Shown here: in pieces, positions 1-64,000 of the stretch
Position numbering within the stretch: the stretch's first letter is position 1
How the letters are laid out: each line of letters opens with the position of its first letter
NCBI GenBank assembly: GCA_017305535.1
Contig: JAFKKN010000011.1
Coordinates: 62,001-126,000 of the forward strand
Direction: 5' to 3'
Source: Hyphomicrobiales bacterium
GTDB taxonomy: Bacteria; Pseudomonadota; Alphaproteobacteria; Rhizobiales; Xanthobacteraceae
DNA length: 64,000 nucleotides
Position numbers and translations under genes: made by a program
Notes under the pieces: model-generated
What the model saw: only the letters and a program-made list of their open reading frames with translations
The model's database searches: none
Told to the model about the DNA's origin: nothing

Positions 1-824
1 CGCACGATCACAATCACCCTGGTGCACGGGACATCGCCGACCGGCTGATGGCCTCGCACGGCTCGATGCTGTTGTACTGGCATCATTTCGCCCACAACGG
101 CCGGCGCATTGAAGTGGAAACCGACGACGACAGCATCGGCGGACACTTCCTGCACCTGCTTCATGGCGTTGCGCCGAAGGCGTCCCATGTTCGTGCGATG
201 CACACCTCGCTCAATCTCTATGCAGAGCATGAGTTCAACGCATCGACCTTCACCGCACGCTGCATCGCCGGCACCGGTTCGGACATGTATTCGTCGATTG
301 CAGGGGCCATTGGCGCGCTGCGCGGGCCGAAGCATGGCGGCGCCAATGAGGTCGCGTTTGAAATCCAGAAGCGCTACGGCAATCCGGATGAAGCGGAGGG
401 GGATATCCGCCGTCGCGTCGAAGCCAAGGAGGTTGTGATCGGCTTCGGGCACCCGGTTTATACAGTGGCCGACCCACGCAATCGCATCATCAAGGACGTG
501 GCCAAGCGCCTTTCCGCTGAGGTCGGATCGATGAAGATGTACGACATCGCCGACCGCATCGAGACGGTGATGGCGGAAACCAAGAAAATGTTCGCCAACC
601 TCGACTGGTTCAGCGCCGTATCGTATCACTTGATGGGCGTGCCGACCGCGATGTTCACGCCGCTGTTCGTGATCTCGCGGACCTCCGGTTGGGCCGCGCA
701 TGTCATCGAACAACGCCAGGACAACAAGATCATTCGTCCGACCGCGAACTACGTCGGTCCGGAGAACCTGACGTTCGTCCCGATCGGAAAGCGTGCGGCA
801 AAACTGGCGAAACGCGCCGCATAA
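1..824 (+). CDS. prpC: 2-methylcitrate synthase, 3' part (5' end outside the window)
   Basis: The reading frame is open from the first codon of the window, so the gene continues upstream; about 273 C-terminal residues are present. The enzyme condenses propionyl-CoA with oxaloacetate in the cytosolic methylcitrate cycle. Citrate-synthase-fold motifs are visible: the catalytic His in HGGANE, the second His in GFGHPVY, and the active-site Asp in DWFSAVSYH. The sequence around these motifs, the short bacterial C-terminus and the prpB gene 11 bp downstream favour methylcitrate synthase over housekeeping citrate synthase. Propionyl-CoA is a plausible end product of the branched-acid catabolism encoded further on, but that link is inferred. 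Confidence 0.92.
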
Positions 825-835
825 AGGATATCCCG

Positions 836-1756
836 ATGCCTTATCTCGTCGCCTCCGACCTTCCGTCCGCGCCTGCCGGGGAACGTTTCCGCGCTCTGGT
901 GGAGCGGGGCGGGATTTTGCAGCTGCCGGGGAGCCACAACGGCATGGCGGCGCTTCAAGCCAAGGCGGCCGGATTCGAGGGGACTTACCTTTCCGGCGCG
1001 GCGATGACCGCATCGATGGGGTTGCCTGATCTCGGCATTATCACCGTCGATGAGGTCGCCTTCTTCATCCGGCAGGTAGCGCGCGCGAGCGGATTGCCGG
1101 TGCTGGTCGATGGCGACACGGGATACGGCGAGGCGCTCAACGTCATGCATATGGTCCGCACCTTCGAGGATGCAGGGGCGGCGGCGGTGCATATCGAGGA
1201 TCAACTACTGCCGAAGAAATGCGGCCATCTCAACGACAAGAAGCTGGCCGACGCCCACGACATGGCGGCCAAGGTCGCGGCCGCTGCCAAAGCCCGCCGT
1301 CATCTCTATCTGATCGCCCGCACCGATGCCGCCGCCAGCGAAGGTCTCGACGGCGCGGTTGCTCGTGCGAAGCTTTTCATGGAAGCGGGGGCCGATGCGA
1401 TCTTTCCCGAGGCGCTGACCTCAGCGGAGATGTTTCGCGAGTTCGCGCGACGGATGCCAGGTGTGCCGCTTCTAGCAAATATGACGGAGTTTGGCCGTAC
1501 GCCGTTCTTCACCGCTAGTGAATTTGAAGAGATGGGATACCGCATGGTCATCTGGCCGGTGTCGTCCCTCCGGGTGGCAAATAAAGCGCAGGCTGACTTG
1601 TACAAGGCGATCGCGAGCGACGGCGGCACCCACAACATGATCGAACGAATGCAAACTCGCGCCGAACTCTATGCGACGATCGGCCTGCACGATTATGAAG
1701 CGCTCGATGCTTCGATCGTGGAGACCATCATTCCGGAGGCGATGCCGCAATCGTGA
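836..1756 (+). CDS. prpB: 2-methylisocitrate lyase
   Basis: The 306-residue protein cleaves 2-methylisocitrate to pyruvate and succinate, the last step of the methylcitrate cycle. The isocitrate lyase/PEP mutase family signature KKCGH (near residue 125) and the Mg-binding DGDTGYG segment (near residue 91) are present, and the length is typical for PrpB rather than AceA. The start is the ATG followed by PYLVAS, after GGATATCCCG and 11 bp beyond the prpC stop. A longer in-frame reading back into prpC is not credible. It is almost certainly co-transcribed with prpC; no prpD is seen in the window. Confidence 0.93.
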   Translation: MPYLVASDLPSAPAGERFRALVERGGILQLPGSHNGMAALQAKAAGFEGTYLSGAAMTASMGLPDLGIITVDEVAFFIRQVARASGLPVLVDGDTGYGEALNVMHMVRTFEDAGAAAVHIEDQLLPKKCGHLNDKKLADAHDMAAKVAAAAKARRHLYLIARTDAAASEGLDGAVARAKLFMEAGADAIFPEALTSAEMFREFARRMPGVPLLANMTEFGRTPFFTASEFEEMGYRMVIWPVSSLRVANKAQADLYKAIASDGGTHNMIERMQTRAELYATIGLHDYEALDASIVETIIPEAMPQS

Positions 1757-1899
1757 AATGACGAGCTGCCCACTCCCGATGGGCCGGCTTGATCGCATTC
1801 GATCTTGTCGTCCGTCGTGGGCAAGATTCCACGGTGTCTGCTCTGTCATCCGAACTGATGCTGAGTCAGTATACAAAATGTCGAGGTTCTCCGGTTGAA

Positions 1900-2115
1900 A
1901 TTGATCCGGAGCTAAGAGGGAAGCCGGTGCGCTGAGGTTCACACTGGACCAAGCCAAGCCGGCGCTGCCCCCGCAACTGTAAGCGGTAAATTCACGTTGA
2001 GACGGTCACTGAGGCGTGTGCTTTGGGAAGGCCAGATGTGAGTGGTGACCCGCGAGCCAGGAGACCTGCCCCGACAACATAATCGTCCACGGGCGGGGTG
2101 TCCCGGTGGTGCGCC
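1900..2115 (+). ncRNA. Cobalamin riboswitch upstream of metE
   Basis: The segment contains the 5' conserved block GGGAAGCCGGTG (about 1918), the core GCTGCCCCCGCAACTGTAAG (1964-1983) and the B12 box GCGAGCCAGGAGACCTGCC (2052-2070), in the order of adenosylcobalamin riboswitches. A downstream element, CCACGGGCGGGGTGTCCCGG, can fold into a hairpin and is probably the regulatory stem or kissing-loop partner. It lies about 75 bp before metE, whose product is the B12-independent methionine synthase. The expected logic is repression when cobalamin is present. Exact 5' and 3' ends are estimates. Confidence 0.95.
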
Positions 2116-2189
2116 TGGAGTCCTGCGACGTCGGTCGCATGGAACGTCATGTCGCGTCGCCAATCTCGCTTCAGCAAAGAGGTTTCGCG

Positions 2190-4535
2190 ATGTCTGTTAC
2201 GTCCCTTCCTGTTGCCACGCTTGGTACGCCCCGCATCGGGCCGCGCCGCGAACTGAAATTCGCGCTTGAGAGTTTCTGGGCCGGAACCTCGAGCGAGAGG
2301 GCTCTGCTCGAAACGGCGGCGGCGTTGCGCGCGGCCAATTGGGCGCGCCAGAAATCGCTCGGGGTTACGGTGATCCCGTCAAACGATTTCTCGCTCTACG
2401 ATCAAGTGCTCGACACCAGCGTCATGGTCGGCGCTATTCCCGACATTTATGGCTGGAAGAATGGTCCGGTTTCGCTCGCGACCTACTTCGCCATGGCGCG
2501 CGGTGCGCAAGGCGAAGCGCATGACGCGTCATGCGGGCATGCTCATCACGGCGATGGACACGAACACGGCGCTCCGGCGCAGGAGATGACCAAGTGGTTC
2601 GACACCAACTATCACTACATGGTCCCGGAATTTCACAAGGATCAGGTTTTCAAGCTCGCGTCGCGCAAGCCGATCGATGAATATCAAGAAGCCAAAAGCC
2701 TCGGCTATCAGACGCGCCCGGTGCTGGTCGGTCCGGTCACATTCCTCAAGCTCGGCAAGAGTATTGATCCGGCATTTGATCCGATTTTGTTGCTGGATCG
2801 ATTGATCCCGGTCTATGTCGAGGTGTTGCGTGAACTGGCGAAACGCGGTGCCGAATGGGTGCAAATCGATGAACCGTGTCTCGTGCTTGATCTCGATGAT
2901 GCTGCGCGGGCGGCTTTGAGACACACCTATGCGGAGATCGTGGCCAACGTCCCTGATCTTAAGGTGATGCTGGCAACCTACTTTGGCGCACTCGGCGACA
3001 ATCTCGAGACCGCGCTGTCGCTGCCTGTCGCTGGCCTTCATGTCGACCTGAAGCGTGCGCCGGAACAACTCGACGCCGTGCTGGCCAAGGTTCCAGCCGG
3101 TCTCGTGTTGTCGCTGGGTGTGATCGACGGCCGCAATGTCTGGCGCGCGAACCTCGCCCAAATCCTGGAGCGTCTTGAGCCCGTGATTGCCAGGGTGGGC
3201 AAGGATCGGGTGCAGATCGCGCCATCGTGCTCGATGCTGCACGTTCCAATCGATCTCGAACTTGAAGATGCGCTTGATACGGACGTGGAAAGCTGGCTGG
3301 CGTTCTCGGTACAGAAGATCAAGGAGCTGACGACGCTGGCGAGTGCGCTCGCGGGTAATCATGCCGCCGTTGCCACCAGCCTTGCGGACTCCGCAAAGGC
3401 GGCGAACCTGAGGAAAACATCGCCGAAGATTCACAGCCGGGCGGTGGCTCAGCGCGTCGAGGCAATCGACGATGGCATGCGTCGCCGTGCCAGCGCGTTT
3501 GTCAAGCGTGCCGAGGTGCAGCGATCGCAGTTCAGGTTGCCCCGGTTTCCGACCACGACGATCGGCTCGTTTCCCCAGACCGCGGAAGTGCGCAGTGCGC
3601 GTGCCGCTCATGCGCGCGGTGCGATGAGCTATGTGCAGTATGAGCAGTTCCTGAAGGACGAGACTGCGCGCACGGTGCGCTGGCAGGAAGAGATCGGGCT
3701 CGACGTGCTCGTGCACGGCGAGTTCGAGCGCAACGACATGGTGCAGTATTTCGGCGAACAACTGTCGGGCTTCACCTTCACCAAGCACGGCTGGGTGCAG
3801 TCCTACGGCTCGCGTTATGTTCGCCCGCCGATCCTGTTCGGTGATGTCGCGCGGCCCGAGCCCATGACGGTCGGATGGTGGCGTTATGCGCAATCGCTCA
3901 CGACGAAGCCGATGAAGGCCATGCTCACCGGTCCGGTCACGATCCTGAATTGGTCGTTCGTACGTGACGACGTTCCGCGCAGCGAGGCCTGCCGCCAGAT
4001 CGCGCTGGCGATCCGCGACGAGGTGATCGATCTTGAGAAGGCCGGCGCGAGGATGATCCAGATCGACGAGGCTGCGCTCCGCGAAGGCCTGCCGTTGCGT
4101 CGGTCCGAGTGGGAAACCTATCTTGACTGGGCTGTCGAGAGTTTTCGCCTCTGCTCATCCGGCGTTGTCGATGCGACACAGATCCATACCCATATGTGTT
4201 ACTCGGAGTTCAATGACATTATCGATGCCATCGCCGCGATGGATGCCGATGTCATTTCGATCGAGACGTCGCGCTCGAAGATGGAGCTGCTCGACGCCTT
4301 CAAGAGCTACAGGTATCCGAATGAGATTGGTCCCGGTGTCTATGACATCCACTCGCCGCGCGTTCCGGCGCCCGAAGAGATGACGCAACTGCTGAGCCTG
4401 GCCCGACAGCGCTTGTCGGACGCGCAGCTCTGGATCAATCCGGATTGTGGCCTGAAAACCCGCAAGTGGGACGAGGTGCGGCCCGCGCTCGTGAACATGG
4501 TCGCCGCGGCGAGGGAGTTGCGTTCAGGCCAATAG
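2190..4535 (+). CDS. metE: Cobalamin-independent methionine synthase
   Basis: The 781-residue protein transfers the methyl group from 5-methyltetrahydropteroyl-triglutamate to homocysteine. Both MetE halves are present. The catalytic zinc ligands are seen in THMCYSEF (His and Cys), SIETSRSK (Glu) and NPDCGLK (Cys). The start is the ATG before SVTSLPV, with an AAGAGG ribosome site; the longer reading would extend into the riboswitch. The length exceeds the roughly 750-760 residues usual for enteric MetE, partly because of a His-rich loop at residues 111-127, just before the conserved EMTKWFDTNYHY. Expression is predicted to be shut off by the upstream riboswitch. A perfect hairpin follows the stop. 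Confidence 0.96.
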   Translation: MSVTSLPVATLGTPRIGPRRELKFALESFWAGTSSERALLETAAALRAANWARQKSLGVTVIPSNDFSLYDQVLDTSVMVGAIPDIYGWKNGPVSLATYFAMARGAQGEAHDASCGHAHHGDGHEHGAPAQEMTKWFDTNYHYMVPEFHKDQVFKLASRKPIDEYQEAKSLGYQTRPVLVGPVTFLKLGKSIDPAFDPILLLDRLIPVYVEVLRELAKRGAEWVQIDEPCLVLDLDDAARAALRHTYAEIVANVPDLKVMLATYFGALGDNLETALSLPVAGLHVDLKRAPEQLDAVLAKVPAGLVLSLGVIDGRNVWRANLAQILERLEPVIARVGKDRVQIAPSCSMLHVPIDLELEDALDTDVESWLAFSVQKIKELTTLASALAGNHAAVATSLADSAKAANLRKTSPKIHSRAVAQRVEAIDDGMRRRASAFVKRAEVQRSQFRLPRFPTTTIGSFPQTAEVRSARAAHARGAMSYVQYEQFLKDETARTVRWQEEIGLDVLVHGEFERNDMVQYFGEQLSGFTFTKHGWVQSYGSRYVRPPILFGDVARPEPMTVGWWRYAQSLTTKPMKAMLTGPVTILNWSFVRDDVPRSEACRQIALAIRDEVIDLEKAGARMIQIDEAALREGLPLRRSEWETYLDWAVESFRLCSSGVVDATQIHTHMCYSEFNDIIDAIAAMDADVISIETSRSKMELLDAFKSYRYPNEIGPGVYDIHSPRVPAPEEMTQLLSLARQRLSDAQLWINPDCGLKTRKWDEVRPALVNMVAAARELRSGQ

Positions 4536-4587
4536 CCAACGAACGCCACCGGCCTCAACCATTGTGTCGTCCAGCCGGATTGTAAAT

Positions 4588-4624
4588 GAGGGCGAGCTTT
4601 CTTGTTGATGGAAAGCTCGCCCTC
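4588..4624 (+). terminator. Hairpin terminator after metE
   Basis: A perfect 14-bp inverted repeat (4588-4601 with 4611-4624) encloses a 9-nt loop, 53 bp after the metE stop. No clear T-tract follows, so it may act as a 3' stability hairpin as well as a terminator. Confidence 0.6.
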
Positions 4625-4798
4625 CACAGTGAATCCCGGATGATGCATCCGGCATTTGGCAAGGGAATCATCGAGTTAAGAAAAGCCGACCCGTGACACG
4701 AAAGCTGATCCCTTTTTGAGCCTTCGCTGCGGGAATCCCGGAGGGTTGGTCTATCGGCTGCGGATAGGCCTCGGGCGAAAGCCCACAACATGCGTCCA

Positions 4799-4815
4799 TG
4801 TTGGTTTCGAGGACA
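4799..4815 (+). promoter_or_regulatory. Putative EBP enhancer site upstream of the binding-protein gene
   Basis: TGTTGGTTTCGAGGACA fits the motif TGT-N8-A-N-N-ACA found near the other sigma-54 promoters here. It lies about 75-90 bp upstream of the -24 element at 4888. A weaker, overlapping-phase copy, TGTCCTCCGCGAGATCA, is at 4819-4835. Its binding by the regulator encoded at 6199-7851 is inferred. Confidence 0.55.
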
Positions 4816-4887
4816 AAGTGTCCTCCGCGAGATCAACCAGACGTCGAATGGAGACTGAATCGACCCGAAATCGGTCGCAAACGGCGT

Positions 4888-4903
4888 TGGCATTCAAGTT
4901 GCT
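4888..4903 (+). promoter_or_regulatory. Sigma-54 promoter for the solute-binding protein gene
   Basis: TGGCATT-CAAG-TTGCT matches the -24/-12 consensus with exact GG-N10-GC spacing. The predicted transcript start is near 4913, 24 bp before the start codon at 4937. This excludes an upstream in-frame start at 4904 because it would lie before the transcript. Confidence 0.8.
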
Positions 4904-4936
4904 ATGCAGCCTCCAGTGCAAATGAGGGAGGCACGC

Positions 4937-6154
4937 ATGCCAAGACATCTCACCGCCGTACTCGCCATCGCAGCCCTGCTCGGTTCGGCTGCCACTGTTC
5001 ACGCCCAAGTATCCGACGATGTTGTCAAGATTGGCGTCCTCGACGACATGTCAGGGCCTTATGCCGACATCCAGGGGCCAGGGGACGTTGTCGCGACCAA
5101 GATGGCCGTTGAAGATTTTGGCGGGAAGGTCAACGGCAAGCCCATCGAGGTCGTTTCTGCTGACGTCCAGTTGAAGGCCGATGTCGGCGGCGCCATCGCG
5201 CGTCGCTGGTACGATACCGAGAAGGTGGATGCGATCTTTGGTCTCGGAACATCGGCCGTCGCTCTCGCCGTCCAGGCCATCGCGCAAGAGAAGAACAAGG
5301 TTTCGATCGCGACGTCGGTAGGATCGACGGCGTTGACGGGGAAGTCCTGTTCTCCCAACGGAATTCATTGGGTGTACGACACCTACGCCCTCGCCAAAGG
5401 GACCGCGACCGCGATGATGAAGCAGGGCGGCGCGGATAGCTGGTTCTTCGTGACGGCGGACTACGCTTTCGGTCATTCGCTGGAGCAGGACACCGCGAAT
5501 ATTGTCAAACGAAACGGCGGCAAGGTCTTCGGCAGCGTCCGGGCTCCGGTCAACAGCGCTGACTTCTCGTCCTTCATGCTACAGGCCCAATCGTCGAAAG
5601 CTCAAGTCATCGGGCTTGCCGTCGCGGGTGCCGATACCATCAACTCGATCAAGACGGCCGCCGATTTCGGTTTGATCGCCGGTGGTCAGAAGATGGCTGG
5701 GCTGCTGGTCCTGATCACCGACATTCATGCCCTCGGCTTGAAAACGGCGCAGGGCTTGATGTTCACCGAAGCCTATTACTGGGACCAGAACGATGAAACC
5801 CGCGCCTTTGCCAAGCGGTTCGCTGAACGCCATGGCGGAAAGCCGCCGACGATGTTCCAGGCCGGGATCTATAGCGCCGTCACGCATTACCTGAAGGCCA
5901 TCAAGGCAGCCGGCTCCGATGAAGCCAAAACTGTCATCGCGGAGATGAAGAAGATTCCGGTCAACGACTTCATGACCAAGAACGGCAGCATCCGGGACGA
6001 CGGACGAATGATGCGGGACATGTACCTGCTTCAGGCCAAGAAGCCTTCGGAATCGAAGGGAGAATGGGATCTGATGAAGGTGGTCGCGACCATTCCTGCC
6101 GAGGATGCGTTCCGGCCGCTCTCTGAAAGCGAGTGCCCGCTGATCAAGAAGTAG
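4937..6154 (+). CDS. ABC transporter periplasmic substrate-binding protein, LivJ/Peripla_BP_6 type (orphan 1)
   Basis: The 405-residue protein starts with a Sec signal peptide (hydrophobic core LTAVLAIAALLGSAATVHA, cleavage after AHA/AQ near residue 24) followed by VVKIGVLDDMSGPYADIQG, the N-terminal strand of family-1 binding proteins for branched-chain amino acids, amides and aromatic acids. GGGAGG precedes the chosen ATG. It stands alone, with no permease or ATPase beside it, and is convergent with the sigma-54 activator gene. Its own sigma-54 promoter and enhancer site put it under the same control as the catabolic operon at 8070. It probably delivers the pathway substrate to a LivHMGF-type permease, possibly the one at 34-37 kb. 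Confidence 0.85.
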   Translation: MPRHLTAVLAIAALLGSAATVHAQVSDDVVKIGVLDDMSGPYADIQGPGDVVATKMAVEDFGGKVNGKPIEVVSADVQLKADVGGAIARRWYDTEKVDAIFGLGTSAVALAVQAIAQEKNKVSIATSVGSTALTGKSCSPNGIHWVYDTYALAKGTATAMMKQGGADSWFFVTADYAFGHSLEQDTANIVKRNGGKVFGSVRAPVNSADFSSFMLQAQSSKAQVIGLAVAGADTINSIKTAADFGLIAGGQKMAGLLVLITDIHALGLKTAQGLMFTEAYYWDQNDETRAFAKRFAERHGGKPPTMFQAGIYSAVTHYLKAIKAAGSDEAKTVIAEMKKIPVNDFMTKNGSIRDDGRMMRDMYLLQAKKPSESKGEWDLMKVVATIPAEDAFRPLSESECPLIKK

Positions 6155-6161
6155 AGGCGGG

Positions 6162-6200
6162 GATCGCGGCGGAAGATCGAGGGGGTCTTCCGCCGCGATC
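6162..6200. terminator. Bidirectional hairpin between convergent genes
   Basis: A perfect 15-bp stem (6162-6176 with 6186-6200) with a 9-nt loop sits between the binding-protein stop and the stop of the activator gene. The right arm overlaps the activator stop codon. It probably terminates both transcripts. Confidence 0.65.
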
Positions 6201-7851
6201 AAGTTTGTTCGGCGCTCTCGATCGCGGCCAGTTTCTTGTAGAGGAACGAGCGCGAGATGCCGAGGCTTGCGGCGGCCTTCTTCTTGTTGCCGCCGCAGGC
6301 TGCGATGGCTTCCTTGATCTGTTCGTTCTGAACGTCGGAGATGACTTTCTTTAAGCCGCGCGAACTGCTTGCCGGAGCTTCATTGACCGGCGGCCCGAGT
6401 GGTTTCTGAATCCGTCTCGGCGTTTCCGACAGATCCTGAACGCCAATCATTATCCCGTCTGAAAATACGAATGCGCGTTCGATCTCGTGTTGCAGTTGCC
6501 GGATGTTGCCGGGCCATGCGCGCTCGGTGAGCTCAGTTAACGCGTCGCTGCTGATCCGAGGCGTCGGTCGGGCGTGCCGGTAGGCAATTTCCTGAAGAAA
6601 TTTGTCGACCAGCAGCGGGATATCGTCAATCCGTTCGCGGAGCGGAGGAACCTCGATGACGATCGGCGAGAGGCGATAGAACAGATCGAGACGAAAGCCA
6701 CCGCTCTCCACCATCAACTGCAAATCCTTGTTGGTGGCGGACACCAGACGAAAATCGACCGGCCGGGAACGATCGCCGCCGATCCGCTCGATGATCTTGT
6801 CCTGCACCACGCGCAACAGCTTGGCCTGAACGTCGAGCGGCATGTCGCCGATCTCGTCGAGGAAGATCGTGCCGCCTTCGGCCTGTTCGAACTTGCCCTT
6901 CCGCCCTTTCTTGTCGGCGCCGGTGAAGGCGCCGGGCTCATAGCCGAACAGTTCCGATTCCACGAGGTTGGGTGGGAGCGCTGCCGCGTTGACATTGATC
7001 ATCGGCCGATCGCGGCGCGGGCTGAGTTGATGTAGCGCGTGCGCGACCAGTTCCTTGCCCGTGCCGCTCTCGCCACGGATCAAAACCGGGATCTCGAGCG
7101 GAGCAACCTTGACGATCTGCGCGCGGAGCCGCTGGACGGCGGGGCTTTGTCCGATGATCTGTTCGAGCCCGTAGTCGCGCGCGCGAAGCGTGGCTGTCTC
7201 GCGCTTGTAGAACTCCAGTTCGCCTTCAAGCGCCTTGATGCGTTGGCTTAGCGATTCGAGCTGTTGCGGCCCCTTGAACATCACGCGCCCGATGGCTCCG
7301 AGCACATGCCCGTTACGCTTGATCGGCACCCGGGAGACAACACGTTCGGCGCCCTGCATTCGCTGAATCGCACCGACCTCGGCTTTCCCGGTCGCGACAA
7401 CTTCGTGAAGACGGGTGTTCTCGATGACTTGTTCGACCGGCCGGCCGTTTCCCTCGCCTAGTTTGAGGCCGAAGAACGCCTCGTGGATCGGCGAGATGTA
7501 GACGAGACGCGCTTCGTCATCCACGATCGTCATGGCGTCGAAGGGGTCCGTCAGCAGATACTGGATGATGTCCCATGCGAAGCTGACGCTTCCGATGAAA
7601 TGTAGCAAGGCGTCCCCGGGTGCGCGGCTGATAACCAGCAGTTCTCCCGATTCCGTCGCCGCCAGCAAAATTGCGTAAGCGTGACGGTCCAGATTGAGTG
7701 TCGTCAGGCGAACTTCCCGAAGTTCGCCCATCCATACCCGGTCGGTGGTCAGCGCCCTGATCCGGGGATCAGAGCCAAGGCCGGTCGAGAAAACGGCCTG
7801 TCCTTCGCTGTTAAGGAAAGCCACTCCGGCAATCTGGATTTCGTTCAGCAT
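6199..7851 (-). CDS. Sigma-54-dependent transcriptional activator (PAS-AAA-Fis), EBP1
   Basis: The 550-residue protein has a PAS-like sensor region (about residues 95-195; IVDDEARLVYISP is typical), a coiled linker, an AAA+ domain with Walker A GESGTGKE (about 260-267), the sigma-54 contact loop GAFTGA (about 307-312) and Walker B FLDEIGD, and a C-terminal Fis helix-turn-helix ending GISRSFLYKKL. It lacks a receiver domain, so it probably senses a ligand directly. A GTG 15 bp upstream could also start translation, but it overlaps an enhancer motif, and the paralogue at 18072-19712 aligns best with the ATG used here. It is divergent from the acyl-CoA ligase operon and convergent with the binding-protein gene, both carrying sigma-54 promoters. 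Confidence 0.93.
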   Translation of the reverse strand: MLNEIQIAGVAFLNSEGQAVFSTGLGSDPRIRALTTDRVWMGELREVRLTTLNLDRHAYAILLAATESGELLVISRAPGDALLHFIGSVSFAWDIIQYLLTDPFDAMTIVDDEARLVYISPIHEAFFGLKLGEGNGRPVEQVIENTRLHEVVATGKAEVGAIQRMQGAERVVSRVPIKRNGHVLGAIGRVMFKGPQQLESLSQRIKALEGELEFYKRETATLRARDYGLEQIIGQSPAVQRLRAQIVKVAPLEIPVLIRGESGTGKELVAHALHQLSPRRDRPMINVNAAALPPNLVESELFGYEPGAFTGADKKGRKGKFEQAEGGTIFLDEIGDMPLDVQAKLLRVVQDKIIERIGGDRSRPVDFRLVSATNKDLQLMVESGGFRLDLFYRLSPIVIEVPPLRERIDDIPLLVDKFLQEIAYRHARPTPRISSDALTELTERAWPGNIRQLQHEIERAFVFSDGIMIGVQDLSETPRRIQKPLGPPVNEAPASSSRGLKKVISDVQNEQIKEAIAACGGNKKKAAASLGISRSFLYKKLAAIESAEQT

Positions 7852-7859
7852 TTTTCTTG

Positions 7860-7876
7860 TGTCCACGTTGAGGACA
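7860..7876 (+). promoter_or_regulatory. Putative EBP enhancer site at the EBP1 start
   Basis: TGTCCACGTTGAGGACA is a near-perfect palindrome (TGTCC-N7-GGACA) and fits TGT-N8-A-N-N-ACA. It lies nine bp upstream of the EBP1 ATG, so occupation could also repress EBP1 transcription. Its centre is 33 bp from the next site. Confidence 0.6.
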
Positions 7877-7892
7877 CTTCAACATGACCTTG

Positions 7893-7909
7893 TGTTGGAT
7901 GCAAGGACA
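7893..7909 (+). promoter_or_regulatory. Putative second EBP enhancer site in the divergent region
   Basis: TGTTGGATGCAAGGACA fits the same motif, centred 33 bp (about three helical turns) from the site at 7860 and about 95 bp upstream of the -24 element at 8004. The pairing and distance are usual for sigma-54 enhancer sites. Confidence 0.6.
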
Positions 7910-8003
7910 TCAATCGTTGCCAAAATACACTTCACGCCAGCGCATGTGTTTTGATGTCGCATGAAACCTCGCGATTTGTGCCGGGGAGCATGACGACGGC
8001 GGC

Positions 8004-8019
8004 TGGCACGCAAGTTGCG
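8004..8019 (+). promoter_or_regulatory. Sigma-54 promoter for the acyl-CoA ligase operon
   Basis: TGGCACG-CAAG-TTGCG matches the -24/-12 consensus essentially perfectly. The predicted transcript start is near 8029, about 40 bp before the first ATG of the operon at 8070. Confidence 0.88.
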
Positions 8020-8069
8020 TATTCCGGATCCAAGCATCGCGGTGCGATGCGATACCTGACGAGATCGAC

Positions 8070-9683
8070 ATGCGACCATTCCTCACGCTTCACTCTCCAG
8101 CAGATGCGCGGCGTTATTATCAACAGGGACTGTGGAAGGACGAAACCCTCTACGGCCTCCTGAGTAAACATGCCGATGAGCGTCCCGGCGATATCGCGCT
8201 TCAGGATGGGCGTCGCTCCGTGACATGGTCCGACTTGCGCGGATGGGTGAACGGCGTTGCCGGCAACCTGCGCGAGTTCGGCCTGACCGGAGGAGATCGG
8301 GTTTCGATCTGGATGTCCAATCGCGTCGAAGCGATCGTGATGTTCCTGGCTTGCGCGCGCGAAGGCATTGCCTGCAATCCTTCGCTTCACAAGACCTTTA
8401 CCTGTGCCGAGATCGTCGAACTGTTGTCGTCACTGTCGGCTCGCGCGCTGCTGACCGAGGCAGGTTGGGGCGCGGATCGCTCCCGCGTCGATCTCGATGC
8501 GATGCTGGTGAAGCTGCCGCATCTGAAGATGGTGTATACGCCGGAAACCTTGCCCGGCCCCGCCATCAACGCCGCGCCGCCATGTAGCGATCCGGATAAG
8601 ATTGTGTATCTGGCGTTCACGTCAGGGACCACCGGTTCGCCCAAGTGCGTCATGCATTCGGATAACACGCTGCTTGCGAACGCCCGCGATCTGGTTGCCG
8701 ACTGGCGGCACGGGCCGGAAACCGTGCTGCTGTCGCTATCGCCGCTGTCGCATCACATTGCCTGGGTCGGGATCGCGCAATGGCTGGTCATCGGGGGACG
8801 CTTTGTCACCGATGATCCGCCGCCGAATATGAGCCGCATCGACTGGATTCAGGCGACGGGAGCAACCTACGTTCTCGGCGTTCCGACGCATGCGATGGAC
8901 GTTCTTGCCGAGCAGCAGAGAACGGGCCAACGGCTTGGCGACGTCTCGGTCTTTTACATGGCCGGATCGCCGATTCCGCCGGTCACCGCCGCTGCTTTTC
9001 TCGAGCAGGGCGTCAAGCCGCAGAACATCTACGGCATGACCGAGAATTCGTCGCATCAATACACCCATCCGGACGACTCCGCCGAAGTTATCGTCCAGAC
9101 CTGCGGGCGTGGCGGACGCGCCTATGAGGTGCGTTTGTTCGACCCGGCGGATTCCGACAAGGAGGTCAAGCCCGGCGAAGTCGGGCAAATCGCCGGCCGT
9201 GGCGCTGCGTTGATGTTGGGCTACTTTGATAATCAGCGCGCGACGGAATCCAGTTTCAACAAGGACGGCTGGTTCCTGTCCGGCGACCTCGGCATCCTGG
9301 ATCAGGCTGGAAATCTGCGCATCGAGGGCCGTCTGAAGGATCTGATCATCCGTGGCGGTCACAATATCTATCCGTCGCATATCGAAGCGGCGGCGGTGCG
9401 TCACAAGGATGTCGGACGCGTTGCCGCATTCCCGGTGCCGGACGATCGTCTCGGCGAACGGGTTTGTATCGCGGTGTCCGGAACGATCGAGCCGGATGAA
9501 CTACTGCGGCATTTGCGGGAGCAGGGAATCTCGAAATACGACATGCCGGAGTACTTCGCTCGCGTGGATGACTTTCCACTCACGGCGAGTGGGAAAATTC
9601 TCAAGCGCGAGTTGACGTTGTGGGTGCGCCGCGGAGAGCTGCTGCCGTCGCCCATTCGCGGGCCAGTCGCGGCTGCGACTTAG
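8070..9683 (+). CDS. AMP-forming acyl-CoA ligase, cyclohexanecarboxylate-CoA ligase-like
   Basis: The 537-residue cytosolic ligase activates a carboxylic acid to its CoA ester with ATP. The AMP-binding P-loop-like motif FTSGTTGSPKCVMHS, the YGMTENSS motif, the hinge GRLKDLIIRGGHNIYP and the terminal catalytic Lys in TASGKILKREL are all visible. It is the first gene of an operon of CoA-transferase, dehydrogenase and hydratase genes and follows a strong sigma-54 promoter. The overall pattern resembles ligases for alicyclic acids (AliA-like) in Rhodopseudomonas-type bacteria, and a BadI-like gene in the same operon supports that. The true substrate is not determinable. Confidence 0.85.
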   Translation: MRPFLTLHSPADARRYYQQGLWKDETLYGLLSKHADERPGDIALQDGRRSVTWSDLRGWVNGVAGNLREFGLTGGDRVSIWMSNRVEAIVMFLACAREGIACNPSLHKTFTCAEIVELLSSLSARALLTEAGWGADRSRVDLDAMLVKLPHLKMVYTPETLPGPAINAAPPCSDPDKIVYLAFTSGTTGSPKCVMHSDNTLLANARDLVADWRHGPETVLLSLSPLSHHIAWVGIAQWLVIGGRFVTDDPPPNMSRIDWIQATGATYVLGVPTHAMDVLAEQQRTGQRLGDVSVFYMAGSPIPPVTAAAFLEQGVKPQNIYGMTENSSHQYTHPDDSAEVIVQTCGRGGRAYEVRLFDPADSDKEVKPGEVGQIAGRGAALMLGYFDNQRATESSFNKDGWFLSGDLGILDQAGNLRIEGRLKDLIIRGGHNIYPSHIEAAAVRHKDVGRVAAFPVPDDRLGERVCIAVSGTIEPDELLRHLREQGISKYDMPEYFARVDDFPLTASGKILKRELTLWVRRGELLPSPIRGPVAAAT

Positions 9684-9694
9684 TGGCGACGCAA

Positions 9695-10822
9695 ATGACA
9701 CGGCTGCCTTTAACAGACACCCTCGTTCTGGATTTCAGCACTCTGCTGCCGGGGCCGTTCGCCACACTGATGCTGGCGGAGGCCGGCGCCACGGTAATCA
9801 AGATCGAGCGCGCCGGAAGCGGCGACGAAATGCGTGGCTACGAACCCAAGCTCGGCGCCGACAGTACGAATTTCCAGCTTCTGAACGTCGGCAAGGACAG
9901 CATCGTTGTCGATCTGAAGGCAAAAGATGCGTTCGAGCGATTGAAGCCGTTGGTGGCGCGGGCCGATGTCGTCGTCGAACAGTTTCGCCCGGGCGTCATG
10001 GACCGTCTGGGATTCGGATATGAAGCCTTGCGTGCGATCAATCCGAAGTTGATCTATTGCGCGATTACCGGATGGGGCCAGAGCGGCCCCAAATCGACCG
10101 TTGCCGCGCACGATCTCAACTACATGGCGGATGCCGGCCTGTTAGGCCTCAGTCGCGGCAGCGACGGCGCACCGGTGGTGCCGCCAGTGCTGGTCGCGGA
10201 TTTGGCAGGCGGCGCGTATCCTGCCGTGGTCAATATTCTTCTCGCCCTTCTTCATCGCGATCGCACCGGCGAAGGTGCTTATCTCGATATTGCGATGGGA
10301 GAGAATCTACTGCCGCTGGCCTATTGGGGGCTCGGAAACGGATTCGTCGCCGGGCAATGGCCGCGTGGCGGGGATGCGTTGGTGACCGGCGGGAGTCCCC
10401 GTTATCAGATCTATCGCACGTCGGACGGCCGCTATCTCGCCGCAGCGCCGATCGAGGATCGCTTCTGGCAGAACTTCTGCGAGTTGATCGATCTGGCTCC
10501 TGGGTTGCGCGATCCGAAAGCCGATCCAGGCGAGGCGACACGCGCGATCGCGGTCATCATCGCGGGGCGTTCCGCGGATGCTTGGATGGAAACATTCAAG
10601 GGGCACGATGTCTGTTGCTCCATCGTTGCCAGTTTGCAGGAAGCGGTCGCTGATCCGCATTTCGCCGCGCGGGGCGTGTTCTCGCGCAAGATCGATGTCG
10701 AAGGCGCGTCGATGCCTGCGCTGCCGACAGCGATCGCCGCTTGCTTCCGTAGCCAGACCGCTCCGGCCGCGCCGCGACTTGGCGCGCAAACGGCTGCTTG
10801 GCTGAACGAGGAGGCTCGCTGA
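9695..10822 (+). CDS. CaiB/BaiF-family protein, alpha-methylacyl-CoA racemase-like
   Basis: This 375-residue type III CoA-transferase-fold protein keeps the features of the racemase branch: LPGPFATLMLAEAGATVIKIE at the N-terminus, AHDLNYMADAG (the catalytic His position) and VADLAGGAY (the catalytic Asp position). Racemases of this branch invert the alpha carbon of 2-methylacyl-CoA esters so that stereospecific dehydrogenases can act. The ATG at 9695 is chosen over a GTG overlapping the ligase stop; both are possible. It overlaps the next start by one base. A CoA-transferase role cannot be excluded from sequence alone. Confidence 0.75.
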   Translation: MTRLPLTDTLVLDFSTLLPGPFATLMLAEAGATVIKIERAGSGDEMRGYEPKLGADSTNFQLLNVGKDSIVVDLKAKDAFERLKPLVARADVVVEQFRPGVMDRLGFGYEALRAINPKLIYCAITGWGQSGPKSTVAAHDLNYMADAGLLGLSRGSDGAPVVPPVLVADLAGGAYPAVVNILLALLHRDRTGEGAYLDIAMGENLLPLAYWGLGNGFVAGQWPRGGDALVTGGSPRYQIYRTSDGRYLAAAPIEDRFWQNFCELIDLAPGLRDPKADPGEATRAIAVIIAGRSADAWMETFKGHDVCCSIVASLQEAVADPHFAARGVFSRKIDVEGASMPALPTAIAACFRSQTAPAAPRLGAQTAAWLNEEAR

Positions 10823-11820
10823 TGCGCGCGTATCACGTCGTCGAGTTTGGCCCGCCGTCCGCTTTACGGTTGAACGAGGTCGACGATCTCGTGCCGGGCG
10901 AAGGCCAGATCGTCGTCGATGTCGCGGCAGCCGGCATCAATTTTCCCGATACGCTGGTGGTGTCCGGACGCTACCAGATTCTGCCGCCGCGCCCGTTCGT
11001 GCCCGGCAAGGAATTGGCGGGTACGGTGCGTGCGATTGGCGCGGGCGTGACTGCATTTGCGCCGGGCGACCGGGTGCTGGGCCAGCTCGAACACGGCGCG
11101 TTTGCCGAGCAGGCAGTGGTGAACGCCGCAGACGCGTTTCATTTGCCCGACGGACTGGGATTTGCCGATGCGACCGCGCTCGGTCTGGTCTACCAGACGG
11201 CCTATTTCGCGTTGCTTGACCGCGCGGGGCTGCGTCCCGGCAAAACCGTGCTTGTCGGTGGTGCGGCCGGCGGCGTCGGAATCGCATCGATGCAGTTGGC
11301 GAAGGCGTTTGGCGCGCGCGTGTTGGCCGCTGTTCGCAAGCCCGACCAGGTCGAATTCGTTCGCGCGAATGGTGCCGATGCGGTGATCGACGTTGGCGGT
11401 GCCAATCTGCGTGACGATCTGCGTGCGCAGGTGCTCGCCGCGACAGACGGCCGTGGAGTCGATGTGATCATCGATCCGGTCGGCGGCGAGTTCTTCAACG
11501 CGGCGTTGCGCGGGCTGGCGTGGTGCGGGCGATTGGTCGTCGTCGGCTTTGCCGGTGGCGACATTCCCTCGGTCAAGGCCAACTACCTGCTGGTGAAGAA
11601 CATCAGCGTCAGCGGTCTCCAGTGGAGTGACTATCGCGAGCGGCTGCCGGAGCGGATGGCCGAGGCGCAGGCGGACATCTTCCGTCTTTGGCGCAACGGC
11701 GCGGTGCGTCCTCCGGTGACACAGACGTTCGCTTTGGAAGAACTCCCTGCGGCGCTCGAACTCATCGAGAAGGGGCGTATCCGGGGCAAGGCCGCAATCA
11801 TTGTCGGGGATGCCTCATAG
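10822..11820 (+). CDS. Zinc-free MDR-family NADPH:quinone/enoyl reductase
   Basis: The 332-residue protein has the GroES-like N-domain and a Rossmann domain with the nucleotide motif GAAGGVGIASMQLAKAFGARV. It lacks the Cys/His zinc ligands of alcohol dehydrogenases, which places it with quinone oxidoreductases and enoyl/acryloyl-CoA reductases (MDR superfamily). It sits inside the CoA-ester operon (1-bp overlap with the gene before, directly abutting the next), so reduction of an alpha,beta-unsaturated CoA intermediate is a reasonable guess. Confidence 0.8.
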   Translation: MRAYHVVEFGPPSALRLNEVDDLVPGEGQIVVDVAAAGINFPDTLVVSGRYQILPPRPFVPGKELAGTVRAIGAGVTAFAPGDRVLGQLEHGAFAEQAVVNAADAFHLPDGLGFADATALGLVYQTAYFALLDRAGLRPGKTVLVGGAAGGVGIASMQLAKAFGARVLAAVRKPDQVEFVRANGADAVIDVGGANLRDDLRAQVLAATDGRGVDVIIDPVGGEFFNAALRGLAWCGRLVVVGFAGGDIPSVKANYLLVKNISVSGLQWSDYRERLPERMAEAQADIFRLWRNGAVRPPVTQTFALEELPAALELIEKGRIRGKAAIIVGDAS

Positions 11821-13107
11821 ATGGCTTCGCAATCCAAAACGCTTTCTTTGGATACCGCGCAGTCGACGCTGCCGTGCGATGCGTTGCCGTTGAAGACGCC
11901 CGGTGCCGGGTTTCAACTGCTGGCCGGTGTTCGTGTGGTCGATCTCACCACGTCGGTTGCGGGCCCGTCCGGCACCATGCTGCTGGCCGACATGGGCGCC
12001 GAGGTCGTGAAGATCGAACGCCCGTCGGGCGGCGACGATGCGCGCTCGTGGGGGCCGCCGTTCCTCGCCGGTGAATCGCTGTGGTTCGCGGCGGTGAACC
12101 GCAGCAAGAAAAGCGTCGCGCTGGATTTCACCGACGCGGCCGGGCTGAAGCTGCTTTACGATCTGGTCCGGCAGGCCGACATGGTCTTCGTCAATCTGCC
12201 GCCGCGAATCGCGCGCAAGCTGAAGGTGGATGCGGATACCTTACGGAAGGTACGCCCGGATCTCATCTACGTGTCGATCACTGGTTTCGGTCTGACCGGC
12301 GAGCGCGCCGATTGGACCTGTTACGACTTGATAGCCGAAGGCTACTCCGGGATCATGGACGTGACCGGTGCGGCTGGCGGCGATCCGCAGAAAATTGGCG
12401 CGCCTGCCGCAGACATGCTTGCCGGACAGGATGCCGCGTTTGCCGCCGTCGCCGCGCTATATGATCGCCGCACGACGGGCAAGGGTCACGTGATCGACGT
12501 TGCGCTGGTCGATTCTATGACGCGGCTCCTGTCGTGCCGTCTGATGTCCTATCTCGGCTCGGGTGAACTGCCGACACGTTCCGGCGGCACCGACAGCGTG
12601 ATCGCGATCTATCAGGCGTTCGAGACCGCCGACGATCCGATCGTGCTGGCGCTCGGCAACGATAATCTCTGGCAGCGTTTCTGGGCAGCGGTCGGCGATC
12701 CGGATTACGCGCGAATTTCCGGGATGCAAAGCAACGCGGAGCGTCGCCAGCGCCGATCCGAAATCGTCGATCGGATCGCGGAGTTGTTGCGCGCCAAGTC
12801 GCGAAACCATTGGCTTGATGTGCTGCGCGCGGCTCGAATTCCAGTGGGACCCATCAACAATCTCGAACAGGTTGTTGCTGATGACGCGATGTTGGCGCGG
12901 GGAATGTTCTACCGGCTTTCATCCTCGGATGGGCGCATCGTACCGCAGGTCGGACCCGGCATCGTCGTCGATGGCGAGCATGGATTGGCGCGGAGCGCGC
13001 CGCCCAGACTCGGTGAGCATACCGACGAGGTACTTGCCGGTTGGCTCGGGCTGAGCCATCGCGACCGCCACGACCTCATTGATCCAAATTCACATGAAAG
13101 GACATGA
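11821..13107 (+). CDS. CaiB/BaiF type III CoA-transferase
   Basis: The 428-residue protein has the family N-terminus (VVDLTTSVAGPSGTMLLADMGAEVVKIE) and, at the position of the formyl-CoA transferase nucleophile, an Asp in APAADMLAGQ. The racemase His in GHDxNY is absent (CYDLIAEGYSG here), so a true CoA-transferase is more likely than a racemase. Such enzymes move CoA between a donor ester and an acid substrate without ATP. The ATG directly follows the preceding TAG. A second activation route besides the ligase at 8070 would spare ATP by using a pathway product as CoA donor. Confidence 0.8.
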   Translation: MASQSKTLSLDTAQSTLPCDALPLKTPGAGFQLLAGVRVVDLTTSVAGPSGTMLLADMGAEVVKIERPSGGDDARSWGPPFLAGESLWFAAVNRSKKSVALDFTDAAGLKLLYDLVRQADMVFVNLPPRIARKLKVDADTLRKVRPDLIYVSITGFGLTGERADWTCYDLIAEGYSGIMDVTGAAGGDPQKIGAPAADMLAGQDAAFAAVAALYDRRTTGKGHVIDVALVDSMTRLLSCRLMSYLGSGELPTRSGGTDSVIAIYQAFETADDPIVLALGNDNLWQRFWAAVGDPDYARISGMQSNAERRQRRSEIVDRIAELLRAKSRNHWLDVLRAARIPVGPINNLEQVVADDAMLARGMFYRLSSSDGRIVPQVGPGIVVDGEHGLARSAPPRLGEHTDEVLAGWLGLSHRDRHDLIDPNSHERT

Positions 13108-13108
13108 C

Positions 13109-13888
13109 ATGAGCTTCAACACGATCATCTACGAAGAGGATGGGCCGATCGGAACCATCACCCTGAATCGGCCGGACGACGGCAATATGTTCACAGTCGA
13201 GATGTGTCATGAAATCCGGGATTGCATCAATGCGATCCGGCGCGAAACGCGCACGCGTGTGATCGTCATCACCGGTGTCGGCGAGAAATTCTTTTGCATC
13301 GGCGGTCGCAAGGAAGGCATGGAGAAAACGACGCTCTATGCCGGCGTTCTGCCGACTCTCGAAATGTATGAGTCCATCGATCGGCTGCAAAAGCCGGTGG
13401 TCGCCAGCGTCAACGGCTATGCTGTCGGCGGCGGTCACGTGTTGCATGTCGTGTGCGACCTGACGATCGCCAAGGAAAGCGCGGTGTTCCGGCAGGTCGG
13501 CCCGATGATGGGCTCGTTCGACGCCGGTTACGGCACCTGGTATCTCGAAGACCTGATCGGCAAGAAGCGCGCCAAGGAGATGTGGTACCGCAATCCGAAG
13601 ATCTCGTCACACGAAGCGTTGGAGATGGGACTGATCAACAAGGTCGTCCCCGACGACAAGCTGAAAGAGGAGACGCGCAAGTTTGCGCTCGAGATCGCGG
13701 ACCGCGGCCCGTTCGCACTGGCCTCGATCAAGGCGGCGTTCAATGCACGACATGGCGGCGTATCCGGTCTCGCGCGGGTGGCGCACGATCTCTTGCTGCG
13801 GCCCTATCTTGACACCGATGAAAGCCACGAATTGTCCGCGTCCTTTGCCGCCAAGCGTCGGCCGGATAGCTCGAAGTTCGGGAAGTAG
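13109..13888 (+). CDS. Crotonase-fold ring hydrolase, BadI/MenB-like
   Basis: The 259-residue protein keeps the MenB/BadI segments VGGGHVLHVVCDLTIA, FRQVGPMMGSFDAGYGTWYLEDLIGKKRAKEMWY (split here as the QVGPMMGSFDAGYG and KKRAKEMWY blocks) and the Tyr-Asp-Thr-Asp-Glu near the C-terminus. BadI hydrolytically opens the ring of 2-ketocyclohexanecarboxyl-CoA, while MenB does the reverse-type Dieckmann closure. No menaquinone genes are nearby, so ring opening in catabolism is favoured. The ATG at 13109 is preceded by AAAGGA; an ATG 15 bp upstream is the alternative. It is the best clue that the substrate is alicyclic. Confidence 0.78.
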   Translation: MSFNTIIYEEDGPIGTITLNRPDDGNMFTVEMCHEIRDCINAIRRETRTRVIVITGVGEKFFCIGGRKEGMEKTTLYAGVLPTLEMYESIDRLQKPVVASVNGYAVGGGHVLHVVCDLTIAKESAVFRQVGPMMGSFDAGYGTWYLEDLIGKKRAKEMWYRNPKISSHEALEMGLINKVVPDDKLKEETRKFALEIADRGPFALASIKAAFNARHGGVSGLARVAHDLLLRPYLDTDESHELSASFAAKRRPDSSKFGK

Positions 13889-13892
13889 CGCC

Positions 13893-14660
13893 ATGGTGGT
13901 CGAACTTTCCAAGGTCGACGACTATGCCTTGCTGCGGCTCAATCGTCCCGAGGCATTGAACGCATTGTCGTTCGCGATCCTGCGCGACATCGAAGCAGCG
14001 CTTGACGAGGTTGCGACCTGGAAAGTGCGCGCGCTTGTCGTCACCGGCGCAGGTGAAAAGGCATTCTGCGCCGGTGCCGACATCAAGGAGTTGCGCGGCC
14101 GGCCGATGATCGAATGCAAGCGCGGCGCCGAGTTCGGGCAGGCCGTATTCACCAAGCTGGAGCGGCTTCCGTTTCCATCGGTCGCGGCCATCAATGGCTT
14201 TGCGTTCGGTGGCGGCCTCGAATTGGCGCTGGCCTGTACTTTCCGCGTGGCGACCCCCAATGCGAAACTCGGGCTGCCGGAAATCAAGCTCGGCCTCATT
14301 CCCGGGTATGGCGGAACGCAGCGTCTGCCGCGCGTGATCGGCGAGGCGAGAGCGCTCGATATGATTCTTCTCGGGCGAACCGTCGGCGCTGAGGAAGCCG
14401 AGCGTATCGGCCTTATTCACCGCATCGTCACTGGCAGCGCGGTGGAGGGGGCAGTGGCGCTGGTGCGTGAGTTCTCGTCCTACAGTCTGCTTGCACTTGG
14501 TTTCGCCCGCGATGCCGTGACGCGGGCGCTCGACGTTCCGATTCATGAGGGGCTGAAGATCGAGGCCGATCTTTCGACCTTGGCATTCGGCACGTCTGAC
14601 GCCGCTGAAGGCATGGCGGCATTCTCCGAAAAGCGTAAGGCGGCTTTCACCGATGAGTAA
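13893..14660 (+). CDS. Enoyl-CoA hydratase
   Basis: The 255-residue crotonase has both catalytic glutamates: in FGGGLELALAC and in LPEIKLGLIPGYGGTQRLPR. It should therefore hydrate 2-enoyl-CoA esters, unlike the two crotonases at 23.7-25.5 kb. The oxyanion motif CAGADIKEL is present. The ATG follows the previous stop by a few bases, and the gene overlaps the next by 8 bp. Its role is the hydration step of beta-oxidation in the sigma-54 operon. Confidence 0.88.
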   Translation: MVVELSKVDDYALLRLNRPEALNALSFAILRDIEAALDEVATWKVRALVVTGAGEKAFCAGADIKELRGRPMIECKRGAEFGQAVFTKLERLPFPSVAAINGFAFGGGLELALACTFRVATPNAKLGLPEIKLGLIPGYGGTQRLPRVIGEARALDMILLGRTVGAEEAERIGLIHRIVTGSAVEGAVALVREFSSYSLLALGFARDAVTRALDVPIHEGLKIEADLSTLAFGTSDAAEGMAAFSEKRKAAFTDE

Positions 14661-15360
14661 GGGACAGGTCATCGTTACCGGCGGAAGCCGGGGTATAGGC
14701 GACGCCATCGTGCTGGAGCTTGATCGACGCGGCTTCGATATCGTTGCGCTGTCGCGCAGCGGGCAAGCGTCCGCCGGTCTTGGCATGGTCTGCGACATGA
14801 CCGACGAGCGTTCGATCGCCGAGGCGATCGCCAATGTTGGCGCGCGAGGGCCGATCGTCGGCCTCGTCAACAATGCCGGCGCGCATGAAGCAAAGCCGAG
14901 CGCCGAACTTTCGCTTGCGGAGTTCGAGGCGGCGATGCGCTTGAATGCATCCGCGGTGCTGGTGACGAGCAGGGAGGCTTATCCCTATCTGCGACAGTCG
15001 GGGGAGGGGCTGATCGTCAATATCGGTTCGTTTTTCGACCGGTTGGCCGTCGCTGGCAACCTGTCCTACTGCGCATCCAAGGCAGCAGTTGCCGCGATCA
15101 CGCGCTGCCTTGCATCCGAATGGGCGCGAGACGGCATCCGTGTCCTCGATGTGGCGCCGGGCTACATCGAAACCGATCTCAATCGCGACTTCCTCGCCAG
15201 TGAGAAAACCAGAAGCTGGCTCAAGCGCCGCGTTCCGGTCGGCCGCGCGGGTCAGACGGAAGAAGTCGCGCGCCTTGTTGGTGCATTATTCTCCGAGAAC
15301 ATCGCCTTCCTCACGGGGGAGACGATCTACATCGACGGCGGGCAGGGGGCGAACCTCTGA
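14653..15360 (+). CDS. Short-chain dehydrogenase/reductase, BadH-like
   Basis: The 235-residue classical SDR has the cofactor motif TGGSRGIGDAI, NNAGAHE, catalytic Ser in NIGSFF and YCASKAA (Tyr and Lys), and APGYIETDL. In the neighbourhood of a BadI-like hydrolase it would fit a 2-hydroxycycloalkane-carboxyl-CoA dehydrogenase, oxidising the ring hydroxyl to the ketone that is then cleaved. That assignment rests on context; the family alone gives only NAD(P)-dependent alcohol oxidation. Confidence 0.8.
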   Translation: MSKGQVIVTGGSRGIGDAIVLELDRRGFDIVALSRSGQASAGLGMVCDMTDERSIAEAIANVGARGPIVGLVNNAGAHEAKPSAELSLAEFEAAMRLNASAVLVTSREAYPYLRQSGEGLIVNIGSFFDRLAVAGNLSYCASKAAVAAITRCLASEWARDGIRVLDVAPGYIETDLNRDFLASEKTRSWLKRRVPVGRAGQTEEVARLVGALFSENIAFLTGETIYIDGGQGANL

Positions 15361-16526
15361 TGAAGATATTTGAGGCACTGGAACACGAGCGGAGCTGGAG
15401 CGAAGAGGAGCGGCTTCTGCTCGATCAGGTCGATCGGCTGACGGCCGAGATTATCGCGCCCAATGCCGCCAGGATCGACGAGGCTGGTGCGTTTCCATGG
15501 GATAATGTCGAAGCCATCAATCGCCTCGGCCTCAACGCGATCTTCGTTCCGGAGGCCTATGGCGGTGCGCCGATGTCGTTCCGGCTGTATCTGGCCGTCG
15601 TTCGCCGCATTGCTGAGGCCTGCGCGTCCACCGGCATCATTTATGCGACCAACTTCCATGCGATGAAACCGTTGATCGAATTCGGTTCGGAGGAGCAGAA
15701 GACGCGGCTTCTGCCGCGCATCGCCGAAGGTGGATTGGCGGCGTTGGCGATTACTGAGGAAAGCGCGGGTTCGGATGCGACGGGGATGAAAACCCGGTTT
15801 CAGCCGGACGGCGACGAGATCGTGATCGATGGCGCGAAAATCTTCATCACCAACGGCGATGTCGCCGATCGCATTCTGCTTTTTGGCAAGCACGCCGGGA
15901 TCGACGATCCGCGTCAAGCGATTTCCGTGCTCGTCGTCGAGAAAGGCGCGCCCGGGCTCGAGACGCTCGGCCTGGAGAAAAAGATGGGACATCGCGGGTC
16001 GTCGACGGCGGCGCTGCGGTTCGACGGTTGCCGCGTCCCTGCCGCAAATCTGATCGGACGTCCGGGCGACGGCCTTGCCATTCTGCTTGCGTCGCTCAAT
16101 CGGTCGCGCCCGAGCATCGCCGCCCACGCCATCGGAATTGCGACGGCCGCGTTCAAGGACATGACGGCGTACATGAACGAGCGCAAGCAATCCGGTCGCC
16201 GCATCATCGATTTTCAGGCCAACCAGTTCATGTTGGCGGACCTCGCCACCGATCTCGCGATGGCCGAACTCTGGCTCGACCATCTCGCCGGCCGGATCGA
16301 CGCCGGCGCGCAGGACTTTGGCATTGAGGCGTCGATGGCCAAGATGCGCGCGTCCGACATCGCCAACCGCATCGTCACCGAGGCGGTGCAGATGCATGGC
16401 GGCTACGGCTATTGCAGCGATTTCCGGGTGGAGCGGCTGATGCGCGATGCCAAAATCACCCAGATCTGGGAAGGGACGAACCAGGTCCATCGTCAACTCA
16501 TCGGACGGAGCTTCGCGACCAAATGA
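15360..16526 (+). CDS. Acyl-CoA dehydrogenase
   Basis: The 388-residue flavoprotein has the FAD/substrate motifs LAITEESAGSDATGMKT and FITNG, and near the C-terminus MHGGYGY and IWEGTNQVHR with the usual catalytic Glu. It should introduce the alpha,beta double bond into an acyl-CoA (AliB-like in the alicyclic pathway). The start overlaps the preceding stop by one base (TGATG) and the stop overlaps the next start (ATGA). Confidence 0.9.
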   Translation: MKIFEALEHERSWSEEERLLLDQVDRLTAEIIAPNAARIDEAGAFPWDNVEAINRLGLNAIFVPEAYGGAPMSFRLYLAVVRRIAEACASTGIIYATNFHAMKPLIEFGSEEQKTRLLPRIAEGGLAALAITEESAGSDATGMKTRFQPDGDEIVIDGAKIFITNGDVADRILLFGKHAGIDDPRQAISVLVVEKGAPGLETLGLEKKMGHRGSSTAALRFDGCRVPAANLIGRPGDGLAILLASLNRSRPSIAAHAIGIATAAFKDMTAYMNERKQSGRRIIDFQANQFMLADLATDLAMAELWLDHLAGRIDAGAQDFGIEASMAKMRASDIANRIVTEAVQMHGGYGYCSDFRVERLMRDAKITQIWEGTNQVHRQLIGRSFATK

Positions 16527-17404
16527 CAAGAGCAATCAGAACTGTCGGCGTCTGCGGCGCGGGGGGCACCATGGGGGCGGGCATCGCGCTGGTCGCGGCG
16601 CGCGCCGGGTTCAAGACCATCTCCTTCGATATGTCGGAAGGTGCGCTCGACAAAGCCGCCAAGCAATCCGTTGATTTTCTCGACAAGTCGGTCACGCGCG
16701 GCAAACTGAACGGCGACAAGCGCGACGCGATCGTCGCCGCGATGTCGCGCACCACCAGCATCGATGGGCTTCGGGATTGTGATCTGGTGATCGAGGCCGT
16801 GTTCGAGGATCTGTCGATCAAACGCGATCTGCTGGGCCGTCTCGATGGCGCGTGCGCCGAGGATGCAATCTTCGCGTCGAATACCTCGACGCTGTCGATT
16901 ACTGAAATCGCGTCGGGCTCAAAGCACCCGGAGCGCGTGGTCGGCATGCACTTCTGCCTGCCGGCGCAACTGATGAAACTGATCGAGATGTCACCTGGAA
17001 TCCTGACCTCGGAAGAGACATTCAGGACGGCATGGCAATGGACCGAGGCTTGCGGTCAGATGCCGGTGAAGACACAGGACAAGCCGGGCTTCATTCTCAA
17101 CGCCCTGCTCGTGCCGTTCAACAACGATGCTATCCGCGCGGTTGAAGCGGGTGTCGCCGAGCCCGCCGATATCGATCGCGCCATCAAGGCCGGCCTTGGT
17201 TACAAGATGGGGCCGTTGGAGCTGCTCGACCTGATTGGCCTCGATACCCAGATACGTCTATGTGAAGCGTTCTATCCGATCACACTCGATCCGCGTGCGG
17301 CGACGCCGCCGCTGCTGCGGCGAATGGTGGCCGCCGGCCTGCTGGGGCGTAAATCCGGGCGAGGCTTCTTCGACTACCAAGGCAATGCGATGTTCGGAGC
17401 CTAA
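16523..17404 (+). CDS. 3-hydroxyacyl-CoA dehydrogenase (N-half of a split PaaH-like enzyme)
   Basis: The 293-residue protein has a Rossmann domain with GVCGAGGTMGAG, FASNTSTLSITEIA, PERVVGMHFCLPA and a complete first C-terminal 3HCDH domain (DKPGFILNALLVPFNNDAIRAV). The length matches single-unit FadB2/Hbd enzymes. It oxidises 3-hydroxyacyl-CoA with NAD+. The start ATG overlaps the preceding stop, and only 5 bp separate it from the next gene, which encodes what looks like the second half of long PaaH-type proteins. Confidence 0.9.
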   Translation: MTRAIRTVGVCGAGGTMGAGIALVAARAGFKTISFDMSEGALDKAAKQSVDFLDKSVTRGKLNGDKRDAIVAAMSRTTSIDGLRDCDLVIEAVFEDLSIKRDLLGRLDGACAEDAIFASNTSTLSITEIASGSKHPERVVGMHFCLPAQLMKLIEMSPGILTSEETFRTAWQWTEACGQMPVKTQDKPGFILNALLVPFNNDAIRAVEAGVAEPADIDRAIKAGLGYKMGPLELLDLIGLDTQIRLCEAFYPITLDPRAATPPLLRRMVAAGLLGRKSGRGFFDYQGNAMFGA

Positions 17405-17409
17405 GCATC

Positions 17410-18060
17410 ATGAAATATGCGTTCGAGAAAGCCGGAGAGAGCCGTTCATTTCCCGCTGGAGACGATTTCCTGAACGGCGCGGTCGGTCCCGATCAAGCTG
17501 ATGTCGTCATCTATAGCGGGGCACGGTTCACGCCGGACCCGCGCAAGACGGCGATCCTGATCGAACTCGGCATGGACTGCCTCGGGGATCATATCAATGA
17601 GGATGAGCCTAGCCACGCGAACGTGCTGGGCTTCGCACGCTATCGCAACGGTGACGATTCTCCCTCGCGGCTGATCGAACTGGTTCGGCATCCGAAGGCA
17701 GGCGAAGCCGCGATCGCGGCGGCGCGCGATCTTTTTGCTGCGGCGGGACTGGAGGTTTCGCTGTGCAACGATCAGGCCGGGCGCATCATCAGTCGGCTGG
17801 TCGTTCCCAAGTACAATGCGGCGCTGCGCTTCCTCGACGAAGGATTGGCGACGCAAACCGATATGGACCTGACATGTAAGTTGGGCCTTGGCTATCCGGA
17901 TGGCCCGATCGAACGGGTCGTTCGCGGTGGTTTGGCATCCTACTATCAGGTCAGCAAGGACCTGTTCGATGCATTCGGCGCGCCCGCTTTCGCGCCGCCG
18001 CGGCGCGCACGGATCGCATTCAAGCAGGCCATGGCCAAGACGGATACGCCGAAGGGCTGA
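17410..18060 (+). CDS. 3HCDH C-terminal domain protein with reduced Rossmann region (C-half of a split PaaH-like enzyme)
   Basis: The 216-residue protein has no GxGxxG cofactor motif. Residues about 125-200 (GRIISRLVVPKYNAALRF, then TQTDMDLTCKLGLGYPDGPI) are a 3HCDH C-terminal domain; the first 110 residues resemble the shortened Rossmann-like insert (3HCDH_RFF type) found between the two C-domains of PaaH. Alone it cannot bind NAD normally, so it probably complexes with the preceding dehydrogenase. The two genes are in different frames, so this is not a single in-frame stop. It ends the sigma-54 operon. Confidence 0.75.
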   Translation: MKYAFEKAGESRSFPAGDDFLNGAVGPDQADVVIYSGARFTPDPRKTAILIELGMDCLGDHINEDEPSHANVLGFARYRNGDDSPSRLIELVRHPKAGEAAIAAARDLFAAAGLEVSLCNDQAGRIISRLVVPKYNAALRFLDEGLATQTDMDLTCKLGLGYPDGPIERVVRGGLASYYQVSKDLFDAFGAPAFAPPRRARIAFKQAMAKTDTPKG

Positions 18061-18071
18061 CGTGGCAATCC

Positions 18072-19712
18072 TCAGCCATGGTTCATTTCGGAAAGCCTTT
18101 TATAAAGGTACGATCGTGAGATCCCAAGGCTTTCGGCTGCACGTTTCTTGTTGCCGTTGAACCGGGTCAATGCATCCCGGATACCCCGACTCTCGACTTC
18201 GTCGAGAGTCGGCAAGGCTGCATCGGAAGATTCCGCAGCGGCAGCCTGCGTCGCGTTGGGTTTGTCTTCCCGTGCGGTCATTGCCGTCTCCGTCAGGTCC
18301 CGCGCGGTGATCGTGGTGCCGTTGCAGAAAACGAACGCACGCTCGATTTCGTGTTGAAGCTGGCGGATATTGCCCGGCCATGGCCGTTCCATCAGGATCG
18401 ACAGGGCTTCGTTCTCGATTCGAGGCACGGGCCTCGCGTGGCGATAGGCAATATTTTCGAGGAATTTGGAAGCAAGAAGGGGAATGTCCTCGAGCCGCTC
18501 ACGTAGTGCAGGCAATTGAATGACGATAGGCGATATCCTGTAGAACAGATCGAGCCGAAATTTCCCTTCCTCGACGAGGGACTGAAGATCGCGATTGGTG
18601 GCGGAGACCAGTCGGAAGTTCAGTTGACGTGCCTTGTCGCCGCCGACGCGCTCGACGATGCGATCTTGCAGCACACGCAGCAGCTTGGCCTGCACCTCAA
18701 GGGGCATATCTCCGATCTCGTCGAGAAAGATCGTGCCGTCGTCGGCCTGTTCGAACTTTCCCTTGCGGCCGCGTTTGTCGGCGCCGGTGAAGGCTCCCGG
18801 CTCGTAGCCGAACAATTCTGTCTCGACGAGTGTCGGAGGCATCGCTGCGGCGTTGACGGCCACCATCGGGCCATCCCGCCGCGGGCTCAAGCGATGGAGG
18901 GCGTGGGCGACCAGCTCCTTGCCGGTCCCGCTTTCCCCACGAATGAGCACCGGAATTTCAAGCGGCGCGACTTTGATGATCTCGGCGCGAAGCCGCTGGA
19001 CGGCGGGGCTTTCGCCGATGATGCTGTCGAGGCCGTACTTCTGGGATTTGAGGCTCTCGGTCTCTCGCTTGTAGAACGCGACCTGTCCTTCAAGGGCGCG
19101 AATTCGTGCATTGAGAATGGCGAGTTGCTCGGGTCCCTTGAACATCGCGCGGCCGTAAGCGCCGAGTATCTTGCCGTTACGCCGGATCGGAATGCGGGAC
19201 ACGATACGATCCGAGTCGGGCATGGTGCCGACTTCGGCCTTGCCGCTCTTCACTACCTTATGGAGCCGCGTTCCCTCGACAATGTCCTCGATCGGTCTTG
19301 CGCGGGCTTCGCCCGCCTTGAGGCCGAAATACTTTTCGTGGATCGGTGACATGTAGGAAATGCGTGCGGCATCATCGACGATGATCATGCCTTCGAACGG
19401 GTTCGTCAGCAGCTGTTCCAGCATGTCCCAGGCGAAGTCGACGCTGGTGAGGAAATTGATGATCGCCTCTCCGGGTGGATCGCTCACGATGATGACGTCG
19501 CAATCGTTCATCGGAATCACGACGACGACATAGGCATGACGATCGAGCGTGAGCTGGTTGACCCGTCGGAGCCGGGCTTCGCGCATCCAGACAGGGTCGA
19601 GTGCGAGAGCCTTTAATCGCGGATCGTTCGCGATTCCGGAGGCAAAAATGACCCTTGAGGCGCCGTCCGACAGCAATAGCCCGTGAAAGTCCGGAAGCCG
19701 GTGATCGGGCAT
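18072..19712 (-). CDS. Sigma-54-dependent transcriptional activator (PAS-AAA-Fis), EBP2
   Basis: The 546-residue paralogue of EBP1 shares domain order and most of the sequence: PAS-like region (about 95-190), Walker A GESGTGKE (259-266), GAFTGA loop, Walker B FLDEIGD and a Fis helix-turn-helix with [11 protein letters not shown]. The N-terminal 90 residues, probably the ligand sensor, are the least similar part. AAAGGAAC precedes the ATG. It is convergent with the EBP1-flanked operon (11 bp apart) and lies downstream of two CaiB-family genes on the same strand, with its own motif site just upstream. It probably activates the divergent promoters at 22.2-22.4 and 24.5-24.7 kb. Confidence 0.93.
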
Positions 19713-19738
19713 ATTGTTCCTTTTTTGTTCTTAAAAAT

Positions 19739-19755
19739 TGTATCTGCTGAAGACA
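19739..19755 (+). promoter_or_regulatory. Putative EBP site upstream of EBP2
   Basis: TGTATCTGCTGAAGACA fits TGT-N8-A-N-N-ACA and lies 27 bp upstream of the EBP2 start codon. No sigma-54 promoter is seen on the minus strand next to it, so it may serve autoregulation. It is the only motif copy in the 139-bp gap between EBP2 and the racemase gene. Confidence 0.45.
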
Positions 19756-19851
19756 GTTAAGCACGAGACATTCGGTTTGCTCAAGCAGGCGAGCCACTCG
19801 GTGTATGCAGGGGAGACAACACATATTGCGTGCTCCCGTCGGTCCCCGGCG

Positions 19852-20988
19852 TCAGCTCTTCCACGCTCCAGCGGATTTGAAATCTTCGATCACATTGGGA
19901 TCGAGCCAATCAGCAAGCGCGTCTTCGGCGGTATTGAGCGCGGCCGGCGCGCGCGGAATTCCCGGAACGCTACGGCTAAAACGTGGCGCGGGAGCAGGCT
20001 GCGCAACGCCGTCCAGTTCGACGAACGCTTGGCGCGCTGAAAGATGAGGATCGTTACGCGCATCCTCGAGAGTGTTGGCGATGGTGACGCAGCAATCCGT
20101 TCCGTTGAATTCTGTCTCCCAATCGCGCGCGCTTCTCGTCGCGAACTTCTCCGCGAGTGTTTTCCGCAAAGCCGTCCAATCCGAGCGCTTCTGCTTTAGA
20201 GCCGCCTCGGGATCGAGGCCGAGCCGTGATGCCAACTGATGGAAGAACTTGTCCTCGATCGCGCCGACGGCGATCCAGCGTCCATCGGCGCAGGCATAGA
20301 CGTCATAAAACGGTGCGCCGCTGTCGAGGAGATTGGTTCCGCGCGTTCCACTGGAGACGCCCGCCGCGACCATTCCGATGTGGCTGCCGAGCAGGGACAA
20401 CGCTCCGTCAACGATGGCGGCGTCCACCACCTGACCACGGCCGGATGATTGCCGTTCCCACAGCGCGCTGAGCACTCCCAGCGCCAGATAGAGCGAGCCG
20501 CCGCCGTAATCACCAAGCAGGTTGAGCGGTGGCGTTGGTGGCGCGTCTTTTCGACCGATCGCATCCAGCGCGCCAGTCAGCGCGATGTAGTTGATGTCGT
20601 GCCCCGCCGCTGCCGAGAGCGGGCCGGTCTGTCCCCAGCCGGTCATGCGGCCGTAGACCAGCGCTGGATTGCGCGCGAAGCAATCATCCGGGCCGAGACC
20701 CAGTCGCTCCATGACACCCGGACGAAAGCCTTCGATCAGAACGTCGGCCTTGTCGACCAACGTCCGGACCAGCTTCAGAGCTTCGGTGTTCTTGAGGTCG
20801 ACCTTGAGAACCTTGCGCCCGCGATTGGCAATCTGGAATTTTCGCGGGCGCTCGATACCGAGCTTCGCATCCTCCTCCCTGTCGAGACGCAGGACGTTTG
20901 CGCCGAGATCCGCCAACAGCATTGCGCAAAAGGGCGCCGGTCCGATGGCTGGAAATTCGATCACGTTCAAGCCGTGCAGTGGTCCCAT
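19852..20988 (-). CDS. Alpha-methylacyl-CoA racemase
   Basis: The 378-residue protein has the racemase-type CaiB fold: GIGPAPF-like N-terminus (AIGPAPFCAMLLADLGANV), the catalytic His in AGHDINYIALTG and the catalytic Asp in NLLGDYGGGSL. Racemases of this type epimerise 2-methylacyl-CoA, an activity expected in degradation of isoprenoid or steroid-side-chain-like acids. The ATG at 20988 is preceded by GGGAGA; upstream ATGs lack a ribosome site. It follows the CoA-transferase gene on the minus strand by 33 bp and is probably co-transcribed. Confidence 0.88.
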   Translation of the reverse strand: MGPLHGLNVIEFPAIGPAPFCAMLLADLGANVLRLDREEDAKLGIERPRKFQIANRGRKVLKVDLKNTEALKLVRTLVDKADVLIEGFRPGVMERLGLGPDDCFARNPALVYGRMTGWGQTGPLSAAAGHDINYIALTGALDAIGRKDAPPTPPLNLLGDYGGGSLYLALGVLSALWERQSSGRGQVVDAAIVDGALSLLGSHIGMVAAGVSSGTRGTNLLDSGAPFYDVYACADGRWIAVGAIEDKFFHQLASRLGLDPEAALKQKRSDWTALRKTLAEKFATRSARDWETEFNGTDCCVTIANTLEDARNDPHLSARQAFVELDGVAQPAPAPRFSRSVPGIPRAPAALNTAEDALADWLDPNVIEDFKSAGAWKS

Positions 20989-21021
20989 ACGATCTCCCAT
21001 TCGGCCAAGTTTGAGCAAAGC

Positions 21022-22185
21022 CTAGAACAGAACGTTGCTCGCGTAGAGCGATTTGATCTCTCCCTCGGTTCGCCCGAGAGAAGATACGATCGCGTGAGAG
21101 TGTTCACCCAGGCCGGGGACCATGCCGTTGGCAGGAATGTCGTGTGGGCCGGGGCAGCCGGGAATTGCTGCGACCGGCAGCGAACCAAGCCCGGCGAACT
21201 CCACGGTCTGGTAGCCATCAACGGCCTTGACGTGGTCATCTGCGAGCCAGTCGGCATAGGTATTGATCGGGCTTGCCATGACGCCGCGCGCCAGCATCAA
21301 CTTCACCCACGTATCGGTGGTTCGCTCACGCAGCTTCTGCTGGAGCACATCGTTCATTGCCTTACGGTTGGCGTTGCGCAGATCGATCGAACCGAAGTGC
21401 GGATCGGTCGCAAGCTCCGGACACCCGAGCACGTCGCACAGCGTCTCGAAGTTGCGCGCGCGCATCGCGCTGAGAAGGATATGCCCGTCGGATGTCTCAT
21501 AGACGCCGGAAGGCGAGTACAGCGGTCCGGGCGTTGGCCCTTCCGCGACCGCTTCCATCAGCTTGGCGGCCTGCATGGCGGCGGCGCTCTGCATCAAGCT
21601 GATGTCGATGAAAGCGCCTTCACCGAAGCGGACCTTGCGCATCAGGGCCGCGCTGACAGCCTGAAAACCGTAAAGGCCCGTCACCGTGTCGATGACGACC
21701 ATGTTCTGCCGATGCGGTTTGTCCACCGATCCATTCATCACCATCATTCCGGAATATGCCTGAATGACGCCGTCAACGGTGGGGCGCTCGCGATTGGGGC
21801 CGTTCTGGCCATAGCCGGACACGGACATGTAAACGACGTTGGGATTGTTTCTTGTCGCGGTGGCATAGCCGAGACCGAGCCGTGCCGCCACGCCGGGCCG
21901 GAAACTTTCGATCACGACATCCGCGGACGCCATCAGGTCACCGGCGATCTGGCGTCCTTCCATCGTCGCCAGATCGATACCGATCGAACGTTTACCGCGA
22001 TTGAACGCCGCGAAATGAATGGTGTTATCCTTAAGGGTGCGGCCGAGCACGCGGCCCCAGTCGCCCTCCGGAGGTTCGATCTTGATGACGTCGGCGCCGT
22101 GCAGCGCGAGGAGCATTGCAGTATGTGGCCCGGCCACGCCTTGACTGGCATCGATGACCCTGAATCCCTCGAACGCTCTTCGCAT
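21022..22185 (-). CDS. CaiB/BaiF type III CoA-transferase
   Basis: The 387-residue protein has the family N-terminus (VIDASQGVAGPHTAMLLALHGADVIKIE) and an Asp in VVIDTVTGLYG at the transferase nucleophile position, and lacks the racemase GHDINY motif. It should transfer CoA to an acid substrate or intermediate. GGGAGAAC precedes the ATG at 22185; a longer reading would run through the sigma-54 promoter found on this strand. First gene of a minus-strand unit with the racemase and possibly EBP2, and divergent from a binding-protein gene. Confidence 0.85.
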   Translation of the reverse strand: MRRAFEGFRVIDASQGVAGPHTAMLLALHGADVIKIEPPEGDWGRVLGRTLKDNTIHFAAFNRGKRSIGIDLATMEGRQIAGDLMASADVVIESFRPGVAARLGLGYATATRNNPNVVYMSVSGYGQNGPNRERPTVDGVIQAYSGMMVMNGSVDKPHRQNMVVIDTVTGLYGFQAVSAALMRKVRFGEGAFIDISLMQSAAAMQAAKLMEAVAEGPTPGPLYSPSGVYETSDGHILLSAMRARNFETLCDVLGCPELATDPHFGSIDLRNANRKAMNDVLQQKLRERTTDTWVKLMLARGVMASPINTYADWLADDHVKAVDGYQTVEFAGLGSLPVAAIPGCPGPHDIPANGMVPGLGEHSHAIVSSLGRTEGEIKSLYASNVLF

Positions 22186-22230
22186 GTGCGGTAGTTCTCC
22201 CTGAATCTCAATTGCGATGCTCCGCGATCT

Positions 22231-22246
22231 TGCATTTCTCGTGCCG
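22231..22246 (-). promoter_or_regulatory. Sigma-54 promoter for the CoA-transferase/racemase genes
   Basis: On the minus strand CGGCACG-AGAA-ATGCA keeps GG-N10-GC. The predicted transcript start is near 22221, 36 bp before the ATG at 22185. It is weaker than the plus-strand promoters (C for T before GG, A for T before TGC). Confidence 0.65.
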
Positions 22247-22286
22247 TTACAACAGGTGTGGTTTGCGAAGAATTGTCGCCGAGAGT

Positions 22287-22303
22287 TGTCCACGCGGAAA
22301 ACA
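22287..22303 (+). promoter_or_regulatory. Putative EBP enhancer site, distal copy
   Basis: TGTCCACGCGGAAAACA fits TGT-N8-A-N-N-ACA. It sits between two divergent sigma-54 promoters and its centre is 31 bp from the next copy. Confidence 0.5.
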
Positions 22304-22317
22304 TCTGGCTGCGAAAC

Positions 22318-22334
22318 TGTTGCGGGTAACGACA
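22318..22334 (+). promoter_or_regulatory. Putative EBP enhancer site, proximal copy
   Basis: TGTTGCGGGTAACGACA fits the motif and starts 68 bp upstream of the -24 element at 22386. With the distal copy it could serve both divergent promoters. Confidence 0.55.
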
Positions 22335-22385
22335 CCACCTCCCGAAAATGCCGCGAACGAACCCCAATCGGGCATGAGTTCGGTT

Positions 22386-22401
22386 TGGCACGAGCCTTGC
22401 G
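22386..22401 (+). promoter_or_regulatory. Sigma-54 promoter for the second binding-protein gene
   Basis: TGGCACG-AGCC-TTGCG is a near-perfect -24/-12 element. The predicted transcript start is near 22411, 33 bp before the TTG start at 22444. Confidence 0.88.
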
Positions 22402-22443
22402 AAGGCGCGTCGAAGAAAGCGTGTTCGAAAGGGAGGATTTGCG

Positions 22444-23637
22444 TTGAGATCATACAACCACTGGATGCTGGGCTTGCTGCTGCTGGCCGGTCTGACCCAG
22501 GCCGATGCTCAAGAGCTGCATGGCGTCACCGCGACCGAAATCAAAATCGGTCAATCCATGCCCTATAGCGGGCCGGGTTCGCACTACTCCACTATCGCGA
22601 GAGCGAACGAAGCCTATTTCCAGATGATCAACGATGCCGGCGGCATCAACGGTCGCAAGATCAAGCTGATCAGCCTTGACGACGCCTACAGTCCTCCCAA
22701 AACCTTCGAGCAGACGCGCAAGCTGGTGGAGCAGGAAGATGTGCTGCTGATCTTCGATACGTTGGGAACAGCGACGAACGCTGCGATTCAAAAATATTTG
22801 AATACCAAAAAAGTACCGCACCTCTTCCCGACAACGGGCGCGACGCGCTTCGCGGATCCCAAAAACTTCCCGTGGACCATGGGATGGCAGCCGAACTACC
22901 AGCTCGAGGGCCATGCTTTCGGCTCCTACATTCTGGAAAATCATCCGAATGCAAAGATCGCCATTCTGTACCAGAACGATGATCTCGGGCGCGATTACAT
23001 CAAAGGCCTGCGCGACCGTCTGGGTGCGAAAGCCGATTCCCTGATCGTCAAGGAACTGAGCTACAGCATCTCCGATCCCACCATCGATTCCCAGGTCGTG
23101 ACGCTGCAATCGACAGGCGCCGATGTCTTCATGAACTTCTCGACGACAAAGTTCGCCGCGCAAGCCATGCGGAAAGCGCACGAACTCGGCTGGAAACCGG
23201 TGCAGATGCTGGCAACCGTATCGGCCTCCGCTGCCGTCTTGAAGACAGTGGGCCCGGAAGCCAGCACCGGCGTTCTGGCTCTGCACTACATGAAGGATCC
23301 CGCCGATCCGCATCTGGCGGACGATCCCGCCTTCAAGGAATGGCTTGCCTGGATGAAAAAGTATTATCCATCGGGTGACGTCACCGACGAATTCAATGTG
23401 CTCGGCTACTCGAATGCCCAGACGCTGGTGCAAGTTCTCAAGCAGTGCGGCAACGATCTGTCACGGGAGAATGTCATGAAGCAGGCTCAGAGTCTGAACA
23501 TGCAGCTTCCTATGGTTCTGGATGGAATCCCGCTCAAGACAAGTGCGACCGAATACGCTCCGATGAAGAACCTGCAAATGGCGCGCTTCAACGGCAACGG
23601 CTGGGACCACGTCGGGCACGTCATATCCGGGGACTAA
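22444..23637 (+). CDS. ABC transporter periplasmic substrate-binding protein, Peripla_BP_6 type (orphan 2)
   Basis: The 397-residue protein has a signal peptide (MLGLLLLAGLTQADA, cleavage near AQE, residue 23) and the family start TEIKIGQSMPYSGPGSHYS. GGGAGG lies seven bases before a TTG start; an ATG seven codons later would shorten the signal peptide. It has no adjacent permease. A strong sigma-54 promoter and two enhancer motifs lie upstream, and a T-tailed terminator downstream, so it is transcribed alone. It differs clearly from the binding proteins at 4937 and 32974, suggesting a different ligand for a shared transporter. Confidence 0.85.
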   Translation: MRSYNHWMLGLLLLAGLTQADAQELHGVTATEIKIGQSMPYSGPGSHYSTIARANEAYFQMINDAGGINGRKIKLISLDDAYSPPKTFEQTRKLVEQEDVLLIFDTLGTATNAAIQKYLNTKKVPHLFPTTGATRFADPKNFPWTMGWQPNYQLEGHAFGSYILENHPNAKIAILYQNDDLGRDYIKGLRDRLGAKADSLIVKELSYSISDPTIDSQVVTLQSTGADVFMNFSTTKFAAQAMRKAHELGWKPVQMLATVSASAAVLKTVGPEASTGVLALHYMKDPADPHLADDPAFKEWLAWMKKYYPSGDVTDEFNVLGYSNAQTLVQVLKQCGNDLSRENVMKQAQSLNMQLPMVLDGIPLKTSATEYAPMKNLQMARFNGNGWDHVGHVISGD

Positions 23638-23669
23638 CGATCGCGCCTTAATTTTGAAGCCGTGGTGCG

Positions 23670-23706
23670 GGAGAGCCAGACATTGCGCTGGCTCTCCTTT
23701 CTTTTC
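23670..23706 (+). terminator. Rho-independent terminator
   Basis: A perfect 10-bp stem, GGAGAGCCAG with CTGGCTCTCC (23670-23679 with 23688-23697), has an 8-nt loop and is followed by TTTCTTTT. It lies 33 bp after the binding-protein stop and 23 bp before the convergent crotonase stop. Confidence 0.88.
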
Positions 23707-23728
23707 GGCTGGTGCGAGCTAAATTCCG

Positions 23729-24523
23729 CTATTTACGATTGGCTGATGCGATGAAGTCCGCATCGCGACGCTCGATCGCGGCGCTCAGCCCTTCCTTGAA
23801 TTCGCAGCTCGACATCGCCAGTGCCTGACCGAGGCCTTCGAAGGCAAACATGTCGTGAAGGCCAGTCTCGAAACTGCGCGCCATCAGCAGCTTGGCAAGT
23901 CCCATGACTTCGGAGGGGCCCTTGGCCAGCCGATGGGCTTCGGCCAGTGCTTGCTCTTTCAATTTGTCGTTGGCGCACACTTTGGTCACCAGTCCCTGTG
24001 CGAATGCTTCCTCGGCGGTCCAGGTCTGGTTGCCGAACAGGAATGCCTTGGCGCGCGCCATGCCGATCAATCGCGGCAGATGATACATGATGCCGATATC
24101 CGGAACGGCGCCGAGGCGGAAGAAAGCCGCCATGAACTTCGCATCTTCCGACGCAAATAAAATGTCCCCGCAGAGCGCGAGGCCCATGCCGCCACCGGCG
24201 GCGTGGCCATTGACGGCAACAACCATCGGTTTTTCGAGCGTAATCAGCGGAATGAGCCAGTCCTTCAAGGCGGAGAAGCGGCGGTGGACGGACCACGGAT
24301 CGGATGCGACCTCAAGCATCTTGAAGTCGCCGCCGGCGCAGAAACTCGGACCGTTGGCGGCGAGCAGGACTGCGCGGACATCGCGATCTTTCGAGGCCTT
24401 CTTGATTGCCTCACCCAGTTCGTCCCGAAGGTCCGAAGTCAGTGAGTTTCGCGTCTTCGGATTGTTGAGCGTGACGATGAGGACCGCGCCGTCGCGTTCA
24501 AGTTCGATCTGTTGGCTTGCCAT
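23729..24523 (-). CDS. Crotonase-family enoyl-CoA isomerase-like protein
   Basis: The 264-residue protein has the crotonase oxyanion motif CAGGDF and HAAGGGMGLALCGD, but both hydratase glutamates are missing (GGGMGLA instead of GGGxELA; FFRLGAVPDIG instead of LPExxLGxxP). The Asp in VPDIG is the catalytic residue in PaaG and enoyl-CoA isomerases, so a double-bond shift is more likely than hydration. The ATG at 24523 follows AAAGGGC; longer readings would start at or before the predicted transcript start. It is divergent from the operon at 24803 and has its own sigma-54 promoter. Confidence 0.82.
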   Translation of the reverse strand: MASQQIELERDGAVLIVTLNNPKTRNSLTSDLRDELGEAIKKASKDRDVRAVLLAANGPSFCAGGDFKMLEVASDPWSVHRRFSALKDWLIPLITLEKPMVVAVNGHAAGGGMGLALCGDILFASEDAKFMAAFFRLGAVPDIGIMYHLPRLIGMARAKAFLFGNQTWTAEEAFAQGLVTKVCANDKLKEQALAEAHRLAKGPSEVMGLAKLLMARSFETGLHDMFAFEGLGQALAMSSCEFKEGLSAAIERRDADFIASANRK

Positions 24524-24560
24524 GTATTTGCCCTTTGCTTTGAAAACCGGAGAGTGAAGG

Positions 24561-24576
24561 AGCAAGCCCCGTGCCG
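24561..24576 (-). promoter_or_regulatory. Sigma-54 promoter for the crotonase gene
   Basis: On the minus strand CGGCACG-GGGC-TTGCT keeps GG-N10-GC. The predicted transcript start is near 24551, 28 bp before the ATG at 24523. Confidence 0.72.
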
Positions 24577-24628
24577 CGCCCATGAAGCAGGCTTCTTTGC
24601 GCGATCACCACGGAAGAGTGTGGCTAGG

Positions 24629-24645
24629 TGTCCGTACTGACGACA
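24629..24645 (+). promoter_or_regulatory. Putative EBP enhancer site between divergent promoters
   Basis: TGTCCGTACTGACGACA fits TGT-N8-A-N-N-ACA. It lies 53 bp from the minus-strand -24 element and 85 bp from the plus-strand one. A weaker copy, TGTCTCACGCGAATACG, is centred 33 bp away at 24662-24678, repeating the spacing seen at 7860/7893. Confidence 0.55.
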
Positions 24646-24729
24646 CCGCAGCGTTGTCGTGTGTCTCACGCGAATACGTTCGGGCCGACACGCGCTGCCA
24701 AAGCCGTGTCGTGGCGCGAATTGAAGTGT

Positions 24730-24745
24730 TGGCATGGCTTTTGCT
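24730..24745 (+). promoter_or_regulatory. Sigma-54 promoter for the long catabolic/transport operon
   Basis: TGGCATG-GCTT-TTGCT matches the -24/-12 consensus with exact spacing. The predicted transcript start is near 24755, 48 bp before the TTG start at 24803. It may drive all genes to 37548, as no internal terminator is seen. Confidence 0.85.
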
Positions 24746-24802
24746 GTCTAGTTCGCGCAATGCGGAATCACAATCAAGTGGGCCGCGCACGGGAAACGTT
24801 CC

Positions 24803-25564
24803 TTGTCGCAGGATATCGTTCAATTCGAGACGCGAGGTCGCATCGCGATCGTCACGCTCAACCGGCCGCAGCAGCGTAACGCACTTTCGATCGAAATGCG
24901 CGCCGAACTGGCTCGCCAGCTTGATAAGATCGACGACTCCATCAGCGTGGTGGTGATCCAGGCCGCTGGAGGTGCGTTCTGCGCCGGTGCCGATCTTGGC
25001 GATGTGCCCGACACTCCGATGGGATGGCGTGACCGCATCCTTACCGCGCAAGCTCATCACCTGCGCTTGGTCAACATGAAGCAGATCGTCATCGCCTCGG
25101 TTCAAGGCGCGGCGTTCGGCGGCGGTGCATCGCTGGCGTTGGCGGCAGATATTCTTGTTCTTGGCGAGAGCGCGCGTCTCGGATTTCCGTTTGTGCATCT
25201 CGGTGTTGTTCCGGATGGCGGCGCCAGCTTTCTGTTGCAGGCGAAGGCGGGTCCGGCCGTCGCGCTCGACGTGCTGCTGACTGGCGGGGCCATTACGGCC
25301 GGCGAAGCTTGTGCATTGGGATTGACGCGGCGTGTGATTGCCGACGCCCAGTTAGGACAAGAGACGATCAAACTCGCCGAAAGCATCGCCGCATTGCCGT
25401 TCGAGGCGTTGCAACTGACCAAGTCACTGTGCGCGCAGTCGTGGGCGGACCGGATGGCCAGCTCGTTGCGGCAGGAAGCGGATTCGTTCGGTCTCGCCAC
25501 AGCATCCGAAAGTCACAAGGCGGCGCTCGCCGCCGCAAAATCCAAGCACAGCAAGGCAAAGTAA
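24803..25564 (+). CDS. Crotonase-family protein (isomerase-like)
   Basis: The 253-residue protein starts at TTG (SQDIVQFETRG follows), with GGGAAAC upstream; the first in-frame ATG would remove conserved N-terminal strands. FCAGADLGD is the oxyanion motif. As in the divergent paralogue, the hydratase glutamates are replaced (FGGGASLALAAD; FPFVHLGVVPDGG), with the PaaG/isomerase-type Asp in VPDGG. First gene of the long sigma-54 operon. A double-bond isomerisation next to the dienoyl-CoA reductase-like SDR would suit an unsaturated or methyl-branched substrate. Confidence 0.82.
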   Translation: MSQDIVQFETRGRIAIVTLNRPQQRNALSIEMRAELARQLDKIDDSISVVVIQAAGGAFCAGADLGDVPDTPMGWRDRILTAQAHHLRLVNMKQIVIASVQGAAFGGGASLALAADILVLGESARLGFPFVHLGVVPDGGASFLLQAKAGPAVALDVLLTGGAITAGEACALGLTRRVIADAQLGQETIKLAESIAALPFEALQLTKSLCAQSWADRMASSLRQEADSFGLATASESHKAALAAAKSKHSKAK

Positions 25565-25565
25565 A

Positions 25566-26351
25566 ATGTTTGCGTCGGACCTATTGAGAGATCGTGTCGC
25601 ACTGGTGACAGGGGGAGGTAGCGGCATTGGCCTTTCCATCGTTGAACAATATTTGGCACTCGGCGCCAAGGTCGCGATGGTGAGCCGGAATCCGGAGCGG
25701 CTCGCTGAAGCGACCGCCGCGTTGAAAGAGCGCGGGTTTGACAACGTCATGGGCGTCCAGGCCGATGTCCGAAACTACGAACAGGTTTCTGAAGCCGTGC
25801 GCGCGGTGGTCCATCGATTCGGATCGCTGGACATTCTGGTGAACAACGCGGCGGGAAATTTCTTCTGTCCGACGGCCGCGATGTCTTCAAACGCATGGAA
25901 GACGGTCGTTGATATCGATCTGAATGGGACGTTCCACGGCTGCCGCGCTGCCTACGAGCATCTTGATGCTTCGAGCGCCGGCGGCTGCATCATCAACATC
26001 ATTACCATGCAGGCGCTCTCTGGATGGCCTGGCGCCGCGCACGCCGCCGCCGCCAAGGCTGGCATCCTGTCGCTGACGCGAACGCTGGCTGTCGAATGGG
26101 GGCCGGACAACATTCGCGTGAACGCGATTTCGCCCGGTCCGATCGGAGATACCGAGGGGGCGCGGCGGATTTACGAGGAGCGTGGGCGCGCGGAGCAGGA
26201 GCGAAGCCGCGTTGCACTGGGTCGATTCGGCAAGAAGCAGGAAGTGGCAAATGCCGCCGCGTTTCTTGCATCCGATCTCGCCAGCTTCGTCACCGGCGAA
26301 AACCTGATCGTCGATGGCGGCCGCTGGCTCAAATACGTCTCCGAGAAATAG
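25566..26351 (+). CDS. SDR, 2,4-dienoyl-CoA reductase-like
   Basis: The 261-residue SDR has TGGGSGIGLSI and NNAAGNFFCP, the latter typical of peroxisomal/bacterial 2,4-dienoyl-CoA and trans-2-enoyl-CoA reductases. At the usual YxxxK site it reads HAAAAK: the Tyr is missing and the Lys kept, as in dienoyl-CoA reductases, where another residue donates the proton. It should use NADPH to reduce conjugated double bonds in the acyl chain. It begins one base after the preceding stop codon. Confidence 0.8.
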   Translation: MFASDLLRDRVALVTGGGSGIGLSIVEQYLALGAKVAMVSRNPERLAEATAALKERGFDNVMGVQADVRNYEQVSEAVRAVVHRFGSLDILVNNAAGNFFCPTAAMSSNAWKTVVDIDLNGTFHGCRAAYEHLDASSAGGCIINIITMQALSGWPGAAHAAAAKAGILSLTRTLAVEWGPDNIRVNAISPGPIGDTEGARRIYEERGRAEQERSRVALGRFGKKQEVANAAAFLASDLASFVTGENLIVDGGRWLKYVSEK

Positions 26352-26366
26352 CACTGGAGCAGAACG

Positions 26367-26774
26367 TTGACCAAAGAACTTCCCATTCCCGTTACGAATG
26401 CAGACTCGGCCGCCTACTGGCAGGCCGCCAAGAACAACAAGCTGATGCTGCGCCGGTGCAACGCCTGCGGCGAGGTGCATTTCATGCCGCGCTATCTCTG
26501 TCCGACCTGCTGGTCCGAGGATCTCGAGTGGTTCGAAGCCAGGGGCAAAGGCAAGGTCCATAGCTTCTCGATCATTCGTCGTGCCTCGTCGGCGGCTTAC
26601 GCGACCCGGGTTCCTTACGTGGTGGCGCTGATCGATCTCGACGAAGGACCGCGCATGATGAGCAACATCGTTGGCCCCGACGCGCTCGATATTGCGATCG
26701 GAGATGCTGTGACTCTCGAGTTCGAGGAACGCGGCGACGCGAAACTGCCGCAGTTCGCGCGGGCGCGAGGTTAG
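26367..26774 (+). CDS. DUF35 / zinc-ribbon OB-fold protein
   Basis: The 135-residue protein has a zinc ribbon (CNACG ... CPTCW, residues about 29-48) followed by an OB-fold (VHSFSIIRR, PYVVALIDLDEGPRMMSNIVG). Proteins of this family partner thiolase-fold enzymes; in steroid side-chain degradation the pair (Ltp2 with its DUF35 partner) is a retro-aldolase. GGAG precedes the TTG start. The thiolase-like gene lies three genes downstream in the same operon, so a complex is likely. Confidence 0.85.
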   Translation: MTKELPIPVTNADSAAYWQAAKNNKLMLRRCNACGEVHFMPRYLCPTCWSEDLEWFEARGKGKVHSFSIIRRASSAAYATRVPYVVALIDLDEGPRMMSNIVGPDALDIAIGDAVTLEFEERGDAKLPQFARARG

Positions 26775-26776
26775 TC

Positions 26777-27919
26777 ATGAATTTCGAGGAGAACGAGCAG
26801 CAGAAGCTGCTGCGCGAGACGACGATTGCGTTCGTCAGACGTCATTGCCCGTCGGCGAGCGTGCGGGCCTGGGATCGCGCCGGCGAGCTTCCGGAAGAGG
26901 TCTATGCAGCGATGGCGGAGGCCGGACTGCTGGCCATGATGGTGCCGGCGGCCTATGGCGGCATCGGCTCTCCAATCGCGGATTGCGCGGTCGTGCTTGA
27001 GGAGATCGCGCGTCCGAGCGTCGATTTCGCGACGCGTCTGGCGCTGATCGGTTGGGGATCGATGATCCTCGGAGATTTCGCCAGCGAGGAGATCAAGTCC
27101 GAAGTCCTGCCGAAAGTCGTCCGCGGCGAGATCAAGTTGTCGTTCAGCCTCACCGAGCCCGGCTCCGGATCGGACGCCGCGTCGCTTCAAACCCGCGCGC
27201 GGCGGGATGGCGACGACTACGTCATTTCGGGGCAGAAGCTCTATTCCTCCGGCGCGCATGCGCCCAAGAACATGATCGTACTGGCTGCGCGAACCAATCC
27301 GGATGCGGAGAAACACGCAGGCATTTCGCTGTTCCTGGTGCCGAATGATCTACCGGGCATCACCATCAATCGGCTGGATGTGGTCGGACGGCGAATTCTC
27401 GGCTTGTGCGAGGTGTTTTTCGACGAGGTGCGGATCCCGCACCGGATGCTGATCGGCGAGGAAAACGCCGGCTGGAAATACATCACCCGGCATCTGGAGC
27501 GCGAGCGCATCATGCTCGCGGCAAATTATCTCGGCAATGCGCGCGCGGCGGTCGAGGATGCCATTCGTTATGCGGGTGAACGCAAGCAGTTTGGCAAGCC
27601 GATCGGAAAATTTCAGGCCATCGCACACATCCTCGCTGACATGGCGACCGATCTCGAGGCCGGGCGCTGGATGACCGCATCGACGGCCTGGCGTTACGAT
27701 CAAGGTCTCCCGTGCGTGCAGCAGGCCTGTATGGCCAAGCTGTTTGTTTCCGAAATGCTGATCCGCGTCACTACGCTCGGCATGCAGGTGCTTGGCGGCG
27801 CTGCCTACACCTACGATCACGATATGCAGCGCTACTGGCGCGATGCGCGCAATGCGACCATCGGCGGCGGGACGTCACAAATTCAGCGTGGGTTGATTGC
27901 GCGGGAGCTCGGGCTGTGA
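26777..27919 (+). CDS. Acyl-CoA dehydrogenase
   Basis: The 380-residue flavoprotein shows AYGGIGSP, FSLTEPGSGSDAASLQT and LGGAAYTYDHDMQRYWRDAR. At the position where medium-chain enzymes have the catalytic Glu (EGTxxIQ) it reads GGGTSQIQ, so the base, if any, lies elsewhere, as in isovaleryl- and some branched-chain enzymes. The start follows the DUF35 stop by two bases and its stop overlaps the next GTG start. Confidence 0.88.
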   Translation: MNFEENEQQKLLRETTIAFVRRHCPSASVRAWDRAGELPEEVYAAMAEAGLLAMMVPAAYGGIGSPIADCAVVLEEIARPSVDFATRLALIGWGSMILGDFASEEIKSEVLPKVVRGEIKLSFSLTEPGSGSDAASLQTRARRDGDDYVISGQKLYSSGAHAPKNMIVLAARTNPDAEKHAGISLFLVPNDLPGITINRLDVVGRRILGLCEVFFDEVRIPHRMLIGEENAGWKYITRHLERERIMLAANYLGNARAAVEDAIRYAGERKQFGKPIGKFQAIAHILADMATDLEAGRWMTASTAWRYDQGLPCVQQACMAKLFVSEMLIRVTTLGMQVLGGAAYTYDHDMQRYWRDARNATIGGGTSQIQRGLIARELGL

Positions 27920-30096
27920 CGGAACTGAAGGGCTATATCGAGAACCGAACGCAACTGTTCGGCCGCAAAGAGCTCGATCGGTTGATCAATCCATCGAGTA
28001 TCGCGATCATCGGCGCCTCGGAAACCGCCGGTTCGTTCGGGGCGCGGACGATGGAAAACCTTGCCAGCTTTCGCGGCAAGCTGTTTCCCGTCAATCCGAA
28101 ACGCGACCAGATTTTCGGACACACGGCCTATCGATCCATCGAAGCGATACCCGATGTGCCCGACGCTGCCATTATCTCGGTGCCGCAGGAGCAGGTGATC
28201 GATCTGGTGAAGCGCTGCGCCGACAAGGGGATTGGCGGCGCCATCGTCTATTCATCCGGTTTCGCCGAACTCGGGATCGCGGCGAGAATTGCCGCGCAGC
28301 GTCAACTCGCGGACATCGCGGCATCGACCGGAATGCGGATCATCGGTCCGAACTGCGTCGGTATCATCAATTTTGCGTCGACCATCGGCATGCATTTCAT
28401 GCCGAAGTTCAACGAGATGCCGATTGTCTCCGGAAATGTCGGTCTGGTCAGTCAGAGTGGCGGTCTCGGATACACCATCATCCAGAGCCTGCAACGCGGA
28501 ATCGGCTTCTCGCACTTTCTTTCGGCGGGAAATTCCTGCGACGTCGATATCTGTGATCTCATCAACTACCTGGTCGATGACGACGCCACCAAGGTGATTG
28601 CCTGCCTGTTCGAGGGCATTCGCGACGGCGAGCGCCTGATCGAAGCGGGACGCCGCGCGCTGGCGGCGAACAAGCCGCTCATCATCTACAAGATGGGACG
28701 CAGCGACATCAGCAAACAGGCGGCTTTGTCCCATACCGGCACCTTGGCTGGCTCCAACGCAGCTTACGAAGCGGCGTTCCAAGAGATCGGCGCGGTCGTC
28801 GTCGACAATTGGGAGGAGGTGCTGGAAACGGCCTGCCTGTTCGCGCGGGCTGGCGTGCCGAAAGGCTCCGGTGCAGGTGTGATGGCGAGTTCCGGCGGGG
28901 CGGCCGTCATCTCCGGCGACAAAGCCGAGGAATTCGACGTCGCAATGCCGGCACCACAGCCGGAAACCATCGCCAAGCTGATGAAGCTGGTGCCGGATTT
29001 CGGCTCGGTCGCGAACCCCACGGACATGACAGCGGAAACGCTGAAGAGCTTCGATCTGTACAGTGCCTGCATTCGCGCTTTTGCCGATGATCCCGGTTAC
29101 GGCGTTGTGGTCGTGCCGATGCTGTCGGCGCAGAAGCCCATCACGACCGAACGTGCGCTGCATCTCGATCGCCTTGCCGAAGATCTCGGCAAGCCGATTT
29201 GTCTGGTGTGGTTCAACGAGTGGCTGGAAGGGCCGGGGAGCGAGGTCTACGACAAGAGCCGTCGGATTTCGATGTTCCGCTCGATGGCGCGTTGCATGAA
29301 GGCCATTCGCGCTTGGTTCGACTACCATGACAGGCGCACGGAGCTTCTTGCCTCGGATCAAAAGCGTCTGACCTCTCTCGATTGCAAGCAGCGGGCTCTC
29401 GCTGAACTGGCCGCCCCGGGCGCACGTCGCGTCCTGAGTGAAGGCCAGTCGAAAAAGTTGCTGGGCATCTACGGCATCGCGGTGAACCGCGAGATTCTCG
29501 TGCAATCGGAAGATGCGGCGGTGTCCGCAGCGGAGCGGATCGGATTTCCGGTCGTGCTTAAGGCGGACTCGTCTGACATTCCACACAAGACTGAAGCCGG
29601 GGTGGTGCAGCTCGATCTGACGAACGCCGATGCGGTGCGGCGCAGCTATGCCGAGATCGAAGCCGCGTTGCAGCGCCAACCCTCGACGGTCAAGGTCAAT
29701 GGGATCGTCGTGCAGGAAATGGTCAAGGCTCCCATCGAAATGATGATCGGCGCGTCAGTCGATATTCAGTTTGGGCCGATGATCACATGCGGCTTCGGCG
29801 GGACCGCCGTTGAAATCGTTCGCGACGTTCAAACCCGGCGCGCGCCGGTGAGTGAGGCCGAGGCGCTGGAGATGATCCAGGCGCTACGTGGAGCAAAACT
29901 GCTGTTCGGTTACCGCAACGCTGCCCCCGTGAATGTGGAGGCGTTTGCGCAGGTCGTGTGCCGCGCTTCCGAACTGATCCACGACCTGCATGACCATGTC
30001 GCCGAGCTGGACATCAACCCGGTGAAGGTATCGGCCGTCAACGCAACCGCAGTCGATGCACTGATCGTGCTGCGTGAGAAAGAGGATAAGTTATGA
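27916..30096 (+). CDS. ADP-forming acyl-CoA synthetase (acetate-CoA ligase type)
   Basis: The 726-residue protein joins a CoA-binding domain (LINPSSIAIIGASETAGSFG near residue 25), succinyl-CoA-ligase-like domains with the phosphorylated His in ALSHTGTLAGS, and a C-terminal ATP-grasp domain (FPVVLKADSSDIPHKTEAGVV). It makes or uses CoA esters with ATP/ADP and phosphate, reversibly. The GTG start overlaps the previous stop (GTGA) and the stop overlaps the next ATG. It is the third CoA-loading route in the island, besides the AMP-forming ligase and CoA-transferases. Confidence 0.9.
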   Translation: MTELKGYIENRTQLFGRKELDRLINPSSIAIIGASETAGSFGARTMENLASFRGKLFPVNPKRDQIFGHTAYRSIEAIPDVPDAAIISVPQEQVIDLVKRCADKGIGGAIVYSSGFAELGIAARIAAQRQLADIAASTGMRIIGPNCVGIINFASTIGMHFMPKFNEMPIVSGNVGLVSQSGGLGYTIIQSLQRGIGFSHFLSAGNSCDVDICDLINYLVDDDATKVIACLFEGIRDGERLIEAGRRALAANKPLIIYKMGRSDISKQAALSHTGTLAGSNAAYEAAFQEIGAVVVDNWEEVLETACLFARAGVPKGSGAGVMASSGGAAVISGDKAEEFDVAMPAPQPETIAKLMKLVPDFGSVANPTDMTAETLKSFDLYSACIRAFADDPGYGVVVVPMLSAQKPITTERALHLDRLAEDLGKPICLVWFNEWLEGPGSEVYDKSRRISMFRSMARCMKAIRAWFDYHDRRTELLASDQKRLTSLDCKQRALAELAAPGARRVLSEGQSKKLLGIYGIAVNREILVQSEDAAVSAAERIGFPVVLKADSSDIPHKTEAGVVQLDLTNADAVRRSYAEIEAALQRQPSTVKVNGIVVQEMVKAPIEMMIGASVDIQFGPMITCGFGGTAVEIVRDVQTRRAPVSEAEALEMIQALRGAKLLFGYRNAAPVNVEAFAQVVCRASELIHDLHDHVAELDINPVKVSAVNATAVDALIVLREKEDKL

Positions 30097-31265
30097 ACAA
30101 GTCAGCTTCAGGCCGGGTCGCGATCGTGGGTGTCGGCGAATCCGACATCGGCAAGGTCCCCCACATGACCGGCCTCGGATTGAATGCGCAGGCCGCCAAG
30201 CGCGCGCTTGACGACGCCGGTCTTAAGGTGTCGGACATTGACGGGGTCCTGACCGCGTATTCCTTCACCGAGCCGTACTTCATGCTCGGATCGGTGTTGT
30301 GTGAGTATCTTGGTCTCAAGCCCCGTTACAATGCGTCAGTCGTTGTCGGCGGCGGATCGCCGGCGGTGATGCTGAAGCACGCCACCGAAGCGATCCTGGC
30401 TGGTAGCGCGGAGACCATCCTGGTCTGCGCCGGCGAGAACAGAGCGACGGGTCAATCGCGTGATTCCGCCGTGTCGGCGTTACTGGCGGTGGGCCATCCG
30501 TACTTCGAGCAGCCTTATGGCGGATCGATCCCCGGTTTCTACGCCATGATCGCGCAGCGGCATATGCATGTGTATGGCACGACGCGCGATCACCTCGCGC
30601 ATATCGCCGTGAATACCCGTCGCCACGCACTTCTGCATCCTAACGCACATATGAAGACGCCGATCACCTTGCAGGACGTGCTGTCGGCGAAGCCGATTGC
30701 CGATCCGTTGGGGATGCTGGATTGCTGCCTGATTTCCGACGCAGGCGGCGCGTTCATCGTGACGTCGGCCGAGCGCGCCAAGGATCTCAAATCCAAGCCG
30801 GCCTATCTGCTGGGCATCGGGGAGCATCACACCCACGAACACATCATGTGCGCACCGAGCCTGACGGAGTTCGGCGCGAAGGAATCCGGTAGGCGTGCCT
30901 ACGAGATGGCCGGCGTCAAGCCGTCCGATATCGACGTCGCGCAGCTATACGACTGCTTTTCCATCGTGCCGCTGATCGAGCTGGAAGAGCTCGGTTTCTG
31001 CGAGCCGGGCGAGGGCGGCGCCTTCTTCGCCGATGGCCGGGCCTCGATCGGCGGAAAGCTGCCTATCAACACCCATGGCGGAATGCTGTCGCACGCACAC
31101 GCAGGTGCGGCGGGCGGTCTGTTCGGCATCGTGGAAGGCGTGCGGCAACTTCGCGGCGGGCTTGGCCCGCGCCAGGTCGAAGGCGCCGAACTTGCACTGG
31201 TTCACAACGAGGGCGGCATTCTGTCATCCCACTGCACACTCATCCTTGGCAATCAACCAAACTGA
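30093..31265 (+). CDS. Cysteine-less thiolase-like protein (Ltp2/SCP2-thiolase family)
   Basis: The 390-residue protein has the thiolase fold (VAIVGVGESDIGKVP at the N-terminus; DIDVAQLYDCFSIVPLIELEELGF; INTHGGMLSHAHAGAAGG). The nucleophilic Cys expected after the NASVV segment is replaced (VVVGGGSPAVM), and the C-terminal catalytic Cys motif reads SSHCTLIL rather than CxGxG. This is the pattern of Ltp2-type aldolases, which cleave tertiary beta-hydroxyacyl-CoA by retro-aldol reaction with a DUF35 partner. Condensing or thiolytic activity is therefore unlikely. Confidence 0.85.
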   Translation: MNKSASGRVAIVGVGESDIGKVPHMTGLGLNAQAAKRALDDAGLKVSDIDGVLTAYSFTEPYFMLGSVLCEYLGLKPRYNASVVVGGGSPAVMLKHATEAILAGSAETILVCAGENRATGQSRDSAVSALLAVGHPYFEQPYGGSIPGFYAMIAQRHMHVYGTTRDHLAHIAVNTRRHALLHPNAHMKTPITLQDVLSAKPIADPLGMLDCCLISDAGGAFIVTSAERAKDLKSKPAYLLGIGEHHTHEHIMCAPSLTEFGAKESGRRAYEMAGVKPSDIDVAQLYDCFSIVPLIELEELGFCEPGEGGAFFADGRASIGGKLPINTHGGMLSHAHAGAAGGLFGIVEGVRQLRGGLGPRQVEGAELALVHNEGGILSSHCTLILGNQPN

Positions 31266-31277
31266 CGAGAGAAGAAA

Positions 31278-31742
31278 ATGAGCAATCAACAACCGCGCGG
31301 CCGTTATTTCGACGATTTCGAAGTGGGCCAGGAGTTCGAAAGCCCGGCGCGTACTGTCACGCAGACCGACATCATCAACTTTGCCTGCCTGTCCGGCGAC
31401 TTCAATGAGGTTCACACCAACTTCGAATATTGCAAAACGACGCAATTCGGAGAGCCGATCGCGCACGGGCCATTGGTCTACGCGATCATGGGCGGCTTGC
31501 AATATGCGAGCGGCATCAACGACGGCACGCTGCTCGCTTTGTTGCAGATCGACAAGTGGCGCCTGCTCGACGCGGTCAAGCATGGTGACACCATTCGCCT
31601 GCGTTCCAAGGTCATGGACAAGAAGGAAAGCAGTAAGCCGGATCGCGGTGTGGTCACGTTCAAGCGAGAGTGCGTTCGTCACGACGGCAAAGTTGTCCAG
31701 GAGATGCAGGCCACGCTGCTCTACCGACGTCGGCCGGTCTGA
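31278..31742 (+). CDS. MaoC-like (R)-specific enoyl-CoA hydratase
   Basis: The 154-residue hot-dog-fold protein has the hydratase-2 motif with catalytic Asp and His (GDFNEVHTNFEY) and the following AHGPLVYAIMGGL. It should hydrate enoyl-CoA, giving the beta-hydroxyacyl-CoA on which the adjacent thiolase-like/DUF35 pair could act. AGAGAAG precedes the ATG. The order thiolase-MaoC with DUF35 upstream resembles steroid side-chain clusters of Actinobacteria, here in a proteobacterial setting. Confidence 0.88.
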   Translation: MSNQQPRGRYFDDFEVGQEFESPARTVTQTDIINFACLSGDFNEVHTNFEYCKTTQFGEPIAHGPLVYAIMGGLQYASGINDGTLLALLQIDKWRLLDAVKHGDTIRLRSKVMDKKESSKPDRGVVTFKRECVRHDGKVVQEMQATLLYRRRPV

Positions 31743-31799
31743 GCGGCATCGTCGATAAGGTGTTGCATGCGTCTTTAAGCATAACTCTGGGATTTGTTG

Positions 31800-32957
31800 A
31801 TGACTGCTTTTCAAAACAACGCTGAGTTCGATCTCAGCGAGGATCAGGTGCGGATGCGCGATAGCGTGCTGCACCTGCTTCGCGAGACGTTACCCGCGAC
31901 AAAAGTAGCTGAGTTGGATGACGCGAGCGAATTTCCGTTCGATGCCTATGCAGCGCTCGCCAAAGCCGGCTGGCTCGGATTGCCGCATGACGAGGCCTAT
32001 GGCGGCGCCAACGGCAGCTACATGGACCTGGCTGTTCTCATCGAGGCGATTGCATATCACAACGCCCAGATGGCATCCGCCTATCTGACCACGGTTGTCT
32101 ATGGCGGAATGCAGCTCAGGTTCGGCGCCAGTGAGAGCTTGAAGGCCGCGCTGATGCCGAAATTGATTTCAGGAGACCTGCGTCTCGCCTTTTGCCTGAC
32201 TGAGCCCGATACCGGCTCCGATGCAAGTGCTATTCGAACGCGTGCCGTCGCCGACGGCGACGACTACATAATCGATGGCCAGAAGGTTTACATCACGTGC
32301 GCGCACGTGGCGGACTATCTTGTGGTCGCAACCAAGACCGCGCCCGACCAGCGGCACCGGGGCATCACGATTTTTCTGGTCGATGCCAAGGCAAGAGGGG
32401 TGACCATTCGTCCCCTGCGCGGCCTCGGTCGGAAGATGATCCATACCAATGAGGTGTTCTTCGATCAGGTGAGAGTGCCGGCGACGCATATTCTCGGCGG
32501 ATTGAATAACGGCTGGCAGAACATCATGCGCGGCCTCAACGTTGAGCGTCTCTGCCTTTCGGCGGCGGCCAGCGGTAACTCGCACCGCATTATCGACACG
32601 GCGCTGGGATTTGCGCGGCAGCGCGTCCAGTTCGGCAAACCGATCACCGAATATCAGGCGATCAGCCACAAGCTCGCTGATATGCGCATTAGCGCCGAAA
32701 TTTCTCGTGTGATGACGTATCGCCTGGCGACGCTGATGGACAAGGGCATCGCTCCCAGTACGGCCGCGGCAATCACCAAGATCTATGCGACCGAGGGCAA
32801 TTCACGCTGCGCCGATACCGGTATTCAGGTGATGGGCGGCGCGGGCCTGATGATGAGTTCGGAGATGCAGATGTATTTCCGCGATTCGCGAATCGGCACC
32901 ATCGGCGGCGGCACCAGCGAAATTCTTCGCAACGTCATTGCCAAATCAATGATCTGA
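31800..32957 (+). CDS. Acyl-CoA dehydrogenase
   Basis: The 385-residue flavoprotein has FCLTEPDTGSDASAIRT, YITCAHVADY and GAGLMMSSEMQMYFRDSRIGTIGGGTSEIL; as in the enzyme at 26777 the EGT Glu is replaced by Gly. The ATG at 31800 is preferred to a TTG six bases upstream. The 57-bp gap after the MaoC gene is the largest in the operon before the transporter genes and shows no terminator. Confidence 0.88.
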   Translation: MTAFQNNAEFDLSEDQVRMRDSVLHLLRETLPATKVAELDDASEFPFDAYAALAKAGWLGLPHDEAYGGANGSYMDLAVLIEAIAYHNAQMASAYLTTVVYGGMQLRFGASESLKAALMPKLISGDLRLAFCLTEPDTGSDASAIRTRAVADGDDYIIDGQKVYITCAHVADYLVVATKTAPDQRHRGITIFLVDAKARGVTIRPLRGLGRKMIHTNEVFFDQVRVPATHILGGLNNGWQNIMRGLNVERLCLSAAASGNSHRIIDTALGFARQRVQFGKPITEYQAISHKLADMRISAEISRVMTYRLATLMDKGIAPSTAAAITKIYATEGNSRCADTGIQVMGGAGLMMSSEMQMYFRDSRIGTIGGGTSEILRNVIAKSMI

Positions 32958-32973
32958 AAGGGGGAGGAACGTC

Positions 32974-34218
32974 ATGGGAACTGTATCGCGTCGTTCGTTT
33001 GTGATCGGAGCCGGAGCTGTCGGGCTGGGCCTCGGAAAGGCACGCGCTCAGAGCGCAAAAACAATCCGGATCGGCATGCTCCTGCCGATCAGTGGAAATC
33101 TGGCGCAGTATGCCGCCAATATGTTCCCGCCCTTCAAGTTCATCGTTGACAAGATCAACGCCGAGGGTGGCATCAAGAGCATGAACGGCGCCAAGATCGA
33201 GCTAGTCGTTGCCGACAACGCGAGCGGAAGTGCCGGCACTGCAAGCGAGGCGCGGCGGCTGGTTACCCAGGAAAAGGTCTCGTTCATCGCCGGCCCGCTG
33301 GTGACGAGCGAAATGCTCGCCCTCGTTCCGGTGCTGGATGAATACAAGGTCCCGGCGCTTTCGTTTACCAGTGGCGACAGTCGGTCGAAATATCTCTTCA
33401 CCATCGGATTTCACTACGAGAAAGGCTACGCGGCTCCGCCGGTCGATTTCCTGTCGTACCTTGTGAAGGAGAAGGGGCGGAATATTCGCTCGGTGGCGCT
33501 GGTTTATTCGAATTACGAAGCCGGCCAGCAGATTGCGAACTTCCAGGAAAAGCTCATCACCGCCGCGGGCATGACCGTTGCCGCGCGCATTCCGGTGGAC
33601 CGCACAGCGCAGGACCAGACTTCGACGATTTTGCGGATCAAATCGGCCAAGCCCGATGCCGTTACCGGCCTTCTGCTGACTCGCGAGGGTGTTCTGATGC
33701 ATCAGGCGCGAGCGAACCTGCGTTACAACGACACAACTTTTGTTGGATGTGGCGCCGGCTATGCTGACGTCACGCTCTGGCATGAACTGGGACCGAAGGC
33801 GGCGGAGCAGGTGTTGACCCGCAATCTTTTCGCAACCAGCGGGTTCGTTTCTGGAATCGATCTTCCAGCCGCGAAGCAAGTCCTTGCCGAGTTGCAGCAT
33901 GAGATCGACGCGAAGAAGATGCACGGCCCGATCGGGCATTATCAAATCTGGGGTGCGCAGGGCGCGCGACTGCTTCAGGCCGGGCTCGAACTGGCGGGAA
34001 GCGACGATCGCGACGCGCTGACGGCCGCATTCAGTAAGGTCAAGATCGCGGAGGGTAGCCCTGTGCTGTACCTGCCGCGCAAGGAACTGGCCTTCGGCAG
34101 TGACAATTGCCTGACGGATCAAACCGCACTCGCATTGCAGTGGCAGCCGGACGGCAGTCAGCAGGCGTTGTGGCCGGCGCGTTTTTCGCGCGGAGAGCCA
34201 AGGTCGTTTAGCAAATGA
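32974..34218 (+). CDS. ABC transporter substrate-binding protein with Tat-like signal (LivK type)
   Basis: The 414-residue protein begins SRRSFVIGAGAVGLGLGKARAQ, a twin-arginine-type signal peptide with cleavage near residue 26, then TIRIGMLLPISGNLAQYAANM, the start of Peripla_BP_6 proteins. GGGGGAGG precedes the ATG. It is the only one of three binding proteins in the island encoded next to its permease and ATPase genes, and its stop overlaps the ATPase start. It delivers an unknown, probably carboxylated, substrate. Confidence 0.87.
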   Translation: MGTVSRRSFVIGAGAVGLGLGKARAQSAKTIRIGMLLPISGNLAQYAANMFPPFKFIVDKINAEGGIKSMNGAKIELVVADNASGSAGTASEARRLVTQEKVSFIAGPLVTSEMLALVPVLDEYKVPALSFTSGDSRSKYLFTIGFHYEKGYAAPPVDFLSYLVKEKGRNIRSVALVYSNYEAGQQIANFQEKLITAAGMTVAARIPVDRTAQDQTSTILRIKSAKPDAVTGLLLTREGVLMHQARANLRYNDTTFVGCGAGYADVTLWHELGPKAAEQVLTRNLFATSGFVSGIDLPAAKQVLAELQHEIDAKKMHGPIGHYQIWGAQGARLLQAGLELAGSDDRDALTAAFSKVKIAEGSPVLYLPRKELAFGSDNCLTDQTALALQWQPDGSQQALWPARFSRGEPRSFSK

Positions 34219-34988
34219 ATGCGTCCCTCTCATCCGTTGACGCGTCGCCCGTGACAAAGGGGGAGGGCGCCCCGCTGCTCGCGATCAGGAATCTCTCCAA
34301 GCGTTTCGGCGGAGTTACGGCCGTCAACGATGTCTCGTTTGACGTTCGTCGCGGTGAGATTCTAGCCGTGGTGGGGCCCAATGGCGCGGGCAAGACCACA
34401 TTGTTCGGCCTGATCTGCGGATTTATCGAGCAGGACAGCGGTACGGTGCGCTTCGACGGTGAAGACGTCTCGCGTCTTGCACCGCACGTCATCGCGAAAC
34501 GCGGGCTGGTCCGCAGCTTTCAGATCGTCCAGATATTCCCCGATCTCACCGTACACGAAACGGTGGTTGCGGCAGCCATGCTTCATCATCCGTTGCCGGC
34601 TGCGCGCCGTATCGCCGACGAGTTGCTTGTGGAGCTCGATCTGGCCGCCAAGCGTGACGACCTTGCGACCTCGCTGCCGATCCAGAGCCGGAAGCGGCTC
34701 GAGCTGGCGAAGTGCGTCGCCACCCAGCCGAAGCTGATCATTCTCGACGAGGTGATGGCGGGGCTTACATTGGCCGAAGCGGAAATTCCGATTGCCGCGA
34801 TCCGAAAGCTGCGCGACCGGGGGATCACCTTCCTGATGGTCGAGCACGTCATGCCGGTGGTGTTGCAGCTCGCCGATCGCATGCTGGTTCTGAATTTCGG
34901 TGAGATGATCATGGAGGGCACGCCGTCTCAGGTGATGGCGCATCCGGATGTGCAAGAGGCTTATCTCGGGGAGTCGCTCGATGCTTGA
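34215..34988 (+). CDS. ABC transporter ATPase (LivG-like)
   Basis: The 257-residue ATPase has Walker A GPNGAGKTT and Walker B LIILDEVMAG. The LSGGQ signature is replaced by LPIQSRKRLELAK, a variation known in a LivG subgroup. It powers the LivHM-type permease encoded downstream. It overlaps both neighbours (4 and 8 bp). Confidence 0.9.
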   Translation: MNASLSSVDASPVTKGEGAPLLAIRNLSKRFGGVTAVNDVSFDVRRGEILAVVGPNGAGKTTLFGLICGFIEQDSGTVRFDGEDVSRLAPHVIAKRGLVRSFQIVQIFPDLTVHETVVAAAMLHHPLPAARRIADELLVELDLAAKRDDLATSLPIQSRKRLELAKCVATQPKLIILDEVMAGLTLAEAEIPIAAIRKLRDRGITFLMVEHVMPVVLQLADRMLVLNFGEMIMEGTPSQVMAHPDVQEAYLGESLDA

Positions 34989-35685
34989 ACTCACCGGATT
35001 GTACGCCGGTTACGGCGACCTGGAGGTCCTGCGCGATGTCTCGTTGACCATCGGACAGGGCGAGATCGTCGGACTTCTCGGTGCTAACAATGCAGGCAAG
35101 ACCACGTTGGTCAACTGCATCAGCCGCATCATCCCGTGGCAGCGCGGCGTCTGCAAGTTCGAAGGTCGAGACATCTCGCGACTGGCACCTCATGAAGTAA
35201 CCGAATGCGGAATCAGCCAGGTGCCGGAGGGGCGACAGCTTTTCCCCGCGATGACGGTTTGGGAAAACCTTATGATGGGGGGATTCCCGGGAAAGGCGCG
35301 CACGCAGCGCGCAAAGACGATTGAGTATGTCTTCGGATTGTTTCCTCGGCTGTTGGAGCGACGCACGCAATTGGCCGGAACATTGTCGGGTGGTGAGCAG
35401 CAGATGCTTGCCATCGGGCGGGCGCTGATGTCTGGACCACGGTTGCTGGTACTTGATGAGCCGTCGCTCGGGCTGTCGCCGCGCTTCGTGCAGACGATCT
35501 TCGAGGCGATGGCGGCTCTGCATCGCGAAGGTTTGACCATTCTGCTTGTCGAGCAGAATCTCAACGTGGCCCTCAAGAGCGTTCAACGCTGTTATGTGCT
35601 GGAGCGGGGTGAAGTCGCCATCTCCGGGCGTGCCGAGGATATGCGCCACGATCCGGCGGTCCGAAAAGCCTATTTGGGGAATTGA
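34981..35685 (+). CDS. ABC transporter ATPase (LivF-like)
   Basis: The 234-residue ATPase has Walker A GANNAGKTT (Asn where Gly is usual), Q-loop VPEGRQLFPAMTV, signature LSGGEQQMLAIGRAL and Walker B LLVLDEPSLGL, followed by the typical C-terminus KAYLGN. The start ATG lies inside the preceding gene's end. It pairs with the LivG-like subunit. Confidence 0.92.
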   Translation: MLELTGLYAGYGDLEVLRDVSLTIGQGEIVGLLGANNAGKTTLVNCISRIIPWQRGVCKFEGRDISRLAPHEVTECGISQVPEGRQLFPAMTVWENLMMGGFPGKARTQRAKTIEYVFGLFPRLLERRTQLAGTLSGGEQQMLAIGRALMSGPRLLVLDEPSLGLSPRFVQTIFEAMAALHREGLTILLVEQNLNVALKSVQRCYVLERGEVAISGRAEDMRHDPAVRKAYLGN

Positions 35686-35686
35686 C

Positions 35687-36550
35687 GTGGATATTCTGTT
35701 TCAAGCCATCATCCAGGGCGTGTTGATCGGCAGTACCTATGGCCTCATCGCATTGAGCATGGGGCTGATCTACAGCGTGAGCGGCATCACCAATTTCGCG
35801 CACGGCGATCTGATGGTGCTGTGCATGTTCGGTGCTTATGCGCTGTTTGCGATTCTCGGGCTCGATCCGTACATTTCGATTCTCCTGGTTGCGCCGACGA
35901 TCGCCATCGCGACATTCGTGCTGTACAAATACCTGATCCAGCCCATCAGCTCGCAGCAACTCATGGTGATTCAGCTTACGCTTGGGCTGATGTTCGTCAT
36001 CCAGAATCTGCTGTTGATGGCTTACGGCGGAAATTTTCAACGCGTGCCGTCGGTTCTTGACGGGGACGTCATGATCGTCGGCGATTTTGCCGTGATCCAA
36101 AGTTCGCTGTTCGTCTCTTTCGTCACGACATGGGCACTCGCTGCCGTCCTGTTTTGGCTTTTGGGGCGCACCGACTTCGGCCGCAGCGTGCGGGCAGTAC
36201 ATCAGAATGCGCGCGCGGCGGCGTTGGTGGGCGTTAATGTTCGGCGTACCCAGTTGATTGTTGTTTCGCTCAGCGCGGTGATCCTGGCTGTGTCGGCGTC
36301 TCTGCTGGTGTCAGGTCGAGCCATCCACCCATCCGAAGGGCTGCACTATACCGTCGTCGCACTGATGCCATTCGTGCTCGGCGGAATGAGCAATCTCCTG
36401 AGCATTCTGATCAGCGGGACCATCATTGGCGTGGCCGAAACCGTTGGAAATGTTTACCTGAACGGCCCGCTGGGCTTCGCCGTGCCGTACATCGTTTTCA
36501 TACTGATTCTGATCTTCAGGCCTCAAGGCCTTTTCGGGGCTCGTTCATGA
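35687..36550 (+). CDS. Branched-chain amino acid-type ABC permease (LivH-like)
   Basis: The 287-residue polytopic protein starts at GTG one base after the LivF stop (sequence DILFQAIIQGVLIGSTYGLIALS). SVSGITNFAHGDLMVLCMFGAY and GRAIHPSEGLHYTVVALMPFVLGG are typical LivH segments; about eight membrane helices are visible. It overlaps the next gene by 4 bp. Confidence 0.92.
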   Translation: MDILFQAIIQGVLIGSTYGLIALSMGLIYSVSGITNFAHGDLMVLCMFGAYALFAILGLDPYISILLVAPTIAIATFVLYKYLIQPISSQQLMVIQLTLGLMFVIQNLLLMAYGGNFQRVPSVLDGDVMIVGDFAVIQSSLFVSFVTTWALAAVLFWLLGRTDFGRSVRAVHQNARAAALVGVNVRRTQLIVVSLSAVILAVSASLLVSGRAIHPSEGLHYTVVALMPFVLGGMSNLLSILISGTIIGVAETVGNVYLNGPLGFAVPYIVFILILIFRPQGLFGARS

Positions 36551-37548
36551 ACAAAGAGACGTTTCACGTGGCCACGAGTGGTCTGATTGCGGTGCTGGCG
36601 ACTGGTATTATTGTTTCCATGCTACCGGAGTACTATTCCGGCATCGCGACCAAAACGCTGATCTTTATCGGCCTTGCGATGGCCTGGAATATCGTCGGCG
36701 GAATCGGCGGTCAGCTCTCGCTTGGGCACAGTGTGTTTATTGGTCTGGGCGCTCTTTTGCCCGCGGCAATGCTTTTAAAGCTCTCGGTTCCGCTCTGGGT
36801 AGGGATTGTTTGCGCCGCGATCGTCTCGTCGTTGATTGGCGCGGGGTTGTCCTGGCTGACCTTTCGCTTCAGATTAGGGCATCTCTATTTTGCTCTGGTC
36901 ACACTCGCGGTCGGCGAACTGGGGCGCATCATCGTTATCGGTACTGAATTTTTGGGTGGTGCTTCGGGTCTGCTCGTTCAGTATAAACCGTCGCACGTCC
37001 TTGGATTTGAGCTGTCGGTCGCGACACAGAGTCTGATTTTTTCACTTGTTTTCGCAGCACTCACGATCACTGTGACTTACTGTCTATTGCAATCGAAGTT
37101 GGGATATCGCTTGCGCGCACTCAAAGGTAACGAGGATGCCGCGCAAGCGATCGGAATTGACCTGCTACGCTCGAAGACGGCGGCAATGGTCATCAGCGCG
37201 ATCTTGAGCTCCCTCGGTGGATCAGTGTTTGCTCAATACAACGGGTTTGTCGATCCGGAAGTCGTTGCCTCGCCAATCCTGATCATATCGATCATTCTGT
37301 TCACTGCCATTGGAGGAATAGGAACGATCTGGGGTCCGGTATTGGGCGTAGCGATTTTGTTTCCGTTCGGCGAAATTTTGCGCGGTGTTCTCGCAAACAA
37401 TTTGCCTGGCCTGCATCTTGTCATATTCGGTGTCACGCTCGTCGCTGTTATACGACTGATGCCGAATGGTCTGATTGGCTGGGTCAAGTCACGGACATGG
37501 CTTTCCAAGTTTAACAGACGCAATAAAGGGTCCCTCGCTATCTCATAG
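36547..37548 (+). CDS. Branched-chain amino acid-type ABC permease (LivM-like)
   Basis: The 333-residue membrane protein shows GLAMAWNIVGGIGGQLSLGHSVF (split here as the WNIVGGIGGQLSLGH motif) and RALKGNEDAAQAIGID, the cytoplasmic EAA-like loop of LivM. Roughly nine helices are visible. The G+C and codon use of this gene are lower than in the genes before it. Last gene of the operon; no terminator is evident after it. Confidence 0.92.
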   Translation: MNKETFHVATSGLIAVLATGIIVSMLPEYYSGIATKTLIFIGLAMAWNIVGGIGGQLSLGHSVFIGLGALLPAAMLLKLSVPLWVGIVCAAIVSSLIGAGLSWLTFRFRLGHLYFALVTLAVGELGRIIVIGTEFLGGASGLLVQYKPSHVLGFELSVATQSLIFSLVFAALTITVTYCLLQSKLGYRLRALKGNEDAAQAIGIDLLRSKTAAMVISAILSSLGGSVFAQYNGFVDPEVVASPILIISIILFTAIGGIGTIWGPVLGVAILFPFGEILRGVLANNLPGLHLVIFGVTLVAVIRLMPNGLIGWVKSRTWLSKFNRRNKGSLAIS

Positions 37549-38062
37549 GATCGTATGCAAAGTCGCTCTGTATGAGGTTGCTATTTGCCGGTTGTCGGTT
37601 TCGATTTGGTTGGAAAAGCGGACGGATCGAGGATCAGCCGTCAACGTTGGATTGAGATGAAGTGCGTAGACCCTCGGAATGACTAGATAATTCGGCATCA
37701 TCCAGGGCACTTATCTCCAACGTGCTGATTTTATAATCGTGGGCGAATTCAGCGGAGCCCGCCAATGATTCGAATCACTAATGCCAGGTGCCGGTCTGGC
37801 TGACGGACAGCCGCACCCACACATCGTTTGAGTCCCGTCAGTGACGGCCATGTTTCAAGCAAGGGTGTACTCCCGAGCTCTGGTCCTCTTCAGATGAACG
37901 GATTAACACGACCAGACCAATTGACACCGGGGAAGGCGGCGGTGGTCGTAGTAGCTGGCTTGGCCGTTATCTGAATTTCCAAGCCGGAAACGAGGGCATC
38001 GATCTCGCACGAGGGAGGGTTGCCAGCCTGATTTTCGTCTCCGAATGAATTCGTAGCGCGGC
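37549..38062. other. Intergenic region without a recognisable gene
   Basis: This 514-bp stretch separates the transporter operon from nrdB (convergent). I see only weak short inverted repeats (for example GGCTG-N5-CAGCC near 37797) and no T-tailed terminator. A minus-strand open frame covers 37890-38062 but runs into nrdB in another frame and has no start or family match that I recognise. Confidence 0.5.
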
Positions 38063-39208
38063 CTACTCCCAACTCAACGCGCCGCCGTTTTGATATTCGA
38101 TCACCCGGGTTTCGAAGAAGTTCTTCTCCTTCCTGAGATCCATCGCTTCCGACATCCAGGGGAACGGGTTGTCGGCCTCTGGAAACACAGGGGCAAGGCC
38201 GATCTGCGCGCAGCGACGGTTGGCGATGAAATGCATATATTGCTCGCATAGCGCTGCGTTGAGGCCGAGGAATCCGCGCGGCATCGTATCGCGGCCGTAG
38301 GCAGCTTCCAGCTCCGCCGCTTCGCGCAGCATGCCGCGCACCTCTTCCTGGAACGCTTTCGTCCACAGATGCGGGTTCTCGATCTTGATCTGGTTGATGA
38401 CGTCGATGCCAAAGTTGAGATGGATCGACTCGTCGCGCAGGATGTACTGATACTGTTCGGCAATGCCGACCATCTTGTTGCGGCGACCGAGCGACAGGAT
38501 CTGCGCGAAGCCGGTATAGAACCACATTCCCTCGAACACGACATAAAACGCGACGAGATCACGCAGAAACGCCTGATCGGCGGCGATCGTGCCGGTCTTG
38601 AAGTCGGGATCGTCGAGGTTCTGCGTGTGCTTGAGTGCCCACGCCGCCTTGTCGGTGATGGAAGGTACTTCCCGATACATGTTGAATAGCTCGCCCTCGT
38701 CGAGACCGAGACTTTCGACGATGTACTGGAAGGTGTGCGTGTGCACCGCTTCCTCAAAGGCTTGCCGCAGCAGATACTGCCGGCATTCGGGATTGGTTAG
38801 ATGACGGTAGATGGCCAGAACGATGTTGTTGGCGACGAGGCTCTCGGAAGCAGCGAAGAAGCCGAGGTTGCGCTTGATGGCGCGGCGCTCGTCCTCGGTC
38901 AGGCCATCGCGGGATTTCCATAATGCGATATCGGCCTGCATCGAGACTTCGGTCGGCATCCAGTGATTGTTGCAACCCGAGAGATACTTTTCCCACGCCC
39001 AGCGATACTTTAGCGGCAGCAGCTGATTGACGTCGGCGCGGCAGTTGATCATCCGCTTCTCGTCGACGGAGACGCGGCCGCCCGAGCGGTCGATGTCGCC
39101 AAGGCCTGTGGCATCGGCCGGCGCAAGCTGTAACTCAATATCGGGCTGTATCGCCGTGATGTTGCGGGCAGGGCCGGCAGCGGCGTTGGTTTCGGACCAG
39201 TCAAGCAT
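38063..39208 (-). CDS. nrdB: Ribonucleotide reductase small subunit, class Ic-like
   Basis: The 381-residue R2 protein holds the metal site that generates the oxidant for NrdA. The ferritin-like ligands are visible: E122 in ASESLVAN, E153 and H156 in EEAVHTHTF, Glu in FEGMWFY, and Glu/His in [10 protein letters not shown]. Two positions differ from class Ia: the radical Tyr is Phe (F160) and the first ligand is Glu rather than Asp, both hallmarks of class Ic (Mn/Fe) R2 as in Chlamydia. AGGAGA precedes the ATG at 39208. It follows nrdA on the minus strand after a 150-bp gap with a hairpin. Confidence 0.93.
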
Positions 39209-39236
39209 GGATTGTCTCCTGAATTCATTGTCTGTC

Positions 39237-39259
39237 ATGCCCGGCGTGGTGCCGGGCAT
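39237..39259 (-). terminator. Intergenic hairpin between nrdA and nrdB
   Basis: ATGCCCGGC-GTGGT-GCCGGGCAT forms a perfect 9-bp stem with a 5-nt loop. It has no T-tract, so it may be a processing or attenuation hairpin setting the nrdA:nrdB ratio, or a dispersed palindromic unit. Confidence 0.5.
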
Positions 39260-39358
39260 TCGCGCCTTAAGCCGACAGAGAGGACCTGGATGGCCGGGAC
39301 ATAAGCGAGCATAGCGCCGCCGTTCTTCGAACGGCTATGCTCGGCCATCGCGAGGCGG

Positions 39359-42244
39359 CTACTGGCAGGCTTCGCAATCCGGATCGTCGATCCGGCAGGC
39401 CTTTACACCCTCAAGTTCAGGCGCAGTATTGATGATTGGGGTTGCCGCAACGGCGTTGAGCTTGCCATCGGTGCCGCGCAGCGTCGATTTCTCGACGTGC
39501 GTCGCTGAACGCGAGCGTAGGTAGTAGGTGGTCTTCAGCCCGCGCAGCCACGCCAGGCGATACAGCGTATCGAGTTTCTTGCCGGATGGATTGGCAATGT
39601 AGAGATTGAGCGACTGCGCCTGATCGATCCACTTCTGCCGCCGCGCCGCCATCTCGATCAGCCAGGCGCTGTCGATCTCGAATGCGGTGGCATAGAGTGC
39701 CTTCAGATCGGCGGGGATGCGGTCGATCTGGCCGACGCTGCCGTCGAAGTATTTCAGGTCGGACACCATCACTTCGTCCCACAGCCCGCGTTCCTTGAGG
39801 TCGCGAACCAGAAAATCGTTCACGACGGTAAAGTCGCCAGACATGTTGGATTTGACGTAGAGGTTCTGATAGTTCGGTTCGATGGATTGCGCGACGCCGC
39901 AGATATTGGAGATCGTTGCGGTCGGTGCGATCGCCATCACGTTGGAATTGCGCATGCCGGATGACGTCACCTTCTGGCGCAGGGTGTCCCAATCCAGCGT
40001 CGCGGAGCGATCGACTTCAATCTGGCCCTTGGCTCGCGTCGTCGCAAGAAGGTCGATCGAATCGATCGGGAGAATACCCTTCGACCACAGCGAGCCTTCG
40101 AACGAAGGATAGCGTCCCCGCTCGACCGCCAGCGCCGCCGACGCGGCAATGGCATGGTAGCTGAGCGTCTCCATGCTGTTATCGGCAAAGCGAACGGCTT
40201 CGTCCGATTCCAGAGGGATGCGCTGGATGTGCAGCGCATCCTGGAAACCCATCAGTCCAAGCCCGACCGGGCGATGGCGCAGATTCGAACGGCGCGCTTC
40301 CGGAATGGTGTAGAAATTGATGTCGACCACATTGTCGAGCATCCGCACCGCGGTCGTCACCGTCCGCTTCAGCTTCTCGCTGTCGAGGCCATGCGGCCCG
40401 ACGTGATTGAGCAGATTGACCGAGCCGAGATTGCAGACGGCAACCTCGTCGGAGGAGGTGTTGAGCGTGATTTCGGTACAGAGGTTGGACGAATGCACCA
40501 CGCCCACATGCTGCTGCGGCGAGCGCAGGTTGCAGGGGTCTTTGAATGTGATCCACGGATGTCCGGTCTCGAACAGCATGGTCAGCATCTTGCGCCACAG
40601 ATCGACGGCCCGGATTGTCTTGAAGACGCGCAGTTCGCCGCGCGCGGCTTTTTCCTCGTAAGCGCGATAGCGCTCGGCGAAGGCGATGCCAGTGAGGTCG
40701 TGCAAGTCGGACGCCTCGTCCGGCGACAGCAGCGTCCATTCGCCGTCCTGCACGACGCGCTGCATGAACAGGTCCGGCACCCAGTTGGCGGTGTTCATGT
40801 CGTGGGTGCGGCGGCGGTCGTCGCCGGTGTTCTTGCGCAAATCGAGGAATTCCTCGATGTCGACGTGCCAAGTCTCTAAATAGGCGCAGACTGCGCCCTT
40901 GCGCTTGCCGCCCTGATTGACGGCGATGGCGGTGTCGTTCGCCACCTTCAGAAACGGAATGATGCCCTGGCTTTCCCCGTTGGTGCCCTTGATATGAGCG
41001 CCGAGGCCGCGCACCGGCGTCCAGTCGTTGCCGAGACCGCCGGAGTATTTCGCGAGCAAGGCATTGTCCTTGACCGCCTTGAAGATGCCGTCGAGATCGT
41101 CGGACACGGTGGTGAGGAAGCACGACGACAGTTGCGGCCGCAGCGTGCCGGAATTGAACAGCGTCGGCGTCGAGGTCATGAAATCGAACGACGATAGCAG
41201 ATCGTAGAACTCGATCGCCTTGGCCTCGCGGTCGATCTCGCGTGCGGCGAGTCCCATGGCGACGCGCATGAAGAAGGTCTGCGGCAACTCGATGCGGTCG
41301 CCGTGAACGTGCAGGAAGTAGCGATCATAGAGCGTCTGTAGCCCCAGAAACTGAAATTGCAGATCGCGTTCCGGCTTCAGCGCGGCGGCGATGCGCGCGA
41401 GATCGAAGCGCGCCAGTTCCGGATCGAGGAGCTCTGCGGTGATGCCGCTTTTCACGTAAGCCGGGAAATACTCGGCGTAGCGCGTCGCCATGTCGGCTTG
41501 TGTCGCGGTCGCGGGCGAGCCGCCGACGAACGACAGAACCTCGGTGCGCAGCTTGTCGAGGAGCAAGCGCGCACTGACGTAGGTATAGTTCGGCTCGTGT
41601 TCCACCAGCGTGCGCGCCGCCATGATCGAGGCGAGCGCCAGTTCGTCCTGGCTGATGCCGTCGTAGAGGTTGCGTGTGGTCTCGGCGAGTACCGGAGCGG
41701 CGGAAACACCATCCAGCCCGGCGCAAGCCTCGTTGATGATGAACTCGAGGCGTGCGGTGTCGAGGCGGATCTGCGAGCCGTCGTTCAGGCGCACATGCAG
41801 GGCGGGGGGCTGATCGGTGGCAATCTTCTGAGCGGCGATCTCTTCGGCGCGCTTGCGGGCACGTTCCTCACGATAGAGTACATAGGCGCGCGCCACCTTG
41901 TGGTGTTCGCTGCGCATCAACGCGAGTTCGACCTGGTCCTGCACGTCCTCGATGTGGAAGGTGCGGCCCTCGCCGACGCGCCGGGTGAGCGCGGCAACCA
42001 CTTCCGAGGTCAACTCATCGACGATCTCGTGCACCCTGCGGGAGGCGACTGCGGTACTGCCCTCGACCGCCAGGAACGCTTTGGTCATTGCCACGCTGAT
42101 CTTGCCGGCGTCGAACGGCGTAACCTTCCCGTTGCGGCGAATGATCTGCATGGCCGGCTCGCTGGGAACGGGTGCGAGCTGCTCGGTACGCAACTGGATG
42201 AGGGGGGCGGAAGCGGCTTCCGCATTGTGCAGGTTCAAAGACAT
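39359..42244 (-). CDS. nrdA: Ribonucleotide reductase large subunit (NrdA)
   Basis: The 961-residue protein reduces ribonucleoside diphosphates. One ATP-cone is seen near the N-terminus (IIRRNGKVTPFDAGKISVAM), then the catalytic core: LSSCFLT (first redox Cys), SNLCTEITLN (radical Cys and catalytic Glu), AVCNLGSVNL (second redox Cys), and a C-terminal CEAC pair for re-reduction. The ATG at 42244 follows a GGGG-containing leader about 90 bp after the cobalamin riboswitch. A longer reading would enter the riboswitch. Expression should fall when B12 is present, implying a B12-dependent reductase (NrdJ) elsewhere in the genome. Confidence 0.95.
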   Translation of the reverse strand: MSLNLHNAEAASAPLIQLRTEQLAPVPSEPAMQIIRRNGKVTPFDAGKISVAMTKAFLAVEGSTAVASRRVHEIVDELTSEVVAALTRRVGEGRTFHIEDVQDQVELALMRSEHHKVARAYVLYREERARKRAEEIAAQKIATDQPPALHVRLNDGSQIRLDTARLEFIINEACAGLDGVSAAPVLAETTRNLYDGISQDELALASIMAARTLVEHEPNYTYVSARLLLDKLRTEVLSFVGGSPATATQADMATRYAEYFPAYVKSGITAELLDPELARFDLARIAAALKPERDLQFQFLGLQTLYDRYFLHVHGDRIELPQTFFMRVAMGLAAREIDREAKAIEFYDLLSSFDFMTSTPTLFNSGTLRPQLSSCFLTTVSDDLDGIFKAVKDNALLAKYSGGLGNDWTPVRGLGAHIKGTNGESQGIIPFLKVANDTAIAVNQGGKRKGAVCAYLETWHVDIEEFLDLRKNTGDDRRRTHDMNTANWVPDLFMQRVVQDGEWTLLSPDEASDLHDLTGIAFAERYRAYEEKAARGELRVFKTIRAVDLWRKMLTMLFETGHPWITFKDPCNLRSPQQHVGVVHSSNLCTEITLNTSSDEVAVCNLGSVNLLNHVGPHGLDSEKLKRTVTTAVRMLDNVVDINFYTIPEARRSNLRHRPVGLGLMGFQDALHIQRIPLESDEAVRFADNSMETLSYHAIAASAALAVERGRYPSFEGSLWSKGILPIDSIDLLATTRAKGQIEVDRSATLDWDTLRQKVTSSGMRNSNVMAIAPTATISNICGVAQSIEPNYQNLYVKSNMSGDFTVVNDFLVRDLKERGLWDEVMVSDLKYFDGSVGQIDRIPADLKALYATAFEIDSAWLIEMAARRQKWIDQAQSLNLYIANPSGKKLDTLYRLAWLRGLKTTYYLRSRSATHVEKSTLRGTDGKLNAVAATPIINTAPELEGVKACRIDDPDCEACQ

Positions 42245-42329
42245 CAGAGAGCCCCGTGATGCGTGGTGATGAACGGGGCAAAGGACGAGCGCTGCAAAAA
42301 TCCGGCGAGAGGAGGCCGGACGCCATGCA

Positions 42330-42535
42330 AGCGACCGCCGGGACACCCCGCCCGTGGACGTTCAGTGTGTCACGGCAGGTCTCCTGGCTCGCAGGTCGTC
42401 GCGCCTCCAGCCTTCCCGGCGCGGATACGCCAGTGGTTTGTCGGAGGCAGCTCGCTGCTGACAGTTGCGGGGGCAGCGCCGGAATTCCACCCGAAAGTGG
42501 TTCACCGGCTTCCCTCTTAGCCACTAAATCTTGCG
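42330..42535 (-). ncRNA. Cobalamin riboswitch upstream of nrdA
   Basis: Read on the minus strand it has AAGAGGGAAGCCGGTG (about 42518), the core CGCTGCCCCCGCAACTGT (about 42479-42462) and the B12 box GCGAGCCAGGAGACCTGCC (42392-42374), identical to that of the metE riboswitch. The 3' element CCACGGGCGGGGTGTCCCGG is also identical. It controls the nrdAB genes, the B12-independent isozyme. Exact ends are estimates. Confidence 0.95.
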
Positions 42536-42938
42536 AAATAGGGGAACCGTAACGGCTACATCTGGTGATATTCGCGGCTCACTGTCAATGCCTCTGGTGG
42601 GCTTCAATCAGGATTCTTTTGTGGACCGGCGACCGGCCTCCAACCTCTCGCGATCGCCATGCCGCCAATGCATCATCCATCGAAACCAATGGACGCTGCG
42701 TTCATCCGTTTGGGCTGGTGCCGGGGCGCAAGCCCGGCGGCCCCTCGGAACTCCGGCGGCAAGACACGACATCGCCGACAATTGATTTGCGCAAAGGAGG
42801 ACAGGCTCGGATCGTCATTCCCTGTATATCGGCGCGGGTTGTTCGCCGGCTTTTTATGACGGATGAACTTCCTCGCGAACTTGATGACTATAATTATTAT
42901 TATGCGCGACGCGGTACCCAGCGAATGAGGGCATCGTC

Positions 42939-43616
42939 TTGATCAAGTCGGCGAAGGACCTGTTTGATCCCGGCGCCTTTCTCGCGAAAGTTGGAGCCGG
43001 CAAGTCGATATCTGAACTGAACAAGGGTGAGATCGTATTCGCGCAGGGGGATGTCGCGGATGCGGTCTTCTATATTCAAAAAGGGAGGATCAAACTTACC
43101 GTTATTTCTGAAGAGGGAAAGGAAGCCGTTGTCGGCATTTTGGAGCCCGGGCAGTTCTTTGGCGAAGGCTGCCTTAACGGTCGGCCGCTTCGGGTAGCCA
43201 CGACAACAGCGCTGGACGCTTGCGTCGTTACACGAATATCGCGGGATGCGATGATCAAAATGCTCGAAGTCGAGCCGAAATTCTCCCAGTTGTTCATGAT
43301 GCATTTGATTTCGCGCAACAGCAGGATCGAGGAGGATCTTGTCGACCAGCTTTTCAACCCAAGCGAGAAGCGTTTGGCTCGCTTGCTGCTTCTACTCGCG
43401 AATATCGGCAAGGAGACGAATCCGCAGCCTATTGAAATTGATATCAACCAGGAAACGTTGGCCGAAATGATCGGCTCGACCCGATCGCGGGTCAGCTTCT
43501 TCATGAACAAGTTCAGAAAGCTTGGTTTCATCAGCTATAACGGAACAATCAAGGTTCACGCTTCGCTTCTGAATGCCATTCTCCACGACAAGTCAGTGAC
43601 TGACGGGCGGGACTGA
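42939..43616 (+). CDS. CRP/FNR-family transcriptional regulator
   Basis: The 225-residue protein has a cyclic-nucleotide-binding-type beta-roll (FAQGDVADAVFYIQKGRIKLTV; GILEPGQFFGEGCLNG) and a C-terminal HTH (INQETLAEMIGSTRSRVSFFMNKFRKLGF). It lacks the N-terminal cysteine cluster of oxygen-sensing FNR. Translation seems to start at TTG, with TGAGGG upstream. It is divergent from nrdA across a region of nearly 700 bp; regulation of nrdAB is possible but unproven. Confidence 0.88.
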   Translation: MIKSAKDLFDPGAFLAKVGAGKSISELNKGEIVFAQGDVADAVFYIQKGRIKLTVISEEGKEAVVGILEPGQFFGEGCLNGRPLRVATTTALDACVVTRISRDAMIKMLEVEPKFSQLFMMHLISRNSRIEEDLVDQLFNPSEKRLARLLLLLANIGKETNPQPIEIDINQETLAEMIGSTRSRVSFFMNKFRKLGFISYNGTIKVHASLLNAILHDKSVTDGRD

Positions 43617-44456
43617 GTGCTGTCGAAATGATCATCAGGACAGAGTGACGAGTGGCAAAATGCTAACCCGCCATGGCGCGAGCCGGTCGTTCACTCCAAT
43701 AAGCTGTTGATTGAATATTCCATGGCGGACAATTCTTCGTATCTCAGATCTGAGGCGCATCGGTCAGCCCTGATGGCGTGTTCTTCCGCGATGCCAGTCA
43801 AGCCGCTGCCGATGAGCGATGCCCAACGACAGATCGAGTAGGGGAGGGGGCGATAATCAATTTGTGAGCAGGGTTGAAATGCCGTGATCGTCGAACCACG
43901 GAACTCCATACGTCATCTCGACGGGGCTACTGACTGTTCCGATTCAATGAATTCGACTGCTTTTGATCGAATGGTCCCTCTAGGTTGAAACCTGTCACCT
44001 CCAAAACGAGCTCGGTTGAAGGTAAGATAGTCCACACCGAATCGTGAGCAATATTGAACAGTAACTTCCTTAAATACGGGGCATATTGCGGCTCTTCTTG
44101 AGTGTAATGACGGCTGTTTCCTCATGTTGAGTTCCAGTTCCGTGAGAATTTCAATGAGCCCTCGCCAACGGATTGCATCCCTCGTTGATACGCACTCTGC
44201 ATCCCTTGCTACCTCAATCGCCTGTCTAAAAGTTCCGCCAAGGGAACTTCTAACCGACTCCCATGCAATACGGAAAAGAGGTCGTGGCTGGATAGAGAAC
44301 ACCCAGTTCTCGACCTGACGCTCGCCGCGGATGAACCTCGAGACAGGATACGAGTCTAAGACCAAGGACACACCAAAGATATTTGCCAATTTGCTCCAGG
44401 GGTGATCGGGCGATTTCCCTAAAGGCTGTGGTTTGCCTAGAGACCAGGAGGGTCGA
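43617..44456. other. Low-information region with one possible minus-strand ORF (43913-44554)
   Basis: No confident gene lies here. A minus-strand frame stays open from 44554 to 43913, but its first part overlaps the well-supported LuxR-type gene. The remainder (reading DSYPVSRFIRGERQVENWVF) looks somewhat protein-like but has no good start with a ribosome site and no family that I recognise. Base composition is less GC-rich than its surroundings. Confidence 0.35.
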
Positions 44457-45239
44457 ATGAGGCGGCATGAATCTTTTGGAACGATTCTGATTGGGAAAAG
44501 CGTACTCATACGAGAGGGCATCGTCCGAATCCTGCGAGCGAAGAATTTTCGCATCCTGGCTTCGGTCTCCTGTCTCGATGAATTGCCCGCGGCGGCCAGA
44601 TCGCAGCAATTGCTGTTTCTGATCGTTCACACCAATGATGATTTCAATCTCGCTATCGAGCAGATCGAGCTCGTGAGAAATCAATATTCGAGTGGACGGA
44701 TCGCGGTTGTGGCCGATCACTATCGGCAGGCAGAACCCGATATGGCATTTCAAGCAGGTGCCGCCGGTTATTTCGTCAGCGCCATGTCTTGCGACGCATT
44801 CATCAAATCCATCGAACTGGTGATGATGGGTGAAACGGTCTTTCCGCCGACGTTTTTGTCATCGCCTTCTGTTGTCGGAAGTGAATCTCAACACAAAACG
44901 GTGCTCTCCGGCGAGAGCGAGCGGGCGATTATCGTTGCCACCGAAGATACCGCAGCACCGCAGCTCTCCCCGAGAGAGTTGGCGATCTTGCGTTGTCTGA
45001 TTGAAGGCAGCTCCAACAAGGGGATTGCCCGAAAGATCGACATAGCCGAAGCAACCGTAAAGGTTCATGTCAAGGCGATCTTACGGAAGATTCGAGTTCA
45101 GAACCGAACGCAAGCGGCGATCTGGGGGTTGAACAACGTGTTGCCGGTGCAACCCGCGAATAGTAATTCCCTTCTTCCGGCCGTCGATGCGAACGAATCG
45201 CTTTCAACTTCGATTGCATTGGTTTCAGCGGTCAAATGA
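44457..45239 (+). CDS. LuxR-family regulator with degenerate receiver domain
   Basis: The 260-residue protein has a NarL-like layout: receiver-like residues 1-125 (TILIGKSVLIREGIVRIL) and a C-terminal LuxR HTH (LSPRELAILRCLIEGSSNKGIARKIDIAEATVKVHVKAIL). The phosphorylatable Asp seems to be missing: the strand that should end in Asp reads LFLIVHTNDDF. CAGGAGG precedes the ATG at 44457. No kinase gene is nearby. It neighbours the secretion and exopolysaccharide genes and may control them without phosphorylation. Confidence 0.85.
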   Translation: MRRHESFGTILIGKSVLIREGIVRILRAKNFRILASVSCLDELPAAARSQQLLFLIVHTNDDFNLAIEQIELVRNQYSSGRIAVVADHYRQAEPDMAFQAGAAGYFVSAMSCDAFIKSIELVMMGETVFPPTFLSSPSVVGSESQHKTVLSGESERAIIVATEDTAAPQLSPRELAILRCLIEGSSNKGIARKIDIAEATVKVHVKAILRKIRVQNRTQAAIWGLNNVLPVQPANSNSLLPAVDANESLSTSIALVSAVK

Positions 45240-45366
45240 ATCGTATCTCCGTGACAGCGAGCCAGAGGTCTGGTGCGCCGTCTCGGAGTATGATCCGGTA
45301 ACGTTGGCATCGTCACATCAAGCGATGGTCACGCCTCCAAGCATTCGTCGGGCGGAGCTGTGACGT

Positions 45367-46791
45367 CTATCGCTCCCGTAGAGCGTCGCGTCGGTATTTT
45401 GCCAGCGGCGAGAGCAGATAGCTGATAATTCTGCGCGAACCGGTCTTGATCTCGACCGTCACGGCCATTCCGGGGCTCAGTTTGACGAGCTTTTCGTCAA
45501 TCTGCATGTCCGTGCGATCAAGCGAAATACGCGCAGCATATTCAAGCTCCTGACCTCGCGGCTCGCTGGTGCTTCCCGTGTCTGCGTTTCGACCATTCGA
45601 CCGGGTCGGCTGCTTGTCGCGCGTTATGGCGTCCGACGACAAGCTGATCACGTCGCCATGAAGGAGCCCATAGCGTGTGAAGTTGAAAGTATCGACTTTG
45701 ATTTCCACCTTCTGACCGGCATGGACGAATCCGATGTCGCGGTTAGATACCATGGCTTCGATTTCAAGCGGCGCTTGGGTCGGAACCACTACCGCGAGTG
45801 CTTGAGCAGGGGTTACCACACCGCCAACGGTATGAACCGCAAGCTGTTGAACGACACCATCGACTGGCGCGGTCAGGCGCTGGAGTTTGGTCCGCTGTTC
45901 CGCTTTGATAACGTCTTGCTTGAGGCCGGAAACCCTTTGCTCTGCCTTCGACAGCGCATCATAGACGGTGCGCCGATTTTCCGCGACGGCCTTTTCGTTC
46001 GTCTCCTTCAGTAGAGCGACGGCAGCGTCGGCCTCACGAAGCTTGCTCTGCTGCACGACGACTTCCTGCTGGAGACCAACGAGATCCTGTAATTCGGTGA
46101 GATAGACGACCTTCGATGCCAATCCCTTATCAAGCAGACCCTTATGAATATCGACGCGCTCGCGCAGCACCGGTATGGTGGCTTGAATCTTCGCGATATT
46201 GGCGGATGTCGTGGCCCTTTCGGCTTCCCGCTGAGTTAACTGGCGTCCGATTGCCGCGATCTTGGCGTCCTGTTCGGCGCGCTCGCTGAGCAAAAGTTGA
46301 CGCTGGGTCTCGATCTGAGCCTGGCTTGCGTCCTGAGGCGGACGGAACGCGACGAGAGGATCGTCGGCAAGCGCCGCGCGCAAGCGTGCGGCATCGAGTT
46401 CGGCGCCGATCATATCGCTCTTCTGGCGTTCCTGATCCGCCTCGGTCATGGTGGAGTCGAGTTCGATCAGGGTGTCGCCGGCCTTGACGGTTTGACCATC
46501 CCGCACATGGACCGCACGAACCACGCCAGTCTCGAACGGCTGGATCAGCTTGGTTCGCCCGCCGGGCACGATCTTGCCCGTCGACGTTGCGACGATGTCC
46601 ACGCTTCCGAGCGAAGCCCACGCCAGCGCAACGCAAAAGACAGCGATGATGCTCGCTCCGATCGCGCGTCCGACCGGTGAGGGCGGTGTCTCCGCGATTT
46701 CGAGGGCCGCGGGCAGAAACGCGATCTCGGCCTCACGGCGACGGACCTCGGTTCTCGGAAAAGCGATGATGTTCTTGTTACCGGGAGTCAT
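45367..46791 (-). CDS. Type I secretion membrane-fusion protein (HlyD family)
   Basis: The 474-residue protein has one N-terminal membrane helix (GRAIGASIIAVFCVALAWAS, about 50-70), the biotinyl-lipoyl-like hairpin (VDIVATSTGKIVPGGRTKLIQP), a long coiled coil (about 120-300) and C-terminal beta domain ending GSRRIISYLLSPLAKY, typical of PrtE/PrsE. It bridges the ABC exporter to an outer-membrane TolC-like channel, which is not encoded here. The start at 46791 lies inside the end of the ABC exporter gene; an in-frame ATG at 46824 is the alternative. Confidence 0.9.
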   Translation of the reverse strand: MTPGNKNIIAFPRTEVRRREAEIAFLPAALEIAETPPSPVGRAIGASIIAVFCVALAWASLGSVDIVATSTGKIVPGGRTKLIQPFETGVVRAVHVRDGQTVKAGDTLIELDSTMTEADQERQKSDMIGAELDAARLRAALADDPLVAFRPPQDASQAQIETQRQLLLSERAEQDAKIAAIGRQLTQREAERATTSANIAKIQATIPVLRERVDIHKGLLDKGLASKVVYLTELQDLVGLQQEVVVQQSKLREADAAVALLKETNEKAVAENRRTVYDALSKAEQRVSGLKQDVIKAEQRTKLQRLTAPVDGVVQQLAVHTVGGVVTPAQALAVVVPTQAPLEIEAMVSNRDIGFVHAGQKVEIKVDTFNFTRYGLLHGDVISLSSDAITRDKQPTRSNGRNADTGSTSEPRGQELEYAARISLDRTDMQIDEKLVKLSPGMAVTVEIKTGSRRIISYLLSPLAKYRRDALRER

Positions 46792-49510
46792 GGATACCCG
46801 CTTGCAGATAGTGGAGCTTCGCATAGCGTCCGTTCGAGCGGATCAACTCGTCGTGGTGGCCGTCTTCGACGATGCGGCCTCGCTCGATGGTAATGATGCG
46901 GTCGGCGTGGCGCACCGTCGAAAGACGATGGGCGACGACGAACACCGTTCGCCCGGCGGCAATGCGCTTCATATTCTGTTGGATCGCGCGCTCGCTTTCG
47001 TAGTCGAGAGCGCTGGTCGCTTCGTCAAGGATCAGAATGCGCGGGTCCGTGATAAGGGCGCGCGCGATCGCAATGCGCTGCCGTTGTCCGCCTGAAAGAC
47101 TGCTCCCGCGTTCACCGACGATGGTGTCGTAGCCTTCGGGAAGCTCCAGGATGAAATCATGGGCACCGGCGAGTTCGGCCGCGGCTATGATGCGCTCCAT
47201 GGAGACCGCAGGGTCCGCCAACGCGATGTTCTCGCGAATTGAGCTGTTGAACAGGACGTTCTCCTGCAACACCACGCCGGTCTGCCGGCGAAGCCAGGCG
47301 AGATCCACCATGGCCAGATCGACGCCGTCGATCAGGACACGTCCGCTTTCCGGCACGTAAAGGCGTTGAATCAGCTTGGCGATGGTGCTCTTGCCGGAGC
47401 CCGACGAGCCGACCACGCCAACGACCTGACCCGGCTCGACGGCGAAAGATACGTCGTGCAGAATCTCCGGACCGTCAATGCGGTAGCGGAAGTTCACATG
47501 GTCGAACGTGATCTGTCCGCGAATTGCCGGGAGCGCGGCGCGACCGGGACTAAAGCTTGCTTCCGGGATGGTGTTGAGAATATCGCCAAGCCGATCGATC
47601 GATAGACGTGCCTGATGAAAATCCTGCCAGAGCTGCGCCAGCCGCAGCACCGGCTGGTTCACACGCGTGGCCAACATGTTGAATGCGACAAGCTCGCCGA
47701 CGCTCATCTCGCCGCCGATCACCAGCTTGGCGCCGAAGTACAATATCGCGGCGATCACCAGCTTGTTGATGGTCTGCACCGCCTGACTAGCGGTGTTGTT
47801 CAAGCTGAGGACGCGGAAGCTTGCAGTGACATAAGCGGCAAGTTGTTCTTCCCAGCGACGTTGCATTTGCGGTTCGACCGCCATGGATTTGAGCGTTTCC
47901 ACGCCCGTGACGCTCTCCACGAGAAAAGCCTGATTTTCGGCACCGCGATTGAATTTTTCGTTGAGGCGCCGGCGAAACAGCGGCGCTGCTCCGGCGGAGA
48001 TCCCGATATAGAATGGGAACGACGCCAGAACCACGAACGTCAACAGCGGAGAGTAGTAGAACATCACGGCGAGGAAAACGAACGTAAACAGAAAGTCGAT
48101 TACGAGCGTCAGAGCCGAACTGGTCAGAAATTCGCGGATATTCTCGAGTTCGCGTACTCTCGCCACCGAGTCCCCGACCCGCCGTGCCTGAAAGTAAGCG
48201 ATTGGCAATGCCATCAGGTGCCGGAACAGTCGGGCGCCGAGCTCGACGTCGATTCGGTTTGTCGTATGCGCGAATACATAGACTCGCAGCGTGCCGAGAA
48301 TAGCCTCGAAGATTGTCAGCGCGACCAGACCGATAACCAGAACATCAAGCGTGCTCATACTCTGATGCACGAGAACTTTGTCGATCACGACCTGAAAGAA
48401 CAGTGGCGATATCACGCCAAACAACTGAAGGAAGAACGACGCGAGCAGCACCTCACCCAGGAGGCGCCGGTACTTGTGAATCGCCCCCAGAAACCAACTG
48501 ATGTCGAATCGGCGTGAGAGGTCGGTCAGAGAGGCGCGGCGTGCCATCAGGACCACGTCGCCGTCCCAAATGGCTTCGAGTTCAGCCCGTGTGATCGTTT
48601 CGGGTTGCGGAACCGTTGGCCATTGAATCAGCAACGTCTCATCGACAAGCTTGCCGAGGATCAGAAAACGGCCATCGCGCAGAACGGCAATTCCCGGCAA
48701 TGGAGTGACGGCGAGTCGATCCCAGCCGGTTTTCTGTAGCCGCGCCTTGAGTTTGAAATCTCTCGCGCAACGCAACATATCGGTGACACCGACCCGTGGA
48801 GTGCCGAGCCGATGTCGGATTTGTTCCGGATCAGCTCCGATGCCATGACATCGCAGCAATGTCACTAAGGCGAGCAAGCCGGAATCATCGGCCTTCGCGA
48901 TTTCCGTGTCTGGTGCGAAAGCGAAGGTTTCGCTTCTATCGTCTCGGCGCGGACCTTGCACGAGTTCTCGCGCGCGGGCGAAGACCTCGGTCAAGGTGCG
49001 GCGGAGGCGGACGATCAGGCCGTCCTTGTCGGTATTGCCCTCGAAAAGATGACGAGCGCGTCCAGCGAAGGTACGCCCACCGGCAGACGCGCTGTCGAGA
49101 ACATGTTGAATGCGTTGCATGAAACCGGACGATCCCGCTGAAATCACGCGGCCATCCCAAATCGCTTCGAATTCAGCGCGTGTAATCAATTTCGGCTGCG
49201 ACGAACTGGGATACAGCACCAGCGCTCCGTTATCGTCAGCTCGTCCAAGAAGTAGAAATCCCCCATCGCGCAACGCCGCTATTCCGGGCAGCCGCATGCG
49301 AACCAGGTGCTTCCAATGAGTTGTGTGCGAGCCGACAGCGACACCGAGCTGTCCGGCGCAGCGAAGCATGGAGCGGATGCCGATCGTCGTCGTTCCGCAA
49401 CGTTCGCGGATCTGATCGAGTGCGGCATTCACGCCCTGAAGACGAAGGAACAGCCATAAGGCAAGGAGCCCTGCGTCTTCCGTCTGAACGTTATCATTTT
49501 GCATCGCCAT
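46778..49510 (-). CDS. Type I secretion ABC exporter with two tandem C39-like domains
   Basis: The 910-residue protein has two homologous N-terminal C39-peptidase-like domains (about 12-126 and 208-324; both contain LRDG-F-LLG/ILG and ITRAE-EAIWDG), a six-helix ABC membrane domain (about 335-620) and an ATPase domain with GSSGSGKST, LSGGQRQRIAIARAL and ILILDEATSALD. The peptidase Cys is absent in both (DAGLLAL and DSGLLAL replace ECGLA), so the domains should bind substrate, not cut it, as in HlyB. HlyB and PrsD/PrtD-type exporters have one such domain or none. It forms an exporter with the HlyD-family protein for the adjacent GH16 enzyme. Confidence 0.92.
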   Translation of the reverse strand: MAMQNDNVQTEDAGLLALWLFLRLQGVNAALDQIRERCGTTTIGIRSMLRCAGQLGVAVGSHTTHWKHLVRMRLPGIAALRDGGFLLLGRADDNGALVLYPSSSQPKLITRAEFEAIWDGRVISAGSSGFMQRIQHVLDSASAGGRTFAGRARHLFEGNTDKDGLIVRLRRTLTEVFARARELVQGPRRDDRSETFAFAPDTEIAKADDSGLLALVTLLRCHGIGADPEQIRHRLGTPRVGVTDMLRCARDFKLKARLQKTGWDRLAVTPLPGIAVLRDGRFLILGKLVDETLLIQWPTVPQPETITRAELEAIWDGDVVLMARRASLTDLSRRFDISWFLGAIHKYRRLLGEVLLASFFLQLFGVISPLFFQVVIDKVLVHQSMSTLDVLVIGLVALTIFEAILGTLRVYVFAHTTNRIDVELGARLFRHLMALPIAYFQARRVGDSVARVRELENIREFLTSSALTLVIDFLFTFVFLAVMFYYSPLLTFVVLASFPFYIGISAGAAPLFRRRLNEKFNRGAENQAFLVESVTGVETLKSMAVEPQMQRRWEEQLAAYVTASFRVLSLNNTASQAVQTINKLVIAAILYFGAKLVIGGEMSVGELVAFNMLATRVNQPVLRLAQLWQDFHQARLSIDRLGDILNTIPEASFSPGRAALPAIRGQITFDHVNFRYRIDGPEILHDVSFAVEPGQVVGVVGSSGSGKSTIAKLIQRLYVPESGRVLIDGVDLAMVDLAWLRRQTGVVLQENVLFNSSIRENIALADPAVSMERIIAAAELAGAHDFILELPEGYDTIVGERGSSLSGGQRQRIAIARALITDPRILILDEATSALDYESERAIQQNMKRIAAGRTVFVVAHRLSTVRHADRIITIERGRIVEDGHHDELIRSNGRYAKLHYLQAGIHDSR

Positions 49511-49566
49511 TCCAGCTCAGCTCTCTACGATCACGTGAAACATCTTTCCAGCATCGGAACGGGGCG

Positions 49567-49625
49567 ACGTGCCCAGGCGCGCGAACGCTATCAAGCGGCC
49601 GCAGCAGCGAAACGCCTGGGCACGT
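49567..49625 (-). repeat. Inverted repeat between the GH16 and exporter genes
   Basis: A perfect 13-bp inverted repeat (49567-49579 with 49613-49625; ACGTGCCCAGGCG) encloses 33 nt. It lies 9 bp after the GH16 stop and 56 bp before the exporter start on the same strand. It may partly terminate transcription or protect the GH16 mRNA. Confidence 0.55.
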
Positions 49626-49633
49626 CAGTTGGC

Positions 49634-51058
49634 TTAATGCTGAGGTCGGGTGAAGTACGCTCCGCTCAGCAGCGTCGGGGGCTTGGGTGAAGCGGTGGTG
49701 ATCTGTCCGTTATTTGCCTGACCATACGATCCGCCGCCGGCCAAATACTGACTCAGCAGCGAAAAACTCTGATTGGCGTTGTGCGACGATCCTCCGCCGT
49801 ATGTGCCCGAGAAAGACGTCCCGGTCGTCGCCTGTGTCGGCGAAGTGCTACCGGTCACAGAACCCTGTGTGGTTCCCCCTCCTGCGAGTGTTGAGCTTGA
49901 CGAGCCCCAGCCTCCCCAGCCTCCGTACATGGAATACGACGTCGGTCCGCTACTGCCGCTCTGGCTTGGCGTGGACGGATTGTTGCCGCCCGTTGAAACC
50001 TGCCCGTAGGCCGATCCAATCGTCGGAAGCGTTGTTGTTGTGCTTCCCGCGCCGCTGCCTGAAGAAGTCACCGGCGGCGGATCGGTCTGGACGACGCCGC
50101 TGCCGCTTCCCGGAGCGGTCGTCACTTGCTGCGTATCGGCAGGCGGAGTCACCGGAGTAGTAACGACCGGCGGCGATGTCACGGGCGGGGTCGTGACGGG
50201 TGGGGAGGTCGATGCGGACGGACTAACGTTGGCGCCCGTGACGGTGTAGCCGCTACCCGTTGGTTGATAGAGCTGGATTGAATCGACCTGCATCTGCATC
50301 GACGACGGTGTCGAACTGCCCAGAACGGTATGCCATCCGGCCGTGTTGGAATTGGCGACCTGGTTATCCATGATCAATTCCATCGGCTGGTTCGGAATCG
50401 GCATCTGCGCGCTGGTGACTTGCGCCATCTGCTTTCCGTCGAGATACCAGGTGATGGATTTGCCGGGCACCCAGTCGATGGCGTAGGTGTGGAAGTCGGC
50501 CGTGAGATCGACGCCGGTGTTGACCACCTTGTCGAACTTGCCGTTCGGTGTGTGAAGGTGTGCCGAGAACGCCTGGTTTGCCGGACCGGAGCCGGTGTAC
50601 CCGCCCTCCTGCATATCAATCTCGAAATTGTCGCCGCTGTTGCCAGCGCCTTTCCCCGGCATCAGCCAGAGGCCCGGCCATGCGCCGTCTCCCGCCGGCG
50701 CCTTCATGCTGATCTGAAGATATCCGCCAGTGAATTCGAAATTGCCGTAACTGCTGACAGCGCCAGACGTGATGGGGAACGTCTGCGCAGTCCCCTGATT
50801 GTTACCGCGGACGGGCGCTTGAATCGCCGTGAGATTCAACGTGCCGTTGTTGACCGTGACCTGACTCGGCATGTTGTAGTCGGCGTCGTACTGGCCTCCT
50901 GGCCCATTTCCACCCGATCCATTGCTATTCCACGGCGCGCCCTTGGCCGCATTACTCGTAATGTAATTGTGCCACGTGCTGTTGAGCGTCGTCCCGGAGA
51001 AGTCTTCCTGGAAAACGAGATCGTTCGCGCTGTAACCTGTAGGTGTAGAAAGAGCCAT
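49634..51058 (-). CDS. Glycoside hydrolase family 16 endo-beta-glucanase-like protein, type I-secreted
   Basis: The 474-residue protein has a GH16 domain at about 10-265, with catalytic motif EIDMQE (146-151) and substrate-binding FTGGYLQISMKAP and AWPGLWLMPGKG. Residues about 270-345 are a Thr/Pro/Ser-rich linker (repeats like PPVTTPPVTSPPV), and the C-terminal 130 residues are Gly/Ser/Thr-rich. It has no N-terminal signal peptide and no clear RTX nonapeptides, so export is expected through the adjacent type I system by a C-terminal signal. AAGAGG precedes the ATG at 51058. By analogy with rhizobial ExsH/PlyA it may trim exopolysaccharide. Confidence 0.88.
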   Translation of the reverse strand: MALSTPTGYSANDLVFQEDFSGTTLNSTWHNYITSNAAKGAPWNSNGSGGNGPGGQYDADYNMPSQVTVNNGTLNLTAIQAPVRGNNQGTAQTFPITSGAVSSYGNFEFTGGYLQISMKAPAGDGAWPGLWLMPGKGAGNSGDNFEIDMQEGGYTGSGPANQAFSAHLHTPNGKFDKVVNTGVDLTADFHTYAIDWVPGKSITWYLDGKQMAQVTSAQMPIPNQPMELIMDNQVANSNTAGWHTVLGSSTPSSMQMQVDSIQLYQPTGSGYTVTGANVSPSASTSPPVTTPPVTSPPVVTTPVTPPADTQQVTTAPGSGSGVVQTDPPPVTSSGSGAGSTTTTLPTIGSAYGQVSTGGNNPSTPSQSGSSGPTSYSMYGGWGGWGSSSSTLAGGGTTQGSVTGSTSPTQATTGTSFSGTYGGGSSHNANQSFSLLSQYLAGGGSYGQANNGQITTASPKPPTLLSGAYFTRPQH

Positions 51059-51978
51059 CCGCCATCCTCTTTGATAGATGAGTACCCCCAAATCCCCAAG
51101 CTGCTCTGACCACGAATGATGGCGAGAAAATTGTCGATGATGGCATGAGGTTCGCGCAAGGGCTGGTGCTCGCGGTTGTACTTCGTGTGGGAGTCGTCGT
51201 GCTGCTATCATACAGCGTGTGAGCACTTGTCGATTTTTCGTGACGTGAGAGAAGCTTGCGGCCCGATCTTGCTGCTATGGTTCTTGCTATTTTAACGCGT
51301 TATTCGCCGGAGCTGATTATCCAGTTTTCCCTCATCAACTTTGATGTCAGCGGGCTAAGTAATAGATCGAGGGCGATGATCATGGAGAAATCCTCAGCGC
51401 CGAATCAATCGGCGAGACATTTCCTGATCGGTTTATTACTTCGCTCAGGTTGCATCGATCGAACGATGTCTTTGGTAACGAGCGTCAGCTTCAACCGGTG
51501 ATGGCCGGAGCCACTTGCCGCAAGTGATTTTGTGGGACCGATTTCCGGAAGCTATAATACCGATCGGTGGTTTGCGGGCCTGCGGTTGCCGCTCCCTTCG
51601 GTTTTTCGGTCGGCATCGCCGCGAAGAATAGACTGCGTCCCTCCTGGTTGCGCTCGGATCTGCGGGGGGCCTTACCATAGGATGAAGCCGCTCATTCGCT
51701 GCAATTTACAGTGGCGTTGGCGCGGCATGTGCGAAGTGCGATCGGTTGTATTTACGTGTCGCGCTCGCGCGATTGAACGGGTGTGACGGATAATCGAGTC
51801 CGGCCGATAATGCTGTTCTGCGCCGCTCGGCGCTTAACCCGAAAGGGGTGCCCACGAAGGGAATTTGTGCCTCCGGTCGCGAAGGGTCAGCATGGGGCAT
51901 ACAAGCGCCTTGCTGCGTCGGTTTCTGGCAACGGCACGGCGCTCATCGACGGAAAGTAGCGATAGAAAGTGACGTGCC
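51059..51978. other. Long divergent intergenic region with no evident gene
   Basis: This 920-bp region separates the GH16/secretion genes (minus) from the ExoF-like gene (plus). I see no convincing coding frame. It is AT-richer than its surroundings and probably contains promoters for both directions and regulator binding sites. Confidence 0.5.
51530..51558 (+). promoter_or_regulatory. Candidate sigma-70-type promoter
   Basis: TTGTGG-N17-TATAAT reads toward the ExoF-like gene, about 420 bp upstream of its start. The -10 is perfect and the spacing optimal, but the long leader and the frequency of such matches make it only a candidate. Confidence 0.3.
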
Positions 51979-53718
51979 ATGAGCACCCAGCGCCGTTTTT
52001 TCCGAGCCAACAGCCCATCGTCTTCGACAATGCCGAGTTCTTCCTCGGCGCACGGTCTATCTTCCCTGTCGTCGCGAAAGAGAAAATTCGTCAAGCCGAT
52101 CTTGCTGACCATCGGATTGTCCGGATTCGTCATTGTCCTGGTGGATGGCGTTTCTGTCGACGGAATATTCAACAACAGGGCCTCGACGGGCGACACCTCG
52201 GTTACCGTGGTGCAGAAGGCTCTCGCTGCCGATTCGAGCCGAAACCCCCAGCCGGTTCAGGTTTTGGCTGAATACTCGCTTCCGACGATGGCTTCATCGA
52301 ATGCGCTGATCCGTGCCTCGACAGGCAACGCTATGATAGAGTCCAGCACCAAGACAAACAGCGAGCCTCCGAAGACCATTAATCCGACGGTCAATACCGC
52401 GCGGGACCCGTCGTCAGCGACAACGATGTCATTCGGCGTCGGTGACAAACTCAAGATCGCCTTTTATGAGCGCCTGGATGTCGAGGCGGACAAATGGGGG
52501 CGTCCGTCTTCCGCGCTGCGCAGCATTCAGCAACGTCCGGAATTGAGTGGCGAATACACCGTTCAGGAGGATGGCACGGTTTCCATCCCCTTGCTTGGCT
52601 CCATCTCAATCGTCAATCGCTCTGAACAGCAGGTGCATACTGCCCTGGATGAGGCCTTCGCGCATCTGCTGGGTCGCAAGGGAATGGTCAATGTGGTGCT
52701 GCTGGAGCGTGCGCCGATCTATGTTCTAGGGCCGGTCAAGAACCCCGGCTCGTTCAAATACGTACCCGGCGCGACGGTGTTGCACGCCATCGCGATGGCT
52801 GGCGGCCTTGACCGAGGGCCGAACGATCCATGGACCAAGGTGGAAACCGTTCGGGAAATTCAGAAGCGGAGCGGCGCAGCCGGGACCGTGGTGAAATTGA
52901 TCGCGCGTGACGCAGTCCTGAAAGCCGAACGCGACGGAAAGCCACCCAGAGTTCCGCTTCAGTTGATCGATATGATCGGCGCGGGTGAGGCGACCCGTCT
53001 CGTCAATGAGCAGAGCGACCGACGCAAGGCCATCGTTCAGGCACGCAAGGATCGCGAGCAGGCGATGGCAAGTTCGGTCGAATCCGCAAGGCAAGACCTG
53101 CAGATGTACGGGCACACCACATCGCTCGACAAGCTCATCAAGATGCGCCAGGAGCGTGTCGACAACACACGCGCGCTGGTGGAGCGTAACATTGTCTCAA
53201 AGTCGATGTTGAGCCAGGTTGAAGGCGAATTGTCCGATGCCGAGCAGCGACGGCAGGACGCCGTTAATCAGTATGGAATAGCCAAACAGCGGCTTGCATC
53301 GCTGGTGGCCGAGAAGCTCAAGGTTCAGGCCGATCTCGAGAACGATCTGGCGATTGAGATTGACGCGGTCGAACGTCAAATCGCTGATAACCAGCGTGAG
53401 ATGAACACGAGCGAGGGAATTTTGCAGAACTTGCCGGTTACGACGAACGTTTCGTTCTCGCCCTCGAAGCAGAAGTCGGGTGGCGTAACCTATCAGATCG
53501 TGCGGCGGACCATGACCGGACCAATCAACATTGCAGCCGACGGCATGACGCTGTTGCGGCCGGGTGATCTCGTCAACATCACCGTAGCAGCAGGCGATAC
53601 AACCGGATCCGCAGCGACGTCGTCACCTCAGACAACGCCGGTTACAGTACCTGATAATGGGCTGACATTACGTAACGTCGATAATCGCGAGATCGGCCGC
53701 ACGGTCGCACAGGAGTGA
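51979..53718 (+). CDS. Polysaccharide export protein, ExoF/Wza-like (OPX family)
   Basis: The 579-residue protein has a Ser-rich N-terminus, one membrane segment (KPILLTIGLSGFVIVLVDGV, about 39-58), a Poly_export domain (about 150-240: FGVGDKLKIAFYERLDVE, DGTVSIPLLGSISIV), an SLBB-like segment (VYVLGPVKNPGSFKYVPGATVLHA-type, about 245-275) and a long coiled coil (about 340-480). This matches rhizobial ExoF-type proteins rather than lipoprotein Wza. It would form the envelope export path for polysaccharide made by the operon at 54-63.5 kb. No tyrosine autokinase partner is in the window. Confidence 0.88.
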   Translation: MSTQRRFFRANSPSSSTMPSSSSAHGLSSLSSRKRKFVKPILLTIGLSGFVIVLVDGVSVDGIFNNRASTGDTSVTVVQKALAADSSRNPQPVQVLAEYSLPTMASSNALIRASTGNAMIESSTKTNSEPPKTINPTVNTARDPSSATTMSFGVGDKLKIAFYERLDVEADKWGRPSSALRSIQQRPELSGEYTVQEDGTVSIPLLGSISIVNRSEQQVHTALDEAFAHLLGRKGMVNVVLLERAPIYVLGPVKNPGSFKYVPGATVLHAIAMAGGLDRGPNDPWTKVETVREIQKRSGAAGTVVKLIARDAVLKAERDGKPPRVPLQLIDMIGAGEATRLVNEQSDRRKAIVQARKDREQAMASSVESARQDLQMYGHTTSLDKLIKMRQERVDNTRALVERNIVSKSMLSQVEGELSDAEQRRQDAVNQYGIAKQRLASLVAEKLKVQADLENDLAIEIDAVERQIADNQREMNTSEGILQNLPVTTNVSFSPSKQKSGGVTYQIVRRTMTGPINIAADGMTLLRPGDLVNITVAAGDTTGSAATSSPQTTPVTVPDNGLTLRNVDNREIGRTVAQE

Positions 53719-53862
53719 GGACGGGGATTGTCCCCAAGACTTGTACAAAGACGTGTTCTCAACAAGGTGTGCCCGGGAACATGTCACCCCACGCCTCCCT
53801 CGGTACTCGGTAAGGCGCTCCGCCCACCGCCGAACGAGGAACTGATCGATCGCGAAGCCGCT

Positions 53863-53898
53863 ATGCCCGCCGACATCGAGAGCGATGTCGGCGGGCAT
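53863..53898. terminator. Strong bidirectional hairpin
   Basis: A perfect 16-bp stem (53863-53878 with 53883-53898) with an AGAG tetraloop lies between the convergent ExoF-like and methyltransferase genes. It is the likely terminator for both. Confidence 0.75.
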
Positions 53899-54007
53899 TC
53901 GTTTGCGTTATCCCGATCGGGCGGGTTGGACGGCTTCAGTCGTGGTGACAAGACAGGCGTACTTCTTCTGGTTTCGCGAACCAGCTGGTGCTTTGGGAAG
54001 CGGCCGC

Positions 54008-54802
54008 TCAGGAATCGAATGGTCGGGTTGCCACGATCAAGGTCGAAACGCCGAACTTGCGCAAGGGCGTCTTTTCGATCTGTGGCATCATCTGCCGGTA
54101 TGCCGATATCACGCTCGCCGGTAGCCATTGATAGAGCTCGAACACAGGCAGAACGTAATCGACTTTGCTGATCTCGAAGCCCGCGGAGGCGACGATATCG
54201 CGCAATTCATGAGGCCAGTAATTTCGCGCCGCCATGGCTCGCGCGGACCACGAACTCGGCAGCCAGGGAAGCAGCGGAATAGGGAAGCCGAAGTCGTGGT
54301 TAAACAGCCGCATCCCATGCCCCTCGAACGGAAACCAGCGATTTGGGCTCATCACCACCAGATGACCGCCGGGCTTCAGAACCCGTCGGATTTCCCGCAG
54401 GGTTGCCGCCTCGTCGACGACATGCTCAAGAACTTCGTTCAGCAACGCCGCGTCGACGGACGCAGTCGGCAACGGGAAGTCGTCGGTGCAGCAGTAGTAT
54501 TCAACCGTATCTTGCGGTCCAACGCCATTCTCGGCGTTCGCTTCCTTGCGCGCGATCGCTGCGTCAATCCGGGATTGCTCTGGATCGACACCGATCGCCT
54601 TCTCCGCGCCCCACGCGACCAGAGCTTCCGTGTAGCCACCATCGGCGCAGCCGCAATCGAGCCAGACGCCGTGCAGAAGTCCCAGATCTTTCAGCTTCCC
54701 GAGCCGGTAAGCGACATTGCTGCCGATTGCGGTCGAACTGCCGGGGTGAGGATAACGCGGTGCGGTCCGCGCGCGCGACAGAGACAATTCATTCGCGGCC
54801 AT
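54008..54802 (-). CDS. Class I SAM-dependent methyltransferase
   Basis: The 264-residue protein has SAM-binding motif I (WLDCGCADGGYTEAL), the acidic VDPEQ after strand 2, LLNEVLEHVVDE and the post-motif LKPGGHLVVMSPN. It is typical of methyltransferases that modify sugars or lipid intermediates in polysaccharide clusters. It is the last gene of the minus-strand operon, 82 bp after the flippase gene. Confidence 0.85.
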   Translation of the reverse strand: MAANELSLSRARTAPRYPHPGSSTAIGSNVAYRLGKLKDLGLLHGVWLDCGCADGGYTEALVAWGAEKAIGVDPEQSRIDAAIARKEANAENGVGPQDTVEYYCCTDDFPLPTASVDAALLNEVLEHVVDEAATLREIRRVLKPGGHLVVMSPNRWFPFEGHGMRLFNHDFGFPIPLLPWLPSSWSARAMAARNYWPHELRDIVASAGFEISKVDYVLPVFELYQWLPASVISAYRQMMPQIEKTPLRKFGVSTLIVATRPFDS

Positions 54803-54884
54803 GTGTTGCTTCCTTCCTTTTCGATGGGGATGCTTCGCGGTGCTTCAAACGCAGTCGATAGTCGTATGTCATGACTGCGGCTCC

Positions 54885-56213
54885 TCAAATCTGAAGCGGC
54901 GGGGCCGCGAGTTCACGCGAGCGGCTGATCGGAAAACCCAGGTTTGTTCCAAAAGCCCAGACCAGCACCGCGCATATGCCTTCGATGCTGACGGCGACGG
55001 TCCAGCCGATCACAAGGCCTTCCAGTCCGCCGAGCTTGGCGCCGAGAACCAGAAGGCCCAGTTCCAGCAATCCGCCAAGTGCGAATGGAACGGAGGCCCG
55101 ACGCATGGTGTCGCCCAGTCGCGCCAGCGTGCAGGCATGAAACTTCAGCGTCGATCCAAGCAAACTGAAGCCGAGGAGGCGCAGGCTTGAGCCGGCGATT
55201 TCCCGGTAGGTTGGATTGAATATCTCCAGGATCTGTTCCGAATAGACGAGAATAAAGAGGGCACCGGCCAACGAGAACCCGAGCGATATAGTGATCGACA
55301 CGATGAAATGATGCCGTGACTTGCTCGGTCCCGCTCTGACGACTGGAAACAAAACTGTGGCCAGGACCGCCGGGATCACGGCAGCCGTGGAGACGAGCAT
55401 CCAAAGTGCAGCGAAGGCGGCTGTGGCTGCCGGCGACAGCAGCACGAGCACGAGGTAGGGCACAATAATGCCGGGCGCCTGCAATGTGACATCGAGGGCG
55501 TAGTGATCGAACACCTTGTGCCGGAGCGTATGAAGCAGGCGGAAGTCGGGGGCTCCGACAAGACGGCGCGCGCCGCCCCTGGTCAAAAGATCGACCGCGA
55601 TCCAGGACGTCAGGATTCCGGCCACCCAGGTGAGAAGGATCGCTGTGCTGGAAGTCTGGCCGACGACGGGGATGGCAGCGATCAACATCAGTTTGAAGAC
55701 GGAAAACAGAACCTGTTGGGTCATCCGGGTGGCGCTGTTCAAGCTGCCTACGAATGCTTGACTGACGACCATGGTAAAGGCCGTCAGGCTGCAACCGAGC
55801 ACGAACAGGACGCCCGCGAACCATCCCTCGATCAGATTGGTGGACGCGACGAAATGTGCCACGAAAACGAACGACAATGCCAAGCCGAAAGCCAGCGCGA
55901 CCCCGACCGTTGCTGCCGCGCCGACAAGGCTGGGGGTTTTGCTGGGATACCGGACGATCTCGCCTATCATCAGGGTCCCAAGCCCTGCTTCGCCGAGTAA
56001 GCCTATGAGGCCGACGACGGACAAAAGAGCGGAGGCGCTGCCGATTGCTTCCGGCGGGAAAGTCCGGGCGGCAAGCCACCAGTAGGCAAAGCCAAGGCCG
56101 GCGGTCGCGATCGTTCCAATCGCCAGCGCGCCCGAATTCATAGCGAGGGTCGCGCTGTCCTGAAGCGCGGTACGCATACGAACGAAAGCCGCCCTCGCGG
56201 TTGCTATCGGCAC
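54885..56213 (-). CDS. Polysaccharide flippase (Wzx/MATE-like)
   Basis: The 442-residue polytopic protein has about 12 hydrophobic helices and the oligosaccharide flippase pattern (SGALAIGTIATAGLGFAYWW; FPPEAIGSASALLSVVGLIG; EAGLGTLMIGEI). It should flip lipid-linked repeat units across the inner membrane. It overlaps the upstream glycosyltransferase gene by 10 bp. Confidence 0.87.
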   Translation of the reverse strand: MPIATARAAFVRMRTALQDSATLAMNSGALAIGTIATAGLGFAYWWLAARTFPPEAIGSASALLSVVGLIGLLGEAGLGTLMIGEIVRYPSKTPSLVGAAATVGVALAFGLALSFVFVAHFVASTNLIEGWFAGVLFVLGCSLTAFTMVVSQAFVGSLNSATRMTQQVLFSVFKLMLIAAIPVVGQTSSTAILLTWVAGILTSWIAVDLLTRGGARRLVGAPDFRLLHTLRHKVFDHYALDVTLQAPGIIVPYLVLVLLSPAATAAFAALWMLVSTAAVIPAVLATVLFPVVRAGPSKSRHHFIVSITISLGFSLAGALFILVYSEQILEIFNPTYREIAGSSLRLLGFSLLGSTLKFHACTLARLGDTMRRASVPFALGGLLELGLLVLGAKLGGLEGLVIGWTVAVSIEGICAVLVWAFGTNLGFPISRSRELAAPPLQI

Positions 56214-57481
56214 GGCGGGCCTCCCGATATCTGATGCACTGGCACCACGGCACGGTCGGCAGCGGGGCGCAGGACTTCCCGGTAGACTTGCTCGATCCGG
56301 CTAACGACGGCGCTCGCCTTGAGACTTTCAACGCGGGCAAGGCTTGCCGTTCCCAGTTGGGTCAGCAGGGCAGGGTTATCGAGAAGTCGCTGCATCGCCC
56401 GGCGCAGGGCTTGCGTGTCGCCAGCGGGGACGAGAAGGCCGGTTTCTCCGGCGTCGACGAGGTCCGGCATCCCGCCGATGTCGGACGCGACAATCGCCTT
56501 GCCGCACGCCATCGCCTCCATGATCACGGTGGCGCAAGCCTCGGGTCCGACCGACGGCAAAACGCCGAATAGCGAATGTCGCCATGCATGCATGATCGTG
56601 GAATGCGGTAACGTGCCGAGGGCACGCACGTTCGCTGGAAGATCGGTCGGCGTATCGGGGGCGCGGCGTCCAATCAGAACGAGCGGCGGGGCTCGTTTCA
56701 GGCCTGCGTAGGCGTTCAAGAGAACGTCGATGCCCTTGAGGCGCATCATATCACCCACGAACAGAATGAATCCGTCCGCAGGCATCAGGTCGAGCTGGGA
56801 GTCCTGCGGGTCAGGCTCGCCGACATTGTCGGGCACGAAATTGGGAATAACTTCGTAAGGCGTGTCGCTTCCGCTCAATCCGGTGTGGCGCGCCACCGCG
56901 TGGCTCACCGGAATGAAGCGATCCACCATGCGACGGGCGGCGAAACTCGATGCCATGTTGCCCAATGTAGTCACGCCCGCCTTCGCCGCGCCGTAATGAC
57001 GCGTGGCGCAACGCAGGCACTTCGACAGTGTGGGGCCGCCACACAGATGCTCGCCCAGATGCATAAAGTTCTTCTTGGCGCAGACGAGGCCGTAATCGTG
57101 AAGTGTCACGACGAGCGGCGCTCCACTGAAGGGCTTTACCGGCAGGAAGGAGGCGTAGATCCAGTTGTGGGCATGGACGACATCCGGCTTCTCCTGCGTG
57201 ACCAGTCGCTTCAGGGCCAGTGTCAGTTCAGGGTCGGGGAATGGCGGTGCATGTCGTCGTTCGGAATCGGCGTGAATGGCCGGCAGGCGCTGAAGCGTGC
57301 CCCGCAGGCGATGCACGCGGACAGTGCCGTCCATCTCGATATCCGGCGATCCGGGATGCATCGTGGTTCCGACAATGACGTCGTGTCCGCGTTGTGCCAG
57401 CGTGGCACCGAGATTGCGCACGTGCCGCTCCTCTCCACCGATCACCGGAGGATAGAATTGAGACAGCAGCAGAATGCGCAT
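56204..57481 (-). CDS. Glycosyltransferase family 4
   Basis: The 425-residue GT-B protein has the acceptor-side Gly-rich loop (YPPVIGGEERHVRNLG), VHAHNWIY, LHDYGLVC, the donor-side FVGDMMRLKG and the EX7E-type region in GPEACATVIMEAMACGKAIVAS. AAAGGAGA precedes the ATG at 57481. It adds a hexose-type sugar to the lipid-linked repeat unit; donor and acceptor are unknown. Confidence 0.88.
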   Translation of the reverse strand: MRILLLSQFYPPVIGGEERHVRNLGATLAQRGHDVIVGTTMHPGSPDIEMDGTVRVHRLRGTLQRLPAIHADSERRHAPPFPDPELTLALKRLVTQEKPDVVHAHNWIYASFLPVKPFSGAPLVVTLHDYGLVCAKKNFMHLGEHLCGGPTLSKCLRCATRHYGAAKAGVTTLGNMASSFAARRMVDRFIPVSHAVARHTGLSGSDTPYEVIPNFVPDNVGEPDPQDSQLDLMPADGFILFVGDMMRLKGIDVLLNAYAGLKRAPPLVLIGRRAPDTPTDLPANVRALGTLPHSTIMHAWRHSLFGVLPSVGPEACATVIMEAMACGKAIVASDIGGMPDLVDAGETGLLVPAGDTQALRRAMQRLLDNPALLTQLGTASLARVESLKASAVVSRIEQVYREVLRPAADRAVVPVHQISGGPPCR

Positions 57482-57500
57482 GATCGCGTCTCCTTTGTCT

Positions 57501-58259
57501 TCAGGTGCCAGGCACCAGGGCCGAAACGCTGCGATAGAGACGATTATCGTCCTGCCGATAAAGCCTTGCCTCGGCCTTTTGCGCGGTACTCTGAACGGGC
57601 ACGGGGATTTCCCGCGTCCAGGTGTCGCCCGGCGCGAGTGTGAGCGAGCGGAAGATAGCGAACGGCCGCCCGCTGAGCGTGACTTCAAGATTGAAGCGCT
57701 CGGTCTTCGGTTCGGCGTTTCGAACTCCGATGGTCAGTCGATCGGTGCCGGCATTCACGGGGGGCAGCATCCAGAATTCGACATACTTGAATTGTTGTTG
57801 ATCCGCTTCGTCCCGGACAGCCAGCGCATATGCGCCGGTCGTGATCAGGACGGCGATGGCGAACGTGATCCCGTGCCAGAGCCGGAGTCCTGTCGGTCGT
57901 GGCCATGACGGCAGATCGGAATCTTCGTGGCGAATAGTGGTCAGCAGCGATGCGCCGACCGTCACGATCCAGAACCAGGCCGCCCAACCAAGCGGCGTCA
58001 GAATATCCAGGGCGTTCAGTACGAGGCCACCGGCGATCCCGGTGGCAAGACTTGCCCCCACCGCGTAAGCTAGGTGCTCCGGCAACGACGTGCTTCTCAC
58101 GCCGAAAGCCCGCAGTACCACATGGCCCGAAATCAGGAGAACCATGGGCCCGCCAAGAATGGTACGTAGCAGCGTACTGTCGGTGACGGCAACGACCGCT
58201 ACCATTGCGGTTGCCCATGCGCACGCTGCCGAAAGATCCTTATTACTATGAATGCCCAT
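57501..58259 (-). CDS. DUF1616-like membrane protein
   Basis: The 252-residue protein has about four N-terminal membrane helices (to about residue 145) and a C-terminal extracytoplasmic beta-rich domain (VGVRNAEPKTERFNLEV-like, then LTLAPGDTWTREI) resembling DUF1616. Members are often found in exopolysaccharide clusters with membrane glycosyltransferase-like proteins. It overlaps the preceding gene by 14 bp. Function unknown. Confidence 0.7.
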   Translation of the reverse strand: MGIHSNKDLSAACAWATAMVAVVAVTDSTLLRTILGGPMVLLISGHVVLRAFGVRSTSLPEHLAYAVGASLATGIAGGLVLNALDILTPLGWAAWFWIVTVGASLLTTIRHEDSDLPSWPRPTGLRLWHGITFAIAVLITTGAYALAVRDEADQQQFKYVEFWMLPPVNAGTDRLTIGVRNAEPKTERFNLEVTLSGRPFAIFRSLTLAPGDTWTREIPVPVQSTAQKAEARLYRQDDNRLYRSVSALVPGT

Positions 58260-60228
58260 GCAACCCCCTCACGTCGTAGATGACGATGAAGCCGTTGTCG
58301 TAGATGCGGGTGATGCCTTCGATGCCGTCGAACTTGAGCAAAGCCTCGGCCGACAGCGGTGCCGCGCTTCTTGGCTCCCACGGCTCGAAGTAGAAGCCGA
58401 GCACCGGTAGAGCCGTCGAGAGGCGCAAGTCGATCAGCAGGAAGTCGATGGGACCGTTCGCGAGTGCCCAATACGCATCGGAATCCAGTTGCTCGGCCCT
58501 GAAGATGCGTCCGGCATCGACGCCGTCTGCGACGGCGACCCTCGCGTCCTGACGCCCATAGCCGGCAAGCAGCAGGCGATTGATGCGATCGGAGGTAAAG
58601 CGGTTGCCCGGACCGAGCCACCTCTTGGTCCATAACGCGGTTTCGATTCCCATCGGTTCGATTGATTGCTCGTCGGCTCCGACCTTGTAGCGTCCCTGAA
58701 TCGGATTGAGCGAAGCACTGGTCACGCCGCCGAGGACAATGATCGACAACGCCAAGGCCGGCACGATATTGCGCCAGCTTTGCGGCGATCGGCGTTGCCA
58801 ATAGTGGACGACGCCGACCGCGACCACCACGCCAACGCCGAAGAACGCCAGCGTTCCCATGCGGTTTCCGATTTCCCAGCCGCCGATGCTCAATCGAAAA
58901 GCGACCGAGATCGGAAATCCGAAGGCCAGCAATGCGAGAAACACCAGGCGGCTCTCGCGCCAGCGACGCCCCAGAACATCCTTGATCGCAAGCCGCCCGG
59001 TGCGGTCGCCGCGCGGTGCCGCCAAGGCCAATGATCGGAAAAATCCTGTTGCCAAACCGACCGCCGTGAACAGGATCGCGAACAGGGTAATCGCGCGCAT
59101 ACCGAAGGGCTGTGCCGGCGCCGAGGCATCGCTGATCACGGGCCGGTCCGCGAACAGGTGGTGAAACTTGCCGAGCAGGTTTTTGACGCCTTCCTCGACG
59201 ACCGGGCCAAGGTAATTGACGATATGCGTGCCCCGGATTTCCATCCAGATGAGCGGCAAGGCGATGGCGAATATCGCGACGAAGGCGGTGTACTTTGTTT
59301 CGGATCGCAATGGATTGTCGCGGCGCAGAGCCTCGAAAACCGCCACTGCCCCGAGATAGATGACGGCATAAGCGGCCGAGAGATGATGCGTCAGCGCGAG
59401 CGCGGACAGCAGCAGGACGATCAATCCGACGGCGCGCAGCCTTGGCGCTCCGACGAGATGTTGTGACGCCGCTTCAATCGAAAAAATCAATGCGCAGAAG
59501 ACAAGGCCGAGGCTCTCATAAGAGAACATCGATTCGAACAGCACGAAAGTCGAGCAGCTCATGTAGACGAGACAGCCAATGGCCGCGATGCGCGCCGATC
59601 CCGAGATCTTTTCGTAGAATAGAAAGAGCGCGGTGATGAACGTTCCTTTCAGGACGGCCAGCAACAGCGTCCCCGCCGCGAAAATCGACAATCCGCTCAG
59701 GTCGGCGATTGCAGCGGTTACGATCTCCAGCGCAAGATATGACGGGCCGACCTGAAGCAATGGATTGGACAGAAACAATTTATGCGCCGTCATCAGATCG
59801 GCCGCGGCGATCCAATGCAGAAATTCGTCGTGTCCGACGAAGCTGGTCGGCGAGTGGACCACCTTGTAGTAGAACAGTGCCTCAACGAGCAGGAACAAGA
59901 GGAAGAAGCGCTCGCCCCTGGCCACCTGTGGCCATGCGACCCGAAGGCTGATGGGAACGACAAGCAGAACGACGCCGGACCAGAACCACAGCATCGCCAT
60001 TGCTGCGTCGCCACGCCGTCCGGCGCCATGCCCTTCCACCACGAGGAGCAGAGCGATGGCCGCGACCATGCACAGAACGGCGACGAATCCGAAGCTCGTC
60101 GAGCGCTGCCGGGTCTCGATGCTGTCGCCATAAAGATCGGGGCCGATCACAGCCAGAACGGGTTGAACCCAGCCTTGAAGCGATCCAAGGCGAGCCTCGG
60201 CGACGGAATCGGCTGGCATCAACGCCAT
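58246..60228 (-). CDS. Large polytopic membrane protein (possible polymerase or GT-C glycosyltransferase)
   Basis: The 660-residue protein has about 12 or more helices across the first 520 residues and a C-terminal soluble domain of about 140 residues with DRINRLLLAGYGRQD and DNGFIVIYDVRG. The layout recalls Wzy-like polymerases or GT-C enzymes, but no diagnostic motif is certain. The start is ATG (ALMPADS follows) after GGGGACA. It overlaps genes at both ends (10 and 14 bp). Confidence 0.7.
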   Translation of the reverse strand: MALMPADSVAEARLGSLQGWVQPVLAVIGPDLYGDSIETRQRSTSFGFVAVLCMVAAIALLLVVEGHGAGRRGDAAMAMLWFWSGVVLLVVPISLRVAWPQVARGERFFLLFLLVEALFYYKVVHSPTSFVGHDEFLHWIAAADLMTAHKLFLSNPLLQVGPSYLALEIVTAAIADLSGLSIFAAGTLLLAVLKGTFITALFLFYEKISGSARIAAIGCLVYMSCSTFVLFESMFSYESLGLVFCALIFSIEAASQHLVGAPRLRAVGLIVLLLSALALTHHLSAAYAVIYLGAVAVFEALRRDNPLRSETKYTAFVAIFAIALPLIWMEIRGTHIVNYLGPVVEEGVKNLLGKFHHLFADRPVISDASAPAQPFGMRAITLFAILFTAVGLATGFFRSLALAAPRGDRTGRLAIKDVLGRRWRESRLVFLALLAFGFPISVAFRLSIGGWEIGNRMGTLAFFGVGVVVAVGVVHYWQRRSPQSWRNIVPALALSIIVLGGVTSASLNPIQGRYKVGADEQSIEPMGIETALWTKRWLGPGNRFTSDRINRLLLAGYGRQDARVAVADGVDAGRIFRAEQLDSDAYWALANGPIDFLLIDLRLSTALPVLGFYFEPWEPRSAAPLSAEALLKFDGIEGITRIYDNGFIVIYDVRGLHGHS

Positions 60229-61379
60229 TGTGTCCCCGTCTCGGGAAACCGCTGCGGCCTGCCGCGCGGCGAAGGATGGCTTATAAGCCGACTGTTGAAG
60301 ACATCGTCGTAGACCTCGCTCAGCGCTTGGGCGCAGTCTTCCCAATCCGGCAACGCCAGATCCGGAACCCGTCGGTGGGCTCTCAACTCTTCCGCTATCG
60401 CGTTCGCGATATCTTGCGAGTTTGCATCGAGCGGAATCGCGCGGCAGAGGCCCTTCGCGGCCAGTTCTCCGAGGCCCGACGTGTTACTGACAATGACCGG
60501 TCGGCGAAGCGACAACGCTTCCATGACAGCGACGGGATGGGCTTCGTATTCACTGAACAGCACGAACAGCCCCGCACTCGCCAGCAGGTCCGCCAGTTTC
60601 TGCCGTTCGAATCCGGGAATAGCGGTAATGGTGACGCGCTTCTCAAGCCCGAGCGAAGCGACAAGGGCACGTAAGGCCTCCTCATAAGGGCCCGCGCCAA
60701 CGATCTGCAGCTTCGCCTTCGGTATCTGCCGGATCAGATCGGGCATCGCAGCGATGACACGATGATGACCCTTGTAGCGCTCGAGCCGCCCGCTCGAGAC
60801 AATCAGGTTTGGATCGACGGCAACGCCCGGACTGGGAGCGGGCATCGCGGCACCATTGGGAATGACGATGAAGTTCTCGCGCGGAACGCCCATTCGCGCA
60901 CTGAAGAAATCGGCTTCGAAATCGGAGACGCCGATCAGTCGCTCCGCCCTCGAGATCAGGGGCCGCAGCATTGCGTGCTGGGTGCGGCGCACCGCGTTCC
61001 GCAGCCGCGAAGAATGCCCGCCGCTATGAAAGGTGAGAATAAATGGCAGATCGCGGCGCAGCGTCGCCAACGTCAAAAGTCCGATCGGCACCACGAACGT
61101 GCCGTAACCCTGAAAATGAATCAGATCCCAGGACCCGCCGTGAATCGTGGCGAAAATGCCGGGGGCTATGTAGAGGTCGCTCTTCTTCGGCCATGCCGGC
61201 ACACGCCGCACGTGCATGCCGCGCACGGTTTCCTCCGCAGGCCATTCGCCTGAAGGATCGGTGGTGAGGACATCGACAGTATAGCCGCGTGCCGCCAGGC
61301 GGGGACCGACCTCCTGGATATGGGTTTCGATGCCGCCCATGAAGGGGTGGCAGCGCGCAGCAACCATCAGGATGCGCAT
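60219..61379 (-). CDS. Glycosyltransferase family 4
   Basis: The 386-residue GT-B protein has CHPFMGGIETHIQEVGPRLA, VIPNGAAMPAP, SSGRLERYKGHHR, and the EX7E-type SEYEAHPVAVMEALSLRRPVIVS region (shown in part). Two ATGs 12 bp apart (61391 and 61379) are possible; the second (MRILMVAARC) matches the family start. It overlaps the membrane-protein gene by 10 bp. Confidence 0.87.
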   Translation of the reverse strand: MRILMVAARCHPFMGGIETHIQEVGPRLAARGYTVDVLTTDPSGEWPAEETVRGMHVRRVPAWPKKSDLYIAPGIFATIHGGSWDLIHFQGYGTFVVPIGLLTLATLRRDLPFILTFHSGGHSSRLRNAVRRTQHAMLRPLISRAERLIGVSDFEADFFSARMGVPRENFIVIPNGAAMPAPSPGVAVDPNLIVSSGRLERYKGHHRVIAAMPDLIRQIPKAKLQIVGAGPYEEALRALVASLGLEKRVTITAIPGFERQKLADLLASAGLFVLFSEYEAHPVAVMEALSLRRPVIVSNTSGLGELAAKGLCRAIPLDANSQDIANAIAEELRAHRRVPDLALPDWEDCAQALSEVYDDVFNSRLISHPSPRGRPQRFPETGTQWR

Positions 61380-61460
61380 CGGTCCATCCATCCCTTCCTG
61401 CTACCCATCGCCACCACAGCATTCGTGAATTATGTCCGCGCCGATTCCCGATTACGAGGT

Positions 61461-62255
61461 CTACGGGAAACCGTAAGACACCAGCGAAACCGGCGAGAAA
61501 ATTCGCTCGCGCAAGATGGTCTTGAGAACGCGCCAGCCGTCCGGAAGAGCGTGCAGATTGCTCAGGCCGCTGATGCGTGAAGCCTCGAAGCTGGCTACTT
61601 CGACAATCTTGAGCCTGTTCTTGAGGGCGCGGACGTTGATCAGCGTTTCGATCTCGAAGCCGTCGCAATCGCAATGAAGCGTCGCGACGTGTTTGGTCCA
61701 GAACGCCACGTAGCCGTAGCAGAGATCGGAGAACGAGCCGCCATAGAGCAGCCGTACGCCCACGGTCAGGCCCCAGTTGCCGAGCATCCGGAACAACGAC
61801 ATGTCATCGGTCCCGGCGCCCTGAAGGAAGCGCGAACCCTTGACCATGTCCGCGCCGGCCATCAACGCGCCGACAAAGACGATGGCTTCGTCCGGGTCCA
61901 TGGACCCATCGGCATCCAGCATCACAATGATGTCGCCGGTTACGGCATTGAAGCCTGCTTGCAGGGCCGCGCCTTTGCCGCGTCTGGATTCAAGCACGAT
62001 CTTGACATCCTTGCGCAGGCGGCGGGCAACGGCGATTGTGTCATCGGTCGAGCGACCGTCGACGATGATGATCTCATGAACCCAATCGGGAATCCGTGGC
62101 AGAAGCCAGGGCAGGTTCTTGGCCTCGTTGAGGGTCGGGATAACGAAGCTGACCTTTGGCAGAGGTAGGGACCGCTCCGGTAGCTTGATCGGAATCTGGA
62201 TCGAAGTCGGCGTGGTGCCAACGTGCGCAAGGATATTGGGTACGGGAGCGTTCAT
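61461..62255 (-). CDS. Glycosyltransferase family 2 (DPM/polyprenyl-phosphate type)
   Basis: The 264-residue GT-A protein has VSFVIPTLNEAKNLPWLL, EIIIVDGRSTDDT, the DXD-type motif IIVMLDADGSMDPDEA, KGSRFLQG and LCYGYVAFWTKHV. It resembles bacterial dolichyl-phosphate mannosyltransferase-like enzymes that load a polyprenyl phosphate. No large C-terminal membrane domain is present. The start overlaps the FAD-oxidoreductase stop (ATGA). Confidence 0.88.
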   Translation of the reverse strand: MNAPVPNILAHVGTTPTSIQIPIKLPERSLPLPKVSFVIPTLNEAKNLPWLLPRIPDWVHEIIIVDGRSTDDTIAVARRLRKDVKIVLESRRGKGAALQAGFNAVTGDIIVMLDADGSMDPDEAIVFVGALMAGADMVKGSRFLQGAGTDDMSLFRMLGNWGLTVGVRLLYGGSFSDLCYGYVAFWTKHVATLHCDCDGFEIETLINVRALKNRLKIVEVASFEASRISGLSNLHALPDGWRVLKTILRERIFSPVSLVSYGFP

Positions 62256-63508
62256 GACAACACCGTGCTTTCGACTGGTTGAAGTTTGGTCGCGGATCGC
62301 GCGCGCGGCAGAATGGCCGACAAGTGGCGGGCGAGATTTTGAGCCGGGTGATAAGCGCCATACACGAACCGGGATACCGGCCCAAAACTGTTCGCGGCGA
62401 CAGGACCGATGAAATACAGGCCGGGCACCGAACTCTCGTAATGCGCCGAAAGCCGCGGCGCTTGCGCAATCCGGCCGATGCGTTGCGCGAGTGTCCCGTC
62501 GAGAAAACCGAGGCGAGCAATGTCGATGCTGTATCCAGTCGCGAAAACGACGTGATCGGCTCGCAGTGACTGTCGCGAATGATTGATGTCCACCAGATTA
62601 AGCATAACCTGGCCGTTGCGTGTCTCCGCTCCCTCAAGACGATAGCCAAGTGCCAGAGGTACCTTTCCGATCACCCGGTCTTTCATGAACGCGCCACCTA
62701 GTGGGCCATGCGCCTTTGAGTTCGCGAGCTGGATCCGCGAGTCTTGCCTCAGCAGTCGGATCAGCGTCGGGTATTTGGCGCAGAGCGCCATATTCCAGCC
62801 ATTGCCGATGCCACTCATGGGCGCGGTGACGCGTTCGAACAAGCTGCGTGTTCGCGGGCGGCAGGCGAAATCCAGGTGCGCTGCGCGGGCGACCAGCGAA
62901 ACCGATATTCCCTGTTCGGAAAGCAGCGCCGCCAGGTCTGTCGCCGAAGATCCGGCTCCGACCACGACCACATTCTTGCCTCGAAGCGATCCGGTGGGGC
63001 CATACGCGGCACTATGCGAGTAGAGATCGGTAGGAAGATGCGCGGCCTCCGGTGGCATACGCCTGAAGGAGGACAGGCCGACCGCGATCACAACACGGCG
63101 TGCATGAAGCGTTTCGCCGTCATTGAAACTGGCGTGGAAACCTGCCGGGCCAGGCTCCAGCGCCATCAGCATCTTTCGTTCCACGTTTGGCACGTAGCGT
63201 ACCTGGAACGCCTCGCCGTATTCAACGAACCGCTCGAGAGGCAGCGGTATCAGTTCGTCATGATAAGGCAAGGCGCGTTCGACGCAGAAATTCTTCGTCG
63301 TGAACCGCGATTCCGGATCGGACAGATTTGATGCCCATGGATAGGATTTGAGCAGCATCCCGGGAGGCATGTTGCTTTTCCACGGACCCATCGGGTCACC
63401 AAAAATACGGTGTTCGATGCCGCGTGCGCGCAAATGCGCGGCCAGCGACAGGCCATAAGGTCCAGCTCCAATAATTGCTACATCCAATGCGTCGCTTAGT
63501 CTTGCCAT
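62252..63508 (-). CDS. FAD/NAD(P)-binding oxidoreductase, flavin monooxygenase-like
   Basis: The 418-residue protein has two dinucleotide motifs (VAIIGAGPYGLSLAAHL near residue 10 and VVVVGAGSSATDLAALL near 185) and FATGYSID, the ATGY-type motif of flavin monooxygenases and N-hydroxylases. GGGAG precedes the ATG at 63508. It is the first gene of the EPS operon and is translationally coupled to the GT2 gene. Its substrate is unknown; modification of a sugar or lipid carrier, or a role unrelated to EPS, are both possible. Confidence 0.82.
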   Translation of the reverse strand: MARLSDALDVAIIGAGPYGLSLAAHLRARGIEHRIFGDPMGPWKSNMPPGMLLKSYPWASNLSDPESRFTTKNFCVERALPYHDELIPLPLERFVEYGEAFQVRYVPNVERKMLMALEPGPAGFHASFNDGETLHARRVVIAVGLSSFRRMPPEAAHLPTDLYSHSAAYGPTGSLRGKNVVVVGAGSSATDLAALLSEQGISVSLVARAAHLDFACRPRTRSLFERVTAPMSGIGNGWNMALCAKYPTLIRLLRQDSRIQLANSKAHGPLGGAFMKDRVIGKVPLALGYRLEGAETRNGQVMLNLVDINHSRQSLRADHVVFATGYSIDIARLGFLDGTLAQRIGRIAQAPRLSAHYESSVPGLYFIGPVAANSFGPVSRFVYGAYHPAQNLARHLSAILPRARSATKLQPVESTVLS

Positions 63509-64000
63509 ACACAAACTCCCGCATGCTCTTACATGCAGATGAAAGGATTGGAGAGAATGGTCCGCTTTGCAGGGATATCGCCGGAATGCCTCTCGCCGTG
63601 TCTCGTGCTTTTCTTGTTTTTGCAGCGAGAGCATCCCGGATGCGGCCTGGCATTGAAAGCGCGATGGGTGAGTAGCTCCTTGGGAGTAGACATTCGTGCG
63701 TCACGCTGAGTGGCGTCGATCGCCTGAGACAAAGCGCGCAAGCATCAGGCGGTGAAGTCGAACGATCGGCTCGATGTGGAAGACCTCGCTGACGATTTCG
63801 TGTGGGGGCGCACGAGGTAATCCTTCTAGAGACTTCACTTTTAGTTATGGGCAGTCGAAGCTCAATCGGCGCGAGGCTATGCCTGCGTGATGACGGCCGT
63901 CTTCTCGGTCCGCGGATCGTAAGAGCTTTGATCGATCGAACGCAGGGAATCCCCGATGTCGTCAATGGCGGTGAGCGGCGCTACGATCCACTATTTGCAG
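63509..64000. other. Region upstream of the EPS operon, no supported gene
   Basis: This 492-bp stretch must contain the EPS operon promoter. I see no clear -35/-10 pair. A minus-strand frame of 37 codons (63990-63877) reads like the acidic tail of a protein (TAIDDIGDSLRSIDQSSY) but is preceded by an in-frame TAG, so it may be a gene remnant. Confidence 0.45.

Follow-up and report, generated by a model that had tools for sequence, protein, structure and literature searches.

Analysis of a 64-kb stretch of DNA (the window) indicated that a 17-bp palindrome, TGTCYTY-N3-RARGACA with the core TGT-N11-ACA, recurs beside the genes of a catabolic cluster and very likely serves as the operator, or upstream activator sequence, for a family of one-component sigma-54 activators to which EBP1 and probably EBP2 belong. 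The original prediction had listed seven copies of an asymmetric 17-mer, TGT-N8-A-N2-ACA, and all seven were found exactly where it had placed them. Six lie in the four intergenic regions that carry a TGGCAY-N5-TTGC sigma-54 promoter, and the seventh, at 19739, lies just 5' of EBP2, as had been described. The TGT and ACA ends were retained; the A at position 12, read as a defining base, occurred in 18 of 38 distinct sites of relatives in the orientation read and was not defining, and the asymmetric form was dropped for the palindrome. An extra TGT-N11-ACA at 19802, 5' of EBP2 and outside the seven, lacks this A.

Module A contains SBP1, EBP1 and the main operon (features are on the plus strand unless marked). 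A predicted operator, TGTTGGTTTCGAGGACA (4799..4815), is centred 82 bp 5' of a sigma-54 promoter, TGGCATTCAAGTTGCT (4888..4903), counted to the first G of its -24 GG; this promoter precedes SBP1 (4937..6154), a periplasmic binding protein (Peripla_BP_6) scanned as ORF 4904-6154, whose start is put at 4937 because of the promoter position. A possible degenerate second operator, TGTCCTCCGCGAGATCA (4819..4835), is weak (rank 18 by the matrix described below). The sigma-54 activator EBP1 (6199..7851, minus strand, predicted start) has a PAS-like N-terminal region, an AAA+ domain with GAFTGA and a Fis-type helix-turn-helix (HTH). The strongest predicted operator, TGTCCACGTTGAGGACA (7860..7876, matrix rank 1), precedes the EBP1 ATG by 8 bp and stands 137 bp from the main operon promoter, TGGCACGCAAGTTGCG (8004..8019); a second one (7893..7909) lies 33 bp from it and 104 bp from the promoter. 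The listed GTG start of EBP1 (7866) overlaps the 7860 site; an in-frame ATG at 7851, together with alignments of relatives, suggests a site position upstream of the gene. The main operon (8070..18060), probably a single transcript, encodes a CoA ligase, two family III CoA-transferases, a quinone-oxidoreductase type, a BadI/MenB-like crotonase, a crotonase, an SDR, an acyl-CoA dehydrogenase and two 3-hydroxyacyl-CoA dehydrogenase-like proteins.

Module B contains EBP2 (18072..19712, minus strand), an EBP1 paralogue (60-62% identity), SBP2 and a second operon. A predicted operator, TGTATCTGCTGAAGACA (19739..19755), precedes the EBP2 ATG by 26 bp, and the second TGT-N11-ACA (19802..19818) is 63 bp, or 6 turns, from it; a sigma-54 promoter scan found no strict promoter near either site. 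Upstream of SBP2 (22444..23637), an ABC-type substrate-binding protein, predicted operators at 22287..22303 and 22318..22334 are 31 bp apart and lie 92 and 61 bp, respectively, from the sigma-54 promoter TGGCACGAGCCTTGCG (22386..22401). A further predicted operator, TGTCCGTACTGACGACA (24629..24645, matrix rank 2), lies 94 bp from the sigma-54 promoter TGGCATGGCTTTTGCT (24730..24745). The probable second operon (24803..37548), presumably also one transcript, encodes a crotonase, an SDR, a ChsH2-type OB protein, two acyl-CoA dehydrogenases, an ADP-forming CoA ligase type, a thiolase, a binding protein, two ABC ATPases and two permeases.

Similar gene types, namely a ligase, an acyl-CoA dehydrogenase, an SDR and a BadI-like crotonase, stand in one cluster in the bad-ali system. 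The enzymes here missed the AliA-, AliB- and BadI-type equivalog cut-offs of that pathway (TIGR03208, 237 bits against 792; TIGR03207, 143 against 575; TIGR03210, 215 against 468). The regulators differ as well: they are sigma-54 enhancer-binding proteins here, whereas the bad-ali cyclohexanecarboxylate cluster is under the MarR repressor BadR with the operator CAAN4TTG (PMC9795900).

In the window, TGT-N8-A-N2-ACA matched 10 times (9 plus, 1 minus strand), three of the matches (31222, 53105, 57166) being additional to the seven; the home genome (4.73 Mb, both strands) had 174 matches, against 92 for the reversed pattern. At the genome rate, 0.73 matches would be expected in the 20-kb stretch (Poisson p 1e-5), and the 1,220 bp of the five intergenic regions held 7 copies against 0.045 expected (p 7e-14); both values are post hoc because the motif was derived from the same sites. 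A scoring matrix trained on 26 sites of relatives ranked the seven copies 1, 2, 3, 7, 11, 14 and 24 within the window (L050, of the same genus, was left out of both the training and the site list of relatives). Because ten Markov sequences gave maxima of 8.7-16.2, only 7860 (26.1) and 24629 (20.7) exceed chance by score alone; the other five are at or below the chance maxima for a 64-kb sequence and take their weight from position only. These weak scores would suit a chance cluster, noticed since the reader was looking at regulatory DNA. We consider this explanation practically negligible, given the 7 copies against 0.045 expected and the independent conservation in other genera.

The original prediction had proposed a check for conservation upstream of orthologues in related genomes, and this conservation was found. 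Fifty-one regions upstream of EBP1-family genes in other genera were reduced to 40 by dropping 11 that shared a 40-mer; L027, L028, L046 and L050 were excluded from these counts, the partial EBP L083 from the upstream counts, and L044, also partial, from this set and the broader one below. TGT-N11-ACA was present in 37 of the 40 regions (other spacers from 3 to 21, 0-14 regions), and the stricter TGTC-N9-GACA in 24 (other spacers from 0 to 21, 0-2 regions). Of the three misses, L062 and L063 each carry a strict site immediately within the part that was cut off. A broader set that also took in regions of the window itself and of the same genus, with 12 of 58 removed for a shared 40-mer, gave 43 of 46, 27 of them strict. 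L079 lacked a site altogether, and the betaproteobacterial loci L065 and L082 had only a poor site about 230 bp up. In the sister species G093, the three sites of module A are found again, 82, 103 and 136 bp from their promoters; the first is orthologous to 4799, and the second matches 7893.

The 11-bp spacer speaks against NifA-type upstream activator sequences read one base too long. NifA sites share the TGT and ACA half-sites and the distance class, and they form a dyad upstream of a -24/-12 promoter as the sites here do; the spacer recognised by NifA is 10 (TGT-N10-ACA; PMC2820453), versus 11 here. TGT-N10-ACA was absent from the five window regions and from all 40 other-genera upstream regions (37 for N11), and occurred in 2 of 90 promoter regions, against 45 for N11. 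EBP1 scored 317 bits with the NifA model, whose cut-off is 529. The NifA reading was rejected on half-site spacing, and we regard it as very improbable.

Four strict sigma-54 promoters lie 61-137 bp downstream of sites, and none lies at the EBP2 sites. At 37 loci of relatives, 26 of 72 strict sites stood 50-200 bp before a strict sigma-54 promoter; 24 other spacings gave 0-2 each. The 90 promoter regions (85 from relatives, 5 from the window) contained TGT-N11-ACA at 45-200 bp in 45 cases, the runner-up being N13 with 18. The distance from site to -24 GG was phased with the DNA helix (n=22 after de-duplication, R 0.77 at 10.5 bp, p 2e-6), and remained so when each sequence cluster contributed one site (n=17, median R 0.65, median p 7e-4); these p-values assume independent distances, and a period of 11 bp fits equally well. 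Minus-strand distances in the 90-region set run 1 bp shorter than in the n=22 set for the same sites. Sites were often paired about three helical turns apart, 14 of 22 pairs in relatives being spaced by 30-32 bp (R 0.82 at 10.5 bp).

The palindrome might instead belong to another kind of regulator, a repressor or activator outside the EBPs that works in these intergenic regions; one site in the EBP1 leader and the lack of a strict sigma-54 promoter at the EBP2 sites would fit this reading. However, the sites follow EBP1 homologues across distant genera and keep helical phase with sigma-54 promoters, and among the 30 window proteins scanned (2106-37548; small ORFs lay outside the scan) only the two EBPs matched regulator families. 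We judge such a regulator improbable.

In the home genome, 7 places combine TGT-N11-ACA with a good sigma-54 promoter downstream of it; the four promoters of this cluster account for 6 of them, and the reversed-motif control gave none. Of the 18 family genomes with an EBP1 homologue, 10 (the home genome among them) had the strict combination, against 11 of the 274 others; the remaining 8 of the 18 lacked it at the gap searched. With spacer N10 as a control, the counts were 0 of 18 and 11 of 274, so that roughly half of the 21 family genomes showing the strict combination can be put down to background. In order-level genomes outside the EBP1 carriers, the combination was at background level (10 of 297, reversed control 2).

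Both EBP1 and EBP2 matched PF00158 and HTH_8 (Pfam), and GAFTGA was seen in both by alignment; both thus have the AAA+ domain, GAFTGA loop and HTH of a sigma-54 enhancer-binding protein. No receiver domain was matched in either (Pfam up to E 10). PrdR (NF041552) was the top NCBIfam model for both (379.6 and 391.8 bits), far under its equivalog cut-off of 795 bits; the activator family has no name in NCBIfam or Pfam. The N-terminal region of EBP1 had PAS-like matches (FixL, CitA, TyrR N-terminal, DhaR); its model had a pLDDT of 83, with low whole-length TM scores, by query at most 0.44 among the first 50 matches listed. The EBP alignment covered 31 of 37 close relatives, and the N-terminal alignment 25. 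Homologues of the EBP1 family are present in Bradyrhizobium, Afipia, Methylobacterium, roseobacters and others.

The original prediction took the motif as the shared enhancer of both activators. The EBP1 part was supported, since the sites are conserved beside its orthologues, and by sequence EBP1 is their conserved partner. The EBP2 part is weaker: EBP2 probably has the same core motif, and the recognition-helix letters of the two are nearly identical (one reads ISRSFLYKKL). In G093, a single EBP1/EBP2-like match reached E<=1e-100 (4 of 16 candidates scored). Because this species keeps EBP1 and the three operators around it, yet no EBP2 was found in the 60 kb read there, cross-binding by EBP2 is something we infer. 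Alternatively, EBP1 may read a module A variant with G at position 13 and EBP2 a module B variant without it, making two abutting regulons with the same core. All 3 module A sites (4799, 7860, 7893) have G13 and none of the 5 module B sites (19739, 19802, 22287, 22318, 24629) has it, and no module B gene was found beside module A in G093. For QOR and ECH2, two window proteins that entered the maps out of frame, that of G093 included, absence from a map carries no information. Against this split, the contrast is post hoc with n=8 (Fisher p about 0.018, by hand), A or C at position 13 is frequent in the sites of relatives, and the recognition helices are nearly the same; we consider it unlikely, though it deserves weight.

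The reading we prefer, with high confidence, is an operator of the EBP1 family that EBP2 probably shares, and a mechanism is proposed with it. Site positions, conservation, the spacing rule, helical phasing and near-confinement to the cluster in the home genome were computed here; binding, activation, autorepression and EBP2 cross-binding are predicted. The Fis-type HTH of an EBP dimer would read the 17-bp palindrome, and two dimers at sites 31-33 bp apart would occupy the same DNA face. By looping, the AAA+ ring would then reach sigma-54 RNA polymerase at a -24/-12 promoter that lies 61-137 bp downstream, activating the promoters of SBP1, the CoA-ligase operon, SBP2 and the crotonase-to-ABC-transporter operon. 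EBP1 and EBP2 are probably also repressed from the sites right before them, and the inducer is probably one of the pathway's acid or CoA intermediates.

This arrangement resembles the NtrC enhancer at glnA, where two dimer sites about 32 bp apart lie on one DNA face. NtrC has TGCAC-type half-sites and a phosphorylated receiver domain; the paired-site spacing is alike, whereas the half-site differs and no receiver domain was matched in EBP1 or EBP2. In Desulfovibrio vulgaris, TGT and ACA half-sites of EBPs are 9, 11 or 12 bp apart in three motif groups, EBP genes often adjoin their own promoters, and regulons mostly comprise one to four operons (PMC4641369). The spacing of the D. vulgaris TGT-N11-ACA class is the one found here in 37 of 40 other-genera regions; the likeness is one of half-sites and spacing, in other bacteria and with other regulators. 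Because such enhancers are described there for Desulfovibrio EBPs, the motif is a further case of a known kind, and the original claim of an undescribed regulon holds for the regulon but not for the kind of switch. A literature search, in which motif strings were matched literally in text rather than in logos or figures, found no description of this regulon. As its backbone, the sites are supported at the cluster level by their enhancer-like behaviour and conservation beside EBP1 orthologues.

More tentatively, at slightly under an even chance, we suggest an alphaproteobacterial sigma-54 activator family with a fixed DNA grammar: two 17-bp palindromes separated by full helical turns (3, in some cases 5 or 6), each of them also at a distance of full turns, roughly 5 to 13, from the -24 element, with two paralogues here reading the same core for two abutting modules that serve an undescribed alicyclic-type acid. 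If so, enhancer phasing would be readable from sequence alone. The preferred reading itself gives the activator family a DNA code, allows its regulon to be predicted in the other carriers, supplies a natural data set on how sigma-54 enhancers depend on helix face, and marks genes to test together for the pathway.

Two further matches were set aside. A sigma-54-like site at 57404 and the motif copy at 57166 fall within a long minus-strand ORF (56204-57688). A strict match at 30131 was rejected as an internal operator: it lies 38 nt inside a thiolase gene and encodes VGVGESD, a stretch that also carries a strict match in L049 and L079, at offsets 38 and 32.

The original prediction held that a 17-bp operator, TGT-N8-A-N2-ACA, accompanies the sigma-54 promoters of the cluster, and all seven copies were found at exactly the predicted coordinates (4799, 7860, 7893, 19739, 22287, 22318 and 24629). 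The pattern matched 10 places on both strands of the window. Five intergenic regions, 1,220 bp in sum, held all seven claimed sites versus 0.045 expected, and the other three matches lay in the remaining 62.8 kb; an equal density in coding DNA was therefore not observed. The p-value for this clustering (7e-14) was obtained post hoc, the motif having been derived from those very sites, and independent evidence was therefore sought. The home genome contained 174 matches in 4.73 Mb versus 92 for the reversed pattern.

Relatives of the sigma-54 activator EBP1 (6199-7851, minus strand, start inferred) were found at 49-93% identity in Bradyrhizobium, Afipia, Methylobacterium, Aquabacter, Roseomonas-type bacteria, roseobacters, two Alcaligenaceae and one Alteromonas. 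The strict palindrome TGTC-N9-GACA was located upstream of 28 of 38 EBP1-type genes, namely 27 of 36 relatives and the window's EBP1; it was absent upstream of the window's paralogue EBP2. With the half-sites set at any one of 24 other distances from each other, 0-2 of these 38 regions matched. Conservation upstream of orthologues, the check proposed with the original prediction, was borne out: TGT-N11-ACA was present in 37 of 40 upstream regions from other genera only (family genomes included, regions sharing a 40-mer dropped) and the strict form in 24, while control spacers gave 0-14 regions for TGT/ACA and 0-2 for the strict half-sites. The top control spacer, N13 (14 regions), may partly represent the same sites read with a TG/CA flank. 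TGT-N11-ACA was missing at three loci; in L062 and L063, the strict form was present 14 bp deeper, and no site was found in the L079 region. The 38 distinct relative sites gave the consensus TGTCYTY-N3-RARGACA. The A at position 12, originally taken as defining, does mirror T6 in the palindrome, but it is weak, with T6/A12 kept in 34 of 76 half-sites.

A matrix built from 26 relative sites, with the same genus left out, ranked 7860 first, 24629 second and 19739 third among window sites, and the other copies 7, 11, 14 and 24. Best scores in ten Markov sequences were 8.7-16.2; thus, only 7860 and 24629 were outstanding on score. In these two, each half-site is good (TGTC and GACA); the remaining five have a single good one and are credible through position and pairing.

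Four of the five strict TGGCAY-N5-TTGC promoters in the window belonged to the cluster, and the fifth (57404) was within a long ORF. Measured from the operator centre to the first G of the -24 GG, the distances were 82 bp (4799), 137 and 104 bp (7860, 7893), 92 and 61 bp (22287, 22318) and 94 bp (24629). The 37 relative loci contained 72 strict sites, of which 26 were followed by a strict promoter at 50-200 bp; with the half-sites at any one of 24 other spacings, 0-2 such cases were counted. Promoter regions numbered 90 (85 from relatives, five from the window); TGT-N11-ACA occurred at 45-200 bp in 45 of them, and the next most frequent spacer, N13, in 18.

Strict-site distances to the promoter were 52, 60-61, 73, 83-87, 94-96, 104-106, 116, 136-138 and a single 183 bp. 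They were phased at 10.5 bp (R=0.77, Rayleigh p 2e-6, 22 de-duplicated sites), although the phasing tests presume independent distances, an assumption weakened by shared ancestry. A period of 11 bp was as good and 10 bp was worse (R 0.43); when each sequence cluster contributed a single distance (n=17), R at 10.5 bp had a median of 0.65 (median p 7e-4). Loose sites were phased less tightly (R 0.59 for 47 de-duplicated sites, 0.58 for 28 clusters). Among 22 site pairs from other genera, 14 were spaced 30-32 bp and three 52-53 bp, the others being 41, 55, 85, 92 and 94 bp (R=0.82 at 10.5 bp). Such phasing fits two dimers on one DNA face.

Seven places in the home genome had an operator with a promoter after it (gaps 40-131); six of these were at the four cluster promoters, and the reversed control gave 0. 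The sole match outside the cluster was G000:C3:313425-313555. The strict combination was seen in 21 of 292 family genomes (reversed control 0), and replacing N9 by N10 gave 11; therefore, about half of the family signal is background. Of the 18 EBP1 carriers, 10 (homologue at E<=1e-100, home genome included) had the N9 combination versus 11 of 274 other family genomes, and the N10 control was found in 0 of 18 versus 11 of 274. A more distant EBP (36-47% identity) adjoined the site in four of the 11 non-carriers. At the order level, the combination was at background only (10 of 297 genomes; control 2). In two genomes, EBPs of only 36-37% identity adjoined the same layout (L159, L160), so the operator code may extend past the EBP1 family.

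Module A comprises the substrate-binding protein gene SBP1, EBP1 and a run at 8070-18060 encoding a ligase, CoA-transferases, crotonases (one BadI/MenB-like), an SDR, an acyl-CoA dehydrogenase and hydroxyacyl-CoA dehydrogenases. Module B comprises EBP2, two CoA-transferases, SBP2, crotonases and a run at 24803-37548 that terminates in an ABC transporter. A sister species (G093) has kept module A, with operator distances of 82, 103 and 136 bp, and its EBP1 is 93% identical to that of the window. A search of 60 kb around its module A (G093:C3:513000-572999) detected neither EBP2 nor SBP2, nor any further module B gene with more than 60% identity; a single EBP1/EBP2-like match came from the genome as a whole, and the closest SBP2 counterpart (57% identity) lay on a different contig. 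Since module A and its operators are kept where no EBP2 was found, EBP1 alone likely serves the module A sites. Position 13 was G in three of three module A sites versus none of five module B sites, a hint that the two activators might differ slightly in site preference.

EBP1 consists of an N-terminal region, AAA+ and a Fis-type HTH. The N-terminal region gave no Pfam domain at threshold and weak PAS only; its model was PAS-like, similar to the sensor regions of FixL, TyrR and DhaR. Since no match to a receiver domain was obtained, the trigger is likely to be a ligand and not phosphorylation. In the general scheme outlined in part of PMC7175178, EBP dimers occupy upstream sites and looping is aided by IHF. 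EBP dimers would likewise bind the upstream sites here, loop the DNA and activate the promoters, presumably in response to an inducer. The 7860 site lies 8 bp ahead of the EBP1 ATG and a site pair precedes EBP2, which suggests, from site position, that both may be autorepressed. An excerpt of PMC4641369 describes one promoter with two EBP genes of which only one EBP bound, which urges caution for EBP1 and EBP2. The sites here have a spacer of 11, whereas NifA sites have 10 (passages of PMC2820453), and the bad-ali alicyclic pathway differs in being controlled by a MarR repressor (PMC9795900, in part). A literature search for the motif as a literal string gave no match. The regulon itself is well supported; it is a new example of an already known type of switch.

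Across all home-genome contigs, TGTC-N9-GACA occurred at 77 places versus 26 for the reversed pattern, an excess far greater than the handful of sites in this regulon. Three strict matches (29997, 30131 and 31355) lie inside coding DNA within 1.4 kb; 30131 was rejected as an operator, being accounted for by a conserved thiolase N-terminus (VGVGESD). On a Paenalcaligenes contig (L082:9953-14604), the EBP and ligase homologues appear broken into several frames, perhaps by sequencing errors. One Afipia isolate has two EBP1-type copies on two contigs (L051 and L052), each with its own copy of cluster parts.
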